This document shows positions 1-64,000 of a DNA stretch of 64,000 bases, one piece after another. Position numbers and translations under genes: made by a program. The DNA is taken from NCBI GenBank assembly GCA_963978905.1, contig OZ022256.1, positions 13,065,501-13,129,500 on the forward strand, written 5' to 3'. The DNA is from Trichostrongylus colubriformis (taxonomy: Eukaryota > Nematoda > Chromadorea > Rhabditida > Trichostrongylidae). Within the stretch, counting starts at the first letter, position 1. Each line of letters begins with the position of its first letter. The notes under the pieces were generated by a model. The model saw only the letters and a list, made by a program, of their open reading frames with translations. It did not search any database and was not told the origin of the DNA.

Positions 1-206
1 GCAAAAGAGCGTCATCGAGAACTGTGTCAGACCCAGTGATGATTATAAAATACTTTTTGATGTTTATACGCACGAATATTGTACTAATTGTGCCTGCACA
101 GAAGCTTACCTGGCGTAAGAATCAGACTTGAGTTTTTCTGTTCTGCAGTATAACACCATGTCCCCTCGGCGAGGTATCTTACTCGAATCTGGGCCGCGCC
201 AAGAAG

Positions 207-268
207 GGATTAAAGGCGAGGCTCTGCATGACTCAAATCCTTTATTAGCGCGGCCCGCATTTGAATAG
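207..268. repeat. Short imperfect hairpin, MITE-like
   Basis: The arms around 210-228 and 246-267 are inverted copies of a GC-rich core (CTGGGCCGCGC facing GCGCGGCCCGC) with a loop of about 18 bp. Nothing coding is visible. It is probably the remnant of a small inverted-repeat element, but its ends are not defined. Confidence 0.45.
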
Positions 269-1015
269 GATACTTCACAGAATAACACTACCCCAGCTGG
301 TGACTCCTTATACCCAGGGAGTAGAATAAACTCCTTTGCATTCCATTTTCGTCTTTGGAGCTAATTGTATTTCCGTTTACCAATATGCTAGTCATTCGCC
401 GCGGCATTTCGCGTCATTTTGGGCCACAACTTTTTTTCATCGATTCCTTCAAATGTTGCATGTAATGACAATTTAATACCTGACCAAAAGCGTGGTATTG
501 CTTTTTGCCAGCCGCAGGTTGAGCAAAATTGACAAAAATGAGCGCCTATATGCGCGTAAGGCTTTGGCCTGGTCCTCTAAACGAATTTTTAAAGTAGTGC
601 TTATCTGGTAAAAGCAATGACATGACAAGAATGAGTGGAAAATTCATTCTCGTCGAACACCTAAGTCTTATAGTGGACTTCTTCAGCAAGCATTTCACAC
701 AGAAGGATGTAAGAGCTGAGTAATGTGAAGACAGTGAAAATCACTAGGTGCAAGGGACCGAGAGTTAGCACCGGAGAACCCGGTCACCTGTTTGTAAAAA
801 CTTTTCTTAAAGGGGCAAGTCATCAAATTATTTAATAGTAAATTATGAGTGTTAAAATTACTCTCCGTTGCATTGCCTAATTTAGTATTAGCAATCGAAT
901 ACGCATTTGTACGGAAAGGGCAAGCAGTATGGAACATTGCAATGCCCAAACTGGTTCGTGCTCAAGGTGTGAAGGTTAAAGGAATCTGCACGGAAATCGA
1001 GTTTCTCTCTTATCC
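269..1015. other. No gene seen
   Basis: Only short open frames without splice context or recognisable protein features occur here. I see no repeat or RNA gene. Confidence 0.4.
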
Positions 1016-1375
1016 ATATATTTGTGTTGTATTCGCTTGGTGAAGGCCGCATGCAAAGTTCACGTGAAAAAGTGAGAATCCGGCTAAGATACAGTTCCTC
1101 AAAGTGGTGGCGAAGGGGTGGGGCTTAGAGTGAATACCATCCCCGTCGTCGGTCACGTTGTGATCTCCGACTGTGGTGGACCACGGGGCGGGCACCTACT
1201 CTGAGCCTCACCCCTTCACACACCACTTTGAGTGGCTGTATCTTAGCCGGAATCTCACTTTTTTTTTGCGTGAAGTTTTACATGTGTCCCTTATTAAGCA
1301 AATGCAACATAAATTCATGGATAACAGAGGAACTCATTTTTCGTGGACGATTCTTTCAAGTGGATTTATATTAGG
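1016..1375. repeat. Inverted-repeat element with related fragments at 27.6 and 35.0 kb
   Basis: The left arm from about 1016 to 1140 is repeated in inverted form from about 1195 to 1317, including the blocks GAATCCGGCTAAGATAC and GTATCTTAGCCGGAATC. Sequence like 1245-1375 recurs at 35040-35175, and sequence like 1047-1140 recurs near 27610-27690. This marks a dispersed non-coding element. The homology at 35 kb runs past the palindrome, so the true element is longer than the hairpin. Confidence 0.6.
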
Positions 1376-1523
1376 TCGAACCATAATTTCTGTTACACTG
1401 TGACGAAAAATTTCAAATTTATTTTTCTTAATTTGTGTCTAACTTCAGTCAACCGAATATGTACCATTATCCCTACTATATATAAAGCGCTAAGCCGTCT
1501 GTCCCTCCGTCTGTCACGAAATT

Positions 1524-2113
1524 CATATCTCGCGTCGCAGTAGAGCTGGGAGTCTGATTTTTTGAAATGATATGAGGGGTGGTAAGGGAACATCAATGGT
1601 GGGGGAACGGAGGTGATAGCAACTGATAAGGGCTGATAAGGAACTTCGAAAGGCGAATGGCGAGAAATTGATATCTCGCGTCACAGCAAAGCTGGGACTC
1701 TGGATTTTTAAAGTGATATAGGGAGTGGTAAGGGGACATCAGTGGTGAGGGAACGGAAGTGATAACAACTGATAAGGGCTGATAAGGAGCCTTGAAAGGG
1801 GAAATTGATATCTCGCGTCGCAGCAAAGCTGGGACTCTGGATTTTTGAAGTGATATAGGGAGTGGTAAGGGGACATCAGTGGTGAGGGAACGGAAGTGAT
1901 AACAACTGATAAGGGCTGATAAGGAGCCTTGAAAGGGGGAATTGATATCTCGCGTCGCAGCAAAGCTGGGACTCTGGATTTTTGAAATGATATAGGGAGT
2001 GGTAAGGGGACATCAGTGGTGAGGGAACGGAAGTGATAACAACTGATAAGGGCTGATAAGGAGCCTTGAAAGGGGAAATTGATATCTCGCGTCGCAGCAA
2101 AGCTGGGACTCTC
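1524..2113. repeat. Minisatellite, 137-bp unit, about 4 copies
   Basis: The marker GATATCTCGCGTC begins at 1670, 1807, 1944 and 2081, exactly 137 bp apart. A diverged first copy begins at 1524, 146 bp before the second. Units 2 to 4 are nearly identical, which suggests recent expansion. The leader before the array (about 1490-1545, with CTGTCACGAAATTCATATC) also occurs in reverse complement near 40305-40365, where no array follows. The open frames across the array come from the repeat and are not genes. Confidence 0.9.
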
Positions 2114-2289
2114 AACTCAGCTTTATTATCACGCCATCTTCTCTGCTTTTTTCCAATTCAATAGCTCAGCTGAAAGCAGAGGAATTTCCACTTAATTCCA
2201 TACACAACTGTGGTCGTGCCGGTCAAACCCATTTTGCACAATATCGCCATGGATGGCGCGCAGTAGTGTGCGCCCGCCAACTGGTAATC

Positions 2290-2619
2290 AACAACATATT
2301 GCCAGCGAGTAGGGAGATAATAGATGCCTTGCTTGTAGAAGTTTAGAGATTTCTGGTCGAAGTAAGTCTGCCGTCCGTCGAGGAAGTGGGTCAGAGATCG
2401 GAATAGGTGGTAGTCAGCTGGGGCCATGTCCGGAGATTACGGTGGATGGGGGAGCTTCGTCCAACCAAGGTCCTGGATCCTTTGACACGCCAACTTTGCC
2501 ACATGTGGGCGAGCGTTGTCATTCTTTCGGTAAGTTTTGCGGCTACGGTGTCCAATTGCCTGCACTAGAGATCGGCAGTGACTGCCGTGTTGGATGGTAA
2601 CAGTTTCCTTTTTTTTCAA
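2290..2619 (-). pseudogene. Mariner transposase remnant
   Basis: Reading the minus strand gives DNARPHVA (the region of the second catalytic Asp), then a frameshift, then MAPADYHLF (the third catalytic Asp) and a C-terminal RWQYVVD near 2295. These are signature blocks of a mariner DD34D transposase. The N-terminal DNA-binding half is absent or unrecognisable, and two frames are needed to follow the protein. No terminal repeats were found. It is a dead fragment. Confidence 0.75.
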
Positions 2620-2940
2620 AATTTTGAAAAAAATCTCTTCGCAATTTTTTGAAATTTTTTTCGTTTCAATTTGAGTCGATCGAGCTATCGGGTTGCCGCC
2701 ATATGAGAGACAGTACCTGGGCCCATCGACTGGTTGATTCGGTTAGTGGCCTTGCATGTTGAGGAGCCGGGGCGGCTTTCGTGAATTTCGCCCCTCTCGC
2801 GACATTGTCGTAGATTCACTGCTAGTTGAAGCCATAGAGAATATGAATGTTTAATCAGTAGTCCTTTTTACTCGCTTTACATACCCTCCACTACCAAATA
2901 TTCCTGAAGCTTCCACAGTTTTCCCTGAGAAAAATAAAAA

Positions 2941-2964
2941 GTGTAACAGAAATTATGGTTTAAC
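2941..2964. repeat. Inverted copy of 1377-1401
   Basis: GTGTAACAGAAATTATGG here is the reverse complement of the sequence at about 1380-1400. The two copies bracket the minisatellite and the mariner remnant. They may be the ends of a larger composite or two separate repeat fragments. Confidence 0.4.
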
Positions 2965-2969
2965 CTGAT

Positions 2970-5900
2970 ATTTTTTCCTCCTTTCAAGGAGGGTCACTAG
3001 TTTTCGATATCTGGGGAGAGTAAGCCTAGAAAGTAGATACTCGGCGATGTTGATGTGATGAGACTTCAGCCTGAATTCGCAATTTCGAGCTTCTCGAATC
3101 GGAAATTGTTCGACCTGCCGAGTCCTTCAGAACCAATTCCTTGTTAAGACAATTTCAGTTCAGTTTCATCACCCGTTCTCCTCCTTTCCTGGGAAACACA
3201 ACGTTTACTCCCGCATTGCACCCTCGCGCGTCTCCACTCTCTTTTCTGCTCTATTCCGCCTTTCCTAGCAACCACCTTAGTTGTTGTTCGATTTTTGGTC
3301 ATTCCATGAACCTTGCTTCCCTTTTTAAGAGTTCTACAAATGATTACGTTATGCCTTTCGGGCCTGAGTTCCAGAAGTTACAAAAGGTACAAAAGTTCCA
3401 GAAGTATAGTCAAATTATAGCGCCTGTGAAACATCTGAGGCGATGCTCTCTTTTTTTTCCTTTTTGGTCAGGGAAGCGTTATCGGTGCGACTTGACCATG
3501 CAATTGCACGTTAATGCTGTGACGAGCATAGTTGAGGCAGTGTTGCAAGGTCAAATGTTGTTTCTCCTCGTTCGCCCCTGGAAAAGTTCACCGTACAATT
3601 CCTTCGCGGCTGCACTCAGTCGTATAACGTGGCCCAGGAACTATTATGTAACCCTCTGAGGGATTTTTTGGAAGAACTTTTGGTTTCATATTTTTCAAGT
3701 TTTTCTACTACACCGAAAATAAGACCTCAAGTTTTGGAAAAAAAAAGACATTGCTATTTTTGTATTGATTCATCAAGTTAAAATTAACATGTGAAAAATT
3801 CAAAAAAAAAGTTTCGTTTCCAAATCGGGAGGAAAATAAAATTATATTCGAAGTCGGCCCATCGAGATTATGCTTTCCATGGCCTCTGTTCGCATTGGAG
3901 CACATGGCGACACTTGCAGAGTAGTGGTCAGAGTTATTCTGGAGAGGTTGTCATTTTTGTTGCTGGCGTTGAGATCGGAATACTCCAAGTAAACTTTTGA
4001 ATTATACTGGGGACCCTTTTCGTGATTACTACCCACGGAAGCTTTTGGAAGCTTGCAGAAAATTGCAGCTGAAATGTTATACGAAATTATCTTAGCGCCT
4101 AGCACTTAAAAAGCACTTCTTTGTAGGCAACATATATGAGTCTTCCGAGGAGGCGTTCAATGTTGAATGCCTAAATCATGAAGCAGACAATCGTTTTTGG
4201 ATGCTAAAATTATTCAAAATTATCCTCAGATTTTTGTGAAATAAGCGGCAATTGCCTACGAAAGGTGAGAGTTTTACGAGGGCATAAGTTATAGTGAATC
4301 ACACTTATCAACCATCTCATTGAAATATGTACAATGCAGAATGCAGTGAAAAATTTTTTTGGTTTTTTGCTTCTTGCCTTTGCAAGCATTTTTTACTATG
4401 TGAATTATTGAACTCTTTCATTACGTTTCCGATATCGCACTGGCGGATGGCTGTCGTCTAGGCGACGTATTAAGTATCCAAAGTCAGTGGTGAACTTGAG
4501 AGAAATCCAATGTGCGCTCGTCGCCGAAATTTCACAGTACTATTTGATGCATATACATAACTTTTATGCGTATACATAACTTTTTTATACATGCTTCACT
4601 TTTTGAGGTAAAAGCCTTCATTTCAAATGTGATGGATTCAAGAGTCTCTGGCCGTACGATCCTTCCTTTGCCGTTACTCCCTACGGAGTTTTAAACTCTC
4701 GGAAGTTTCTTTTTCATGTGCTAGCGTGATTGTTCGTGGCAGTCAGCTGTTATACGTGGCGTCACGGATTTATCGACGTTTACCCACTCCATCTGTCTTG
4801 CCTGTTGTCAGTGATAAACGCTGTTTGTTAACGCAAACCTCATGTCAATATCTGAACTTCAAATCAGGATTATAGTGGCCTTCTGATTGGTGGTCAATAG
4901 GTGGGAATAGTAGTTGTTCATTTTTGATTTATGATACCGGTAGGAGTTGGTACACCATCTGATAGATATCTCAGCTTTGTGAGTAGTTAGTGTTCATGAA
5001 AAAAGGGAAAGAAGGAAGGGTTTATCGCTCGGCATTGTTCAGTCCATTTTGTAATGCGCCACGCATACGCTCCCTCTCGGAATTGTAATATTATTGGAAT
5101 GTGATTTAGCTTATACAGTAATTTTATGGGGCGAGAACACATACAAGCTAATTCTGTCCTCTCAGTGTGCAATGTGAGGCTGGGTGTAAAACGGCGGAGA
5201 GATCAGAGACGTAATCTATACCGAATCGTTACTACTCCTATATTTCTCCCTAATCCCAATCTTTCTGTCGACAGAGCTGGGAAATGCGAGCAGTTGGTTT
5301 AAGAGTAATATGTTGTGAAGGGAAGAATGGCCTATCAGCAGGCTCAGCAATTTGTCTCAAGCCAATCTACTTCTTCTCCCCTGACGATTTCTTCTAGCTA
5401 CAATTAGCAATTCCATTTGCTTCCACGTTGTTTTTAGGCCACCGCGGGGACTAGGTTTGTACCCACATCTTTTCCTTAATAATGTCATTCACTGCCAGGT
5501 GTGACATTTTTATTGAACTCGTTATTGATTATTTGACATCCTTTTTATCCCTTTTATCCTATTGCTCGACTCTACAGTGATTCAGCTCAAGTGTAGTGAT
5601 TGATTTTGGATTGAAATGTTTCGACGCAGTGACCTTGAACTCGCGATTCCGCTGCCTAAGGTTCATACGTTTCTCATCACCGTCATCGGTTAGTGAATGA
5701 CATCATATCGTTCGATAGCTTTTCTCTGAATGTTCTTTTTAGCTTCCACAACGTAGGCAATTTTTGAAATTGGAAAGAGAGTCACTGAAGTAATTCGATG
5801 CGCATTTGAAAACATTGCTAGTTTAATGCATGCTCATATGCTCTATAAATGCTAGTATGAGGTAATAATGATAGTCTGAGATATTTAAACCTTATTGATC

Positions 5901-6250
5901 TTGCTTATCTGATTATCAAAGCCTCCTCGGGTTCATAAAAGCCACCATCGCTTCATAACACTGACCTGGGGATCATGGTCGGGCGGATGGAGAAAAAATT
6001 TTGAGAAGCACATACCACCTTCCCCCGAATCTTTGAAAGCATGTTTATCATCCAATGATCTTCTATAGACATCGGTCCTAAAATTCTAAAAATCGCAGTA
6101 GACTTTCTCGAACGGCACTTGCAAATTAGGAGCTTTCCTATGAGCCACAGTACGTTCCACCTTGTGGATTTCTCAACCTTTGATTTCTCAACCTTTGTTT
6201 GACTCTGCTAACCAGGAAGGCTTTCAGCTTCCATGGAACTTCGAATAGGG
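2970..6250. other. Long stretch with no supported gene
   Basis: The longest open frame (3141-3659, plus) starts on TTG, has no recognisable domain and shows no splice context, so it is not called. T-rich runs and short AT-rich tracts occur throughout. I see no transposon ends. Confidence 0.4.
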
Positions 6251-6258
6251 ACCCCTAC

Positions 6259-6414
6259 CATTCGATAGAGCCTCGAATGCTGAGTAAAACTGTGAAAACC
6301 GGGACTGCTACGGCTCTTCCGAAGCGTGCTAGGAAGGCTAAAGTTCACATACGATAAGTCATCGACGGGGCATTCTGCCAGTGGCGACTCATCATCGCGG
6401 TTAATCGTGCCCTG
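6259..6414 (-). CDS. Candidate internal exon, unidentified protein
   Basis: The minus strand has a pyrimidine-containing acceptor ending ACGCAG at 6415, 52 open codons, and a donor GTAGGG directly after 6259. The peptide is polar and serine-rich (it contains DDESPLAECPVDD) and ends HSRLYRM, so it could be part of a regulatory or cytoplasmic region. The exon is a multiple of three. It lies on the same strand as the first exon at 11036-11225 and could belong to that gene, but the joining exons were not found. The family is not recognised. Confidence 0.3.
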
Positions 6415-6419
6415 CTGCG

Positions 6420-7370
6420 TATGTGAAAGCACGTAAATCATATTTCCAATCAAAATTGATCCAACATGTTGATTTCAGAATTGAGTAGACTCCTTTCATG
6501 TTTACTGCAACTCGTCCATGTCGCTCGAATTCTTTTCGATATCCCAGCAGTAAGATTAACTAGTGAGAAATCCAACAGGTGGTGAGGGCTGTCTGTCACA
6601 AGGTCCCGGCCATTAAGATAAACTGGTAGCATAACAACAACGTGATCAAGCCCCCAGCGGTGCCCTGAGGAGGGTTTCGGTTTCCTCAGGCCCATGCTGT
6701 TTTCTATACTTTTGCCTTCCTGTCATCTTATGTCGTTTTACATTCATTTGTGAAAATCCTTGATTGATTCTGATTTTTTTTTTCTTTCGTTTCATAAGAT
6801 CTGGGACGGTAGTAATCTACCCGAAACTGGCAGTCAAGAACAATGGTTAGGTGTCGGTAGCGCTGAGATTATAACGGTCAAAACTGGGAGGTTACCGCTC
6901 TCGACTGTCAACTTTTTCTCGTTGTGGGCAAAACTTGCCACATAGACCGTTTTCGAGCCCTGGACTACACGTTTCATAGTCAGAACCAATGTCACTACAC
7001 CATGTAGCACATCCTTCTTACGCCACCTTATTGGAGCTCTCCCATATCACATCTAGAATCTTGCCATATCTTGCTGTCACGTTCTGCAACACTGCTGCGC
7101 AGTGTCCATACACACTCTTCCTCCTTTGCCGCTCAGCCTCTCGCCCTTTTTCATTCTTACTCTACAGGGTTTCATGCATCTTTGCAGCAGCCACCGAAAA
7201 TCCCTTACGACTACTAGTTCACTGCTAGTTCGAAAGCTTACTAATAGAAAGGTCTTCCAGGTCATGACGCGCTTTTTTGCCTCCTACGGCTGTACATAAG
7301 GGGTTGATGGCTCGATCCTCACTGAAGACAATTTTTTCGCAAAATTTGGATTCTCAATTTCTGAACTCGC
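6420..7370. other. No gene seen
   Basis: A minus-strand frame at 6450-6695 is open, but I cannot tie it to splice sites or a family. The rest is unremarkable. Confidence 0.35.
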
Positions 7371-7379
7371 ATACGTTTG

Positions 7380-7640
7380 ACTATGAAAATTAAGTGCAAT
7401 GATCAACAGAGAGAGTCAGGTTGCTTCCAATATTTGTTCATCCCATTTTGACGGAAGTCACGATTTGCATTGTGCGATATCGTAAAAAGTCGACTCCAAA
7501 TCGTCATGCTTTCTGAACATTCTGCTCTCAAACGAGCAATTCAGAAGTCTAGAAAACTGGAGATTAGTTGACGCTACGTCTGGTCAGTAGAAGGAATGAG
7601 AAAAGGCTTCAGTCTGCAGCAGTTCCGAGTTTCGGAAGAC
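7380..7640. repeat. Degenerate copy of the 9019-9902 element
   Basis: Blocks such as AAAAAGTCGACTCCAAATC and CTTTCTGAACA match the interior of the TA-flanked element at 9019-9902 and the copies near 23.3 and 52.6 kb. Terminal repeats are not preserved. Confidence 0.5.
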
Positions 7641-8209
7641 GATCTATGAACAAGATTCAACATAAGCAAATTGGCCCCATGTGCGTTGATCCTGGTCTCA
7701 TCGGATGATTGCTTCTGTTTGTTCTCAGTGTGTTTTAGGATTGTAAAAGGAGACTGTTACATCTACTAGAATCAGGCCTTACTGAAAGTTTTTCTGAACA
7801 CGTGCTCAGATTGAAAGTGATCTGACAGTTCGTATCTATTGTCGTCCATTCATTTGAAGTTTGTTCACCCTGTATCCCACCAGCTAGCGACGGTCATTAA
7901 TCATTAGTGGAATGATGATCCACTTGCCGACTATACAAAAAATCGAAGAAGACGGTAGCTGTAATATCACACAACGACCAACGAATGACTTCATATGACT
8001 TGAATGATCTAACGTTCTTTTGTCGGCCATTGAGCGACACTAATAAAATTATCGATCCTAGCTGTTGTAATGGAGTTGCTACTCCTCTTGGATTGTTTGT
8101 CCGCTCTTGTAACTGCATAAATACGAACTCCTTCATGAATCCCACATAGGTATTTTGGAACAAAATTTGGCGGTTGTGTCGCAAAATTGTCATGACCGTT
8201 TAAGGCCGT

Positions 8210-8345
8210 CGTCATATGTCGCGATTTTGCGATTCTGAGATTTGCAGTGTCACGGTTTCCCACGCGATGTTGCGACGTTGCGAAATCGCAGAATCGCGTG
8301 CGTAACAGGATCGTTAAATTACGGAATCACAGAATCGCGAAATCT
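8210..8345. repeat. CG-rich short repeats (GCGATTTTGCGATTCT type)
   Basis: Direct and inverted copies of GCGATTTTGCGATTCT-like motifs form loose palindromes here. Similar motifs occur at 16780-16860 and 58010-58045. They look like decayed simple-repeat DNA and are not coding. Confidence 0.5.
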
Positions 8346-8594
8346 GACGGTGGTCTGATGGCTCAATCAGTAAGCGCTCCCCTTTATAAAACAGGGTCAG
8401 TATTCTGTCGAGAAGCCCTCTGTAGGCGGCAAATTCTGGTGGTCGAAGAGGGCGATAGTGGTTAGAACTTTCATTCACATTATCTATTGTGTCTGGAGAA
8501 GTAGCGGTGGTCGAGTCACAGACCATTGTCAAGCGTTATAGCTGTAGGAAGTAGAAAGTCTTCAAGGCATGATGCGTGCGTGACCCGTTCAGCG

Positions 8595-10100
8595 GGAGGG
8601 GGGCTTTAGTCAGGATTGACCTTCCACGACTCCTGCCTCGCACCTTCCCTAATTACTTCGCACCTCTTCGAACTCGCTCAAGGGATGACCTCGCTTAATT
8701 GGCCGATCTGGCTGTCTTCATCGATTCATCACTAAGTGACTAATTAATATATTTATAACATCAGCTAAATGGAATAATTAAAATTGCATGGTATCATTAT
8801 GCAGCAGAAAAAGAAAAATTTCGAAGTTATATAAAAGTTAGTACTATAAGGATAGAAAGACGTAGATCTCACGAACGTTTTTGGACTCAGAGATCAGCAA
8901 ATCAGAAAACTACCGTAATTACTTCTTATGGATTGCTCAGTTAGTTCTTTTTCATTTCAAACTCATTGTTCCATTTTTCACATTTCACTTTATCTCTTTC
9001 TTTCATGAATTCTTAATATTAGGTTGTAAGGAAAGTTTTGGCCGCTTTTCGCAATTTCAACTTCGGAAAATCATAACTCGGCTTGCACTGCGTCCTTTCT
9101 CACCGAATTAGCACCATTTCATTCGCAACACTTTTAGAAATATCATGGATATTTACAGATCTCATTTTGATGAGGAGATGACGATTTATATAGCGCAAAA
9201 TCAAAAAAAGTCGACTTCAGATCACCCCTCTTTCTGAACACTGCTGCTGAAGAAGCTGTTCAGATGTTTGGGAAAATGGGGCTCAGTTAGCGCTAGATCT
9301 GGTGAATATGGTACACGAGTGAGGGCTTCAGCCTGCAACTGCTTCAAACATTAGAAGATTTGTGGAGAATGCGCTTGCGCAAGCTGCTCTGAAGGGTCCA
9401 GCGGCACTTTTTTTTGTGTTTTTCCAGACCAAGGCTACTTGAAGTGGCTAACCAAGTTTGTGTGTTGAGGGCCGATACTTTTGGAATTCCCTGCAAGTAT
9501 GAGTCATCGCTTTCTGCCGTCTCAGTTGAAGCGATTTGATCAATTGAAAATTCGAGCAACTCATTCTCATTTCTGCACTTCTAAAACCAGGGACAAAATG
9601 TTCCGTCCAATGCTCTACCCCCTACCCTTGCAGCACTCACATTTGTGGCCACCTTCGCTGGGACTTGGCTAAACAAGGACTTGTGAAGTGAAGTCATCCA
9701 AAAAGTGCCATTTTCGCAGTACTTCAAAATCCCCTCAATAATTCGGAAACGTTGTGGCATTCCAAATAAAACATATCCAGAAGAAGCGACTTTTTTTCTA
9801 TCTAAGGAGCACAATATGTAGCTGATTCGTGTTGACGCGCTCTGAGATTTGAATCCATCTTATGAACGCGAAAAACCGGCTAGAACTTCCCTTACAACCT
9901 AATAATTTCAATTAATTCTGCAAATCTCTCCTTGTCGTGACTAAGATCCACGCTTTCTGTTCCTCGCGCTGTAAATGTTGACTTAAGCGAAGGCAATTAG
10001 GGAGGTCATCCCTCAGGCGCATTCGGAGAGGTGCGAAGTAATAAGGGAAGGTGCGAGGCAGGAGTCGTGGAAGGTCAATCCTGACTAAAGCCCCCCTCCC
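8595..10100. mobile_element. Long-TIR element with 11-bp flanking direct repeat (Mutator-like candidate)
   Basis: About 110 bp at the left end (8595-8705) is repeated in inverted form at the right end (9987-10100), starting GGAGGGGGGCTTTAGTCAGG. The element is bracketed by a direct repeat CCCGTTCAGCG at 8584-8594 and 10101-10111. Long TIRs with a 9-11 bp target duplication are typical of Mutator-like elements. No transposase is visible, so it would be non-autonomous. A second TA-flanked element lies inside it. The C-run next to the right junction leaves the exact end uncertain by one or two bases. Confidence 0.7.
9019..9902. mobile_element. TA-flanked mariner-type element nested in the long-TIR element
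   Basis: The ends TTAGGTTGTAAGGAAAGTT and its imperfect inverse (ending CTTACAACCTAA) are each flanked by TA, at 9017-9018 and 9903-9904. This fits insertion by a mariner/Tc-type transposase. The interior has only broken minus-strand frames and no clear catalytic motifs. Diverged relatives occur at 7380-7640, 23158-23966 and about 52500-53150. The position inside the 8595-10100 element shows that it inserted later. Confidence 0.7.
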
Positions 10101-10112
10101 CCCGTTCAGCGA

Positions 10113-11035
10113 ATGGCCTGGCGTGCATTGTCATTACATTCGATGCCTGAGTACATTCAGCTAGGTTACTGGTCTTCGGGTTGCCCGAACTCTCCCCGAT
10201 AGACTTGGGTTTCACCCTTTTGGGAGCGTTTTGCTGGTGATATTTTCGTATTACTTCTGCGGATATAGTACAAACTGCCTGGAATACCTTCTTCTGATTA
10301 GTTTTCGGATAGTGCTGTCGGTGTTCGAAGTGGAAACGCGAAAAATACAGCAGAAAAGGTGCCGAAAATCAAAAATTAAGCAGCACATCCTATCACTACT
10401 CCTTACAGACATCCACCGAATACCTCGTTCAGGATTTCTCGATAGGCTCTATCTTGTCTGGAAAGTCTATCTATATATCAAAAGTACCGAAATCAAGGAA
10501 ATGGGTGTGTCAGTTCTGTTTTTGCATCAATGAAACCTTTTCTCAGATACCTGTTTGATTGGTATTCTTGTTGTTGATGTACTGCAAAACTCCCTTTCTA
10601 CACTGATAAAGTAATAGGTCTTCTTCGAGAAGATCCGTAAAATGAACGGCGAGAGAGAGAGAGAGTCGAGATTATAATGGCACCAGATGGTGTTCTACTT
10701 TTTTCCTACTTCTGGTTTTTCTGAGAGTTCGTTAAGACAATTGATTATTTCACCCTTCAGAAAAATCCCACAGCTCCTAGGCGGCGGCTTTACAGTATTT
10801 GTTCGCCGCTAAGGCACTCTTTCCTGATGTTCATATCCGTCTTTTATTTGTACTAGCTCTCACTGCACATTGCTGAGCTGTACCTATTGAAGAGGTGGCG
10901 AGTATGGAAAGCATTTCTCTTTTAAGAATACTTCCTTGGGTGTGGTCAATACGAATTCACGTCTTTTTTTATTGTATCATTGTGATCGCTTTAAAGCATT
11001 AAACGTATTACTTATTACTACTTAACCTGACTTAC
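10113..11035. other. No supported gene; GA microsatellite
   Basis: A short (GA)n run lies near 10650. The 100-codon plus-strand frame at 10231-10533 lacks recognisable features. Further exons of the minus-strand gene starting at 11225 would be expected in or below this interval, but I could not identify them. Confidence 0.35.
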
Positions 11036-11225
11036 ATGGTTTCCGGTGACCATATGGTTTGTTGTCGTCACCGATGAAACGCATCGGTCTACTGTGCGTG
11101 GCTCGATTGTGCTCTGTAGATGCGTCTCCTTTGTGTCGGTCGATTCCATCAGCTGTAGCACGAAAGCGCAATCTTGTGAAACGCTCTTTGAGGGTTTGTG
11201 GCTTCATAATTTTTTTCTTATCCAT
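11036..11225 (-). CDS. First coding exon of an unidentified gene divergent from mcu-1
   Basis: On the minus strand an ATG in good context (CACCATGG) at 11225 opens 63 codons plus one base. The frame ends at a perfect donor GTAAGT (11035-11030). The peptide is basic and hydrophilic, starts MDKKKIMKPQTLKERFTRLR and ends near GDDNKPYGHRKP. It has no signal peptide or membrane segment, so it resembles the cytoplasmic N-terminus of a larger protein. The start lies 535 bp from the mcu-1 exon on the other strand, so the two may share a promoter region. Later exons and the family are unknown. Confidence 0.5.
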
Positions 11226-11760
11226 GGTGATTAATGGTGAAGGATACTGTAGGGTACCACAATTTACAAGACCTGGGCTACAGTAGTTTCGAGGTAGCTG
11301 AATTATGGACTCCTAAAATTCGATAGGTCATGAGTGGCTGGATATTGTAGGAATCGAAGCGGGAAGAGTACCATGTACGAATTTGTTGAAATTCCGCTGG
11401 TTAAGTCAGCTTATGTGTTTCTTAGAAGTCGCTAAGGAAGATAGAAAAAAACAGGAGCGATATTTCAGCTGAGTGTTTGAGAGGAAACATGTGTTGTTTT
11501 GATTTTGTGGGAGAAAATATTTTGGCGGAGTTCCGGAAATCTTTTGGAATAACATGCTCAATCATTTAGAAGCACTTTGAAGTTTCTGTAAATATGAGCA
11601 AGTTGTAGTTATTCAATTCAGCAGCTAATTGAAAAAAATTATTGTATTGTGAAAAACAGAGAGAAACTGCTTCATTTACATCATTCTCACGGGTTATTTT
11701 GGCGTTCAGTTTCTCGCGTCAATTTTCACGTTTATTATAAGCTGATAAGGGCTTCAAAGG
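11226..11760. promoter_or_regulatory. Divergent intergenic region between the 11225 minus exon and mcu-1
   Basis: The interval lies between two outward-facing coding starts and should hold promoter or 5' UTR sequence for one or both. No clear TATA box is seen. The expected mcu-1 exon with a mitochondrial targeting sequence is not evident here. An in-frame stop at 11746 limits extension of the first visible exon unless a splice joins between 11746 and 11761. Confidence 0.35.
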
Positions 11761-14700
11761 ATGGATCAGGGAATAGAAATTCTTACAAACATCACGGCGA
11801 ATGAATTGAAGATGTTCCAGTCGTATTGCACCCATGAGACTCCTCGATCATCACCAGCCGCTCACTCGACGATCCCAGTTCGTTTCGAAAGAGGTCTTCC
11901 ATACTTGGTCATAACTCTGCCTTCGCGACAAGAGTCGTGCCAATTCTCGCTAAGGCCCCTGACGGATGATGTCGGAAGTTTCTGTGAACAACTCCATCGA
12001 GAAGATCGAGGTCTAGACTATGTTGCTGTGTACACCAATGGTAGGTTTTATTATTAATGTTCTATTTTCGTGGTGCAGTGACAAGTACCGCTCCCATCCG
12101 TATTGTTCTGGGTTCGAGATTGGGTTGGAAATCCGTTCGAGCTACCCAACCCTCCCATCCTTCTGAAGTCGGTGCACTGATGCCAGACTTCGGGGAAAAA
12201 AAAAACAGCGGTTTGTTGTGTGGGCCATATTGCATTCGATTGCCCCGATGGTTCCAAGTAGTATTAAAATGCGTGATGTTTTCGGAATATTTGTACTCTA
12301 ACTTTTTCCGCATTGCGATGATAAGTAATCACATGAACTGATGGAAAAGGAAATTGGTTAGACAGGGAATGTGGGAATTCGATAGATTTGAGCAAAAGAT
12401 TGTACTAAGACTTGGAGCACACACCGTACCATGTCCGAGCACTGCGCTATATGCATGTTCTCATTATGATGTAGTAATTAATTTTTGAATCATTTTAGAT
12501 GGGATACGTGTGGCCACCTCTACATCTATCGAACATCTGTTGCAATTCGGTGGATTTCGACTGCGGTTAAATGACCGGTATTATGATGTTACCGTGCCAG
12601 AACGAACATTAGAGGACCAATTAGGTAGTGATAGGTGAGTGAGTTGGTACATGAGATTGACAAGAAGACTTCAAAAATTTCCCTTCTAATTTTTGGGGTC
12701 TCATCTTTCGAAAATTTTTTTGGAAAGGCAAAAAGGTGTACATCCAATCGCTTTTGTTGTTGTTTTTTCTCTCTTTTGAGTGGATGTGTCAAAAGAAGTT
12801 CATAGGCTGCATTATCTCCAGTTTTCAGCAGCAAGGCAGAATATTACAGTTTCGAAATGTAGCTCACCTATTTCCCTCCCCTCTATATGTTTTGAGTATG
12901 TTGACGCTTTCGGTAGTTCCCTTCAGACTTCAAAATTTTTTCTAGATAAAACGACAATAGCTCCTCACGAAAAGGCTATAAGTACTGGTGCTCGGAAAAT
13001 TGAAAGCTGGGCCGGATGATACTTCTCTTTTAAGAATGTATAAGGGAAGTATTGGGTTGAGGAATAAGTTCCCGCGGTTTTTTTTTTCAATCCCGTTTTT
13101 CACATTGTTCGCACCATCTTTCAATGAAGCTAATATGTGTTTTCGATAGAAAGATAGATAGATAGAGCTTTCTTTGCTCTACGAAATGCTTCTGTCGTTT
13201 TTTCGATTCCTTCGACTACCTAATATTTATGAGGTTTTGAAGTGAAGTAAGCTGCAGACGAAAATCGGCGCTCTCGACACCTCATCTTCCTTCTTTCAGA
13301 TAGAGCTTTTCCAGCTCTGCAGTATAGTACTACTTTTTATTCAAATGGCCCAACTCTTTGCTGTTTTTAAGGCTCACAAAGGCAGTACTCGCAGAAGTGT
13401 CATTTTCGTTATCTTCTCTCCCTCGCCTACCATCGGGATCGAAGATATCCAGGTATGCATTCGATAGAGCTCTTCTTGCTCTACAAAATTATACCACTAC
13501 TCTTTTGAATCTTTTCGTATTTTAGCCTATAGAGATAAGTTTTTACCTGTTTTTCAATTCAAAATTGCGTAAAGAAAACAAATTTCTTGGCGGAGTGTTT
13601 TGAGTCACTCGATAGAGCTCTTTTCGCTCTACAAGATTTTGCTTACGGTTTTTGTTCGAACTGATTTTTGCCATTTTTTAGATCATTTAAAAGTCGGCGA
13701 AATCAAACATTTACATCACATGTTGTCTCGATTTCGTCGTCTTTTAAATAATCTAAAAAATGGCAAAAATCAGTTCGAACAAAAACCGTAAGCAAAATCT
13801 TGTAGAGCGAAAAGAGCTTTATCGAGTGACACAAAACACTCCGCCAAAAAAATTTGTTTTCATTATGCAATTTTGAATTGAAGGACAGGTGAAAACTTAT
13901 TCCTATAGGCTAAAATATGAAAAGATTCAAAAGAATAGTGGTATAATTTTGTAGAGCAAAAGAGCTCTATCGAATGCATACCTGGATATTCTCTTCGATC
14001 CCGATGGTAGGCGAGGGAGAGAAGATAACGAAAGTGACACTTCTGCGAGTACTGCCTTTGTGAGCCTCAAAAACAGCAAAGAGCTGAGCGATTTGTATAA
14101 AAAGTAGTATCATTCTATAGAACTGGAAAAGCTCTATCGAAAACATACACACACGCATTTTTTGATCCCGATGGTAGACTATGAAGATGAGGTGTCGAGA
14201 GCGCCGATTTTCGCCTGCAGCTTACTTCATCTCAAAACCTCATAAATATTGGGTAGTCCAAAAAGTTTTTTCGTATTTTCAAATACCATTTTTTCCCTCC
14301 AAACTGCTTTCCAGCAATCTCTTCTGTACATACACATGTAGTACAAGTCCACACGCATCTATAGGTATTATTGTCTTCCATCTCCCGGATAACCCTTTTC
14401 GGCAAAATAAACATATCAACGGTCAACCTCATTTTCAATACAAAAATTATAAAAAAATTTTCTTTCAATGGCGTTAGACAGGGAAAGGAAAAGGTGATAA
14501 TCCGATGGAGCAAGATGAGGGCTATAAGGTGGATGGGGCAGCAAATTTTATCCAAGCTCGAGAATTTTTTGGCGAGGCATTTTTTCACTAGTAGTAAACA
14601 TTTTTTAAAATTTTTTCTTTTAAAAAATTCTCGAGCTTGGATAAAAATTGCTGCCTTATAGCCCTGATCTTGCTCCATCGGATTATCACCTTTTCGTTTT

Positions 14701-17700
14701 CCTGTCTAACGCCTTCAAAAAAGAAAAATTGGAATTGAAAATGAGGTGACTTTTGATATTTTTATTTTGCTGAAAAGGGTTATCCGGGAGATGGAAGACA
14801 ACAATACCTATAGATGCGTGTGGACTTGGATATTCTGAGGATTTTGTCATGGCTAATATTATAAAGTGTTTATGTATTAAAAAGCACATATGTTACAAAT
14901 TCTCTATAACTAGCAATTTGGAAAGCATTGTTAATTTTATTAAAAAGTTCATTTGTTGTTTCAATGAATATTAGTAATGTATAATTCCTTTCTTATATTT
15001 AAGTTCCTAGTTAATCTCACCTAAGTTACTAAGATACTAATCATGTTTAATCACTATTTATCCTTTACCTTCTCGCCACATATTGCATTCTACTTGCTTC
15101 CCTTCTATGTTTCGCTGCCCCACCGCCATTTATCTGACCGGACTTAGCTGAGTATCAAACCTAGCAATTTCAAACTCTGGGCCTATTTTCTCTCTTTTTT
15201 CATTCTAACTATTTTTTCTTCTCATCTTGTATTCTTTGTTTTTACTAATTTCCTTCTCATTCGTTTGTTTTACCTTCTTTCAATCCTTTCTCACATTTAG
15301 TTTCTCTCACTTCTAGCTTTTTTTTCTATCATTTCGTTTAATCAGACTCAGACCTTCTCACACAATTGTTTGTTCACCAACCCCCCTCACTGAGGAGCCT
15401 CAGGGGTTGGTGTGGACAATGGTTCGTCTGAGGGTTTGAGGCGAAACGAACCATTTAACACACCTTAACAGTTAAAATTGTACTAACATTTATTTTTCAT
15501 TTATTGTACTACATATATATGTACAGAAGAAATTTTGTGGAAAGCAGTTTCGAGGGAAAAAGCGGTATTTAAAAATACGAAAAGACTTTTTAGACTACCT
15601 AATATTAGGTAGTCGAAGGAATCGAAAAAACGTAGAAGCATTTCGTATAGCAAAAAAAGCTCTATCGAAAACCTATATAAGTTTCGTCGAAAGATGATGG
15701 GAACAATGTGAAAAACGGGGTTGAAAAAAACCGCGGGAACTTATTCCTCAACCCAATATTTAGGAAATATCCCATCAGCTAAAGTTCAGAGCAAGGTCTT
15801 GAAGGAGTAATCACAGGAAATCCTATTGGAATGACAATAGACTTCTTCAATGAGTATTGGTTATTCGTTTTAGTCCTTGTGACTATTATTCTAAATGCAA
15901 TACTTAATGAATATTTTTTGCAGACTGCGTCAAATTGATGATCTGAAGGCAACTGTTGCCACATTGCACGCAGCACTATGTGTAGATGAATACAAAGTGA
16001 GTCTCTGTTGTATTCAGCTTTCCCCGTTTTTGAATGTTTTTCGTTTTTTGTTTCAAGCATTGAATGAATTCTTCTGGTAGATCCTTATCTAGCACCAATT
16101 GCCATTATTGGTATTAACCTGATCAGTGCTGCTTAGGTAGGCAGAGAAAGAAAGTTGATCCAGCAGCTAGAAAGGGCAGAGACCGAATTACGGCCCCTTC
16201 ATCAGGTATACCTGTTGTTTTTCATTTTTTCTTATTTTTCCTTTTGTATTATTGTTTATTGCCTTGTTGCTTTTGCTTGTTTATTCATTCACGGTTCATT
16301 GATTTTGATCTTCGCCATCAAGAAATAGAAAGTTCAGTTTGTTTTCTTACACTTCGCATCAATATCAGTTGTTTTGTTAATTGAATACTTATTTGGATGC
16401 AGTTTCTAGGTCATATATTTGCTGCAAATGTTAATTTGGATGTGGAACAGTTTTTCAGATAAAACTCACCATAGAGCGGGAATGTGAAGCGCACGCTGAT
16501 CGTGTCATGTGGGCAGGATTCGCAGCTATGGGTGTGCAGACAGGTGAGAGATTCTTTCTGCTACATATATCTCCTTTCGAGATGCCGAGTCAAGAACTCA
16601 CGTAATTTATGGGACGTCCATTTTTTTCAGTCCATTTTTTTGCGTTTTGGAATCTCAAAAGGCAAAAGCTAACCATGACATAGTGGTTGATTTTCGCAAA
16701 GACCCTGAGGGCGAGTGGCGACATTTCCCAAGAGCTAGAGAAGGAATCTCAAAAGTGGAGGTCATAACTGACTCTTTAGGTCGCCGCGAGACTTCGCGAA
16801 TTAGCGACTTGCGATTCTGTGATTTTGCGGTGTCGCGGCTGTGCAAGCGAGGTTGCGTGAGACGAGTGCCAGCTCCCGTCTCGGGGGGGGGGGGGGAGAG
16901 AACGAGGAAAAAAAAAGGTGATAGGAGCTTTCTTTAAATTAAAGAGGAAAGAGGTGATACCGAAAGTTTCCTCCAAAGGGGTACCGATGCCGTGCATTCG
17001 CTGACACGACGCTTTATTATTGGGCAGCATAATTCCTATCATTATAAACCGTCGTGGTAAAGGCAGTTTTGGGTCATGGATATGGTTCGGTCGTGGGAAT
17101 GGTTATGGTAGGCGCTGGTAAAATTACATCATCATAGTGGAGTAAGGAGAAGGGTAGGAAGTATATCAGTGTTGAGGAAGTAGAATGTTTCTGTGGGTGG
17201 GGAAGCTATGAGTGCCATTAGGTCAGAGATTCGCTTGTCTGCGTTTGGCGCGCGACGCGATATGTCTAGCTAGTTGCACCGTAGTGGTTGAATCCTGAAT
17301 CTTGCGCCTAGAACAAGGCGTGAGCACCGTCATCGCTTCAGAACCAATCCAGTATGGCGCGCATAGCTCTCACCATTGCGTCGTACACTTAACGTCACGG
17401 AGCGTATTTTTTGTCCCAATAGCACACACCCGTGGGTGAAATGATGGGACAACACACTACCCACTTGCCTTACCGAACACCAGTGATCACGCAGCAAACG
17501 AGATGAAATAAGAAGTAAGGTAGATACTCAGGGCTCGCGTCAAAAATCTGTGAACATGTAATTGATAAAGAAAATTTCTAAAGTATGAATTAAGGTCTAT
17601 TCGCACGGTTAACATGGTGGGAGTATTCATGGGATATCATGGAACCAGTTACGTACTTCGCCACATACGCTACCGTAGTCGCCACTTTTGGTTATTATCT

Positions 17701-20700
17701 GTACACACGACAGGTTAGTTCCAAGGTCACCAAATTTTTTGTGCGGGTAAAATATATTTATATATCTGTGGTCGCTTTTTTATTTTATTATCGATTCCCA
17801 TTATTGACAGTACTGTCTTGCAGTCGTTCGAATATCCCAATGCTCGGGAGCGATTATTTACAAAACAATTCTATAGACGGGCTATTAAACAAGGGTTCGA
17901 CATTGAGAAGTACAATAAGCTGGTCACAGAGGTATGTGCATGATGTTTATGGGGAATAATTGACTTTTTTGACATAATGATCTCGTTTTATGTTTTGACT
18001 TTGCCCAGTCTATTATAGGGGTACTAGTGGGAATCCCTTGGTTTTTTATACTATGACTCATTCTCGATAGTATTAGACGGAAAAGTAATTCTCATTGTGT
18101 TTTTCTTCCTTACAGCCATGACCGTCTCCCCAGTTGACATCTGCGGCAGCCCCGCCCCTTTTATTCCGTCCGCCTGGAGGTCCACTTTTTTGTCCAGCCA
18201 TTTTTTTTTTGAGTCCCGACATAATACTGACTTATTCATTTTGTTTTTGTGTATGTTTGCTGACAGACTATTTGAATAATATTACAAGTCGATATGAGAC
18301 ATGACTATAATTTGTTGACATATTCAACGCCGCAAAATTTATATTAGCTACTACCATAGGATTTCTTCAGTTTTGAACGGGCATCTTGTAGGCCTCAACA
18401 AAGCCTACAACAGTGAGAATCTGGCAACAGCTTACAAGGAATTCCATTCTAGGGTTTCTCTTTAAATGTAGCTACAGAAAAACTTCTATCTATGAAAGAT
18501 ATTCGTGATTAATGGTACCAAATGCCAACAGCTATTAGATGAACAGTGTGAACTTTGGGCACATTTTTATATTTTTTATGATTCCTTTCAGGATGGGCGT
18601 CAGGCGCGATGATCCTGTTACTAGAGTGCCTAGACTCGCATTCGTTGATTTTGGACAAATTACGCGCCGCAAAAAGTACAGAAATGGTGACAGTATGTTT
18701 ACGGACCCAGTAATGATGAAGGCATTAACACGTTTCGCGGTAGTATGTGTTCAGGCCCAGAATACGAAGGAAGTGGATGTTGATTTCGAGATCCATTGGT
18801 TTCCGTGAAATGTAAACAATGAGCAAGTATACCCACATTCTCTTGTCAACGGGTGTGTGCCATCAGGTCAGAAAATTCGCGTGCCCGCATGCGACGCGCG
18901 TCGCGATGGTGCGAGCTAGTTGTGCCGTATTACTTGGGTCCTGAGACGATTACACCTCGACTAAGGCGTAGGGCACCGTCATCGCCTTAGGACCCATCCA
19001 ATACGGCGCGGATACCTACCATCACGTCACAACCTAACGCGGCAAAGGAATTTTATGTCTTAATGGCACACAGCCAGTTTTCAACTCGTAGTGCTGAAGA
19101 CCTGTCGTATTTTATAGTGTAGTGCATAACCGATACTTCTTGAACGGCTGGCGATGTTTTTCTAGTGAACGAACGTACAAGGTTCCGACTCCATCATCAA
19201 ATCGAGTTTTGTTTTACAGCCACATGAAAGTATTGTGATTGTAGGCAGAGGCTCGGGATTAATGTATTGCGCCGCATTTTCTCGAAAGACCATGGCTGCT
19301 CGTAGTGCTGACCTGTCGTATTTTATAGTGTAGTGCATAACAGATACTTCTTGGACGGCTGGCGATGTTTTTCTAGTGAACGAACGTACAAGGTTCCGAC
19401 TCCATCATCAAATCGAGTTCTGTTTTACAGCCACATGAAAGTATTGTGATTGTAGGCAGAGGCTCGGGATTAATGTATTGCGCCGCATTTTCTCGAAAGA
19501 CCATGGCAGATGCGCTTAACCATGTGTATCCTGTAACGCAAAATCTGGGTGGACATGCTTCGAACAGCTACCATAATTCAACTGGAAAACGTGCTTCTCG
19601 CTCCTTGGTGCCATGCTAAGTAGCTTGAACGTGACAACCAACAGCACGTTTGCTCAATTTCAGGTCTGTCGCGTATTCAATAATGAATGGCAGAGTTGTC
19701 TCAGTTTGCCCCAAAGTCCTCCTGACACGCTAAAATCGCTTCCACAGTAGTGGGTGTGGTGGAATGAGCGGAAGGGGGACAAGCCTTGGAATATATTGAT
19801 TGGATTCGTGAGAGTCGAAAAGATTCGGTGGGATTTTGGACTTTGGATTTTGAGAGGCTTTAAAAATGAGAAGGTTGACCGACTCACACTTGCACAACCT
19901 CTCGAGCAATGTTTGGTGAAGTACTTGTTGTTCTGTTCGTATATTCGGGTGGTAGTGAGTTGCTGCAGCGTATTAATAAGGAGGTTTTTCTAATGATAGT
20001 GACTCGCTGCAGCGAATGAATGAGGAAGTTTCTTCTAACGACTTAGCTACATAGCACTGGCGAAAGCACACCACGTCATGCCGTGTTGTCCATGTGTCTC
20101 GTTCTGGCCCATGTGGAATTTTACCACACTTCAGGGAACAGGTTTGCCAGGGATTAAACACTTTATGAAAACACTTTTGCGGAGGACATCTCTGAACGCG
20201 TTCTGCATTTTATATAAACCATTTTCTATCAAAACTCTTTTTTTGATACATTAACATTACATTCTGATAATTAAAGCGATTCTCAGAAAGTAGTTTTGTT
20301 TTGAATCGTAAACTAACCCAAGTGAAAGGAAAACTTCGGGTAGGGTGCGGTGCGGTTTGGCTAATATAATAACCATGCCACGAAAATGGCGATACATATA
20401 TATTGGGAGCAATTTCAATGCTCCGTTGCGATTTTTTGAGAAGCTTCTAGGCGAGGTGACCTCGGCGCAATGACGAAAATCGTTGAGCTCATTCGCCCGT
20501 CAAACAATGCGAAAATTTTCTGGAAAATTGGATGCAGCTGGGAAGCAGACCAGTAAGAAGAAAATAAACTGGATGAAGCTGTGGGCATATGTCAGGCTCA
20601 AAGGGTCAGGTGATTCCGATTTATCATTGTACCGATAGCGCTGAAACTCACCCAAAACTTGAGTTTTTTCTGCAATTCCTTAGTTCTTATGAAGTGAAAA

Positions 20701-21073
20701 GTGTGGAACTCTCCAATGGTCAATAAAATTGCAGTATTTTGATATATCGGAACCACCTGGCCATGAATGTAGTACACAGATCAGACCGGTACCAACTGAA
20801 TGTTTTCATACTTTCAGAAGTTTTTATTTAATTATTGTATCCCCTTAAAGAGAGCAAGCGAGGCCGCAATTGAATTATTCTTGTCTGTTTCCTTCTTTCG
20901 GAGTATGCACAGACAAATTCAGATAAATCACACTGAAATTACCACGTGATGTTAAGGTTGAAGAGGTTCGTCGACAGTTGGCTCGAATTCGCGATCCTCT
21001 TTTTCAACATCTACCAGTAAGCTACTTAACGAGGCTTGAAGATGACACAGCCACCAAGGAGACAGGCGGTTAG
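11761..21073 (+). CDS. mcu-1: Mitochondrial calcium uniporter pore subunit (MCU), eight visible exons
   Basis: This is the pore of the inner-membrane Ca2+ uniporter. Exons: 11761-12040, 12499-12634, 15924-15996, 16137-16205, 16459-16543, 17595-17713, 17824-17931, 20957-21073 (TAG). Joined, they give 328 residues in one frame with no internal stop. Residues about 47-140 match the MCU N-terminal domain ([21 protein letters not shown]). The first coiled coil follows, then TM1 at about 202-221, the selectivity filter WDIMEP at 227-232, TM2 to about 254 and a C-terminal coiled coil ending in [11 protein letters not shown]. The DIME Asp228 and Glu231 that bind Ca2+ are present. Exons 6 and 8 use unusual TTAAG acceptors instead of TTTTCAG. 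The visible start MDQGIEIL is not a targeting sequence, so an upstream exon is probably missing or 11761 is not the true start. Intron 2 (3.3 kb) and intron 7 (3.0 kb) are filled with repeats. Confidence 0.93.
14249..15602. mobile_element. Mariner fold-back (family A, copy 1) inserted in the palindrome's right arm
   Basis: The TIRs TTGGGTAGTCCAAAAAGT and TTAGGTAGTCTAAAAAGT are flanked by TA at 14247-14248 and 15603-15604. The mirror arm of the host palindrome preserves the empty site (CATAAATATTAGG), which proves the insertion and its TA duplication. The element is two inverted copies of a mariner 3' half meeting near 14600 (CTCGAGAATTTTT facing AAAAATTCTCGAG). Related copies are at 48369-49039 and 59293-59956. 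This copy is longer because of an extra insert at about 14829-15512. Confidence 0.88.
14829..15512. repeat. Insert inside the mariner fold-back, with two strong tandem hairpins
   Basis: Comparison with the 48-kb and 59-kb copies shows about 680 extra bases between GTGTGGACTTG and CTACATATATATG. The interior is pyrimidine-rich (15050-15370). It then forms two hairpins in a row: CACCAACCCC with GGGGTTGGTG at about 15373-15410, and AATGGTTCGT with ACGAACCATT at about 15419-15457. No coding frame is seen. It may be a third nested mobile element. Its ends are not obvious TIRs. Confidence 0.55.
17211..17430. repeat. Palindromic MITE in mcu-1 intron 5
   Basis: The imperfect ends (GTGCCATTAGGTCAGA, and TTTTTGTCCCAATAGCACAC at the right) enclose GC-rich inverted arms containing GCGACGCGATATGTCTAGC and its partner near 17350-17390. 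The same structure occurs at 18853-19073, with fragments near 39330-39480 and 60963-61093. Confidence 0.6.
18385..18808 (+). pseudogene. Coding-like debris in mcu-1 intron 7, family unknown
   Basis: Three frames together read like decayed protein: [19 protein letters not shown] near 18395-18450, [20 protein letters not shown] near 18520-18580, and an open frame to 18808 containing [19 protein letters not shown]. Stops and frame changes separate them. It is unlike MCU and would be spliced out. It could be a fragment of a duplicated gene or of a retroelement. Confidence 0.3.
18853..19073. repeat. Palindromic MITE in mcu-1 intron 7
   Basis: The inverted ends GTGTGTGCCATCAGGTCAG and TATGTCTTAATGGCACAC enclose inverted GC-rich arms (GGTCCTGAGACGATTACACC and partner). 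It is the clearest member of the family also seen at 17211-17430. Confidence 0.7.
19085..19506. repeat. Tandem duplication of about 211 bp in mcu-1 intron 7
   Basis: The two copies run at about 19085-19295 and 19299-19506 and start CTCGTAGTGCTGA. They differ at only a few positions (for example ATAACCGATAC versus ATAACAGATAC), so the duplication is recent. Confidence 0.9.
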
Positions 21074-22300
21074 ACCGTGCGTTCACCGGTTCGTGGTTGA
21101 ATCGATGTCACATGAGTGATTCGAAGTTATAATAGAGTACTGTAGCCTTTTTAGTGTAATATTTTTGGAAACGGTGTATTTGTTATCAGTATTGTATAGC
21201 TAAATTTTTGAAAATTTACAAAAAATTGTCTGGTCAAAAGGTAAAGGTCGCACAGGTATATGGGTGAAGCACTCCAAAGACGTAATATGAGCTCAGTATG
21301 TCCTTCTCCTAGGTGACCGGTCGGCTCTGACCACTCGTCACCACATTCCTTCTGTAACCCCTGCTTCGGAGTAGATCCAATTAACTGTCCGTGTATATAT
21401 AGTGGTGCCAAAAAGGTAATTTATCTACCCTACTTTCAACCCTGCTCTAGTCGAACTTCAGCAAATTCTAGCGAGGTATTTCCATCCCCAAACCCAAGAA
21501 CGGACCTCACTCTATCATTAAACTCCGTAACAGCCTTCCAGAAACAGGATCGGGAGCTTATACCGAGTGAACATGATGTGTCACCTCATCACCGCAAAAT
21601 CTGAAATTTCGTCACTCGTTCACAACCTTGCTAAGGTCCGTTCACTCTGGGTACCTGAGGGGATTCTTACTGGGTGGCGCCCTCAAGTATTCCGTTTTTC
21701 CTGGCGCTCAAAACGTGCCATTACCATTGAAAACCCTCTGGAAGTGGGTTTCAGGTACGAAAAATGACACTTCGAATCATACAGCGTGATCCGAGCAGCA
21801 AGGGCTCATTGACTTCCATGAACCAAAGGGTCAATCCTCAGGAAGCTTCTCACAAAAGACCTACCACGGAACCTGGCTCCACTGTTTCATCCAAACCTTG
21901 ATATCGTAGGAGCTCTGATGGCCGATTGCGCCGACTGAAGGCTCTATATTTATATGACGGTGAAAGTAGTGAGTCTCAGCCTGCTCCTGTTTCGAAAGGA
22001 ACTTCGGGATTATCTGCCCCAATACTTTAACTCTTTCGTTTCCCTATGTTTTGTATTCTTGAGCGGCAGCAAAATTACTTTTTTGTTACCCCCTGTATAC
22101 TCATGAAACCGAAGAATTTACCAAAACTTTCAAAATGTACTTATGTATGTTCGGTGCACTCAAGTATTTTTCCATTTCTTTCATATTTAGTGGACTGTTA
22201 TCCTCATAGGTTTTGATGTTTCTGTGCTGCTTCAATTTCGATGCTTTCGCTGTAGTTGAGATTAGCAACACTCAGTCGAATGTTTTAGAATGAATTTTCA
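21074..22300. other. mcu-1 3' flank, no gene seen
   Basis: No canonical AATAAA signal is evident just after the mcu-1 stop. The plus frame at 21567-21767 and the minus frame at 21151-21411 have no recognisable features. Confidence 0.35.
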
Positions 22301-22400
22301 TCTTTATTTTTCAGCGTTAGGATTGTTCTTGAAAATGTGGAACTGTGTTTGAAAGAAATGTTTTCGTGTCACAGAGGGCCTTTTCAAAAATTCATGGTAC

Positions 22401-22597
22401 CTTAGCATTCGATAGGTGTTGAATGTCGACAGGGATTCCCCTACTTGTTGTGGAGTCTGCCGAGCGAACGCTATTCTAGGCGAATCTTCCGTTTTCGATG
22501 AAACCCGCCCACCAGTAAGAACTGGCCCATCCAGTGAAGAATGGCACTGCTCATTGGTGTAAGCCGAGTTGTGTATGTAGTTGAGTTTGTAAACCAC
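22401..22597 (-). CDS. Candidate exon, unidentified
   Basis: The minus strand is open from near 22606 to a stop at 22304. A possible acceptor GCATTAG lies just upstream and a possible donor GTACCA follows 22401. The peptide contains SSLDGPVLTGG and ESLSTFNTYRM and has a composition similar to the candidate exon at 6259-6414, whose peptide also ends in YRM before the donor. The homology is too weak to name. If the donor is not used, this could be a terminal exon ending at 22304. Confidence 0.28.
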
Positions 22598-22920
22598 ATG
22601 TAAATATCTAATGCTTGCCTCAAAAATTAATCAGGTAATTCAGAATTGTCGGTTAATTTATGTATATGAAAAATTATGTAGTCGTATGTACAAGGTAATG
22701 TGTATAGTTTATTCTGATAATGGATTAGTTATTTTTTTACGGTAATTCAATGTTGCATTTGAGTAAATGAATATGCTTCGTAGTTTGTTAAGATATGCTG
22801 TGACCCAGTTTAGTTTGTTGTGGAAAACTTTATGAAAAGAGTTCGCTACAAAATCTGCGATATGTGATAAGCATGGCATCCACCTCACAAGTCGAGTTAG
22901 TAGTCAAGAGACGCTGTGCA

Positions 22921-22944
22921 TATAGTGCAGTGTACTGCACTATA
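22921..22944. repeat. Perfect 24-bp palindrome
   Basis: TATAGTGCAG pairs with CTGCACTATA across a 4-base loop. No function can be inferred. Confidence 0.6.
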
Positions 22945-23157
22945 CAGTGCAGGGTGCGTTTCACACCGTTGCACTTACAGACATCCACAGCCCAGCAAAA
23001 TCAAGACATGCCAATAAAGGTCGGAGAGGGACAACGACGATAAAAAGAAAAGATATGGATGGATAGGGGGGGGGTATGAATTCTATGCAATACTTGGTAG
23101 GGAAAGAGCTCTCGTGTGGGTCCGTTCACGATGCGAAGTGCAAATGGCTTGTATTCC

Positions 23158-23966
23158 AAAATATCAGACTGGAAAGTTTTGATCGGTTTTCGCAATTCCA
23201 TATTCGGGAGATCACGACTCGGCCCAGACTGCATATCTGTATCACGGAATAAGCACCACCCGATTCGTTACACTTTTGGCAATATTATGCATTTTTGCAC
23301 ATCTCATTTTGATGAAGGGTGACGATTAATATTGCGCGAAATCAGAAAAAGTCGACTGCAGATCATCATTATCTCTGAACACACTGCTATTGAAGGAGCT
23401 GTCCAAATGTTTGGGGTTGGCAATAGGTCTGATGAATACGGGTGACAAGTGAGGGCTTCATCTTGCAAATGCTGCAGTTGCTGATAGACGATTTGTGAGA
23501 AATGCGCTGCGCATGGCTGTATTCAAGGGGCGCGCGACTTTTTTTGGTTTTTTTTTTCGAATCGGATCTCCTTGAGGTCGTCGACCACATTTGTGTGGGG
23601 AACGCATTACTGTTAAATATCTTCTGCAGTATAAATGCTTAACGCTTTCTACCGTTTTTGTTAAAAGGATTTGATCAATTGAATATTCGAGCAACTCATT
23701 CTCATTTCTGCACTTTTGGAACTCCTCCCTTTGTACTCACATTTGTGGTTGCCCTCGCTGTCACTCGTCTGAACAAGAACTCGTGAAGTCGTCCAAAAAT
23801 GTTTTGGAAACCATGTAGCATCCCAAGGAAAACACGCATCCAGAAAGAGAAAATTAATGTCTATTTAAGGAGCGTAATATGTAAGTTGATTCATGTCGAC
23901 GTGCTTTGTGATTTGCATTTATCTTGTGAACGCGCAAAACCGTCAGAACTTTCCTCACAGCCCAAT
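23158..23966. mobile_element. Degenerate copy of the 9019-9902 element family
   Basis: The left end (GGAAAGTTTTGATCGG) and the right end (inverse of GAGGAAAGTTCTGACGG) match the TIRs of the 9019 element. Internal blocks match throughout, for example AAAAAGTCGACTGCAGATC. No intact transposase frame is present. Confidence 0.6.
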
Positions 23967-24250
23967 AGCAAGGCTGCGGAAGCATTTCAGTACCTTGTCA
24001 TACCTACTCTCATTTGCGTATCGTTGCTCTTTAATAACACTTTGGAACGTATTGGGTTGTTGCATAATTAATGCGGCGGCTTTTTTCAACAATTTTATTT
24101 AGCAAAAACAATGATTAAATTCAGAAAAAAACGTGTTTAAACGATTAGTCGGGAGCGTTTTCATCATCGCAATCAGGAACTGCTTCCCATTTGGCAGTCG
24201 TCAAAAACGTCTATTTCCACTGTAAAAACCTGCAGCATTAAAAAGTCGCA

Positions 24251-24742
24251 TTAAAGGCACACCTCGCGATGAATTGTGAGAGTTATTGCTCGTATTACTG
24301 TACGTAGAGGCCCTGCTTTACCCACCAGTGGAGAAAAATGAATCAAAACTCCTCCCAACTACCAAAAATAAAGCTCCCTGTCATCGGTCCTCGTACGAGT
24401 ATTGGAGATTGTAAAAGAGCTTTTGCTCGATGATATCGCGCGAAATGCTACTATATCACCTGTTCTTCCCTGTTGAAGCTGCCTTCGCTATTGATATCGC
24501 TGCCTTATCTTGTCTTATCGCAAGTTCCCTTCTCCACGTGAGAGCCACGTTGGAAATTTGTTCGTCTGAGGCCAGGTGTAATTCGGCTCGATGGGCTCAA
24601 CTCGGCTCGGGTAGAGCGCGCCTATCGCCGCCAGGATGCACGATCAAGCCGCAACAAGGGTGCAGCCTGAGCACCTATCCAAGGACCTACTTGCCCCAAG
24701 AAAGTAAGCCACTAATGTGATTATCGCGTGGTGTGCCTTTAA
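24251..24742. mobile_element. TIR element, TTAAAGGCACAC family, intact copy
   Basis: The ends TTAAAGGCACACCTCGCGA and CGCGTGGTGTGCCTTTAA are inverted. The interior is non-coding and shares blocks (for example CCTCGTACGAGTA and ACTTGCCCCAAGAAAGTA) with the copies at 35845-36310 and 48122-49242. TTAA lies at both ends, so a TTAA-specific (piggyBac-type) target is possible but not shown. Confidence 0.7.
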
Positions 24743-25343
24743 TTATGCACCAACCTAATACTTATCGGCACCAGAGGAATCCGCCTCTCAATCTCCTCAA
24801 ACTCTCATCACCCATAAAAGGTGTGTATGGTTCTCCTTCATGTAGACCTAAGTTATCGCCCCCCCCCCACCCCACAGTTCCGACATTGAGTTTATCGACT
24901 GTTTCAACAGAGAAACAGCTCTTTTGCGGCTTTTTCAGCTTTTTACGTTTTTATAAAAAGTGGTTACACATGCGAAACCCTTCAAACCCCTCAAGCAACG
25001 GCATTCCCGGAGTTTTTTTTTCACGGACTCGTTGCATCGTGTGTTCAAATATTTTTTTATTATTTTTGAAATATCACAAACAAAGCTCGTCATCTGAAGT
25101 GAACAGGAACTTGATTGCTGAAGCACTTCAGCATAAACATCATGACCTTAGGATCTTGGTACGGCGTACAGCAGTCAGCCTTATTGCCACTCAACTATCC
25201 TTGAATCCATAAATGAAATCGAAATAGAAGTCAGTATAAAATACTTGTAACAAATGCAGAATAACGTACAAAAGCGAAAGTCTTAAAACAAGAAATCAAA
25301 ACCGTGTAATGTAAGTAGAAAAGCCGAAAGATAAACGAAATAG

Positions 25344-25568
25344 GGGTCAAATAAAGGCCGGGGGGGGGGGAGACGCGGAGGTTTCACCGACGTCAAAGCT
25401 CCTTTCCCTGTTTGAGGTAAGGCTAAAGCAGAAAGACAGATGCTTCTCTGTAGGAGAAGGGGATATGAATTCCATCCTGAGCCTAGAGAGGGAAAGGAGT
25501 TCCGACGTCGATGCAAAGCTGCGTCCCCCCCCCCCCCTCCCACCCCGCTCCCCGACTTTATTTGACCC
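25344..25568. mobile_element. 225-bp MITE with perfect 8-bp target duplication
   Basis: The TIR GGGTCAAATAAAG and its inverse CTTTATTTGACCC are flanked by the direct repeat CGAAATAG at 25336-25343 and 25569-25576. Long G and C runs face each other just inside the ends, and the arms pair over much of their length. An 8-bp duplication fits hAT-type or Mutator-type transposition. Confidence 0.8.
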
Positions 25569-25664
25569 CGAAATAGCAAAAATAAAAAAGAATAAAAAAT
25601 AAGCAGTTGAGGAATAAAAATAAAGTACTGAAATATAGGAATAGCCACAAATCGATGGCTGATA

Positions 25665-27223
25665 GGGTGTGTATACATTGGTACGAATGACCTCCTTCGC
25701 ACCCCATGTGCGAAAAAGTGGTTATCTAACAAAGGTCAGCTTTAGACCGTTCAACTTCATAAACTACGTTAATGTCCACACAGGAAAAAGTGCGTGGGTG
25801 AAATCCTGATTAAAGGATTTTTTCGAAAAAGGGGTTGTATAATGGTGCTGCGGTAACCAGTTAGATACTATTGTAACATTTTCAAAAGTTATGGTATTGC
25901 AAAATAGTTGAAATAATGAATAAAAACAATTCACTAAAATGAGTACAATAAAACCTACTTGGTTGAATCAAAGCGCAAATTTTAACAACCTTATCATATA
26001 ATGTCATATTATTATAAATCTCGATGAAATGTTATAGAAAGCCCGTAAGGGAGTGATACAGGAGAATTGGGGTATCTCCACACTTTTAATATAAGTTGCT
26101 CTGGCCACATGCTGTAAATCTAGCAGTTCGATGAGAGGTGAGATGCAGGTGTTTGAGCAATCCACGTACTAGTGTTTCTTTCCAACAAACTCTATTTAGC
26201 TGTAACGTTTTTTAATACTTACAAATACGTTACTAATACGCTTACATTATTGACAGGTCTCAATCCGTTTCGTTTCCTGCGGCCTATTGTACATCTCATA
26301 TATGTAATAAGTGTTTGGGTCGCTGGTTATTGGTACGACCACGCCTTCTTCGCACCTAATTACTTTTGCCTCGCACATGGGGTGCGAGGTGACCCCAATT
26401 AGCTGCGAGAATTCAAAGATCATCATGTTGCCCACATTGATCCATAAAAAACAGTGAAAATCAAATTAGACAAGCAATCTAAGTGGGACAATTTTTCTTG
26501 GAGAAGTGATTCACAACTTCACAAATTTTTCAAAGCATGGTCATCTTAAGCTCTATCCACGAAAAGCGGAATAGTATTGGTAATAAAAGTGAACTCTGCT
26601 TCCGATGGAACTTCTAAATGCACATCTACACCAGAAACAAAATATGACATTATTGAAAAGGGATGGGATGACCAATGATAAAAGCCTTTCTTCTGCAATA
26701 CCTATGACAGCATTTAGCAAATCGAAAGAGGATGGTCTCCCTGCAAACGAAGCACTCACTACTTACCCTCATATGTTCATATTAGATTTATGTTATTTTT
26801 GTGTTGTAACTCTTCCTTAATAGATAATAAATACGCCTGAATGATTTGCATAACAACGGTTAATCTGTATTTCAATTAATGAATCTTTACTCCATTAATG
26901 GATCAATGAGGGTGCAAAGATGACTAGCGAGTTGTCGCCGTTAACTGGGGTCACCTCGCACCTCATGTGCGAAACAACAGTAATTAGCTGCGAAAAAGGC
27001 GGGGTCGTACCAATAATCACCTTCCCTAAGTGTTTCAGTTCGTACTATAGCAAAACTGCCTCAATTTCTTCCTTTGTGGACATTGCGCTCAGTTAATGAA
27101 GTTGAGCGGTCTATAGCTGACCTCTGCTAGTTAACTTCTTTCTCGCACATGAGGTGCGAGGAGTAATCAAGCGTTCGCACATGGGGTGCGAAGGAGGTCA
27201 TTCGTACCGATGTATACACACCC
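25665..27223. mobile_element. Mutator-like candidate: 1.56 kb, long TIRs, 10-bp target duplication, repeated hairpin
   Basis: The ends GGGTGTGTATACATTGG and the inverse of GGGTGTGTATACATCGG start TIRs of about 105 bp on the left (25665-25780) and 145 bp on the right (27075-27223). A perfect direct repeat ATGGCTGATA flanks the element at 25655-25664 and 27224-27233. A second inverted pair lies inside (about 26322-26430 and 26930-27035). The same short palindrome, of the type TTCGCACATGGGGTGCGAA, occurs at 25696-25714, 26369-26389, 26956-26973, 27142-27160 and 27174-27192. No transposase motif is visible. The interior has only short frames. Confidence 0.78.
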
Positions 27224-27868
27224 ATGGCTGATAGGTTGTCATATTTGACGTTTGATCCTGTGCGATGTGTGCATTTACTGCAAAGTACAGTCATTGACGC
27301 CTGTGCAAGTACACGCTTGCCATTGGTTATGATTTGCCATCCTAACATCCTCTGCTTATAATCTGCTCCTTCGCAAATATCCTCAAACTCTCGTAGAATA
27401 ACTGACAAAATGTCTGACGTTTCCTGCCTTCTGTGCACAACCCAGTTTTAAGACTTGTCTGAGTTCTTGCAAAGCAATGTCAAAGGTTTGCAGCATAGCT
27501 ACTTATACTTGTTCAAACAACTGTTATGGTATGCCATCCTGACGTTTTGAATACGGGAATTTAAGTTCTTCTGCTACTCATACACTTATGTTATACTTGC
27601 TTACTGAAAGGCGCATGCAGGTTTCACGTGCAATACAATCATGATGGAGCTTCCCAAAGTGGCGGAGGACGGGGTGGGGCGCCCAAGGGGGTTCGGACGC
27701 TAGAGAGCTGACTAGCAAAGAGACGACAGTCACGTGGTCAGGGACGTAGAGTGAAAGGCATAGGCACCCAATCGAAATCAGTCACTTGTTGGTTACATGA
27801 TATCGTATAGTAGGATAAAGATGCGTTAACCAAGTCCTTCTGCGAAGGTCCACTACGCTTTTTATGTA

Positions 27869-28740
27869 TTAGGTTGTCCCGAAAGTTCCGGAACACCCCG
27901 ACCACTTTTTTTCAAATTTATTTCTTTACAACATAAACACATTTCAGCTAACAAGATATTCACCATTACTATCTATCACCTTCTGTCATCTATCCGTAAG
28001 CTTGCCAATCCCATCCGCCCAGAACTGTTGAGACTGCCTCGCGAAGAAACGCTCGACCTCCATCCCGATGTCGCGCTGCTTTTTGAGCTGTTTCCCCTTT
28101 AGGAAGTTGTGTAGAGGGGCGAACAGGTGGTAGTCAGACGGTGCGAGGTCGGGGCTATATGGAGGATGTGGTAGCACTTCTCAGCCTAGCGTCGCCAAGG
28201 TGTCCCTGGTGAATGTTGCCAGATGTCGGTTGTCGGATAGGGCATGGGGTGTGCAAGTCGAGAGCACTTTCCGGTATCTCAGCCGAGTGAGATGCTGATC
28301 GACTGTGGTGTTCCCACAGCCGAGTAGCAGGGCTACTTCACGTGTGCTTGCCGTGGGGTTCTCCTGCACAGTTCTCCTGAAAAGCTGATCGTCAGCTCAG
28401 ATGGACGGCCACTGCGTTGCTGATCTTTCAGGGCTATATCTTCAGAACGGAAGCGGGTGGACCAACGATGGATAGTTGTGCTTGCTCCACATGCGACGCT
28501 GATTATTTGGACCGCTTCCCTTATGGAACTCCCTCGGCAGAACTCGTAGAGGTACAATGCTCGGAGTGACGTCTCGTCCAGTTCGAGCTCTATTCCTTTT
28601 GTGGATAGGCGCGAATCCATATATGCCTATGGCATGGAACGTTCCTCAAAGTCAATCGACAAATGCCCTGGTTATCCATTGCAAGAAGGCCCGAAAACCC
28701 TTGTCCCCCAAGGTGTTCCGGAACTTTCGGGACAGCCTAA
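27869..28740. mobile_element. Mariner element with perfect TA flanks, internally deleted
   Basis: The TIRs TTAGGTTGTCCCGAAAGTTC and TTAGGCTGTCCCGAAAGTTC extend for about 30 bp and are flanked by TA at 27867-27868 and 28741-28742. At 872 bp it is shorter than a usual full-length mariner of about 1.3 kb. The transposase remnant lies on the minus strand. Confidence 0.88.
27986..28620 (-). pseudogene. Mariner transposase, central catalytic region deleted
   Basis: The minus strand reads an N-terminal helix-turn-helix domain (LRALYLYEFCRGSSIREAVQ, then TIHRWSTRFRSEDIALKDQ and RSGRP), then a second helix-turn-helix (STREVALLLGCGNTTVDQHL) and a block ending HALSDNR. It then passes straight to [18 protein letters not shown] near the C-terminus. 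The segment that should carry the first two catalytic Asp residues and DNARPH is missing, and frames change twice. It cannot be active. Confidence 0.82.
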
Positions 28741-28856
28741 TATTTCCATTCAAAATCGTGCTGGTAGTGAATGTGATTTGGCCTACACAATGACTTGCGA
28801 GGACCAGCCTATGTACAAGTCAAAGCTTTTATACTCCCAGATGAGTCTGATAAGAC

Positions 28857-29021
28857 CGCGTTCATACACAGCGCCAAGATGTGATTGCGTTCACAGGCAG
28901 CGAGGGAAAATGGCATGGGGAAGGTGCAGAAACGGCGCAGGGAATGAGGCAGGGTGGCTTAAGCGGAGACGCAAGAAACGCAACTGTGCCCCGCCGACGG
29001 CACCGAGAGTATGAACGCGGC
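28857..29021. repeat. Small inverted-repeat element
   Basis: CCGCGTTCATAC at 28857-28868 is inverted as GTATGAACGCGG at 29010-29021, enclosing GC-rich non-coding sequence. Its length of about 165 bp fits a MITE. Confidence 0.5.
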
Positions 29022-29289
29022 CTAACGATTCGCCTACCCAGGAGGAATGGGAGGCCGGGGTTGTTTTGGAAGGGAAGCACTTATGCGGGATCTGATCCTT
29101 GCATAATGCAAGTAAGCGGCACTCACTATGTACACCACCTACACCTCTACGCCCACCATACCATATGTGGTCCAGAAAATAATCTGCATTAACCACGCAA
29201 ACCTAAACGGTACCTCATAGACTAGGCTAGAATCAAGCAGTGTCAAAAATCTAAGATGACGTGTGCTGACTTGCTCCTTGATGAGCCTG

Positions 29290-29790
29290 AGTAATAATCC
29301 CTACTATTTAAAACGCTTCTGTCTCTACGTCCCCTTGTCCGTTCCTCCGTCGGTCCGTGTATGGAGAAGACGAAATTAGGTATTATATGAGAAACGACCT
29401 GCGGAGATGGGCACAAGTTGGTATGGGTAGGGAATGGGACAGAAAGTAAGGTCCACACATGGACCAAGCTAAGCTCCGCCCACGGTGGGCGAGGCGTGCA
29501 CTGGAATGTTCCGTATTCAGCCAGAAAATTGTTGATTGGGTTCCAATGTGCCCCAAATGTATGGAGAAGACGGATTTAGGTTGGCGATGAGTTTCTGAAG
29601 GTCAAGGAAATATTCTCTGCACAGTGGACGGAGCACTCTGGGTGGTGGGCGGGGCTTGGACGTTACATGAAAACGACTGTGGAGATGGGGACAGGTGTGG
29701 TATGGGTATGGCGTGGGACAGGAAGACCATAGATAGACCAAGTGAAGCTCCGCCCACGGCGGGTGGGGCGTGCACTAAAATACCCTGTCT
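29290..29790. repeat. Diverged direct duplication with pyrimidine-rich leader
   Basis: The block from about 29365 (TATGGAGAAGACGAAATTAGG) to 29500 recurs with insertions from about 29563 (TATGGAGAAGACGGATTTAGG) to 29785. Both halves end with AAGCTCCGCCCACGG and GGGGCGTGCACT-like sequence. The CCGTTCCTCCGTCGGTCCGTG leader resembles the leader of the 1.5-kb minisatellite. Confidence 0.6.
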
Positions 29791-29799
29791 TCAACCTAC

Positions 29800-31530
29800 T
29801 GACATGGTGTTTCGCGCACAGTAGTGTGCGCCAGCCAACTGGTAATTTATAACATCACTGTTCATGTTTCAAAGTTCCGCATTTACAACAGCTAGTCCTT
29901 GTCCATATAGAGCATAGAAGTGGTGTTGTGGCAAGAGGCGCCACTTACACCAGAGTGTGTGGCGATTTTGCGCGGCTCCCGCGGCGAATGCAAGTTGTTT
30001 ATAGTTTTCTCTCTCAAACAGCGGCAACTACAACATAGGCGAGCTTCTGAAACTTCCAATCTGCAATCTATGAAGGTTCGTTATGGTACCAGCCCATTGC
30101 ATCTCACGTGAAATTTCACACGACTGCGGCAAGTCGTAGTCGACGGCGCCGCAGTTGCGACGCCGCGAAGCGAAAACTTGACCAATCGCCGCACATCCCT
30201 CACACTAGGATGATCCCGAAATCGAATTCTGGATCAACTCACGATATCACTAAGCTTTCTATCCTATTAGGACTAAGAATTGGTGTCAGACATGTTAATC
30301 TTGTACATCAGTTGACGTGCAGACCACCGCATAGGTCGAATCGCATTAAAATGCTACTACTAAATAAAGATGGAATATGTGGCGTACCACAAAATAACTA
30401 AATTAAGCCGAAGACTCTTTTCATGTATTTATGCTCAGATATTTGATGATATCTTGATGCAGAAAAACGGTTTTGAAATTGATGAATGTAGTTTCGGTGC
30501 TCCTTTGAAAGTCACAAGTCTCTTTCCATCGAGTAACTGCTTTTTAGCTGTTACAGTTTAGCAATGAATGAGCTAGCAATTTGCAGAGGTCACACCTCGA
30601 GTTATGATCCATTAGGAGTAATTATCGTACAACCTTGGCTTTTTCAGGAAAACTTTTACATAAAACTGGCCATACCACCTCGAAGTGTTCCATAAAATGA
30701 GCCTTGTTCCTTTTGCATCATCAGTAGCCTGTTAACTGCTTTCCATCATTTTTCACTATTCGCATCCAGTTTCCGTAAAATTATATTTTGAGAGTTTTTC
30801 GATTTCCTTATAGTCACACGAATATTTTCAGTGTGACCCTTTTCCACACTCTAGCAGAATAACCCTCAGACATGTAAAGACACCCAGAAAGCAAAAATCA
30901 ACCAACAAAATTTTGACAATAAGTAAATTTCTTAATCAAACAGTAATAAAATAATGTTAAAAAGGAAAAGCTTTCAGAAAACGGTGGCTATCAAAATTAT
31001 CGCCAGTATTAACTTATGGCTGTTTGACCGGTAGAAATACTTGGAGAACGAAAAGCTTGCTTGTCAAAAATTTTGACGTAACCGTGGTTTTCATGCGTTG
31101 TTGTAAAAGTGATTTTTAGCCACACCCTTTTTGTTGATCTGCCGTGTTGTATTTCCGCCATTTCCAGCTCCAGGTGAAATGAATTCCTATACGCATATCT
31201 CCAAAGCATACATATAATGGGTTGTAATTTTTGTGACATTTTTATGTTTTTTTTTCTCCATTTCATCTACATATAGGATTATGTCCCAGATTTTGGGAAC
31301 TAATTTTATTATTTCTGGCCATTTATGTGCATATATAAAATGAAGTCAGTATTTATCTAGAAGTCGAAAGGTTTTGAAGGTGTATCCAGATCTACGAAAA
31401 CGTTCATAAAGTATAAGTTTGCGATCAGCTTGTTTTTTGGTTTATATTTTAGCTCTCCTCAACGATTTCCAGTGTCACGCTGTCCATTTTATGTACCCAA
31501 AATTTTCAATAAGGATTTTGTTATAAGTAC
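29800..31530. other. No gene seen; TIR-family remnant near 30080-30190
   Basis: The segment 30080-30190 resembles the right arm of the long-TIR element at 61122-61645 (GGTACCAGCCCAT, then GACCAATCGCC). The rest is AT-rich non-coding DNA. Confidence 0.4.
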
Positions 31531-31536
31531 ATGATG

Positions 31537-31593
31537 CCATTCGCTAGTGTTCACACCTAGGGAAAAGTTCTTAGGTGGAAACACTAGCGAATG
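31537..31593. repeat. Stable hairpin
   Basis: CATTCGCTAGTGTTCACACC pairs with AGGTGGAAACACTAGCGAATG over about 20 bp around a short loop. It is probably a mini-MITE. Confidence 0.55.
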
Positions 31594-31728
31594 AATAAAG
31601 CCAGTGAACATAAGCCAATCATAAGGAGTCGTAACTGATGATGACTTGGCAAAGTCCGATCTTGATATCTTTCTAGATGTGCTTATGTCGGATGGGATGA
31701 ATCAGAGTGTACTCGATGGGCGGATATG

Positions 31729-31964
31729 GGTGTGTACCCTTATGTCAAGATTTCGCACCACGACGAGCGGTGTGCGACGCAGTGTGTGCAAGCTATGCGC
31801 ATCGCCGTAGTTGGCTCTGAGAACGATTACACGGTAATGCTAGGGGCGCGATACGCAGTTGACTTGTAATCGCTTCGGGACCCAACGACATGGCGCCTTT
31901 AGCTCGTCCGCAATGCGTCGCTTGCGAAAGGCCGCGGTGCGAAGTCCTGACATAAGGGTACACA
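31729..31964. mobile_element. MITE, GTGTACCCTTATG family, copy 1
   Basis: The TIR TGTGTACCCTTATGTCAAG and inverse CTGACATAAGGGTACACA enclose GC-rich inverted arms. The arms contain GATTACACGG and CCGCGG-type blocks and the conserved GGGACCCAACGACATGGCGCC. The related copy is 36751-37089. Confidence 0.75.
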
Positions 31965-32681
31965 TCCGCCCGATAATAGATGTATTGTATTGTGCTATTA
32001 CCGCGCGATCGCCGTAGATCATGCATGAGTATGATTGTGACCTTGCTTACGCACGTAACTGAGCTGCTAAAGGGCAGAATGTATCAAGTCCACTAGTAAG
32101 TCCAATGTATAAAAGTTAAAATAGTTAATGATTGTGTCCTGTAACACTATCGTGATCGTGACCTTTACTTCCTATCGCATGACATTTATGTTACATCAAA
32201 GTTGAAGGACCCTGGGATTTCTGCCTTTGCCCTGCCCACGTCAAGGAACATCACAAGGTAGTCATTTTCCAGGAGGATCCCAGATTTCCAGGATTTCCCG
32301 GAAGATAACCACAAGGACATCGCCCACCTTTCTAAAATGCTATGCCCTTCCGTGATGTTTCTGGTTGTTTTTGTTGTTCTAGACTGTGAAATGCGAGTCG
32401 CATCCCAGAGTGGTCCCTCAGTGCCGATCTATAATAACGTGATTACGGTGGCTGGCGAAGTCATTATGCTACTAAAAACAATTTGATGAAGAATCCCAAA
32501 TCAATCGGTCTCAGCTCTAGGGTCAAGCAATGCATCGAGGAACTTTCTGAGAAATATGACCCCTCCCCCAAATCTACATCGATGCGATCTCCTCAAAATG
32601 GTTGCTCTCGATGAAAGAAATAGTCCCAAAAAAGGATCGATCGTCCATAGATTGGTTGATCGACTTCTGGTACAGCTACTA

Positions 32682-33409
32682 TTAGGTCTATGCAGAATAA
32701 ATGGCCGAAACGTAATTGGCCATAACTTCGCTCAGACACAACTTTATTTGTCGAAATAAAAACCATTCGAATCTACAGAATTTTGCCAACGATCTGGTAA
32801 GGAAAATATACCATCACGATCAAATTCTGGATTGCGAGAATCAATAAAGTCAAGAATGGCATTTTTACCGTGCATAATTTTTCTGCCGCAGGTTTGCATC
32901 GGGAACCCGGAAAAAGTGGTAATCCGTCAGGGATAGGTCTGGGGGATAAGTGGGATGAGGGAGAGGCTCGATGCCTAACTGCATCATTTTTTTACTGGGT
33001 GCGCAAAACAACGCAAAACCCCACAGTTCGCAAGTCACCCGGCAGAAACTGATCGAGACTCTCCCTCACCCCCCTTATTCCTCAGACCTATCTCTGACGA
33101 ATTACCACTTTTTCCCGGTTCTCGATGCAAACCTGGGTCAGAAGGAGTACGCCGAAACGATGCATGTTAAAAATGCCATCGTTGACTTCATTAATTTTCG
33201 CAATCCTGAATTTGATCATGATGGCATATTTTCATTAATTTTCGCAATCCTGAATTTGATCATGATGGCATATTTTCTTTACCAGATCGTTGGCAATGTT
33301 GTGTAGATTCGAATGGTTTTTATTTCGACAAATAAAGTTGTGTCTGAGCGAAGTTATGGCGTTTTGAAAAAAGTAGTCCGTTTTGGCCATTTATTCTGCA
33401 TAGACCTAA
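32682..33409. mobile_element. Mariner fold-back (family B, copy 1)
   Basis: The TIRs TTAGGTCTATGCAGAATAAAT (both ends) are flanked by TA at 32680-32681 and 33410-33411. The element is two inverted copies of a mariner C-terminal half. The right arm reads PHPPYSSDLSLTNYHFF and then DSNGFYFDK on the plus strand. The left arm carries the same region inverted, with TDYHFF. The right arm therefore has Asn in place of the third catalytic Asp while the left arm keeps Asp. A 43-bp tandem duplication (ATTAATTTTCGCAATCCTG) lies at about 33190-33275. Confidence 0.88.
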
Positions 33410-33529
33410 TATTTACGAAGTACATATCGCTGCTATATGATACAAGGTATGAATATCGATCGACGACCATTTCCAGACTTCATCTGCCCGCTTCCGAATT
33501 CACTAGAATAAGGTGCAGTCTTTTTTGAT

Positions 33530-35030
33530 GGCCAGTCCAAACCAACAAAGTCTTCCATTCCTTCGGGATCTATGAATTGGTGCTAGACTCATCTGTGAGT
33601 ATAAAAGCACTGATTTTCACATCGGCTTGCCCCCACAAGCCGTTGTACAGACTAAATCGTATTCGGCTCTCATCACAATTCGGAATGGAACTACATAGAA
33701 TGCACGGCGCATCCACTAGAAGGGACTGATTGACACCGAAAACCCCGTCCTTTCATCCTCATTGCGTGATGCAAGTGAAATGTTTCCCAATGAAATTTCT
33801 TTATGGTGACTTTTCGATACTCGAAATAACATATAGTAACTAGCGCGTTCATCAGGCACAATTAGGGAGGAGTAGATGGTGCAGAGAGACTCTGATCCTA
33901 GTCAAGTAATCATTCCATGATAAGCTAGAGCCGTTTCTGTGTTGTCGAGGACATGGCTGACCAGTGAAAGTTATATGGCCCATAAATCACTGCGATTACA
34001 CATGAAAGTCGAATTCATGGCGCATTTCAAAATATCTTGGACAGGGTCATATCTGGGTTCTGGAAACTTCGAACGTCATATTTTGGGCAGTGTGGATCAA
34101 ATTTGGGAAATAACTCGTAAGGGAATTCGTCGAGAAAACAGTCAAGGGATTTCAAGGACTCATTTGTTTGTAGTTATAGTTGTAGGAAGATAGTCCCTGA
34201 AAATGGAGAAAGGCCGACTATGAGTAGTGATACTCTGTACTAGTAACTGTCATTATTCATCGTGACTATCAAAAGATGACCTTTCTTGCTAAAAGACTTC
34301 CTCAACGCGAAGTTTGTGCGTGATTTTGGACTTTCTGATGAGGGGACTAGATTCACTTCAAAATTTTCCTGTTGCGTAAAACATAGATGTATCTGATGGA
34401 CTGAAGGCTATTTCCCCGTTGTACTTTGAGCCGTGTGTAGTGTAACTGCAAAACATAAATCATTCGACGAAAATGTGGTAGATTAACCTTTTAAGAGTTT
34501 AGCGATTTTTCAAAAGATTGCGCTTGGCTGTTGCCGTGACCTTCACTGTCTTCGTAATATGTCCATGAAATGATTATGAAAAACAAAGAGATGAAAAAAT
34601 GTTTATTGGCAAGGATATTCAACAAGTGCAGGGTGAACCTGTTACATACGAATAATGCGGTAATAGTGATTGACGCCGTGTACTCCTTGAAGCATGCGCC
34701 ATGTATGACCTTCATTCAACATCGTACAATGTGTGGAGTGGAAGTAGACTACATCATGACACAGCCTTTGTCACCCACATGTTTTTATGGTCTTACGAGG
34801 AACTTCCAACCAACCACATTCCCTAACGCAGAGGATGGAATACTGCGCGACACAAAGACTCCGTAGACAAGCTTAACCATAAAAGTAAAGAAGACGGTGG
34901 TTATGTAGTTGGGAGGAGGAAATGAGGGAGAACCTCACTGAAGTTGACGTCCGGAGCTATTTTGCCTAGGTTTTTAGCCTGAACCTCAGTTTAGGGAAAG
35001 CCCCTACTTCCCTTGGAGGAATCGCTTACA
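33530..35030. other. No gene called; possible Tc/mariner debris
   Basis: The minus strand near 33580-33650 reads FILTDES-like sequence that could be the first catalytic block of a Tc1/mariner transposase. A related stretch lies near 28800-28850 on the plus strand. Ends and further motifs were not found, so the call is withheld. Confidence 0.25.
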
Positions 35031-35844
35031 GAAAAGGTACTTCAGCTGGATTCTCACTTTTTCGCGTGAAACTTTGCATGCGACTCTTATTAGGTTAATA
35101 CAACATAATCAATATATGAGTGACAAAAAAAACTCACTTTTCCGTGCACGATTCCTTCAAATACGGATTGGGTGAGAATCTACATTTGAGTATTCAAATT
35201 GATGATTAAATGATTTTGAATGAGGGACGACAACGCGACAATGAGTAGCCCCCTCCGCCTACAGTACTACCGACGGGACTGGGTGGTTTTAGGGAAAGAA
35301 CTCGTAGTATTCTTTGGCGGGTTATCTCAGTGGAGTAGATATTTCGGAGATGAAGAATGGAATGTCAACGGGGAGCTCATTATTCATGCGGTTACTTTAC
35401 GTCATCCGTGAACTTGCACTTGTGCCACATCACAGTCATGGCAAACAAAGTGCCGCTGAATCATACTGAAAAAATCAGTTCGACCATGTTCGTTTTGCGG
35501 ATATTAGTTAGCATTAGCTAAAGGCCCGTGGCAGCGAGAGGAACGGTTCGTGTTACTATTCTTGCAGAATCCCGTATCGTGGCTTTTCCATGAGTAGTAC
35601 CACCAACCGTTCCTTCACGCTACCTGCAACAAATGGCGCCCCATCGCTTCGTGAGGGAAAGCTAGGCCTTGAAAAGCCCTCATAGCCGTGTGCTTTCACC
35701 TTGAATCGTGGCATTTTTCTAAATTCCACAGGAGTTGGTCCCCTACAATTTTGAAGGGAAGGTAGAGGGTGGCATGGACTCCCAGCTCCCCCATCCACAG
35801 CACCTCAAAATGAGTAGATATTTTGCAGTTGCTCATTGTAACCA

Positions 35845-36310
35845 TTGAAGGCGCACCACTCTATAATCAGTCTAGTAGTTCACTTTCTTGGGGCAAGTAG
35901 GTCCCTGGGTAACTGCTCACGCTGTATCTTTGCTGTGGCTGCACGGAGCACCCAGGGTGTTGTGCCTGATCGGACACAACCAAGCCACGCCCACCCAACT
36001 GAAACACAGCTGGCGGCAGACAACCATTTCCAATGTGGAAAGCTGCTTTCATCATTGAAATAGCTGCTTCATCAAATTATCGTCTTTCATTGCAAGTTCC
36101 CTTCTCTACGTGAGCGCACGGAAAGTTGCTCGTGTAAGGCTAGGTGTGATTTGGTTGGGTTAGCGTGGCTTGGCTGTTTTCACGCAGGCACAACACCCTG
36201 AGGGTGCACCGTGCAGCCGTAACAAAGATTCACTCTGAGTAGTTGTGCACGGACCTACTTGCCCCATGAAAGTAAACCTATAATCTGATTATCGCATGGT
36301 GTGCCTTTAG
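35845..36310. mobile_element. TIR element, TTAAAGGCACAC family, second copy
   Basis: The left end TTGAAGGCGCACCACTCTA and right end CGCATGGTGTGCCTTTA are inverted. The interior shares ACTTTCTTGGGGCAAGTAGG, repeated in inverted form near the right end, and a CACCCAGGGTGTTGTGCC block with an inverse near 36190. It is non-coding. Confidence 0.65.
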
Positions 36311-36750
36311 GGGACAAAAGAATAATCGCTGAACTTCGAGAACTTCCTAGCAGGGACGAAACGACGAACCTGACGGACTAGAATATTGCTCAGATTGGAA
36401 AATCGGTAAAGCATAAGAAAACAAAGCAGTAATCGAGAATTGTGAATGTGGCACGCATTCTGTTCCCATTAGAGTCATGGTGACATTTTAATGCAATTTC
36501 AATCATACACACTGGATTTGGGGTTCAGTCAATGTGTAAGCCAGTGTTATCATCTATATTTTTATTTGTATTTATTTTGCTATTTTTGTATTATTTACTA
36601 TTGTTATATTTTTCAAAGACTAGGCTGGTGTCAGTTCACCTATCTGAGAGGGATGGGACCTCGGATGGCCTAGGCAGATACTGACCCGAGGTTTGCTCCG
36701 TGGACCATGTAATTGAGACCTGAACCACTTGCTACTGCAACACTCCGACG

Positions 36751-37089
36751 TGTGTGTACCCTTATGACAGGATATCGTACCGCGTGATGTCGCAAGCGAA
36801 GCAGTGCGACGAGCTAAAGGCGCCATGTTGTTGGGTCCCGAAGCGATTACAAGTCACCTGCGAATCGTGCCCCTAAACCGCGGGATGTCGCAAGCGAAGC
36901 AGTGCGACGAGCTAAAGGTGCCATGTTGTTGGGTCCCGAAGCGATTACAAGTCATCTGCGAATCGTGCCCCTAACATTAACATTAACGTGTAATAGTTCT
37001 AAGAAACAAATGCCGTGACGCGCATAGCTCGTACACACTGCTTCGCACGCCGATCGTTATCGTGCGAAATCCTGACATAAGGGTACACA
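36751..37089. mobile_element. MITE, GTGTACCCTTATG family, copy 2 with internal duplication
   Basis: The TIRs TGTGTGTACCCTTATGACAG and CTGACATAAGGGTACACA match those at 31729. Inside, a 98-bp unit starting GATGTCGCAAGCGAAGC is duplicated in tandem (36786 and 36884) with three or so differences. This makes the copy about 100 bp longer than copy 1. Confidence 0.78.
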
Positions 37090-37793
37090 ACCCACATCGA
37101 CATGTGATGCAGTAACAGGCGGGAACTTTTTCTGACCCTAACCTGGAATTCTGATTTAATACAATATGTTGAATGGATTTATCGAATTTCGGTACCCCAT
37201 TATTCAATTCGAACTCTGACAGTTTGAGCATGTGGGTGTTGGAAATGGGAACGAAGACTGGAAATAGTTTTCAAAAAGGGTATTTCACATTTCCATTCTG
37301 GAACAAGTGGTGGTCATACATTGCTATTACTATGACAAATTGTTGATTGTGTGAAGTTTTTCGGAGGACTTTGTTACAGAGAACGTATTCTTTACTCCTT
37401 GAGCGTTTCTTCCGGATGGTGCTGCACTGCTGTTCCTTTGTATTCGTGACTTGATTCCTTCATTACGAAGGAAAACGAAGGCATACAGCGCTGAGTGAAA
37501 ATGGGAGAATCATTAGAAAAGTCAAGCAAGACCAGCTTAAACAAGAAATAAACCGGTTTGAAAGTTATCTTATGGCGCCCAAGTCCTATAAAAGCCCATT
37601 GCAGAAAGAACTCTACAGTCTTTGTTTCGGTAGTTCTGTAAATTTACCATGAAAAAAAAATCAGTTGGATTACATTTTGGTGTATGAGATCCAAAGTCAG
37701 TCGTCCAGATGTCCAAAATGACATCTAGTTGACAACAGCTCTCAAACGACGCCCATACAACATTTTCTGCCCCCGCTCGCGCAAAAGTACCTA

Positions 37794-38318
37794 TCAGGTT
37801 GTCCGGAATGTAATGAGACAAATGCAGTGGTGAGATTCGACAGCATACATTTTTGGACGTCAAGTCGTGAGAGGAAAACTCTGGAATTTAGTGTTTGAGG
37901 ACCCGTACATATACGCCATCAAGGAAATATGGTCCACACTGTCTTTATCTTTCCACCTGCCGGAGATGGACGAGAAGAAAACGCTATATCGGGCTACCGT
38001 TGCGGCAAAACCGCAGATGAGGCCCATCGGCTTTTGCTGGAGGAAATGAAGAATCAAGTTCCTTCTGGAGCGACTTGCTTCACATGGTACGGCAAGTTCG
38101 AAAAATGTCTCGAAACTGTAGTCGATCGGGACGTCCACCTACGCAAAAGAAGCAGCTTATATGGCCATGTGAAGAATGATCTGACGTTACAGTGCGCAAC
38201 TTGCGGCCTCCTCGGGTGCTCCTAAATCTAAGGTACATTACGTTTTCCGTGCGTCAGGTAAAGTGGTAGTACTACGTAGTGCTACGAAATCTGTCTCATG
38301 ACTTTTCGGACAACCTAG
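37794..38318. mobile_element. Short mariner derivative
   Basis: The left end AGGTTGTCCGGAATGTAATG and the right end (inverse of AGGTTGTCCGAAAAGTCATG) are TIRs of mariner type. The plus strand near 37970-38150 reads a degenerate N-terminal helix-turn-helix (GKTADEAHRLLLEEMKNQV, then TWYGKFEKC). No catalytic domain is present. TA at 37792-37793 flanks the left end, but the right TA is not clear. Confidence 0.65.
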
Positions 38319-38329
38319 AATTATAGATT

Positions 38330-40290
38330 GCATCCTGTGAACTAACGGTGATAAAACTTAAAGTATAGTTTAGCGAATGACATTACCTTCTTTGTTAGTA
38401 ATGAATATGAATGCGAAAATATTAGCAAGGACATTTCGAAAAAAAAAACTCACCGAAGTGCCCGATTGACAGGGGTCGGTTGTTAAGCTGTCATGTTAGG
38501 TAATTCCCATTTCCAGTTCTTCCCAGTTACGCGAAAATTTCCCCAGCAGTTCCGGTTGCTTTCTTTTTAACCCCGAAACACTTTTATTTGATTGATTCGG
38601 AATTCTAATACTTTTACATTTTTTGATTGACCGAATTCTAAACATAGTATCATATGAATTTTTCGAAGCGTTAGCAATATCATGCAATTGATTTGAATCA
38701 CCGCATGATTAAAGTTGGGTGAAGTAAGTAACAGGAATAAATAAATGAGTCAAATAAATGGCCTGATGAATGAAATAAATGAATTAAATAAGTATGTTGA
38801 TTGATTGGTCCAAATACTCAAAAAAAAATTAATTGAAGTAACTCTGAATCTGAATTAAGTGGCTGGTTATATGATTTGTCGTGAAAACCAAAGGTACTGG
38901 GAGAGTGGCGCAGGTGAATTTAGTAGCCTGAAGGCGCCATTATGCAGCCCAGGAATCGTACCAATCTTCGGTTCACCCCTCCAATGTTTACTAACCGGTA
39001 GTGGGTTCCTGTCAAGAGATATGGAAACGAGCATCGAGTACTGTCGTGTGATTTTTGAACGTTACACGTCACCATCAGGTACCTTCCAAAGTCAGTGCCG
39101 AGCGATGAGCAGGAGTGGTTTGGGACGGAACCTTTGTGCATGTGATGAACCTGAGCGCAAACTTGATTAGAAGCTTGCATGCAGCGAGCTACTCTACAGT
39201 CACAATGTGCATTGAAGATGTATGGGATTTTGGCGGGAAAGAGTGGGGTCTTATAGGGTGTCATGAAACTCACGTGGCCACGTTCGGCGCATGACCAGAT
39301 GGTGCAAGATAGGGGCGCCGTGCTAGTCTGTCTGTGTGTGAGTCTTGAAGCGAATACGCCTAGAATTAGCTGTAGAGCACCGTCATTGCTGCAACTCACC
39401 CCAATATGATGCGTGTAGCTCGTAGCATCGCGTCGCTTACTGAAAACCGCAACACGTATTTCCTTTCACTATGGCAAATAGGTACCTGGATCTAGTATCG
39501 TGGACCGGATCTATGCTTAGCCATCTGAAAAATTTTCAACCACTTGGAAATCAATTATTTTCGAAACTGCGGAGGTTCTTTCGCATTGAAATGTAGTTCC
39601 ACGGTACCTGAAGTGAATGAGAACCTTTGCTGTGGCCCCAATACTTGTAAGTATCTACTGAGGCAACATAGAAGAGACATTTTGAGATATGCCATTTTCT
39701 GCTGAAAATCTATGAAAACGGGCTGAATTCTCTTCGGATCACTCGTCGTTGATCAATGAATTTTCTGTCCTGCCGTACACTTCATTTTTGTTTGAACTCG
39801 TGTGGCATTGGGATGCGACTTCGTTTGTGCAGCGAATGATTTGTGGAGGACGGCCAATACAGAAGGCCGTATCACGACTCCATTTGTCATTACTTTGCCC
39901 TCCCTTTCCTTTCTATCAAATATTCTATAGAGATTGGTCAAAGTATGTGTTTGAACATCATATGAGCATCAGTTGAGCTATCGCACAGTACTTCGTGAAT
40001 AACACGATGATAATGGTTAACCGATATCAAAGGAGTCCATATCGCATGACCTCATACTGTGGTGAGCGCGTACTGAGCGCTTGTATAACTGGTCTCTCTA
40101 CAAAGGCCTGTCACTATTTGATATTTCACACAGTTTAACAGTCGTAGGGTTTCCTCTTATTTGTACTGGATAAGGAAGTACATTCAATCGCCGAACGTTC
40201 AGCGCTTAAAGAAACACAACGCGATAATCGAATTAGTTGCTTACTTTTCTGGCGCAAATAGATCCTTGGACAATTGCTCACGCTGCACCT
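38330..40290. other. No gene seen; MITE fragment near 39330-39480
   Basis: The segment 39330-39480 resembles the MITEs at 17211 and 18853 (GAGCACCGTCATTGCTGCA, then CGTGTAGCTCGTA). At 40190-40290 there is an end fragment of the TTAAAGGCACAC family. The remaining sequence shows nothing recognisable. Confidence 0.4.
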
Positions 40291-40937
40291 TTGTTACCCA
40301 ACGGGTCTCAGCTTTACTGACGCGAGATATGAATTTCGTGACAAACAGATGGAGGGACACACACACGCGGACAATCGGATTATACATGGTAGATACAAGC
40401 GACTATAGAAGGGCGGGGGGAGGGGGGGGGGGGTGGTGGTGGTGAAGAGCCGCCCTCTTCGCTGCTCACATCCGCCAGATATGTTTACTTTACAGGGAGT
40501 AATGAAGAGATGGAAGTGATGGTGGAGAATATTTCTACAACGCTCTTCTATAGGCAGAATCAAGCTTTGCCGTCTTTCACCGTCATGAGAAAGTGAAGTC
40601 GTTAGCCAGCTGTCGGACGTTAGAGCAGGTACGGCATCAATGGCTGACTTGAACAGCAGTACCAGTTTCCTTGGTAGGTATCTCGTGAGAAACTTCCAAA
40701 GACTGCCACTTTTTTTCTGGAAGTCACTGAACTCTTGCTGCTCGGACAACGCTGTTATGATGCAATGTGTCATTTTTCATGCCTCGCACCTGCTTCCGGA
40801 GGAATTCCAGTGGTAATGGCGCGTTCTAGTACTTGGAAGCGAAGGGCGTTGGGAATCAGAAGCGAAGGGCGTTGGGAATCAGGAAAAAACGGGATATGTA
40901 TAGGCACCGCCCATTGTGGATTCCTTGTGCTATCCAG

Positions 40938-41085
40938 TGTGGACAGATCTAGCAAGCGTAAATGAAGATGATAAAATCACGAATGTTGCGGAGCTACGGC
41001 GTATCATGTGGGCTCACCAGAAGCTTCCGATCGTGCTGGTGCACGAGGCTGCTACGAAGTTTATGGATGCTGTGAAATGTTACAG
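40938..41085 (+). CDS. Candidate internal exon, unidentified protein
   Basis: The acceptor TATCCAG and donor GTATGC bracket 148 bases that are open in one frame. The peptide contains SVNEDDKITNVAELRRIMWA and then HQKLPIVLVHEAATKFMDAV and has the composition of a globular protein. Upstream, 40590-40814 is also open on the plus strand, and its complement is open too, so neighbouring exons are uncertain. I do not recognise the family. Confidence 0.4.
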
Positions 41086-41099
41086 GTATGCTGAGTTAT

Positions 41100-43990
41100 G
41101 GGCAAAGGCTTCGGTCTCGAACGGGACTCGAACCCCCACTCCATGCATCATAAATCAAAAATCAGCGAGCTGTGTTCTTGAATTTTTAGGTGAAAATGTT
41201 TCGTCAGAATCCGCTTAACCTGGACTAATCTCTGTAGTGTTAAAAGTGAAGAAGAAAAAAGGTGTAGAGATAGGTGAAAAAAGTTACCAGACAAAAGATG
41301 CGCACCTTTCATGTCATTATAAATCACCCGGATGGTTTTTGGTGTAGGAAAACAGGGGAGCTTGTCCATTCTCTGTGCAGGGGAACTCGTCCGCTGGCAC
41401 GAAAGCAACCGTCTCTTAAAAGTTTTGAGGTTTTCTTCCCAATTTGCTCACTAGTAGAGGACGATCTGTTTTGTCCTCTTTATCTAACAAATCTCGGGAA
41501 TTACCCACAAGTACTGAACAAGTACTGAACAACCGTTTTTATCGTTGTCATAGTGCGGGCGGAATGGACGGGTTTTCAAAGAATCTGAACGGTTCTCGTT
41601 TTCGTCATCATTCGAACAGTCAGCATCAGATTACTTTGCATCAGAGTACAAAAAAACCAACCGGTTGAGGCCTTCACAGTGGAACAATGCAAATGAGAAT
41701 TTAAAGCGACGACGAGGTGAACATGGCTGTTAATGGGTGAACTTAACGTGCAATGTATTGCCTTGATATTATAAACATAAATATAAGCTCAATTCAGCTT
41801 TGTGGAAATAGTTGTAAAGTATCAGCTGTGAGGACACAAACAATAGCCATCAATTTAGAAAAAAGTCCAGTCAGAGAACTATGACAGGCTGTTACCCAGA
41901 AATGGTTACTGGTATTAAAGGAATGTAGTGTATATTTGAATGGGACAATTATTCAGCGCCGACAAATATGTGAGGAGAGCCGGTTATCCCGCAAAAAGTC
42001 CGTCGCAGGTTCTCCTGGTTAGCAATTTTGAGGAGGTGGTATATTCGTGAAAAAGGATCATAATTTTAAGAGGAGCGGAACCAAACTGTTAGAGCCAACT
42101 TCGATGTTACAAGGGGCCTGAACAACTTCACTGAAGGAGCTTGAGAAAGGATGCTAGAGCCTCTTAATCATTCAATCCTTTTGCACGCTGCAAAATCTTT
42201 GCTTCTGCTATCCTTGTAAACGACTCTCTCACGGGCTTCACTCCTCCATCTCTTTTGGGTAAGCCTAATCAATGGCACATTCCAGAATTACCTTGAGTGG
42301 ATTGAAGCGCTGAATTACGAAATTAGAGGTGCTGTGAAATAAGCTGGAAAAGATAAATACGAAAATGCTCACGAAAAGGGCATAAATAGGGCCTTCTGAC
42401 ATCTGGCCTTGGACGAGATCACCGCGTGAAAGCGAGCCTTTATATCACTTTCTGCTGGATCGTATCACAAGGATTTCTGGAATATCAGTTGTTTCCTTAT
42501 GTCAAGGTCTCCTTTATCAGTGGCATCTCTTCCTTATATTATCAGACAAATCGTAGGCCTCATGCTACGTTGTTGCGACCGTTGCCACCGTCATTGCCAA
42601 TAATCACGTCTGGGTTGGGCGAGTCTGAGCTGCTGAGTGGAGTCGTGCCTGCTTCCTTGGATGTGCACGCCTCAGGGACTGAAAGCTACGCCTCGAGTAG
42701 GTACAGTCTGCTGACTGCGAGTCGAACTATCGGACCTCGGCAGGAACTGAAATACCTCAATTATCTTGACATGTCCCTTTAATTCGACAAAATATATCAT
42801 TTTTGACATGAATAACTGCTTAAGCCATAATGTACCGCGTGCACCACATTTTGTTGCACGAGATTCAAAGTACTTTTTTTTAGTTTTTTGAAAAGGTATG
42901 GTGGCCAAATGCTACCAACATATATTTGAATCTTCTCCTCCAAAAAGTGGATACGATTTTGGCAACACGTTTTTGAACAGCATATGCAGCAAGCAATGGC
43001 AAAAACAAGTTCACTGTTTGTGGCATCGTACATGAGCATGCACTCCTTATACTGTTTCTTCAACAGCTTGAACAATAACAAGATTCACATAGAAAATACT
43101 TGGTGCTGATTACTGGATTATATCAGTAGTAATGATAAAACACAAACCAATTTTTACCATGGTACAGTGACTGGTAGATATAGGTGGTAACCACGCCGAC
43201 CGCACCGGCATGGTCTAGTGATCGAGTAGACCGATGCACACCCACATGAATCGAGCTTTCCATTTTTCTGAGTTTGGTGATTGGATGCCAGATTCGAGCA
43301 TGGGTCAAAAAATCTCTCGGAGAGCGTCGCAATTTGTGCTGGAGAAATGAGGATCGTTTTTCTTTTGTATGCCAACACGAGGTTAGTTGTGGGGAACACG
43401 GGGGAGAACATGGGAACTATTAGAAATGTGGATCGATTTTTTTTGAGAAAGTCCTGAAAGAATCCTTGATGACCACCTCCTAAGTGTTTTTTTTTGCCGT
43501 GGTAGTTCTTCAAAAAAAAAGGATCGTGAAACGACAGTAGTACACTGTCATACTCTGCAGCGATACTGCGATTAACTATAATTATCGGTTTATCGATTGA
43601 ACGTTTTTACCAGTGAATAATGGGTAGTAAGGGGATACGGTGATGTGATGGCAAGAGCGCATTTTCTTCTGATCCTATCGTCAAATCTGAGGGACCCAAA
43701 CTTGATCACAACGGATTGTTTCTTAAATGGTTTTGATTTTTCCTACTCAATAAACTCTTGCAGAGACGCGACAATAATTCAAAAGTCTTCCTTGAAATGA
43801 ATCAAGGCAGTTCTGGCTACTATTGATCGATATGGAGAAAAAGGAGTAGAGCCGAAAACCTTGAATGGAGAAAAAAGTTGAAGTGGAAAGTTTAATGGTC
43901 ATTCATTCATTTTTTTCTGTCTCTCCACTTCCTTGTAGACCGTGAACTTGACTTTTGTTCATCAAAAACGTTTCACCACTATTCGCACTA
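41100..43990. other. No supported gene
   Basis: The plus frame at 42426-42782 and the minus frame at 43154-43513 are open for about 118 codons each, but they show no domain and no convincing splice sites. Tandem micro-duplications occur near 40850 and 41510. Confidence 0.35.
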
Positions 43991-44200
43991 CGGCTTATAC
44001 ATTGCACTATTGCCATTAATCATACATCATGACTTCAGTAACTGTCGGTTTATACGAGGTGGCGGCAGAATCTCACCCACCGTCAGGAGAAAAAAGAAGC
44101 GTCCCCGGCAGCGTGACCGTGACCGAAGTTTTACTCGCGCTCGTATTTCGAAGTTAAAAGAAAAGTGGGTGTTTAATCGACACCGCGGCGTCAATACACC

Positions 44201-44208
44201 ATAAAAGG
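44201..44208 (+). promoter_or_regulatory. TATA-like box of the collagen gene
   Basis: CATAAAAG lies about 45 bp before the collagen ATG at 44249, a usual TATA spacing for a short 5' UTR. Confidence 0.5.
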
Positions 44209-44248
44209 ACGATCATAAGCGTTGTTGGCAGGTTCGACGGCAGCAGTC

Positions 44249-45244
44249 ATGGAAGATCTCAAACCTCGTCTGGCCGCTTATCGCTTTGTCGCCTATACGG
44301 CAGTGATTTTCTCGGTGATAGCAGTATTATCCATATGCCTTACTCTGCCCATGGTCTACAGTTACATAAACCATGTGAAGAAAACTCTACGAAGTGACAT
44401 CAAATTTTGTAGGGTAAGTCCTTGCGGTCTGTAGATTTCTCCCCTCCATAGTTGTACCCACGATCGGTGTTGATTTTTTTCAGGGATCGGCACGAGATAT
44501 TTGGGAAGAAGTGAACTTCATTCAAAGTTCTGCGCCTTCAAATCGTACACGACGTCAAACTGGCTGCGAAGGCTGCTGCCTGACAGGTCCCCCTGGCCCT
44601 CCGGGACCTCCTGGAAGACCCGGCCGCCCTGGAGCTCCAGGGACCCCTGGAATGCCTGGCGCTCCTGGACGTCCTCCAGCAAGGCCTTGCGAGCCGATAA
44701 CGCCACCCCCGTGTCCACCTTGCGAGGGCGGGCCTCCTGGACTACCTGGACCTCCCGGACCACCTGGACCAGCTGGAGGACCTGGTGCACCTGCAGGGGC
44801 AGCAGCGGCACCTCCTGGACCACCCGGACCAAAGGGTCCACCAGGACCTGCAGGAAAGCCCGGTGCACCTGGAAGCCCTGGTGCACCTGGGCAAGACGCC
44901 GCAGGAGGTTATGAAGCCGCTGGAGCTCCAGGACCAGCAGGACCGCCTGGACCAGCTGGTCCTCCGGGACCCGATGGACGCCCTGGAGGAGCTGTCGGAG
45001 CTGGTGAGTTTTCAATGAACCTTCTAATGTGTTGAACAAATAAGCCCGTTTGTGTCGTTTAGGTGGCCCCGGACCAAAAGGACCACCCGGACCTCCTGGT
45101 CAACCAGGACCACCAGGAAATCCTGGTGCACCTGGACAACCTGGTGCTCCTGGAAGGGGTGGAGAGCGTGGAATTTGTCCGAAGTATTGCGCTATCGATG
45201 GTGGTGTGTTCTTCGACGATGGCAGTTTCCGACGTCGTCGTTAA
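44249..45244 (+). CDS. Nematode cuticle collagen, three exons
   Basis: This is a structural collagen of the cuticle, secreted by the hypodermis and cross-linked by disulfide and other bonds. Exons: 44249-44413, 44484-45003, 45063-45244 (TAA), 288 residues. A hydrophobic segment at about residues 13-40 acts as membrane or signal anchor. The block FCRGSARDIW follows, then a furin-type site RTRR at 76-79 that releases the mature chain. CEGCC at 83-87 precedes Gly-X-Y repeats from about residue 90. These are broken by a Pro/Cys-rich segment and by an Ala-rich break. The C-terminal tail holds two Cys (GICPKYC at 265-271) and ends FRRRR. The start at 44249 gives the [16 protein letters not shown] terminus typical of the family, and an upstream in-frame TTG is not needed. 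Minus-strand and other-frame open stretches here are shadows of the repeats. The exact C. elegans counterpart is not assigned. Confidence 0.95.
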
Positions 45245-46430
45245 ATGGATTGCAAACGGGATTCTTTTGTTCATTGATTCACGTGCGAATTTTTAGTAAT
45301 AGAATCGATAAATGTAGAAAGCATGCGAATAACAGTCATAAAATATAAAACCTTCGAATCCGACTTCACGTGAGTTCGCAGGCCAAACAGATCCATCTGA
45401 CAATAGGTAATAATAGGTTTGAGCTCCCGTATCGGAGTACAGGACACGCCATGCATCCGCATACTGCACGGTATTGTGAAAACCTCGAACCTGCTATATA
45501 AAATGACTTAGAACAGATTTTAAGCCTCAGAAACGTTTTTTCGACGTCTCGAGAGATTGCATCAAACAGCCATCTGTCCACCTCTAATTGCTCTCTCCTC
45601 TGAAAGCAGGAAGTCCAATTCGTAATGGAAAAGAATGAGTTAGACGAAGCAAACAGACGCGAAACGACTTCACTAGGTACTGCAGAATGACTAGGTTTTC
45701 CTGGACATGCGTGGTGTATATGGCCCTCAAGCCCTGGTCGATGCCACTGTCCACTGCGCTATGGCTGTAGCTGTAGCTGTAGCCATTCAACGTGCATGTA
45801 ATCTGCATGGTTGCCATTCTAGACTGATCAGTTCGCCGGGTCCGTGCCTTCGGTGTCATATCCGTAGTAAAACTCATTGAGAGGCAGATTTCACGACAAA
45901 AAAAGCTTGAGATAGCGTCATCTGCCTCCTCTCCCGCTGACCATCGAGTCCCTCAGTCACCGCCAGAGACCTTGCTACTTGTCGCTGTGAGGGGTTGAAG
46001 GTACCGAAATGGAGCGATTAGGGAATGCAGAACTGGGGAAAGTTGCTGTATGGTTAGACTAGCATTAAAAAGCTAGTCTTCCGTCGTTATCGCGATCTTA
46101 TGGCACTTCACTGGCCGAGCTGCAGAGATGGCGGCGCAACGCTCACGGCTGGCTAGCATGGTAGCCACTTCATCATTCACCCTACGTGGCCAGTCATGCA
46201 ATGGGGGAAGGGGAGGAAGAAGAAGAAGGGAAGCAAATGAGAGAGAAGGTCCCTTTTCTCGCATTAGTGGCGGTTTCATCCGGTTTTTCTCTGCTGTTCC
46301 ACTACTTAGCGCTTTGACTTTCATTTCCCTTAAAGGTATTGTAAGGGAAAAAATACGAAAAAATACGTACGATGCGAAAAAAGTGGTGAATATGACGGGC
46401 GAGATGACCAGTGATACACGGTGAAGGAAA
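45245..46430. other. Collagen 3' flank, no gene called
   Basis: No canonical AATAAA follows the collagen stop closely. Both strands of 46073-46585 are open over long stretches, but neither reading is recognisable. Confidence 0.35.
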
Positions 46431-46441
46431 AACGTAAGTAA

Positions 46442-46553
46442 ATGACCGAAAATCTGAAAATAGAACCCATTCCCACCAATGATTCTCGACGTGGACGACA
46501 ATTCCGTCAACAGGCGGGTGGCCCGGACGACTCTGCCATTGGCATGTATCCAG
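46442..46553 (+). CDS. Candidate first exon, unidentified gene
   Basis: ATG at 46442 opens 37 codons plus one base, ending at a donor GTAATC. The peptide starts MTENLKIEPIPTNDSRRGRQ and continues through AGGPDDSAIGMYPG. It is hydrophilic without a signal peptide, like the N-terminus of a membrane or regulatory protein. The candidate exon at 53407-53526 is on the same strand, but no connection is shown. Confidence 0.35.
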
Positions 46554-46826
46554 GTAATCAATGCGCAAAAACAGCGTGGAAACAATACAAAAATTGAAAA
46601 GGCATCCCATCTTTAACCATAAACGAGCGAAGACATCGAGTGAGAATTAATGGAAAAGAAAAGAAGAGTAGAAAAGAGGAAACGAGCAGATTCTACGGGT
46701 GAGCAGCAAAAATCGAAACCACCAAAAATGATAATCAGCTGATCTGGAAAGGGTATGCGCCCTTCTGTTAACGAAAGCGCGCCCCGATCGCTCTAGCCGT
46801 GCCGCTCGCCTTGACTCCTCTCGGGT

Positions 46827-46972
46827 GTATGTCGTTTGGCCCTTGCAGCTAATTTGCCAATGGGGCGCATGGGCCGTCTGGACTCTCCCAGATTTACCTA
46901 GGCCTTTTTAGGGGAGGAGCTTTGGCAGTGCCCCATTGGCAAATTAGCTTCAAGGGGCCGCGCCAAACGACC
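46827..46972. repeat. Inverted repeat, about 40-bp arms
   Basis: CAGCTAATTTGCCAATGGGGC near 46847 is inverted as GCCCCATTGGCAAATTAGC near 46929, and pairing extends outward to GTCGTTTGG and CCAAACGAC. It is part of a GC-rich non-coding element of uncertain ends (perhaps 46745-47110). Confidence 0.6.
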
Positions 46973-47109
46973 GTCTCCAACTCCTCTCACCAGCCAATCA
47001 GGGGGAAGTTCGTTACCAGGAGGCGGGCTGCCCTATCCAAGACAGCTTGCCCTGATGAGGCCGTCTTCGCCACAGCTCAAGCGGGCGCCTTTTGCGGGAG
47101 ATTTCGCCA

Positions 47110-47715
47110 TACATCGGCCTTTCAGACCCATAATTTTTCAGTGAATACTTCCTTTTGGGTTTCCCTGTCACCCACATTACCCCTAACACTGTCTTTAATC
47201 GGCCAAAATCACCCCTTCCAATGATTTCAAGTGGCCCAGTAGACTCCTACTTCTTGCTCTGATGAAAAGGCAGGCAGAGAAGCCGTCGTCGAGTATGAGT
47301 GGTTCATATTCCTTATTCCTCAGGGAAATTTTCCTTCGTTGTAAACTCAGATCCCGGAAAAAAGGAGGGAGTTTCTCCCGAATTTTTCAAGCATATTCCT
47401 GTTATTTAGGGCACTGGTCAATAGAATATCTGTCATATGTCAATTCTGTTAAGCCGTTGCTACTAAATTTTCATAACCGAAAGGTATGCATTTGGCCAAC
47501 AACATAGCCTTCCGAGAAGGCTGGTGGATGAAAGGAGTGTTTCCACCATTCCATACAAAAACTGAAATCATTTGCCAAACCCGTTTTTCGTCCATTTTTG
47601 GCATCTCTACACTTGTGAGTACAAACAAGCTACAAGTTCTAGACTATGACCAGCATTAGCTGCCAAGGCCGAGCCAAAGTTGAGGGATCCTCAAATGGAG
47701 GAGTCGTATGTCGTA
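47110..47715. other. No gene seen
   Basis: Short open frames only. No repeats or RNA genes are recognised. Confidence 0.35.
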
Positions 47716-47720
47716 TGTCG

Positions 47721-47775
47721 TTTCTTAATGATTACGGTAGGCTGGGAAAAACAGCCTACCGTAATCATTAAGAAA
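47721..47775. repeat. Perfect 24-bp stem hairpin
   Basis: TTTCTTAATGATTACGGTAG continues to 47744 and is exactly inverted at 47752-47775 around a 7-base loop GGAAAAA. The perfect stem suggests a recently made mini-element rather than a microRNA precursor, which would normally be longer with mismatches. Confidence 0.8.
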
Positions 47776-48121
47776 ATTCGGTCAATCAACAATCCAATTT
47801 GTACTAGGTTGCAGTACCGTACTCTATGATTATGTATTGATTGTCAAAGTCCTATTTTTCTCCCGTTTCCTTCAACCCAGTCAGTCGCGTAATAGATGAG
47901 TGTGCGATATTTGGAATGACGGTGCTGCACTTTTCCACGGAGGTTGTCTACCGATGCTCTAAGCTCATGAAATGGTTTCCAGGACTCTTCGACAATTGGG
48001 TGACAGGACGCTTTCATGCTGCAGCATGATAATGCTAAGACCTGCTCATGCAGTCAGGATGATCTGAAATATGAAGTTTGCTTCTCAAGAGTGCTGAGCA
48101 TGCGACAGCTCAACCCGCGAC

Positions 48122-49242
48122 TCAAAGGCACACTTCACGATGAACTATAAGCGTTTATGAAACTGAGGTACGAAAGTAGAGGTCTTGATTCACGCACCAG
48201 AGAAGAGAAACGAACAGTAAGCATAAGGAACGTCGAAAACGAGGTCCCCTGAATACAATCCTCGTACGAGTACTACTGCCTAGATCCAGACCCTGCTAGG
48301 TATTATTCAAACAATATCACCTGCTCCGTCCTGCTAACATTGTCTTCATCATTAGAATTTCTGTCATATTGGGTAGTCTAAAAAGTCTTTTCGTATTCTT
48401 AAATACCGCTTTTTCCCTCCAAGCTGCTTTCCAGCAATCTCTTCTGTACATACACATGTAGTACAAGTCCACACGCATCTATAGGTATTGTTGTTTTCCA
48501 TCTCCCGGATAACCCTTTTCGGCAAAATAAACATATCAACGGTCAACCTCATTTTCAATACAAAAATTTTCCTCTGAATGGCGTTAGACAGGGAAAGGAA
48601 AAGGTGATAATCCGAGGGAGCAAGATCAGGGCTATAAGGTGGATGGGGCAGCAACTTTTACACAAGCTCGAGAATTTTTTGGCGAGGCAATTTTTCGGCA
48701 AGTCTTCTCGCTATTGAAAAAGTGACTCACCAAAAAATTCTCGAGCTTGGATACAAAATGCTCCCCCATCTACCCTATAAACCTGATCTTGCTCCATCGA
48801 ATTATCACCTTTTCCTTTCCCTGTCTAACATTCAAAGAAAAATTTTTGTAATGAAAATGAGGTTGACCTTTGATATGTTTATTTTGCCGAAAAAGGTTAT
48901 CCGGGAGATGGAAGACAATATACCTATAGATGCGTGTGGACTTGTACTACATGTGCATGTACAGAAGAGATTGCTGAAAAGCAGTTTAGAGGGAAAAAGC
49001 GGTATTTAAAAATACGAAAAGACTTTTCAGACTACCCAATATGTTAACTCTTCATGATGGTTCGCAGCTTCCTTGGCCACGTGAACGCCACTTTGGAACT
49101 CGGTTCATCCAACGCGGGGCGTAATTCGGTTCTGTGGGTGCGGCTCGGTCGAAGTCGAGTGGGCCTATCGCTGCATGAGTGCAGGATCTATCTGCCCAAA
49201 GATGGTGGGTCACTATTTTGATGACCGCGTGTGTGCCTTTAA
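48122..49242. mobile_element. TIR element, TTAAAGGCACAC family, split by a mariner fold-back
   Basis: The left part 48122-48368 and right part 49042-49242 match the two halves of the intact copy at 24251-24742 (CCTCGTACGAGTACT on the left, CCTTTAA end on the right). The mariner fold-back 48369-49039 sits between them, so it inserted later. Confidence 0.72.
48369..49039. mobile_element. Mariner fold-back (family A, copy 2)
   Basis: The TIRs TTGGGTAGTCTAAAAAGTC and TTGGGTAGTCTGAAAAGTC are flanked by TA at 48367-48368 and 49040-49041. Two inverted copies of a transposase 3' half meet near 48700, with the CTCGAGAATTTTTTGGCGA junction shared with copies 1 and 3. The plus strand of the right arm reads LPHLPYKPDLAPSNYHLF and the left arm reads [17 protein letters not shown] on the minus strand. 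The right arm has Asn in place of the catalytic Asp. No N-terminal domain is present. Confidence 0.9.
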
Positions 49243-49249
49243 CATAGCC

Positions 49250-50560
49250 AGCTTTTTCCTGAGTTTTCAAAAGACTTTCGTGTAACCAGTATATCAACCG
49301 GTTACGAAGTGTGAGTTCTCTTTAACATATGCACAGGCGGTAAAGGCATTGCTTGATTCGCTAATCGCGATAATTAATGCCCATTCTCACCCTAAGGTGT
49401 TTTCCCTATCCGCTGATGGAAAACGAGGGAAGCTGTGCAAAGACAGTGTGTACAGAGAGACCGAAAAGTATGGACACACGTAAAAGTGTCATACTCATAC
49501 AAATATTTATTTATCAAACATTGAGTAAGTCCTTTATTTGTATGCGCCTGATAGACGCGCCAAAAAAAAAGAAGAAATTTTGATATAAAACAGTAAGGTT
49601 TTTCAAGAGGACTAACGTCCGCTCTGGCACGGATAAGTGCAGAAGTATAAAAGATAAAATAGCCTCAAGCTGTTCAGCTAGCCAATGACGGTAGAACTCA
49701 ACATCAGAAAAAAAACCATGAACATCAAAACCATGAACATTATTTGACAACTGGATCACCCTTTCGAAACACTGCAACCATAAGCTGGATCGAGCCTTGT
49801 ACCTGCACCAAACAGACCATGTAGAAATAGTATACCACGATTCGTAGACGTTATGTGCGAAGGGTATGTTCAAAATATGGTTGGGGAGATCTTTCAATGG
49901 GTAGGTCTATGCATCTATCGAGAACAATTCACTTTTAAGGACATAATTCAGTCACTGTAGATGGGTGGTGGTCGTCGAGAAGCGGCCATTTTTCGACATA
50001 TGGGTTTGCCCTGGTTTCAGACGGGTGCAGACCGCTTCTGTTTACCAATATTCTGGGCGGCCGTGAGCGTAAACTACCCAATGCAGTATGGTTGCCCATC
50101 TGTTGCCGCACCCTCTAATTGCGTGTTTTATGAAGAACATATAATGTTAACCGAGGACAGAGGCAACCAGTCACACTGTAACTCATTACTATCGTACAAA
50201 GTTCAGCAAGGAGTAAAGCTTTGCTCAATTTCCATCCTTGCTTTTTCCGCCATAGTTACTTCAACGCTTCTTCACACAACAACTTACTGTATTCACCCTC
50301 TCATTATTTTTTACACTATAATTTGGTAAGAATGATTTCAAACTCTTTTACGCCGACGCTTTGTTTATAACCTGCAATCCTTGAGCGACTCATTACTTTT
50401 CATAGGATGCCTTAACTACGAAAATAGCAATTGTTTGCCAAAAAAGCTCTCAGATCCATGTATAGTATTGAAGAGATGTTAATGCTGAAAACGGAAAAAA
50501 AGAAACGAAGAGGAAACGTCAAATTGCATCATCTTCCAGGAGACGGCACTTTACAAGTCA
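49250..50560. other. No supported gene
   Basis: A 127-codon minus-strand frame (49514-49897) and a 122-codon plus-strand frame (49961-50329) are open. Neither has a recognisable family or clear splice sites. Confidence 0.35.
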
Positions 50561-50646
50561 TCAATGCAGTGCTTTTCAACAGGCGTCGCAAGGGATGACA
50601 GCCACCTAAGCTTGCACAATAACAGCGTTAACAACAACACATACAT

Positions 50647-50797
50647 ACGGTCCATTTCCCAGCGCCTGGCAGGGCGAGGCCTACGGGCTTGGATGAACGT
50701 GTGTCGAACGCTCCCACACCGCCACACACTCTCACTCTCGCCACTCACCCAAGTCCGTAGGCCACGCCTTGCCAGGCGTTGGGAAATGGACTGTATT
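50647..50797. repeat. Inverted repeat, 46-bp arms
   Basis: GGTCCATTTCCCAGCGCCTGG at about 50649 is inverted as CCAGGCGTTGGGAAATGGAC ending near 50791. The arms pair over about 46 bp with few mismatches, and short outer arms (GTGCTTTTCAACAG, CTGAAAAGCG) suggest a larger element of about 50570-50830. Confidence 0.65.
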
Positions 50798-51093
50798 GTA
50801 GCTCTAGGTGTGTCTGAAAAGCGTTTTGATAGACGGTGTGGTATCATGCCGCCGAGTGGGTTCTCTTACAAGATCATTCATTTGCTACCCATTCTGAATC
50901 CTTACGCACTCTTCTATTATGGTAAAGATGAAGGCCTTTGGATAAGGACACATGCTTGCGAACCATATATACAATTGGACTGTGACATCTTTCTTTAAAT
51001 ACAATTTCCAGCTGGACACAGGTAACGTAGAGATAGGAACTTGGTACTGTAACATTTCGAATTTTCCATAATACTTTTGATCTCATGGGAAAG

Positions 51094-51360
51094 TTAATTT
51101 CGTCGTTCCCATACCGAATCGCTTTTTACGCAGCATTGGTGGACTGACCTGTCGGAACATTTGTGGAAATACTAGCATGCCACCTGTACCGACATGTACT
51201 GAAACAAAGGTGATTACGGAGAGTGATAAAGAGAGAGGAATAATCGCTCAGAGCAACCCACACTGTTGGGTGTCCTCCATAAAACTGGTGAAGAACGGTT
51301 AAGCATTGGACGAGTGCTGCGACATCGCATCGTGTATCGCCACGTTGCAAGTTCAAGGCA
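51094..51360. repeat. Direct repeat, copy 1
   Basis: This segment recurs about 783 bp downstream at 51877-52140 with scattered differences. Shared blocks include GGAACATTTGTGGAAATACT and CAACCCACACTGTTGGGTG. Confidence 0.75.
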
Positions 51361-51876
51361 GCATCGAGTGGTACGAATTCGTCTACTTGCTGAGCATCGA
51401 ATTCCCTCATATTGGTGTAAGATCTATATGCCAGTTATCGATGCTTATATTTTTTGGAAACATGCACCACTATTTGGATAACACAGTCTAGTGGCCAATA
51501 CTCATTATTGCTGTTGGTATCGCATGAGAAAATGATTCACATGCATTGCTATCACAAATCTAAATCGTGTCTTGATCATCCATGTAGTTCGCAGTATCAA
51601 AAGACATGCACCATTTTCTGGAACGCTAAACAATTCGGTCGATTGATCTGCAACGGATATCAGAACATAAACAAAACATGTTCATCCAATGGCACTGAGC
51701 ATCAGGCGTCTTCACTATAACGGTCGTACTGTAGTAGTAAGCGGTGTACCGGATTTCATCCTCCACTTCCCAGCGGCTCCTATCAGCTCCCGTGTGTGCA
51801 GTTATCCGTCTCGACAAATACCATTCAGGTAAATTCCACCGTCACCCGGAAAAGCGAAACGGACTAGCAAAGCCAA

Positions 51877-52140
51877 TTTCGTCGTCCCCATATTGAATTG
51901 CTCGTCACGCAGCATTGGTGACCTGACCTGGAACATTTGTGGAAATACTAGCATGCCACCATTGTAGCCCGACAGGTACAGAAACAAAGGTGATCACGGA
52001 GAGTGATAAACAGAGAGGAATAATCACTCAGAGCAACCCACACTGTTGGGTGCCCTTCTTAAAACTGGTGGAGAACGATGAAGCATTGCATCGAATGCTG
52101 TGACATGGCATCGTGTATCGCCATTTTGCAAGTTTCAGGG
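51877..52140. repeat. Direct repeat, copy 2
   Basis: This is the second copy of 51094-51360. The sequence between the copies is not repeated and shows no gene. The pair could be a segmental duplication or two copies of a dispersed element. Confidence 0.75.
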
Positions 52141-52499
52141 CAAAGTACATATATTAAATCAAGCCTTTCACGGAGTATTTTGCACACATCGTGACTGTCG
52201 TAATGAATACTCTAACAGGTCATTGTCAATAAATATAATATGTACTGCGCAGGTGTGCAGATAAAAAAATCGGATTATATATGGGGATAATATCTAGTTG
52301 ACGATAGTGTGAAGATAGGCAAATTGCGAACGAACTCAACTTTTCTGCGTGAATCGCTCTTCAATTGCAGGAGATGTATTTCTGCAACAGTTTTCAGACC
52401 GTTTGCAATACGCGAGTAAGCAATCTCCGTAAGCGCAGCACAGTATAAGTGCACACCAACACGAGTGAACTTTGTATGTAAAAACTGGTGGTGCCCTTG

Positions 52500-53150
52500 T
52501 ATATTAGGTGAGGGTTTTCGCAACTTCACCCTAGAAAGATCATGACCTGGCTCAGACTTCATCTTTCCTATAGAACGAGCGTCATTCTATTCGTAAAACT
52601 TTTGCCAACATAATGCATGTTTGATTTCGACAGAAACTTGCTGATTCAGATCGCACAAAGTCGGAAAAAATCAGCCCTGAATCATCGTGCTTTCTGAATG
52701 CTCTACTACTGAAGCACCTGTCCATGAGTTCGAAAAACTGAAGTCTTCGAAAAAGCGTATGGAAGGCCTCTGGTGTGCAAGACCTTCAATTTCTGTAAGA
52801 AGATTTATAAAAAGTGCAATCGCACCTGACTGTCCTGAGACGTCACCCGGCACCCATTATTTAAGATAAGTCAAATCAAAGCTACCTGAGGTGGCCAACC
52901 ACACCAGCATTGGAAAAGCAAATACTGTTAATTTCCGTGCAAATAAGAGCGCTCAACGCTTCCTACTGCTCTGATCAAAACGCTTTCGTAAGCTGAAAAT
53001 TCAAGCAACTCGTTCTCATTTGTACTTTCGAAACCAGGGACAAAACGTTCCATTTAAAGCCTTCACTCCTTCCCCTGCAGCGATCAGCTTTGTGGTTGCC
53101 TTCCCAAACTAGAACTAATGGAGTGAATTCATCCAGAAATTGACCATTTT
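52500..53150. repeat. Degenerate copy of the 9019-9902 element family
   Basis: Internal blocks match (for example ATCATCGTGCTTTCTGAA and AAGCAACTCGTTCTCATT-like sequence). The left end may be near TTAGGTGAGGG at about 52509. TIRs are eroded. Confidence 0.5.
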
Positions 53151-53406
53151 ACCAAAGAAAATAATCCATTTGTACAATTTACTTTTACCTCAATTTTGAA
53201 ATCGTCCTTATGATCCAGAAACTCTATGAAATTTATTTCGAGAAATTTATTTCTATGAAATTTATTGCTGCATTGCTCCTCCATCATCTGCTGGCTTCAC
53301 AGCATATCAGCTACAAAGTTTTGTGCATATAGATCACCCTTATCGACAGCTACTGCGAATCTCGGTGACAACTTCGTTTGAAAATTTTCTATTACTCTTG
53401 TTTCAG

Positions 53407-53526
53407 GTGATAATGCTTATTGAGTTAGCCGTGGTGTTTTTAACGTTCGCAGTGACGCATCCAAAAAAGTTGGGACACTCGTTTGATGGCTTTCGAGGAC
53501 GAAGTGAGACGTTCGCATGCTATCGA
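53407..53526 (+). CDS. Candidate internal exon with a membrane segment
   Basis: The acceptor TTGTTTCAG and donor GTGAGT bracket exactly 120 bases, open only in frame 0. The peptide begins with a hydrophobic stretch (IMLIELAVVFLTFAV) followed by THPKKLGHSFDGFRGRSE. It looks like a transmembrane helix and its cytoplasmic edge. Flanking exons were not identified and no family is recognised. Confidence 0.4.
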
Positions 53527-53529
53527 GTG

Positions 53530-54165
53530 AGTTACGCTGTTTACGCTTAAAGATGACGTACATACTTTGCGACCATTAGAGGACCTTGCCACGCTTCTGT
53601 ACAAGCTATAGCGCTATAGACCTGGAATAAAGTTTGGACCAACTGAAGATACAGCGCCATATTGCGGCACTTGAAATAACCCTAGGAAGTGGGAACTGGA
53701 GCGAATGAAACACTTTCCACGTGTTATTAGGATTTTTTACATAACAAGTGGAGCTTCTTCCCTTTCCGAAGTGAGCATCGTGACACAGTGAAGTGCAAAA
53801 TCTCTCTGTGGTCTATAACAAACAACATAACATAACAACGGATAACAAACGATTTATGTAAGCAATTAGGTCAGCGAGATATCAATTATAGACCAACAAG
53901 TTGATTCATGTGTCATAAGAAGAGCAACGAGATCAACACATCAATGCAAGGCAAGGAGAGATCACCTGCCTCAGGCGTAATGATGAGAAGGCATCACGCC
54001 TGTTATACAACAGAGGAACATGTCTGTGTCGGGGGCGAACCGCCGTTAGGTAGATACGAAGAAGGGGTCGACCGTCCTCCGTCGTAGCTGCCAGACGTCT
54101 CTTCGATGGTCTGCGCTCGGCCCTAAAAAGGGTTGAATCATGGGAAAGAGAGAGAGCTGGGCGCG
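53530..54165. other. No gene seen
   Basis: Low-information sequence with short direct repeats (CATAACA/GATAACA near 53820) is followed by a GC-rich stretch near 54010-54130. Nothing is recognised. Confidence 0.35.
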
Positions 54166-54167
54166 CT

Positions 54168-54234
54168 TACACCTCTCCCTTTACATCAAGTGCGTCCCGG
54201 ACTCGATGTAAAGGGGGGGGGAGGAGGTGTAAGG
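54168..54234. repeat. Imperfect inverted repeat with G-run
   Basis: CTTACACCTCTCCCTTTACATC faces GATGTAAAGGGGG and GAGGTGTAAG at 54172-54232. It lies just beyond the 3' end of the helicase remnant. Confidence 0.5.
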
Positions 54235-56280
54235 TCAAAAATCGGAGCTTACCATCGGAAAGTGATTAATCACGAATATGCCGTTCCAAATCATTTGTTG
54301 GAACAATACTTTGACCGACCTGGCCCAGTCGACGACGCGCTTCCAGAACGGCACGGCTTCCAGCGAGGCGACGTGCCCGAGGGTGAGTTGACCGTGACCA
54401 CATCGAGATATGGTGACCTTCAACCTCTTGTAGGCCGAAGAAATCAGGTGAGGTGGGAGAGAACTCGGTACGGTTAGTTAGAAATATGACTTCTTTTTCT
54501 CTTCCTCGCACTGAGTACACGGTCGTGAATTCCACTTCCAGCTGCTCCAGTTCTCCCTTTAGGTGTAGCCATGCTCTCTGTAGAATAAGGTGACGCAGAG
54601 CTGAGCAAGGCTGAAATTTCTGGAAAGAAGGAGCTTTATCGATCGTATACAAGCGCGCCCCTCATTGACATTGAAGTGGGCCGACTAGTAGCTTTCACCG
54701 AGGTGCCATCTACGTTAATAAACATAAACGGCACGGCGAGATTGGGTAAGTGCATAGACGACAGAAGCAGTCACCGATGAAGAGCTGGCGCGGGTCAGGG
54801 AACCGGGTACGCCCGCCGATGCGGGTTCCGGGATGTGCGATGCCTTATCACTGATCACAAGCTGAACATACTCTTGTACTGAAGAGTATACCGCCATCGG
54901 GATCCATTATGTTGAGCAGCGATGCTGTAGGTAAACACATGATCGCCGGACAATGCATCCTAATCATATGTCGTACCATCCTCTTCACGGATCGCGACAC
55001 AGCTTTCTCCGCTATCTCGTACTCACGCTGCTCCTACTCGGACATTTGGAAGAACCGTTCAGGGTCCAGAACATATAAACCTCAAGAAGTTCTTGCTGCG
55101 TCTAAAAGCCGGGCAGAACTCCTTCTCGTCCTCGGTCAGCTGAGTCTCCATGGTTCTCTCTTTAAGAATTCAGAATATCATTTGAATCGACCCGTGAGAT
55201 GCACATTTTCGTTCTCTGCCCTGTCGGAGAGATACCGCACTACCCGCTGTGACCAGAAGACATCCAGCGAGAGTAGGATTTCCGAAAGTTGGGCACCAGC
55301 TGCATTGGTTGTCGCCGTCACGATCACAGCCGATGACGGTCGAGTCGCAATAATAGCACCCAATGCGGTCTCACCTGTACCGTTAAACAGCGTGAATGGC
55401 GACTACTGGATGGTTGCCAATGGCAAGACGAACCTCGATCTGATCGTTCGGCGGTTGATTTGGACCGTCTTACCTCGTATCTGAAACAAAGAAGCCACGA
55501 CCACAAAGATCACGGCGCGATCCTCCTGTGATGGGCAGAGCTGGGTGAGGCCGTATACCGTATCTACGATCTTGCAGGCTAGAGAGGAGCATCTAAATCG
55601 GCACAGATGTGCGTGCGTGATATAGCTTCGTAGATGGGGTTGGCCTGGTTTGTTTGCTTATTTAGGCGAACTTCGATCTACGCGAACGTCACTACAGGAG
55701 TGTTGCTTCCATGCTTGCATAACTTCTAGGACCGTGTGAGACCAGGAGAACGCTTCAATGGTGATCCGTAGCGCTCGCTGCTCGGTCGAAACCTCGACGT
55801 TGACCACCTTTGCGAGAGCTAGGGTGTTTGATGCTTGGACGCGGAGTGCCACCGGCGGTCCATACGGCTTTCATGGGCATCCCTTTGAGGTTGAAAGTGA
55901 GCTGCGCTGAAAAGTGGTGGTTGCGGGGCATGGAAGCGATGATGCGATGCCAACGCCTATCGCCATCGACGGAATCGAGTGTGACCAGAGAGGAACACGC
56001 TATATCGTACACCTTAGACATATGTATCTTCGCGTTTTCGTGCTGCCTGTTGTAGTTTTCGAATCGATCGGCTCTTTCGAATCAGTGACTGTCAACAACG
56101 CACGTTCCACCAAGTTCTGCTTCCATACTCGAAGAGACACAATCCCTTCGTCCGGATGCATAAGCAGGAACGGCCACATAGTTGCTTGCGTGCGGCTATG
56201 GATGCCGTTGGCTTTGAAAGCGCATAGTGCAAGGAACCGTGAGCGCGTTCCAGCCTTGACCATCTCGTTCTCCTTTACGC
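54235..56280 (-). pseudogene. Decayed SF1 (UPF1-like, AAA_12) helicase gene
   Basis: On the minus strand the pieces follow the order of a superfamily 1 helicase across at least six frame changes and several stops. An N-terminal region (56263-55658) comes first. Then GTGETALGAIIAT near 55390 is a Walker A motif with Glu in place of the ATP-binding Lys. TATTNAAGAQLSE (motif Ia region) follows. SVKRMV and MCLPTASLLN lie near 54960-54920, and ISDKASHIPEPA near 54855 is Walker B with the catalytic Glu changed to Lys. SVRGREKEVIFLTNRTEF near 54510 corresponds to motif V, and SRCGHGQLTLGHVASL near 54400 to motif VI. Such helicases are multi-copy in strongylid genomes as I recall them. This copy cannot hydrolyse ATP and is broken. 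The higher GC content than the surroundings fits old coding sequence. Confidence 0.82.
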
Positions 56281-56289
56281 GGTTTTAGG

Positions 56290-57260
56290 CGAACTCACAA
56301 TTAGAGTGCGTCAGTGCGACATCGTCGCGGGCACCTTCGGACACTGCGCTCTGCTACGCTGCCGCACCCCTACGCGGAGAAGCTCATGAAATGGATCCTA
56401 GAACTCTTCGACCGCTGGGTGACTGGGCGCTTTCATGCTACAGGATGATAATAGGATGATAGCGCCCAGATCTGCTCATGCAGTCAGGAAGCCCGGTACG
56501 CGGCGCCGGTGTGCAAATTATGAAGGCGGGGTCTTAGTGGTAGGTATCACGCAAATGGTCCGGGAACGAGTTCTCAAGGGTCGACAGGAGCCATCATGAG
56601 TTCGAGTAGCGTACCTGCAGCGGCATATTTGCGGTTATTAAAGTGGTGCAAGAGGAGGAAAAACGCCAGGTCTCATCTGCTTCTGTCCGCTCTTATGTCC
56701 CTGAGCATGGAAGCTATTGAATATTGCTAAATTCAGGAATTATCATAACTTTTGCACTGCACAAATGCCGCTGCAGGTACACATCTTCAACAGTCGTGGT
56801 AACATAGCTGTGAAGTAGGGAAGATTCTGTAAGAAGTGGAAGACGGAGACTTGGAAGAATATGAGAGCAGTGAACTGCCCAGGGAACTTTTCGGAAAAGC
56901 CATTGAAATAACGCACACCTTGCCGTGTACACACTTATCGAAGGAAACGGATAGTGTGGACATGCAAAAAAATGAGTGCTTGTCCTTCCACTCGATTCTA
57001 TCTAGAATCAAAATTTACAGCTACATCGAAATTTGCCCGTGTCAAATGCAATGTTTCAGTTCCATGATAACACGAAACACTGCTTAACCGCCGGTGGCAG
57101 AACTCCTGAACATGGATTCAGATTTCGCTATTTGTATTTATTTCCTTATCACAAGCACACGGGACTCATTTTTGCACGACATCGCTGGAGACTGAGGGTG
57201 GAATCTCACACAGTCTCTGCGTCGTTCCTTTACAACGAGACTTGGACAGATGTTGATCTT
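56290..57260. other. No supported gene
   Basis: Open frames are short and overlap on both strands. 56390-56460 resembles 47960-48040 (CATGAAATGG, GGGTGAC, GCTTTCATGCT), so a dispersed repeat is likely. Confidence 0.35.
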
Positions 57261-57269
57261 GGATCATAA

Positions 57270-57436
57270 TTCTTAATACTTCGGTACGGTGACATGCGTA
57301 AAAACGAGAGTCCATCTCGCATCTCGAATGTGTATGTTCGAGATACCACAAAGCTTGTCGATGGTACAGAAATAAAAGAGCTGCCCGATGTTTCGCAAAT
57401 TTATCACAGAACACCTTTCATGTTCTCCTTGAACTA
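57270..57436 (+). pseudogene. Coding-like segment, perhaps dipeptidyl-peptidase-like
   Basis: Open from 57270 to a TAG at 57434, reading SNVYVRDTTKLVDGTEIKEL and then HRTPFMFSLN. The YVRD/VDGTEIKELP pattern recalls a strand of the S9 dipeptidyl peptidase propeller, but this rests on memory of the fold and is weak. No good donor follows. It may be a broken exon. Confidence 0.25.
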
Positions 57437-57530
57437 GTTCACATGCAAGCTGATGGATCGAAGAATGCTTTGGTATGGAGCTTATCCTCATTAAGGGATC
57501 AGCTTGCTTGAAATAAGTTTCGTGTTTCAG

Positions 57531-57663
57531 GAAGTATTACCCGCTAATTGTGCAAAGCGCTAATTGGATTGCGAACGAAGGGATCTACAAAATAGATACT
57601 GGAACTGAAGAGCTAACTCCAATTCACTATGATCCCGAAGCAACAGATTTTTCTACTGAATGA
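57531..57663 (+). CDS. Candidate terminal exon, unidentified
   Basis: The acceptor GTGTTTCAG at 57530 is followed by 43 open codons to a TGA at 57661. The peptide contains YYPLIVQSANWIANEGIYKI and then DTGTEELTPIHYDPEATDF. It lies about 95 bp after the 57270-57436 segment and could belong to the same former gene. Confidence 0.3.
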
Positions 57664-57669
57664 AAATGA

Positions 57670-58730
57670 CTGTTATACTGTGGCTGATTACACTATCATG
57701 ACAGCGAAATCAGTAAGGAATTTCCGAAAGGATCACTTTTAATCCTTGAAGAACTGAAATCTCTCACTCACACATTCTAGACTTCTATAGTGATGGCTGT
57801 CTACAAAAGGATGATGGCTGTCACGGAGAAAGCAAATTCATTATTAGTCGTCAACAAAGCCTTAATTAGAGTTCAGAGTTGAAAATCGCACATGCGTTTC
57901 ATGCGGTTAGGCCATTAAACAACTGCATGAAATGGATATGATACAAATTGATCAGGCAGTGATTTACCTAATCGATACGTGTTCCATCCTTTCCGTCCGA
58001 TTGCCTTATCACCGTGTCGCCTAATCGCCTGATCGCCCGATCGCCTGAATCGCGAACTCATACCTACGTCTTGCCCGGTGCTCATCTGGGGACTAGCCCG
58101 TTCTCTTCCGTACAGCAGGAAAATTCAGTCGGATCGCCAACCTGCCCGGGCTCTCAGATAGTGATAGTTGATCGTAGTGATACTAGTTTGGCAAGCGCAC
58201 AGTTCTACGCGCATCACGCTATGGAGCTTTGTGATATGGGCATCACCACAGATTTTACTGCATCAATCGGGATCGTTGCTCTGGGTTCTCAAGACTTACT
58301 CCCAGGTCCGGGCAGGCATTCAAGGCATTCGGAGAAGTGTGTTTCTGGTAAACACGCATAGTGGACATCTCAGTATTGATTAGTCGGTATCGATCGATGT
58401 TGCGTAATTGTGCAATGTTTAGAAGCAGAACTGTACGATAGTTAAGCTGGTTTTTTTTTATTCGTGGGTCGACTTTAAAACGGAAGTGAGGTACTTACAT
58501 ATGCTCCTTCTTCATTGACATAGAGCGTGCCTTCATGAACATGGACTGTCAGATGATTTCTCTAGTACCAATGAATTTGCTGTGATATATATCGTATATT
58601 ATGTGAATCATAGGAATTTCATTATCTGTCCAATATTTATACCGAATCAAGGAGGTTTCACGCTTAATTTGATATCTTCTCTCTTTGCCTGTATTCCCGC
58701 TACAATTCTTTCCATTTGATGCATTTGAAG
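57670..58730. other. No supported gene
   Basis: The plus frame at 58014-58361 is open but unrecognised. Its start overlaps CG-rich short repeats (TCGCCTGATCGCC). Confidence 0.3.
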
Positions 58731-58732
58731 AG

Positions 58733-59101
58733 TTAGTACACTGTATTGTCTTTCGGTTCGGCGTATATTCTATAGAAGAAGCATCCAGAACTTAGGTGAA
58801 AGCAATCACACCCTGGGCCTCCGCAAGATTCGATGCAGTGGGTTATACCAGGAAATGCATTGCCGATGGCTAGTTCAGGTAACATGGCTGTTGTGTAGAC
58901 GTCTGCACACTTATATCCAGTGGAGGATCCCGTGTGGGGACATCTGCAGCCATCGACAACTCTTTCACAAACATTTCTAGCACGCCTCAGTAATGCTCTG
59001 TCGCAAAGCAATCGTAGGCCTTGCCAATGATATTTTACATGCACTGGAGTTGAATTGTCTTTTTGGAATGTTAGACATGCGTCTTTTTTGAATGAAAATC
59101 T
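58733..59101 (-). pseudogene. Retroelement envelope fragment, phlebovirus-G2-like (BEL/Pao type)
   Basis: The minus strand is open over about 120 codons and rich in cysteine: CRCPHTGSS, then ESCGGPGCDCF and SSGCFFYRIYA. This pattern matches the glycoprotein carried by some nematode BEL/Pao retroelements and related to phlebovirus G2. It is a fragment: no signal peptide, no C-terminal membrane anchor, and no gag, protease or reverse transcriptase was found nearby. No LTRs are seen. It is an old genomic copy, and the family call rests on motif recall. Confidence 0.55.
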
Positions 59102-59292
59102 TAATCATAGATGCAACTTCAACGTTGCTAGCGTTCCAGTCGCAAAAAAGTTACAAGTGAAAACCCAAGTAAAAAACCAATTGGCCGAAGACTTTTGAGC
59201 GCTACTGTATATCACTCTATGAAAAAGCACACAACCTTCTCAATGACGAAGTGGGGGCCTCACTACAAATAGTTAAAATAGCGGACTATGTA

Positions 59293-59956
59293 TTGGGTTG
59301 TAGGAAAAGTTCTTTCGTTTCTTAAAAACGTGTTTTTTCCCTCCAAACTGCTTTCCAGCAATTTCTTCTGTACATATACATGTAGTACAGGTTCACACGC
59401 ATCTATATGTATTATTGTCTTTCATCTCTCGGATAACCTTTTTCAACAAAATAAACATATCAAAGGTCAGTGACATCTTCATTATCGAAAGTTTTTCTTT
59501 GAATGGCGTTAGATAGGGAAAGGAAAAGTTCATAGTGCGATGAAGCAAGATCAGTGCCATATGGTGGATAGGGCGGCACTTCCCATTCAGGCTCGAGAAT
59601 TTTTTGGCGACTCTTTTCATATTGGAAAAGTGACTCGTCAAAAAATTCTCGAGCTTGAATGAGAAGTGCTGCCCCAATCACCTTATAGCCCTAATCTTGC
59701 TCCATCGGACTATCATCGTTTCCTTTCCCTATCTAAGCCATTCAAAGAAAAATTTTTGTTAGTGAAGATGACATTGACCCTTGACATAATTATTTTGCCG
59801 AAAAAGGTTATCCGCGAGATATTAACGATAATACCTATAGATGCGTGTGAACTTGTACTACATGTACATGTAACATGTACAGAAGAAATTGCTGGAAAGC
59901 AGTTTGGAGGGAAAAACACGTTTTTAAGAAACGAAAGAACTTTCCCTACAACTTAA
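59293..59956. mobile_element. Mariner fold-back (family A, copy 3)
   Basis: The left TIR TTGGGTTGTAGGAAAAGTTC and right TIR (inverse TTAAGTTGTAGGGAAAGTTC) are flanked by TA at 59291-59292 and 59957-59958. Two inverted 3' halves meet near 59620 with the same CTCGAGAATTTTTTGGCGA junction as copies 1 and 2. The right arm reads SPNLAPSDYHRF on the plus strand. The TIRs differ from those of copies 1 and 2, so this copy is an older or separate branch. Confidence 0.88.
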
Positions 59957-60029
59957 TAGCTGTTCTAAAGAGAATTCCGCAGATAATGCTCTTCGAAATA
60001 CTGTTCCCTTCATTGATCTCGTAACTCCC

Positions 60030-60300
60030 ACCTCCTTACGGGGTGAGGGTCGCGAGGGTCGAATTTCCGCTTCGCGGCGGTGCACTCGCGGCGCCACCAG
60101 TACGACTCGCCGTATCGATTGCCCTTGGGGGCCGGCCGAGCGTGACGTCGCGTCTGCGCTTCCACTCATGCCACACTGCCTCGCTTGAAGGCTGCCATGC
60201 CCTGCCACTGGCACTTGCACCTGCCGCTCCGCTCGTCGCGCCCGGCCGCGCGGAAATCCGACCTCGTGGCCCCCACCCTCTTATGAGTAGCGAATCACTT
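60030..60300. repeat. GC-rich repeat related to the 61-kb TIR element
   Basis: GGTCGAATTTCCGCTTCGCGG resembles GGTCGAATTTTGGCTTCGCGG near 61138 in the 61122-61645 element. Both strands are open here because of GC content. No protein is called. Confidence 0.45.
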
Positions 60301-60962
60301 TCAGTGCATTTACTAATCGCATGTGAGTAGGTACCCATCTCCAAGGCTATGCTCTTTGATGTAAATAATGGTGCGTTCTCAAGGTGTTAATGATCTTCAT
60401 GGTTTGCGATCCGAAATTGAGCGTGCCATCATGCCAATGCGGTTTGCATTGGAATTGCCTGCGTGGCGGATTCGAGAAATGATTTAGATAAATTTCTCAC
60501 TTTTCGATACAACTTACAACAATACCAGTTTGCATAATTGAGCAAAAATTTTATTAAAACAAGCGCCTTCTACTTTCACAGAAGGCTCCCTTCCCAACCT
60601 CCACGCAATTGAGCTACGAACATAAGGGGGAATGAGACAAAGGAAACCACTTCCCATACACAGGTTTTGACTTGTACGTGTTTCCCAGCGCGTCATATTA
60701 ATGAAGTATCGATCGGCGCCGCATGGAACTGTGAGATGTGGCAGTCATACGCAGTCTATGATACCTTACTTGGATGCGAGGCTTGCTCGAAGGCTTAAGG
60801 CTTCGTAGGTCGCGTGAGCGTCTTTTAATCTAAAACAAGCTGCGTGCGTAGCTTTGCTTGAACCCTTGTGTTATTAACAAAGGAGGTGTTTCTTTTCGAT
60901 GCTGCTGATAATCAGGGGTGAGTTCTACCAAAACAAAAAATTTGAATCGCGGAGTCCGAAGT

Positions 60963-61093
60963 GTGACGCGATGAGTGCGGGTGCCATATAAGTTGGGCGT
61001 GCGGCGTTGATTGTGTCCTGCGTCTTATTCCAGTCGTAATTGCTCTAGGATCCCACTAATATGGCATCCCTAGCTCGTACCTATGGCGTCGCG
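60963..61093. repeat. Fragment of the palindromic MITE family
   Basis: GACGCGATGAGTGCGGGTGCC is inverted near 61062-61093 (GGCATCCCTAGCTCG, GGCGTCGC). The arrangement resembles the arms of the MITEs at 17211 and 18853. Confidence 0.45.
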
Positions 61094-61121
61094 CGGCGAC
61101 ACGACTGATTCGGTGGCGAAA

Positions 61122-61645
61122 GTGTGGGGGTCGATTGGTCGAATTTTGGCTTCGCGGTGCCGTCAGTACGAGTCGTTTGGAATTCCGCTCAAAACGTAAT
61201 TCGCTGGTACCGTGAGGGACCTCTAAAGATTGCACCTATTTTTAGCAATATGTTGTGAATTAGAATTCCTTAAAACTGCAATATGTGCTCTTCTCCATCT
61301 TCCTTCAGAGCTCATAAAGACAGAGCTATCACTGCTTCTATTGTACCTGAGGTTGTTGTTGATTGTTCTGTTATCTTGCTTTTCTTCAACTGTTAATGCT
61401 CCTGAAAAACTTCTATGATTCACTCACTGCGAAATGAGAGAGAACAATAACAGCTAAATTACCTTCAATATTCCAGTTCTCACGGAAAACATAAGAACAA
61501 AAGCAAATAGCCGCCCGCGCTGAAAATAGGTGCAATCTTTGAAGGCCACTTACCGTACCAGCCCATAGCGTCTTGAGCGGAATTCCATTTAACTCGCACT
61601 CGCCGCGGGCGGTTGCACGAAAATTCGACCAATCGACCCACACCC
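61122..61645. mobile_element. Long-TIR element with 9-bp target duplication (Mutator-like candidate)
   Basis: The left arm (61122-61245) starting GTGTGGGGGTCGATTGGTCG is inverted at 61520-61645. A direct repeat GTGGCGAAA flanks it at 61113-61121 and 61646-61654. No transposase is present. Related arm fragments occur near 30080-30190 and 60040-60110. Confidence 0.7.
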
Positions 61646-61681
61646 GTGGCGAAACGAACCATTCACTATTCTACAATTATA

Positions 61682-62365
61682 TTAGGACTGTGCAGAATAA
61701 ATGGCCAAAACGGAACACTTTTTTCAAAACGCCATAACTTCGCTCAGACACAACTTTATTTGTCGAAATAAAAACCATTCGAATCTACATAACCTTGCCA
61801 ACGATCTGGTAAAGAAAACATGCCATCATGATCAAATTCAGGATTGCGAAAATTAATGAAGTCAATGATGGCATTTTCAGCATGCATCGTTTCGCCGAAC
61901 TCCTTCTGACCCAGGTTTGCATCGAGAACTGGGAAAAAGTGGTAATTCGTCAGAGAAAGGTCTGAGGAAGAAGGGGGGTGAGGGAGAGTCTCGATCAGTT
62001 TCTGCCGGGTGACTTGCGAACTGTGGGGTTTTGCGTTGTTTTGCGCACTCAGTAAAAAAATGATGCAGTTAGGCATCGAGCCTCTCCCTCACCCCCCTTA
62101 TTCCCCAGACATATCCCTGACGGATTACCACTTTTTCCGGGTTCCCGATGCAAACCTGCGGCAGAAAAATTATGCACGGTAAAAATGCCATTCTTGACTT
62201 TATTGATTCTAGCAATCCAGAATTTGATCATGGTGACATATTTTCTTCAACAGATCATTGGCGAAATTCTGTAGATTCGAATGGTTCTTATTTCAACAAG
62301 TAAACTTGTGTCTGAGCGAAGTTATGGCCAGTTATGCTTTGGCCATTTATTCTGCACAGACCTAG
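61682..62365. mobile_element. Mariner fold-back (family B, copy 2)
   Basis: The left TIR TTAGGACTGTGCAGAATAAA and right TIR CTAGGTCTGTGCAGAATAAA are flanked by TA at 61680-61681 and 62366-62367. It is the same structure as 32682-33409 but in opposite orientation. The arm with the longer reading frame is on the minus strand (SDLSLTNYHFF, then DRWQGYVDSNGFYFDK), again with Asn at the third catalytic position. The other arm keeps Asp. Confidence 0.88.
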
Positions 62366-62379
62366 TAGGTATTCCTTAC

Positions 62380-62775
62380 TCAACTCTTCTTTCTCTTCAC
62401 TGAATGCATACTCTGCTCTCAGTGATCGAAGCCGTGATAGGATACCTCTCCACCCTACGTAGAATATTATTATACATATTATACATTTAACACATGTGAT
62501 CAGCCTTTACGTTTCGGTGGCGCTGCTCCCTCCAACTGTTTTCAAGTACAAACACCATTTCTATTAGACGACAGTTTTTTCAACAACAATCCAACGAACC
62601 ATTTCACCGAAATGCTCCCATGCGCCGAACAAAAAAAAACAACCCGTCGGCCTTGCTAGCTGCTAGTGTAGACGACGATGACCTTCAGTGAAAGGGTATC
62701 AAGAATGAAGACTTTTTTCTATCACACCTATTCGACCAGTTGAATGGGAATGACAGCTGCAGCATCGCCGTTCGT
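62380..62775. other. No gene seen
   Basis: AT-rich sequence without recognisable frames or repeats. Confidence 0.35.
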
Positions 62776-62778
62776 CCG

Positions 62779-62973
62779 TCAGACTCGCATACACGTTGAC
62801 GGCAAGCTGTCTACTGCAAAGTATAGTCGTTGACCTTGGAGCTGAACACTCAAATCGTCTGGTGAAGGAAGGAGATGTCTAAAAGCACTACTCATAATGA
62901 CTGCTTGCGAACCATTACCAGATGTGAAACGACTTTTTCTCCTTCCAAAAAAGCTGCCTACACTCATAAACAT
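62779..62973 (-). CDS. Open frame, possible exon, unidentified
   Basis: The minus strand reads 64 codons to a stop, with FGRRKSRFTSGNGSQAVIMS and then LPSPDDLSVQLQGQRLYFAV. A possible acceptor GTGTAG lies near its start. The composition is protein-like, but no family is recognised. Confidence 0.28.
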   Translation of the reverse strand: MFMSVGSFFGRRKSRFTSGNGSQAVIMSSAFRHLLPSPDDLSVQLQGQRLYFAVDSLPSTCMRV

Positions 62974-63043
62974 CCGTTCTGTGTTGACTGTCCATTGCCG
63001 TTGTCATTAATTGCTCTGCAAACAAGCTTCAGCCCTGTATAAA

Positions 63044-63931
63044 TTAGGTTGATTCATAATAAATCGGACAAATGGTAGTGATGATTTCTAGAGATCATAA
63101 CTCAGTAACGAATTAACGAAAATGGACGCGCGAGGTACCGTTGGAATGAGTATGAAAAGCTCTTCAAAGTACCGCCAAATAATCACTCCAAAGTAAATTC
63201 ATTCCGCCACAATGCCGCACGATTTCAAGCGGTCCAGAGACCACATCCGCAACGTCATACTATTTATATCGCTATCTGGCCAGGAACCCGCGGATATCGG
63301 CAGACGTCTGATAGAAGTTCACAAGGAGCATGCCCCCGGCAGAAGTACACTGTAGTTGTAGCATTCGAAGTTTGCGTCAGGCGACTATTCCATCGAAGAC
63401 GAAAACCGCGGTTGGTGGAGCGTACAGGGCGTAAAAAAGTGGGAGCTGCTCGATGAAGGTACAACAGTATCCGCCGACGTCTACGTTCGTCAATTACGAG
63501 AATTGAAGGCAAATGTCCAAAGTTCGCTACGGCGGCGGTCACATGTCTACTTCCAGCACGACAACGCGAGACCGCACATTGCAAGATCGACCAAGGCCGA
63601 GCTGCTGTCGTACAGTTGGACCGTGCTTCCCCACCCACCGTACTCCCCAGACCTGGCCCCTTCAGATTTCCACCTTTTCTCCCACAGCCAACGCCACCTG
63701 GACGGCCAAGACTTCAAAACTCGCGACGAGGTCAAGGCGGCACTCGGCAACTTCTTCGAGCTCCAGCTTCCGGCCTTCTGGAGCAAGGGCATCCATGATC
63801 TGCCTATACCGTGGCAGAAGGTCATCGATAAAGATGGAGTATATTTCAAGTGAATCCCTGTTGTCGTAAAAAAGTTGTACGACAATGATTAAAATTGGTC
63901 AATTTGTCCGGTTTATTATGAATCAACCTAA
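63044..63931. mobile_element. Mariner element with intact TIRs, internally deleted
   Basis: The ends TTAGGTTGATTCATAATAAA and the inverse of TTAGGTTGATTCATAATAAA agree over about 28 bp. TA follows the right end at 63932-63933, while the left flank reads AA, probably a mutated TA. Its length of 888 bp is below the usual 1.3 kb. Confidence 0.85.
63212..63853 (+). pseudogene. Mariner transposase, internally deleted, C-terminal half well kept
   Basis: ATG at 63212 begins MPHDFKRSRDHIRNVILF. Stops near 63345-63355 and a frame change follow. From 63503 the frame is open to a TGA at 63851, with HDNARPHIA (second catalytic Asp) and LAPSDFHLF (third catalytic Asp, 34 residues later, so DD34D). It ends PWQKVIDKDGVYFK. 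The region with the first catalytic Asp is missing. The GC-rich codon use differs from the other mariner remnants in the window, which suggests a different and younger family. Confidence 0.85.
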
Positions 63932-64000
63932 TAACAACCACCGTTCTTCTCAGAACCCATGTGAAAGTACACCACGGCTCGAGACAGGTTCTTCTTCGCC

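Follow-up and report, generated by a model that had tools for sequence, protein, structure and literature searches.

Our results suggest that two unrelated mariner families of Trichostrongylus colubriformis have given rise to non-autonomous, palindromic, MITE-like elements, in each of which a 3' half, beginning near the codon of the second catalytic Asp and ending with the 3' TIR, would have replaced the 5' half in inverted orientation. Such an element has a 3' TIR at each end and lacks a transposase. A stronger 3' TIR is most likely the reason why both families kept this half, and we give this reading as a whole a probability of about 60%. The elements were recognised in a 64,000-nucleotide stretch of contig OZ022256.1 (hereafter the window, which begins at C1:13065501), and the genome searched comprised 331 Mb in 52 contigs.

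Five of these elements lie in the window. Family A includes A1 (14249-15602), A2 (48369-49039, the common subtype, formed by two 3' halves of a single mariner) and A3 (59293-59956). The best match to A3 elsewhere in the genome is 87%, and A3 is a member of an older family-A subtype, with a different TIR. Family B is represented by B1 (32682-33409), which exceeds the 684-bp family-B consensus and by eye shows a tandem duplication in its right arm, and by B2 (61682-62365), in the orientation opposite to B1. The near-complete palindromes and their outer ends, as given in the original prediction, are real: self-complementarity ranges from 69 to 88.5% (A2, 88.5%; A3, 84%; B2, 74%; B1, 69%), A1 being self-complementary at 79% over 14344-14828 with outer arms at 14249-14346 and 15504-15602, and a TA stands on either side of all five. 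No palindrome at E<1e-8 was found across 20 dinucleotide shuffles of the window, which rules out a chance origin. That A and B are unrelated, as had also been claimed, agrees with the lack of any A-B nucleotide match at E<1e-5 and with a longest exact match between A2 and B1 of 10 nt. The elements have the TA target duplication and the ~30-bp TIR of mariner derivatives, and TA is present at both sides in 29 of 38 A/B loci read, as cut, the other nine having a mutated or trimmed end.

A1 is a palindrome of ~680 bp, but it holds a ~675-bp insertion in its right arm (14829-15503, the gap between the A1 matches to A2) and itself sits at a TA of X1, a third kind of palindrome, which is likewise a TA element and whose TIR is mariner-like (13052-15757; 1,350 bp without the nested A1; 84% self-complementary). 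Within X1, A1 is bordered by a duplicated TA and the empty site is visible in the opposite X1 arm, showing that A1 entered X1 as a transposon does. X1 carries repeated GATAGAGCTC...GCTCTAC-like motifs, and a search of its inner palindrome (13211-14261) for transposase similarity found none. By eye, X1-like sequence also occurs in palindromes of two other loci, L011 (2654-3684) and L022 (2886-3679). Three further palindromes are found in the window, at 976-1359, 35848-36307 and 50645-50796; our palindrome census gave no mariner match for the first two, and the third is below its length limit. An open reading frame with the Pfam collagen repeat looks like a cuticle collagen, in keeping with a nematode genome.

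Each arm of the A and B palindromes holds the 3' portion of a gene for a mariner transposase; it starts near the codon for the second catalytic Asp and extends as far as the 3' TIR, and the N-terminal half is absent. This bears out the earlier assignment to the mariner C-terminal part without the N-terminal domain, as the peptides match the catalytic domains of solved SETMAR and Mos1 structures. The family-A peptide matches SETMAR at 1.5e-11 and Mos1 at 3.8e-8, and the family-B peptide, whose query came from an early B consensus with mixed orientations, matches SETMAR at 7.9e-7 and Mos1 weakly (0.1), so that this similarity is weaker for B than for A. Pfam returned one sub-threshold DDE_3 match, for one of four peptides, and the family-B arm translation contains PHPPYSPDLSLTDYHFF. 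The similarity is therefore to the catalytic domain of DD34D mariners, and neither family has a complete transposase with the DD34D triad. Counting by eye against intact mariners, the longer family-A arm with its spacer begins about four codons past the second Asp (DNARPH), and the longer family-B arm begins about at this Asp, where it has Asn. The shorter arms, counted in the same way, begin about ten (A) and thirteen (B) codons past it. When the arm starts are placed in this way on intact mariners from this genome, the A and B breakpoints fall within some ten codons of each other. The spacers are as expected of the parent, reading ASLPTIEKVTRQKILEL in the A2-type consensus and LGAQNNAKPHSSQVTRQKL in the longer arm of the B consensus, with HDNARPHIAKMTRQKL in an intact mariner.

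The original prediction had proposed counting the central junctions over the whole genome. Allowing up to 3 mismatches in 43 nt, the A2-type junction has 150 genome matches and the B junction (32980-33022 of the window, + strand, corresponding to C1:13098480-13098522) has 478, with 0 for the reversed-pattern controls. A match on both strands denoted a palindromic copy in 40/40 places for A2 and 40/40 for B1, the scored places being the best 40 of 2,075 and the best 40 of 1,628 first-look candidates, respectively. These recurrent junctions, together with the insertion of A1 into X1 with its duplicated TA and empty site, support the view that the palindromes move as units, and the sharing of junctions rules out an independent origin of every copy. 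The elements are short, have no complete transposase and are present in many copies, as expected of MITEs, and they would be amplified by transposase supplied in trans. The further claim of one junction per family stands for B1 and B2 and for 28/28 A2-type copies, which show scattered substitutions, but the centres of A1, A2 and A3 differ from each other; these centres are probably homologous. For B, the evidence for a single origin is good; for A, a single origin is likely but less certain, as the centres and TIRs of its subtypes differ. Among the family-B copies aligned, which were chosen as best matches to B1, 30 of 31 lie at 0.6-1.5% from the consensus (B2 at 5.0%), which points to a recent burst, and the 28 A2-type copies lie at 1.6-4.3% from theirs.

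Regarding the formation of the palindromes, the alignment of 30 distinct family-A elements, of which 28 are A2-type, gives a consensus in which the arms are identical at 318/318 nt and only ~40 nt of the centre are asymmetric. The arms were thus identical at the origin of the A2 subtype, and this exact identity indicates that one 3' half was copied back on itself, for which snap-back or template-switch repair after excision would be the simplest route. The simplest centres, found in the A3-type copies L103 and L105, consist of an arm, a ~20-nt spacer and an arm; the spacer looks like coding sequence of a parent, with a shift in L105 caused by one absent base. With a few minor exceptions, these centres equal the A2 centre minus a 16-bp near-tandem duplication, the extra 16 bp of A2 being a near tandem copy of the adjacent arm. 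The family-B consensus arms are 89% identical over 640 aligned columns, so that B may have started out with arms that already differed. The differences between these arms are distributed 7:8:9 by codon position, in 7 synonymous and 14 nonsynonymous codons, a neutral-looking pattern, as would result either from decay once the palindrome had formed or from two source copies that were already dead.

This leaves room for another route, in which two 3' ends were joined by deletion between neighbouring copies rather than by snap-back of one element, as proposed for the Rhodnius prolixus elements Rpmar17 and Rpmar49 in the accessible text of PMC4678618. Family B lends itself to this idea, as its consensus arms differ by 11% plus indels and yet 30/31 copies remain 0.6-1.5% from that consensus; nevertheless, its neutral-looking differences may have accumulated after formation, and in the A2-type consensus the arms identical over 318 nt, with a short spacer continuous with one of them, speak for a single element copied. 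We therefore hold deletion between neighbours to be a serious but improbable alternative to the copying back of one 3' half. Another way to a small mariner derivative is seen at L077 (2885-3147) and L090 (79-654), where a B-like 3' piece is enclosed by perfect 31-bp inverted ends ~576 bp apart and is not palindromic.

The two family-A subtypes diverge mainly at their ends. Their divergence amounts to 32% and 19% in the two outermost windows of 30 alignment columns (26% together), against a median of 5% (range 0-22%) in the 11 inner ones, and this divergence near the TIR, affecting both ends together, is possibly a new observation. No copy with one end of each TIR type was found among 37, although 32 of these 37 had been fetched as best A2 or A3 matches, which disfavours mixed copies. 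By eye, the TIR of L106 is intermediate at either end, and in L107 a reversed A2-like centre lies between ends of the A3 type. It is possible, although less likely than not, that the two ends of natural 3'-3' mariners evolve in concert through arm-to-arm copying during repair. Homogenisation of the arms would then spread a change in one TIR to the other end, so that the element could switch to another end sequence, and perhaps to another helper transposase, at both ends simultaneously. The separate formation of two palindromes from two parent lineages would also explain the pattern. A copy's own other arm is its nearest relative in only 3/6 A3-type and 3/28 A2-type copies, which gives little sign of recent arm-to-arm copying in single copies. 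The codon differences between the subtypes are synonymous and nonsynonymous in the ratio 4:4, which favours neither account.

The genome also contains intact full-length mariners, possible candidates for the transposase source of the palindromes. A 345-aa open frame was found in 34 of the 150 HTH_48 matches listed, 32 of them at one score, and five copies (L093-L095, L099 and L100) encode 339-aa transposases from the first Met between near-identical TIRs; these mariners form a recent and possibly active family. HTH_48 and Transposase_1 domains were both present in one copy of this 345-aa type and in one copy of another intact type. No parent of A or B was recovered by nucleotide match among 30 N-terminal-domain loci. 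A chimeric probe for A gave no clear full-length A parent among the best 150 of 19,461 genome candidates: the first five matches listed (83-88%) belong to the family of the probe donor or look like it, and the other 145 lie at 46-61%, among which C7:22172776 (59%) and C8:35816463 (61%) may be closer relatives. The same probe retrieved another set of equal-scoring rows, with open frames mostly of 358-370 aa. The B probe obtained 5 matches in a public protein database, the best at 56%, none of them a parent. The L077/L090 piece was rejected as a B parent, being only about 70% similar to B, and a search of phage records found nothing.

Both families retained the same, 3', end, a point that the original prediction did not remark on and that suggests a simpler cause than silencing. 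If the 3' TIR were the end bound more strongly by the transposase, a 3'-3' element would be expected to outcompete its 5'-3' parent. In Mos1, the 3' IR is the high-affinity end, with A/T in the right IR where the left has G/C, and two right IRs raised transposition 26-fold in vitro, according to the accessible text of PMC4505599; about 20 times more transposition with two 3' ITRs is given in that of PMC3419177. In contrast, Mboumar-9 prefers its left IR (PMC4505599, accessible text), showing that the 3' preference is not universal. In the present genome, the 3' TIR is A+T-richer than the 5' TIR in 19/21 copies of the first full-length type (equal in one, less A+T-rich in one) and in 3/3 copies of the second, that is, in 22/24 copies of both types together, with nearly equal TIRs in 4 further rows. 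Both TIRs were obtained at 28 of 36 loci and no TIR pair at 8, and the aligned pieces include a few flanking bases. As a full-length parent was recovered for neither A nor B, the end-strength step rests on analogy with these mariners.

It should also be considered that these are ordinary palindromic MITEs which kept 3' halves by chance, palindromy or shortness rather than end strength driving their spread. In our census of ~331 kb, 43 of 56 palindromes match mariner transposase, always in the C-terminal part (43/43) and never in the N-terminal part (0/43); of these 43, 36 had been fetched as A/B copies and five came from the original prediction, only those in L027 and L064 having been met by chance. 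The remaining 13/56 (e.g., 976-1359, 35848-36307 and ones in L014, L027 and L101) have no transposase similarity, and so there may be other reasons that favour palindromy in itself. Likewise, most MITEs are palindromic throughout, and complete palindromy is not needed for mobility and may reflect other constraints, as far as the accessible text of PMC2642840 goes. The four cases of a retained 3' end, namely the two families described here and two in Rhodnius, are statistically weak, a sample too small for a test. Nevertheless, A and B both broke beside the second catalytic Asp, at nearly the same place, and the two Rhodnius lineages took the same direction, so that we regard retention by chance as rather unlikely and favour a stronger 3' end.

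The least probable explanation is the one put forward originally, that double-stranded transcripts of the palindromes feed small RNAs against active mariners. Its structural premise holds in modelling: predicted RNA folds reach -481 kcal/mol for A2 (mean of -153 for 20 shuffles) and -448 kcal/mol for B1 (-182 for shuffles), such that transcripts would form long and extreme hairpins. Within families, 25 (A2-A3) to at least 59 (A1-A2, B1-B2) exact nucleotides are common to two elements, making self-targeting possible. Nevertheless, exact matches of the five palindromes extend to no more than 15 nt with 15 full-length mariners and 16 nt with 29 N-terminal-domain loci (the two sets overlap by five loci, and L064, which contains an A copy, was left out). 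This is below 22 nt, and exact-match silencing of the examined full-length mariners was rejected; the silencing of active relatives is thus not supported. Piwi-type targeting tolerates mismatches, for which reason the lack of a match above 16 nt is not decisive, and a role against relatives outside these two sets, or against the palindromes themselves, is conceivable. Since the spread of TA-flanked units is explained without silencing, we consider hairpin silencers highly improbable and retain end strength as the preferred reading. For Mos1, a silencer is reported to lie within the final 300 bp of the transposase ORF (PMC4777549, accessible text), and this region corresponds approximately to the part duplicated in the A and B palindromes. 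If the end-strength reading is true, it would explain which half survives and would provide a simple rule for successful non-autonomous mariner parasites.

Palindromic non-autonomous elements related to Tc1/mariner, such as Tc6 of Caenorhabditis elegans, are known in nematodes. Bandit, from the hookworm Ancylostoma caninum, is a DD34D mariner of ~1.3 kb encoding 342 aa, with TA insertion and numerous nematode copies (PMC2041818). Unlike the A and B palindromes it is full-length, and the string "palindrom" occurs 0 times in the accessible text of that paper. The palindromy of most mariner MITEs is left unexplained in PMC2642840, to the extent of its accessible text.

A rearrangement related to that of the nematode palindromes is already known from the bug Rhodnius prolixus. 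There, the 3' part has taken the place of the 5' part in the non-autonomous Rpmar49 and Rpmar17, with 13 and 140 clean independent copies, respectively (Table 1 of PMC4678618); the A and B palindromes likewise carry a 3' part, including coding sequence, in place of the 5' part. According to the same paper, Rpmar17 breakpoints vary around one region, similarly to the centres that vary in family A. In contrast, Rpmar49 and Rpmar17 measure 970 and 922 bp, and their TIRs span 221 and 57 bp, whereas the present elements have 660-730 bp and are palindromic over almost their whole length. That paper states that most Rpmar17 copies did not arise from one another by transposition, whereas here single junctions recur in 150 and 478 places. 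The words "affinity" and "asymmetr" are absent from the accessible text of PMC4678618, which therefore seemingly does not invoke end strength.

The closest functional counterparts are the laboratory Mos1 donors with two right ITRs, which, as described in the accessible parts of PMC3419177 and PMC4505599, have two 3' ends as the elements described here. Those donors are artificial constructs, whereas the palindromes are natural elements of other mariner families whose end strength we infer. The dynamics of genome invasion by an element with two 3' ITRs were considered "of great interest" in PMC3419177 (accessible text), and the palindromes of T. colubriformis look like nature's own two-3'-ITR experiment, carried out twice in one genome and present in hundreds of copies.
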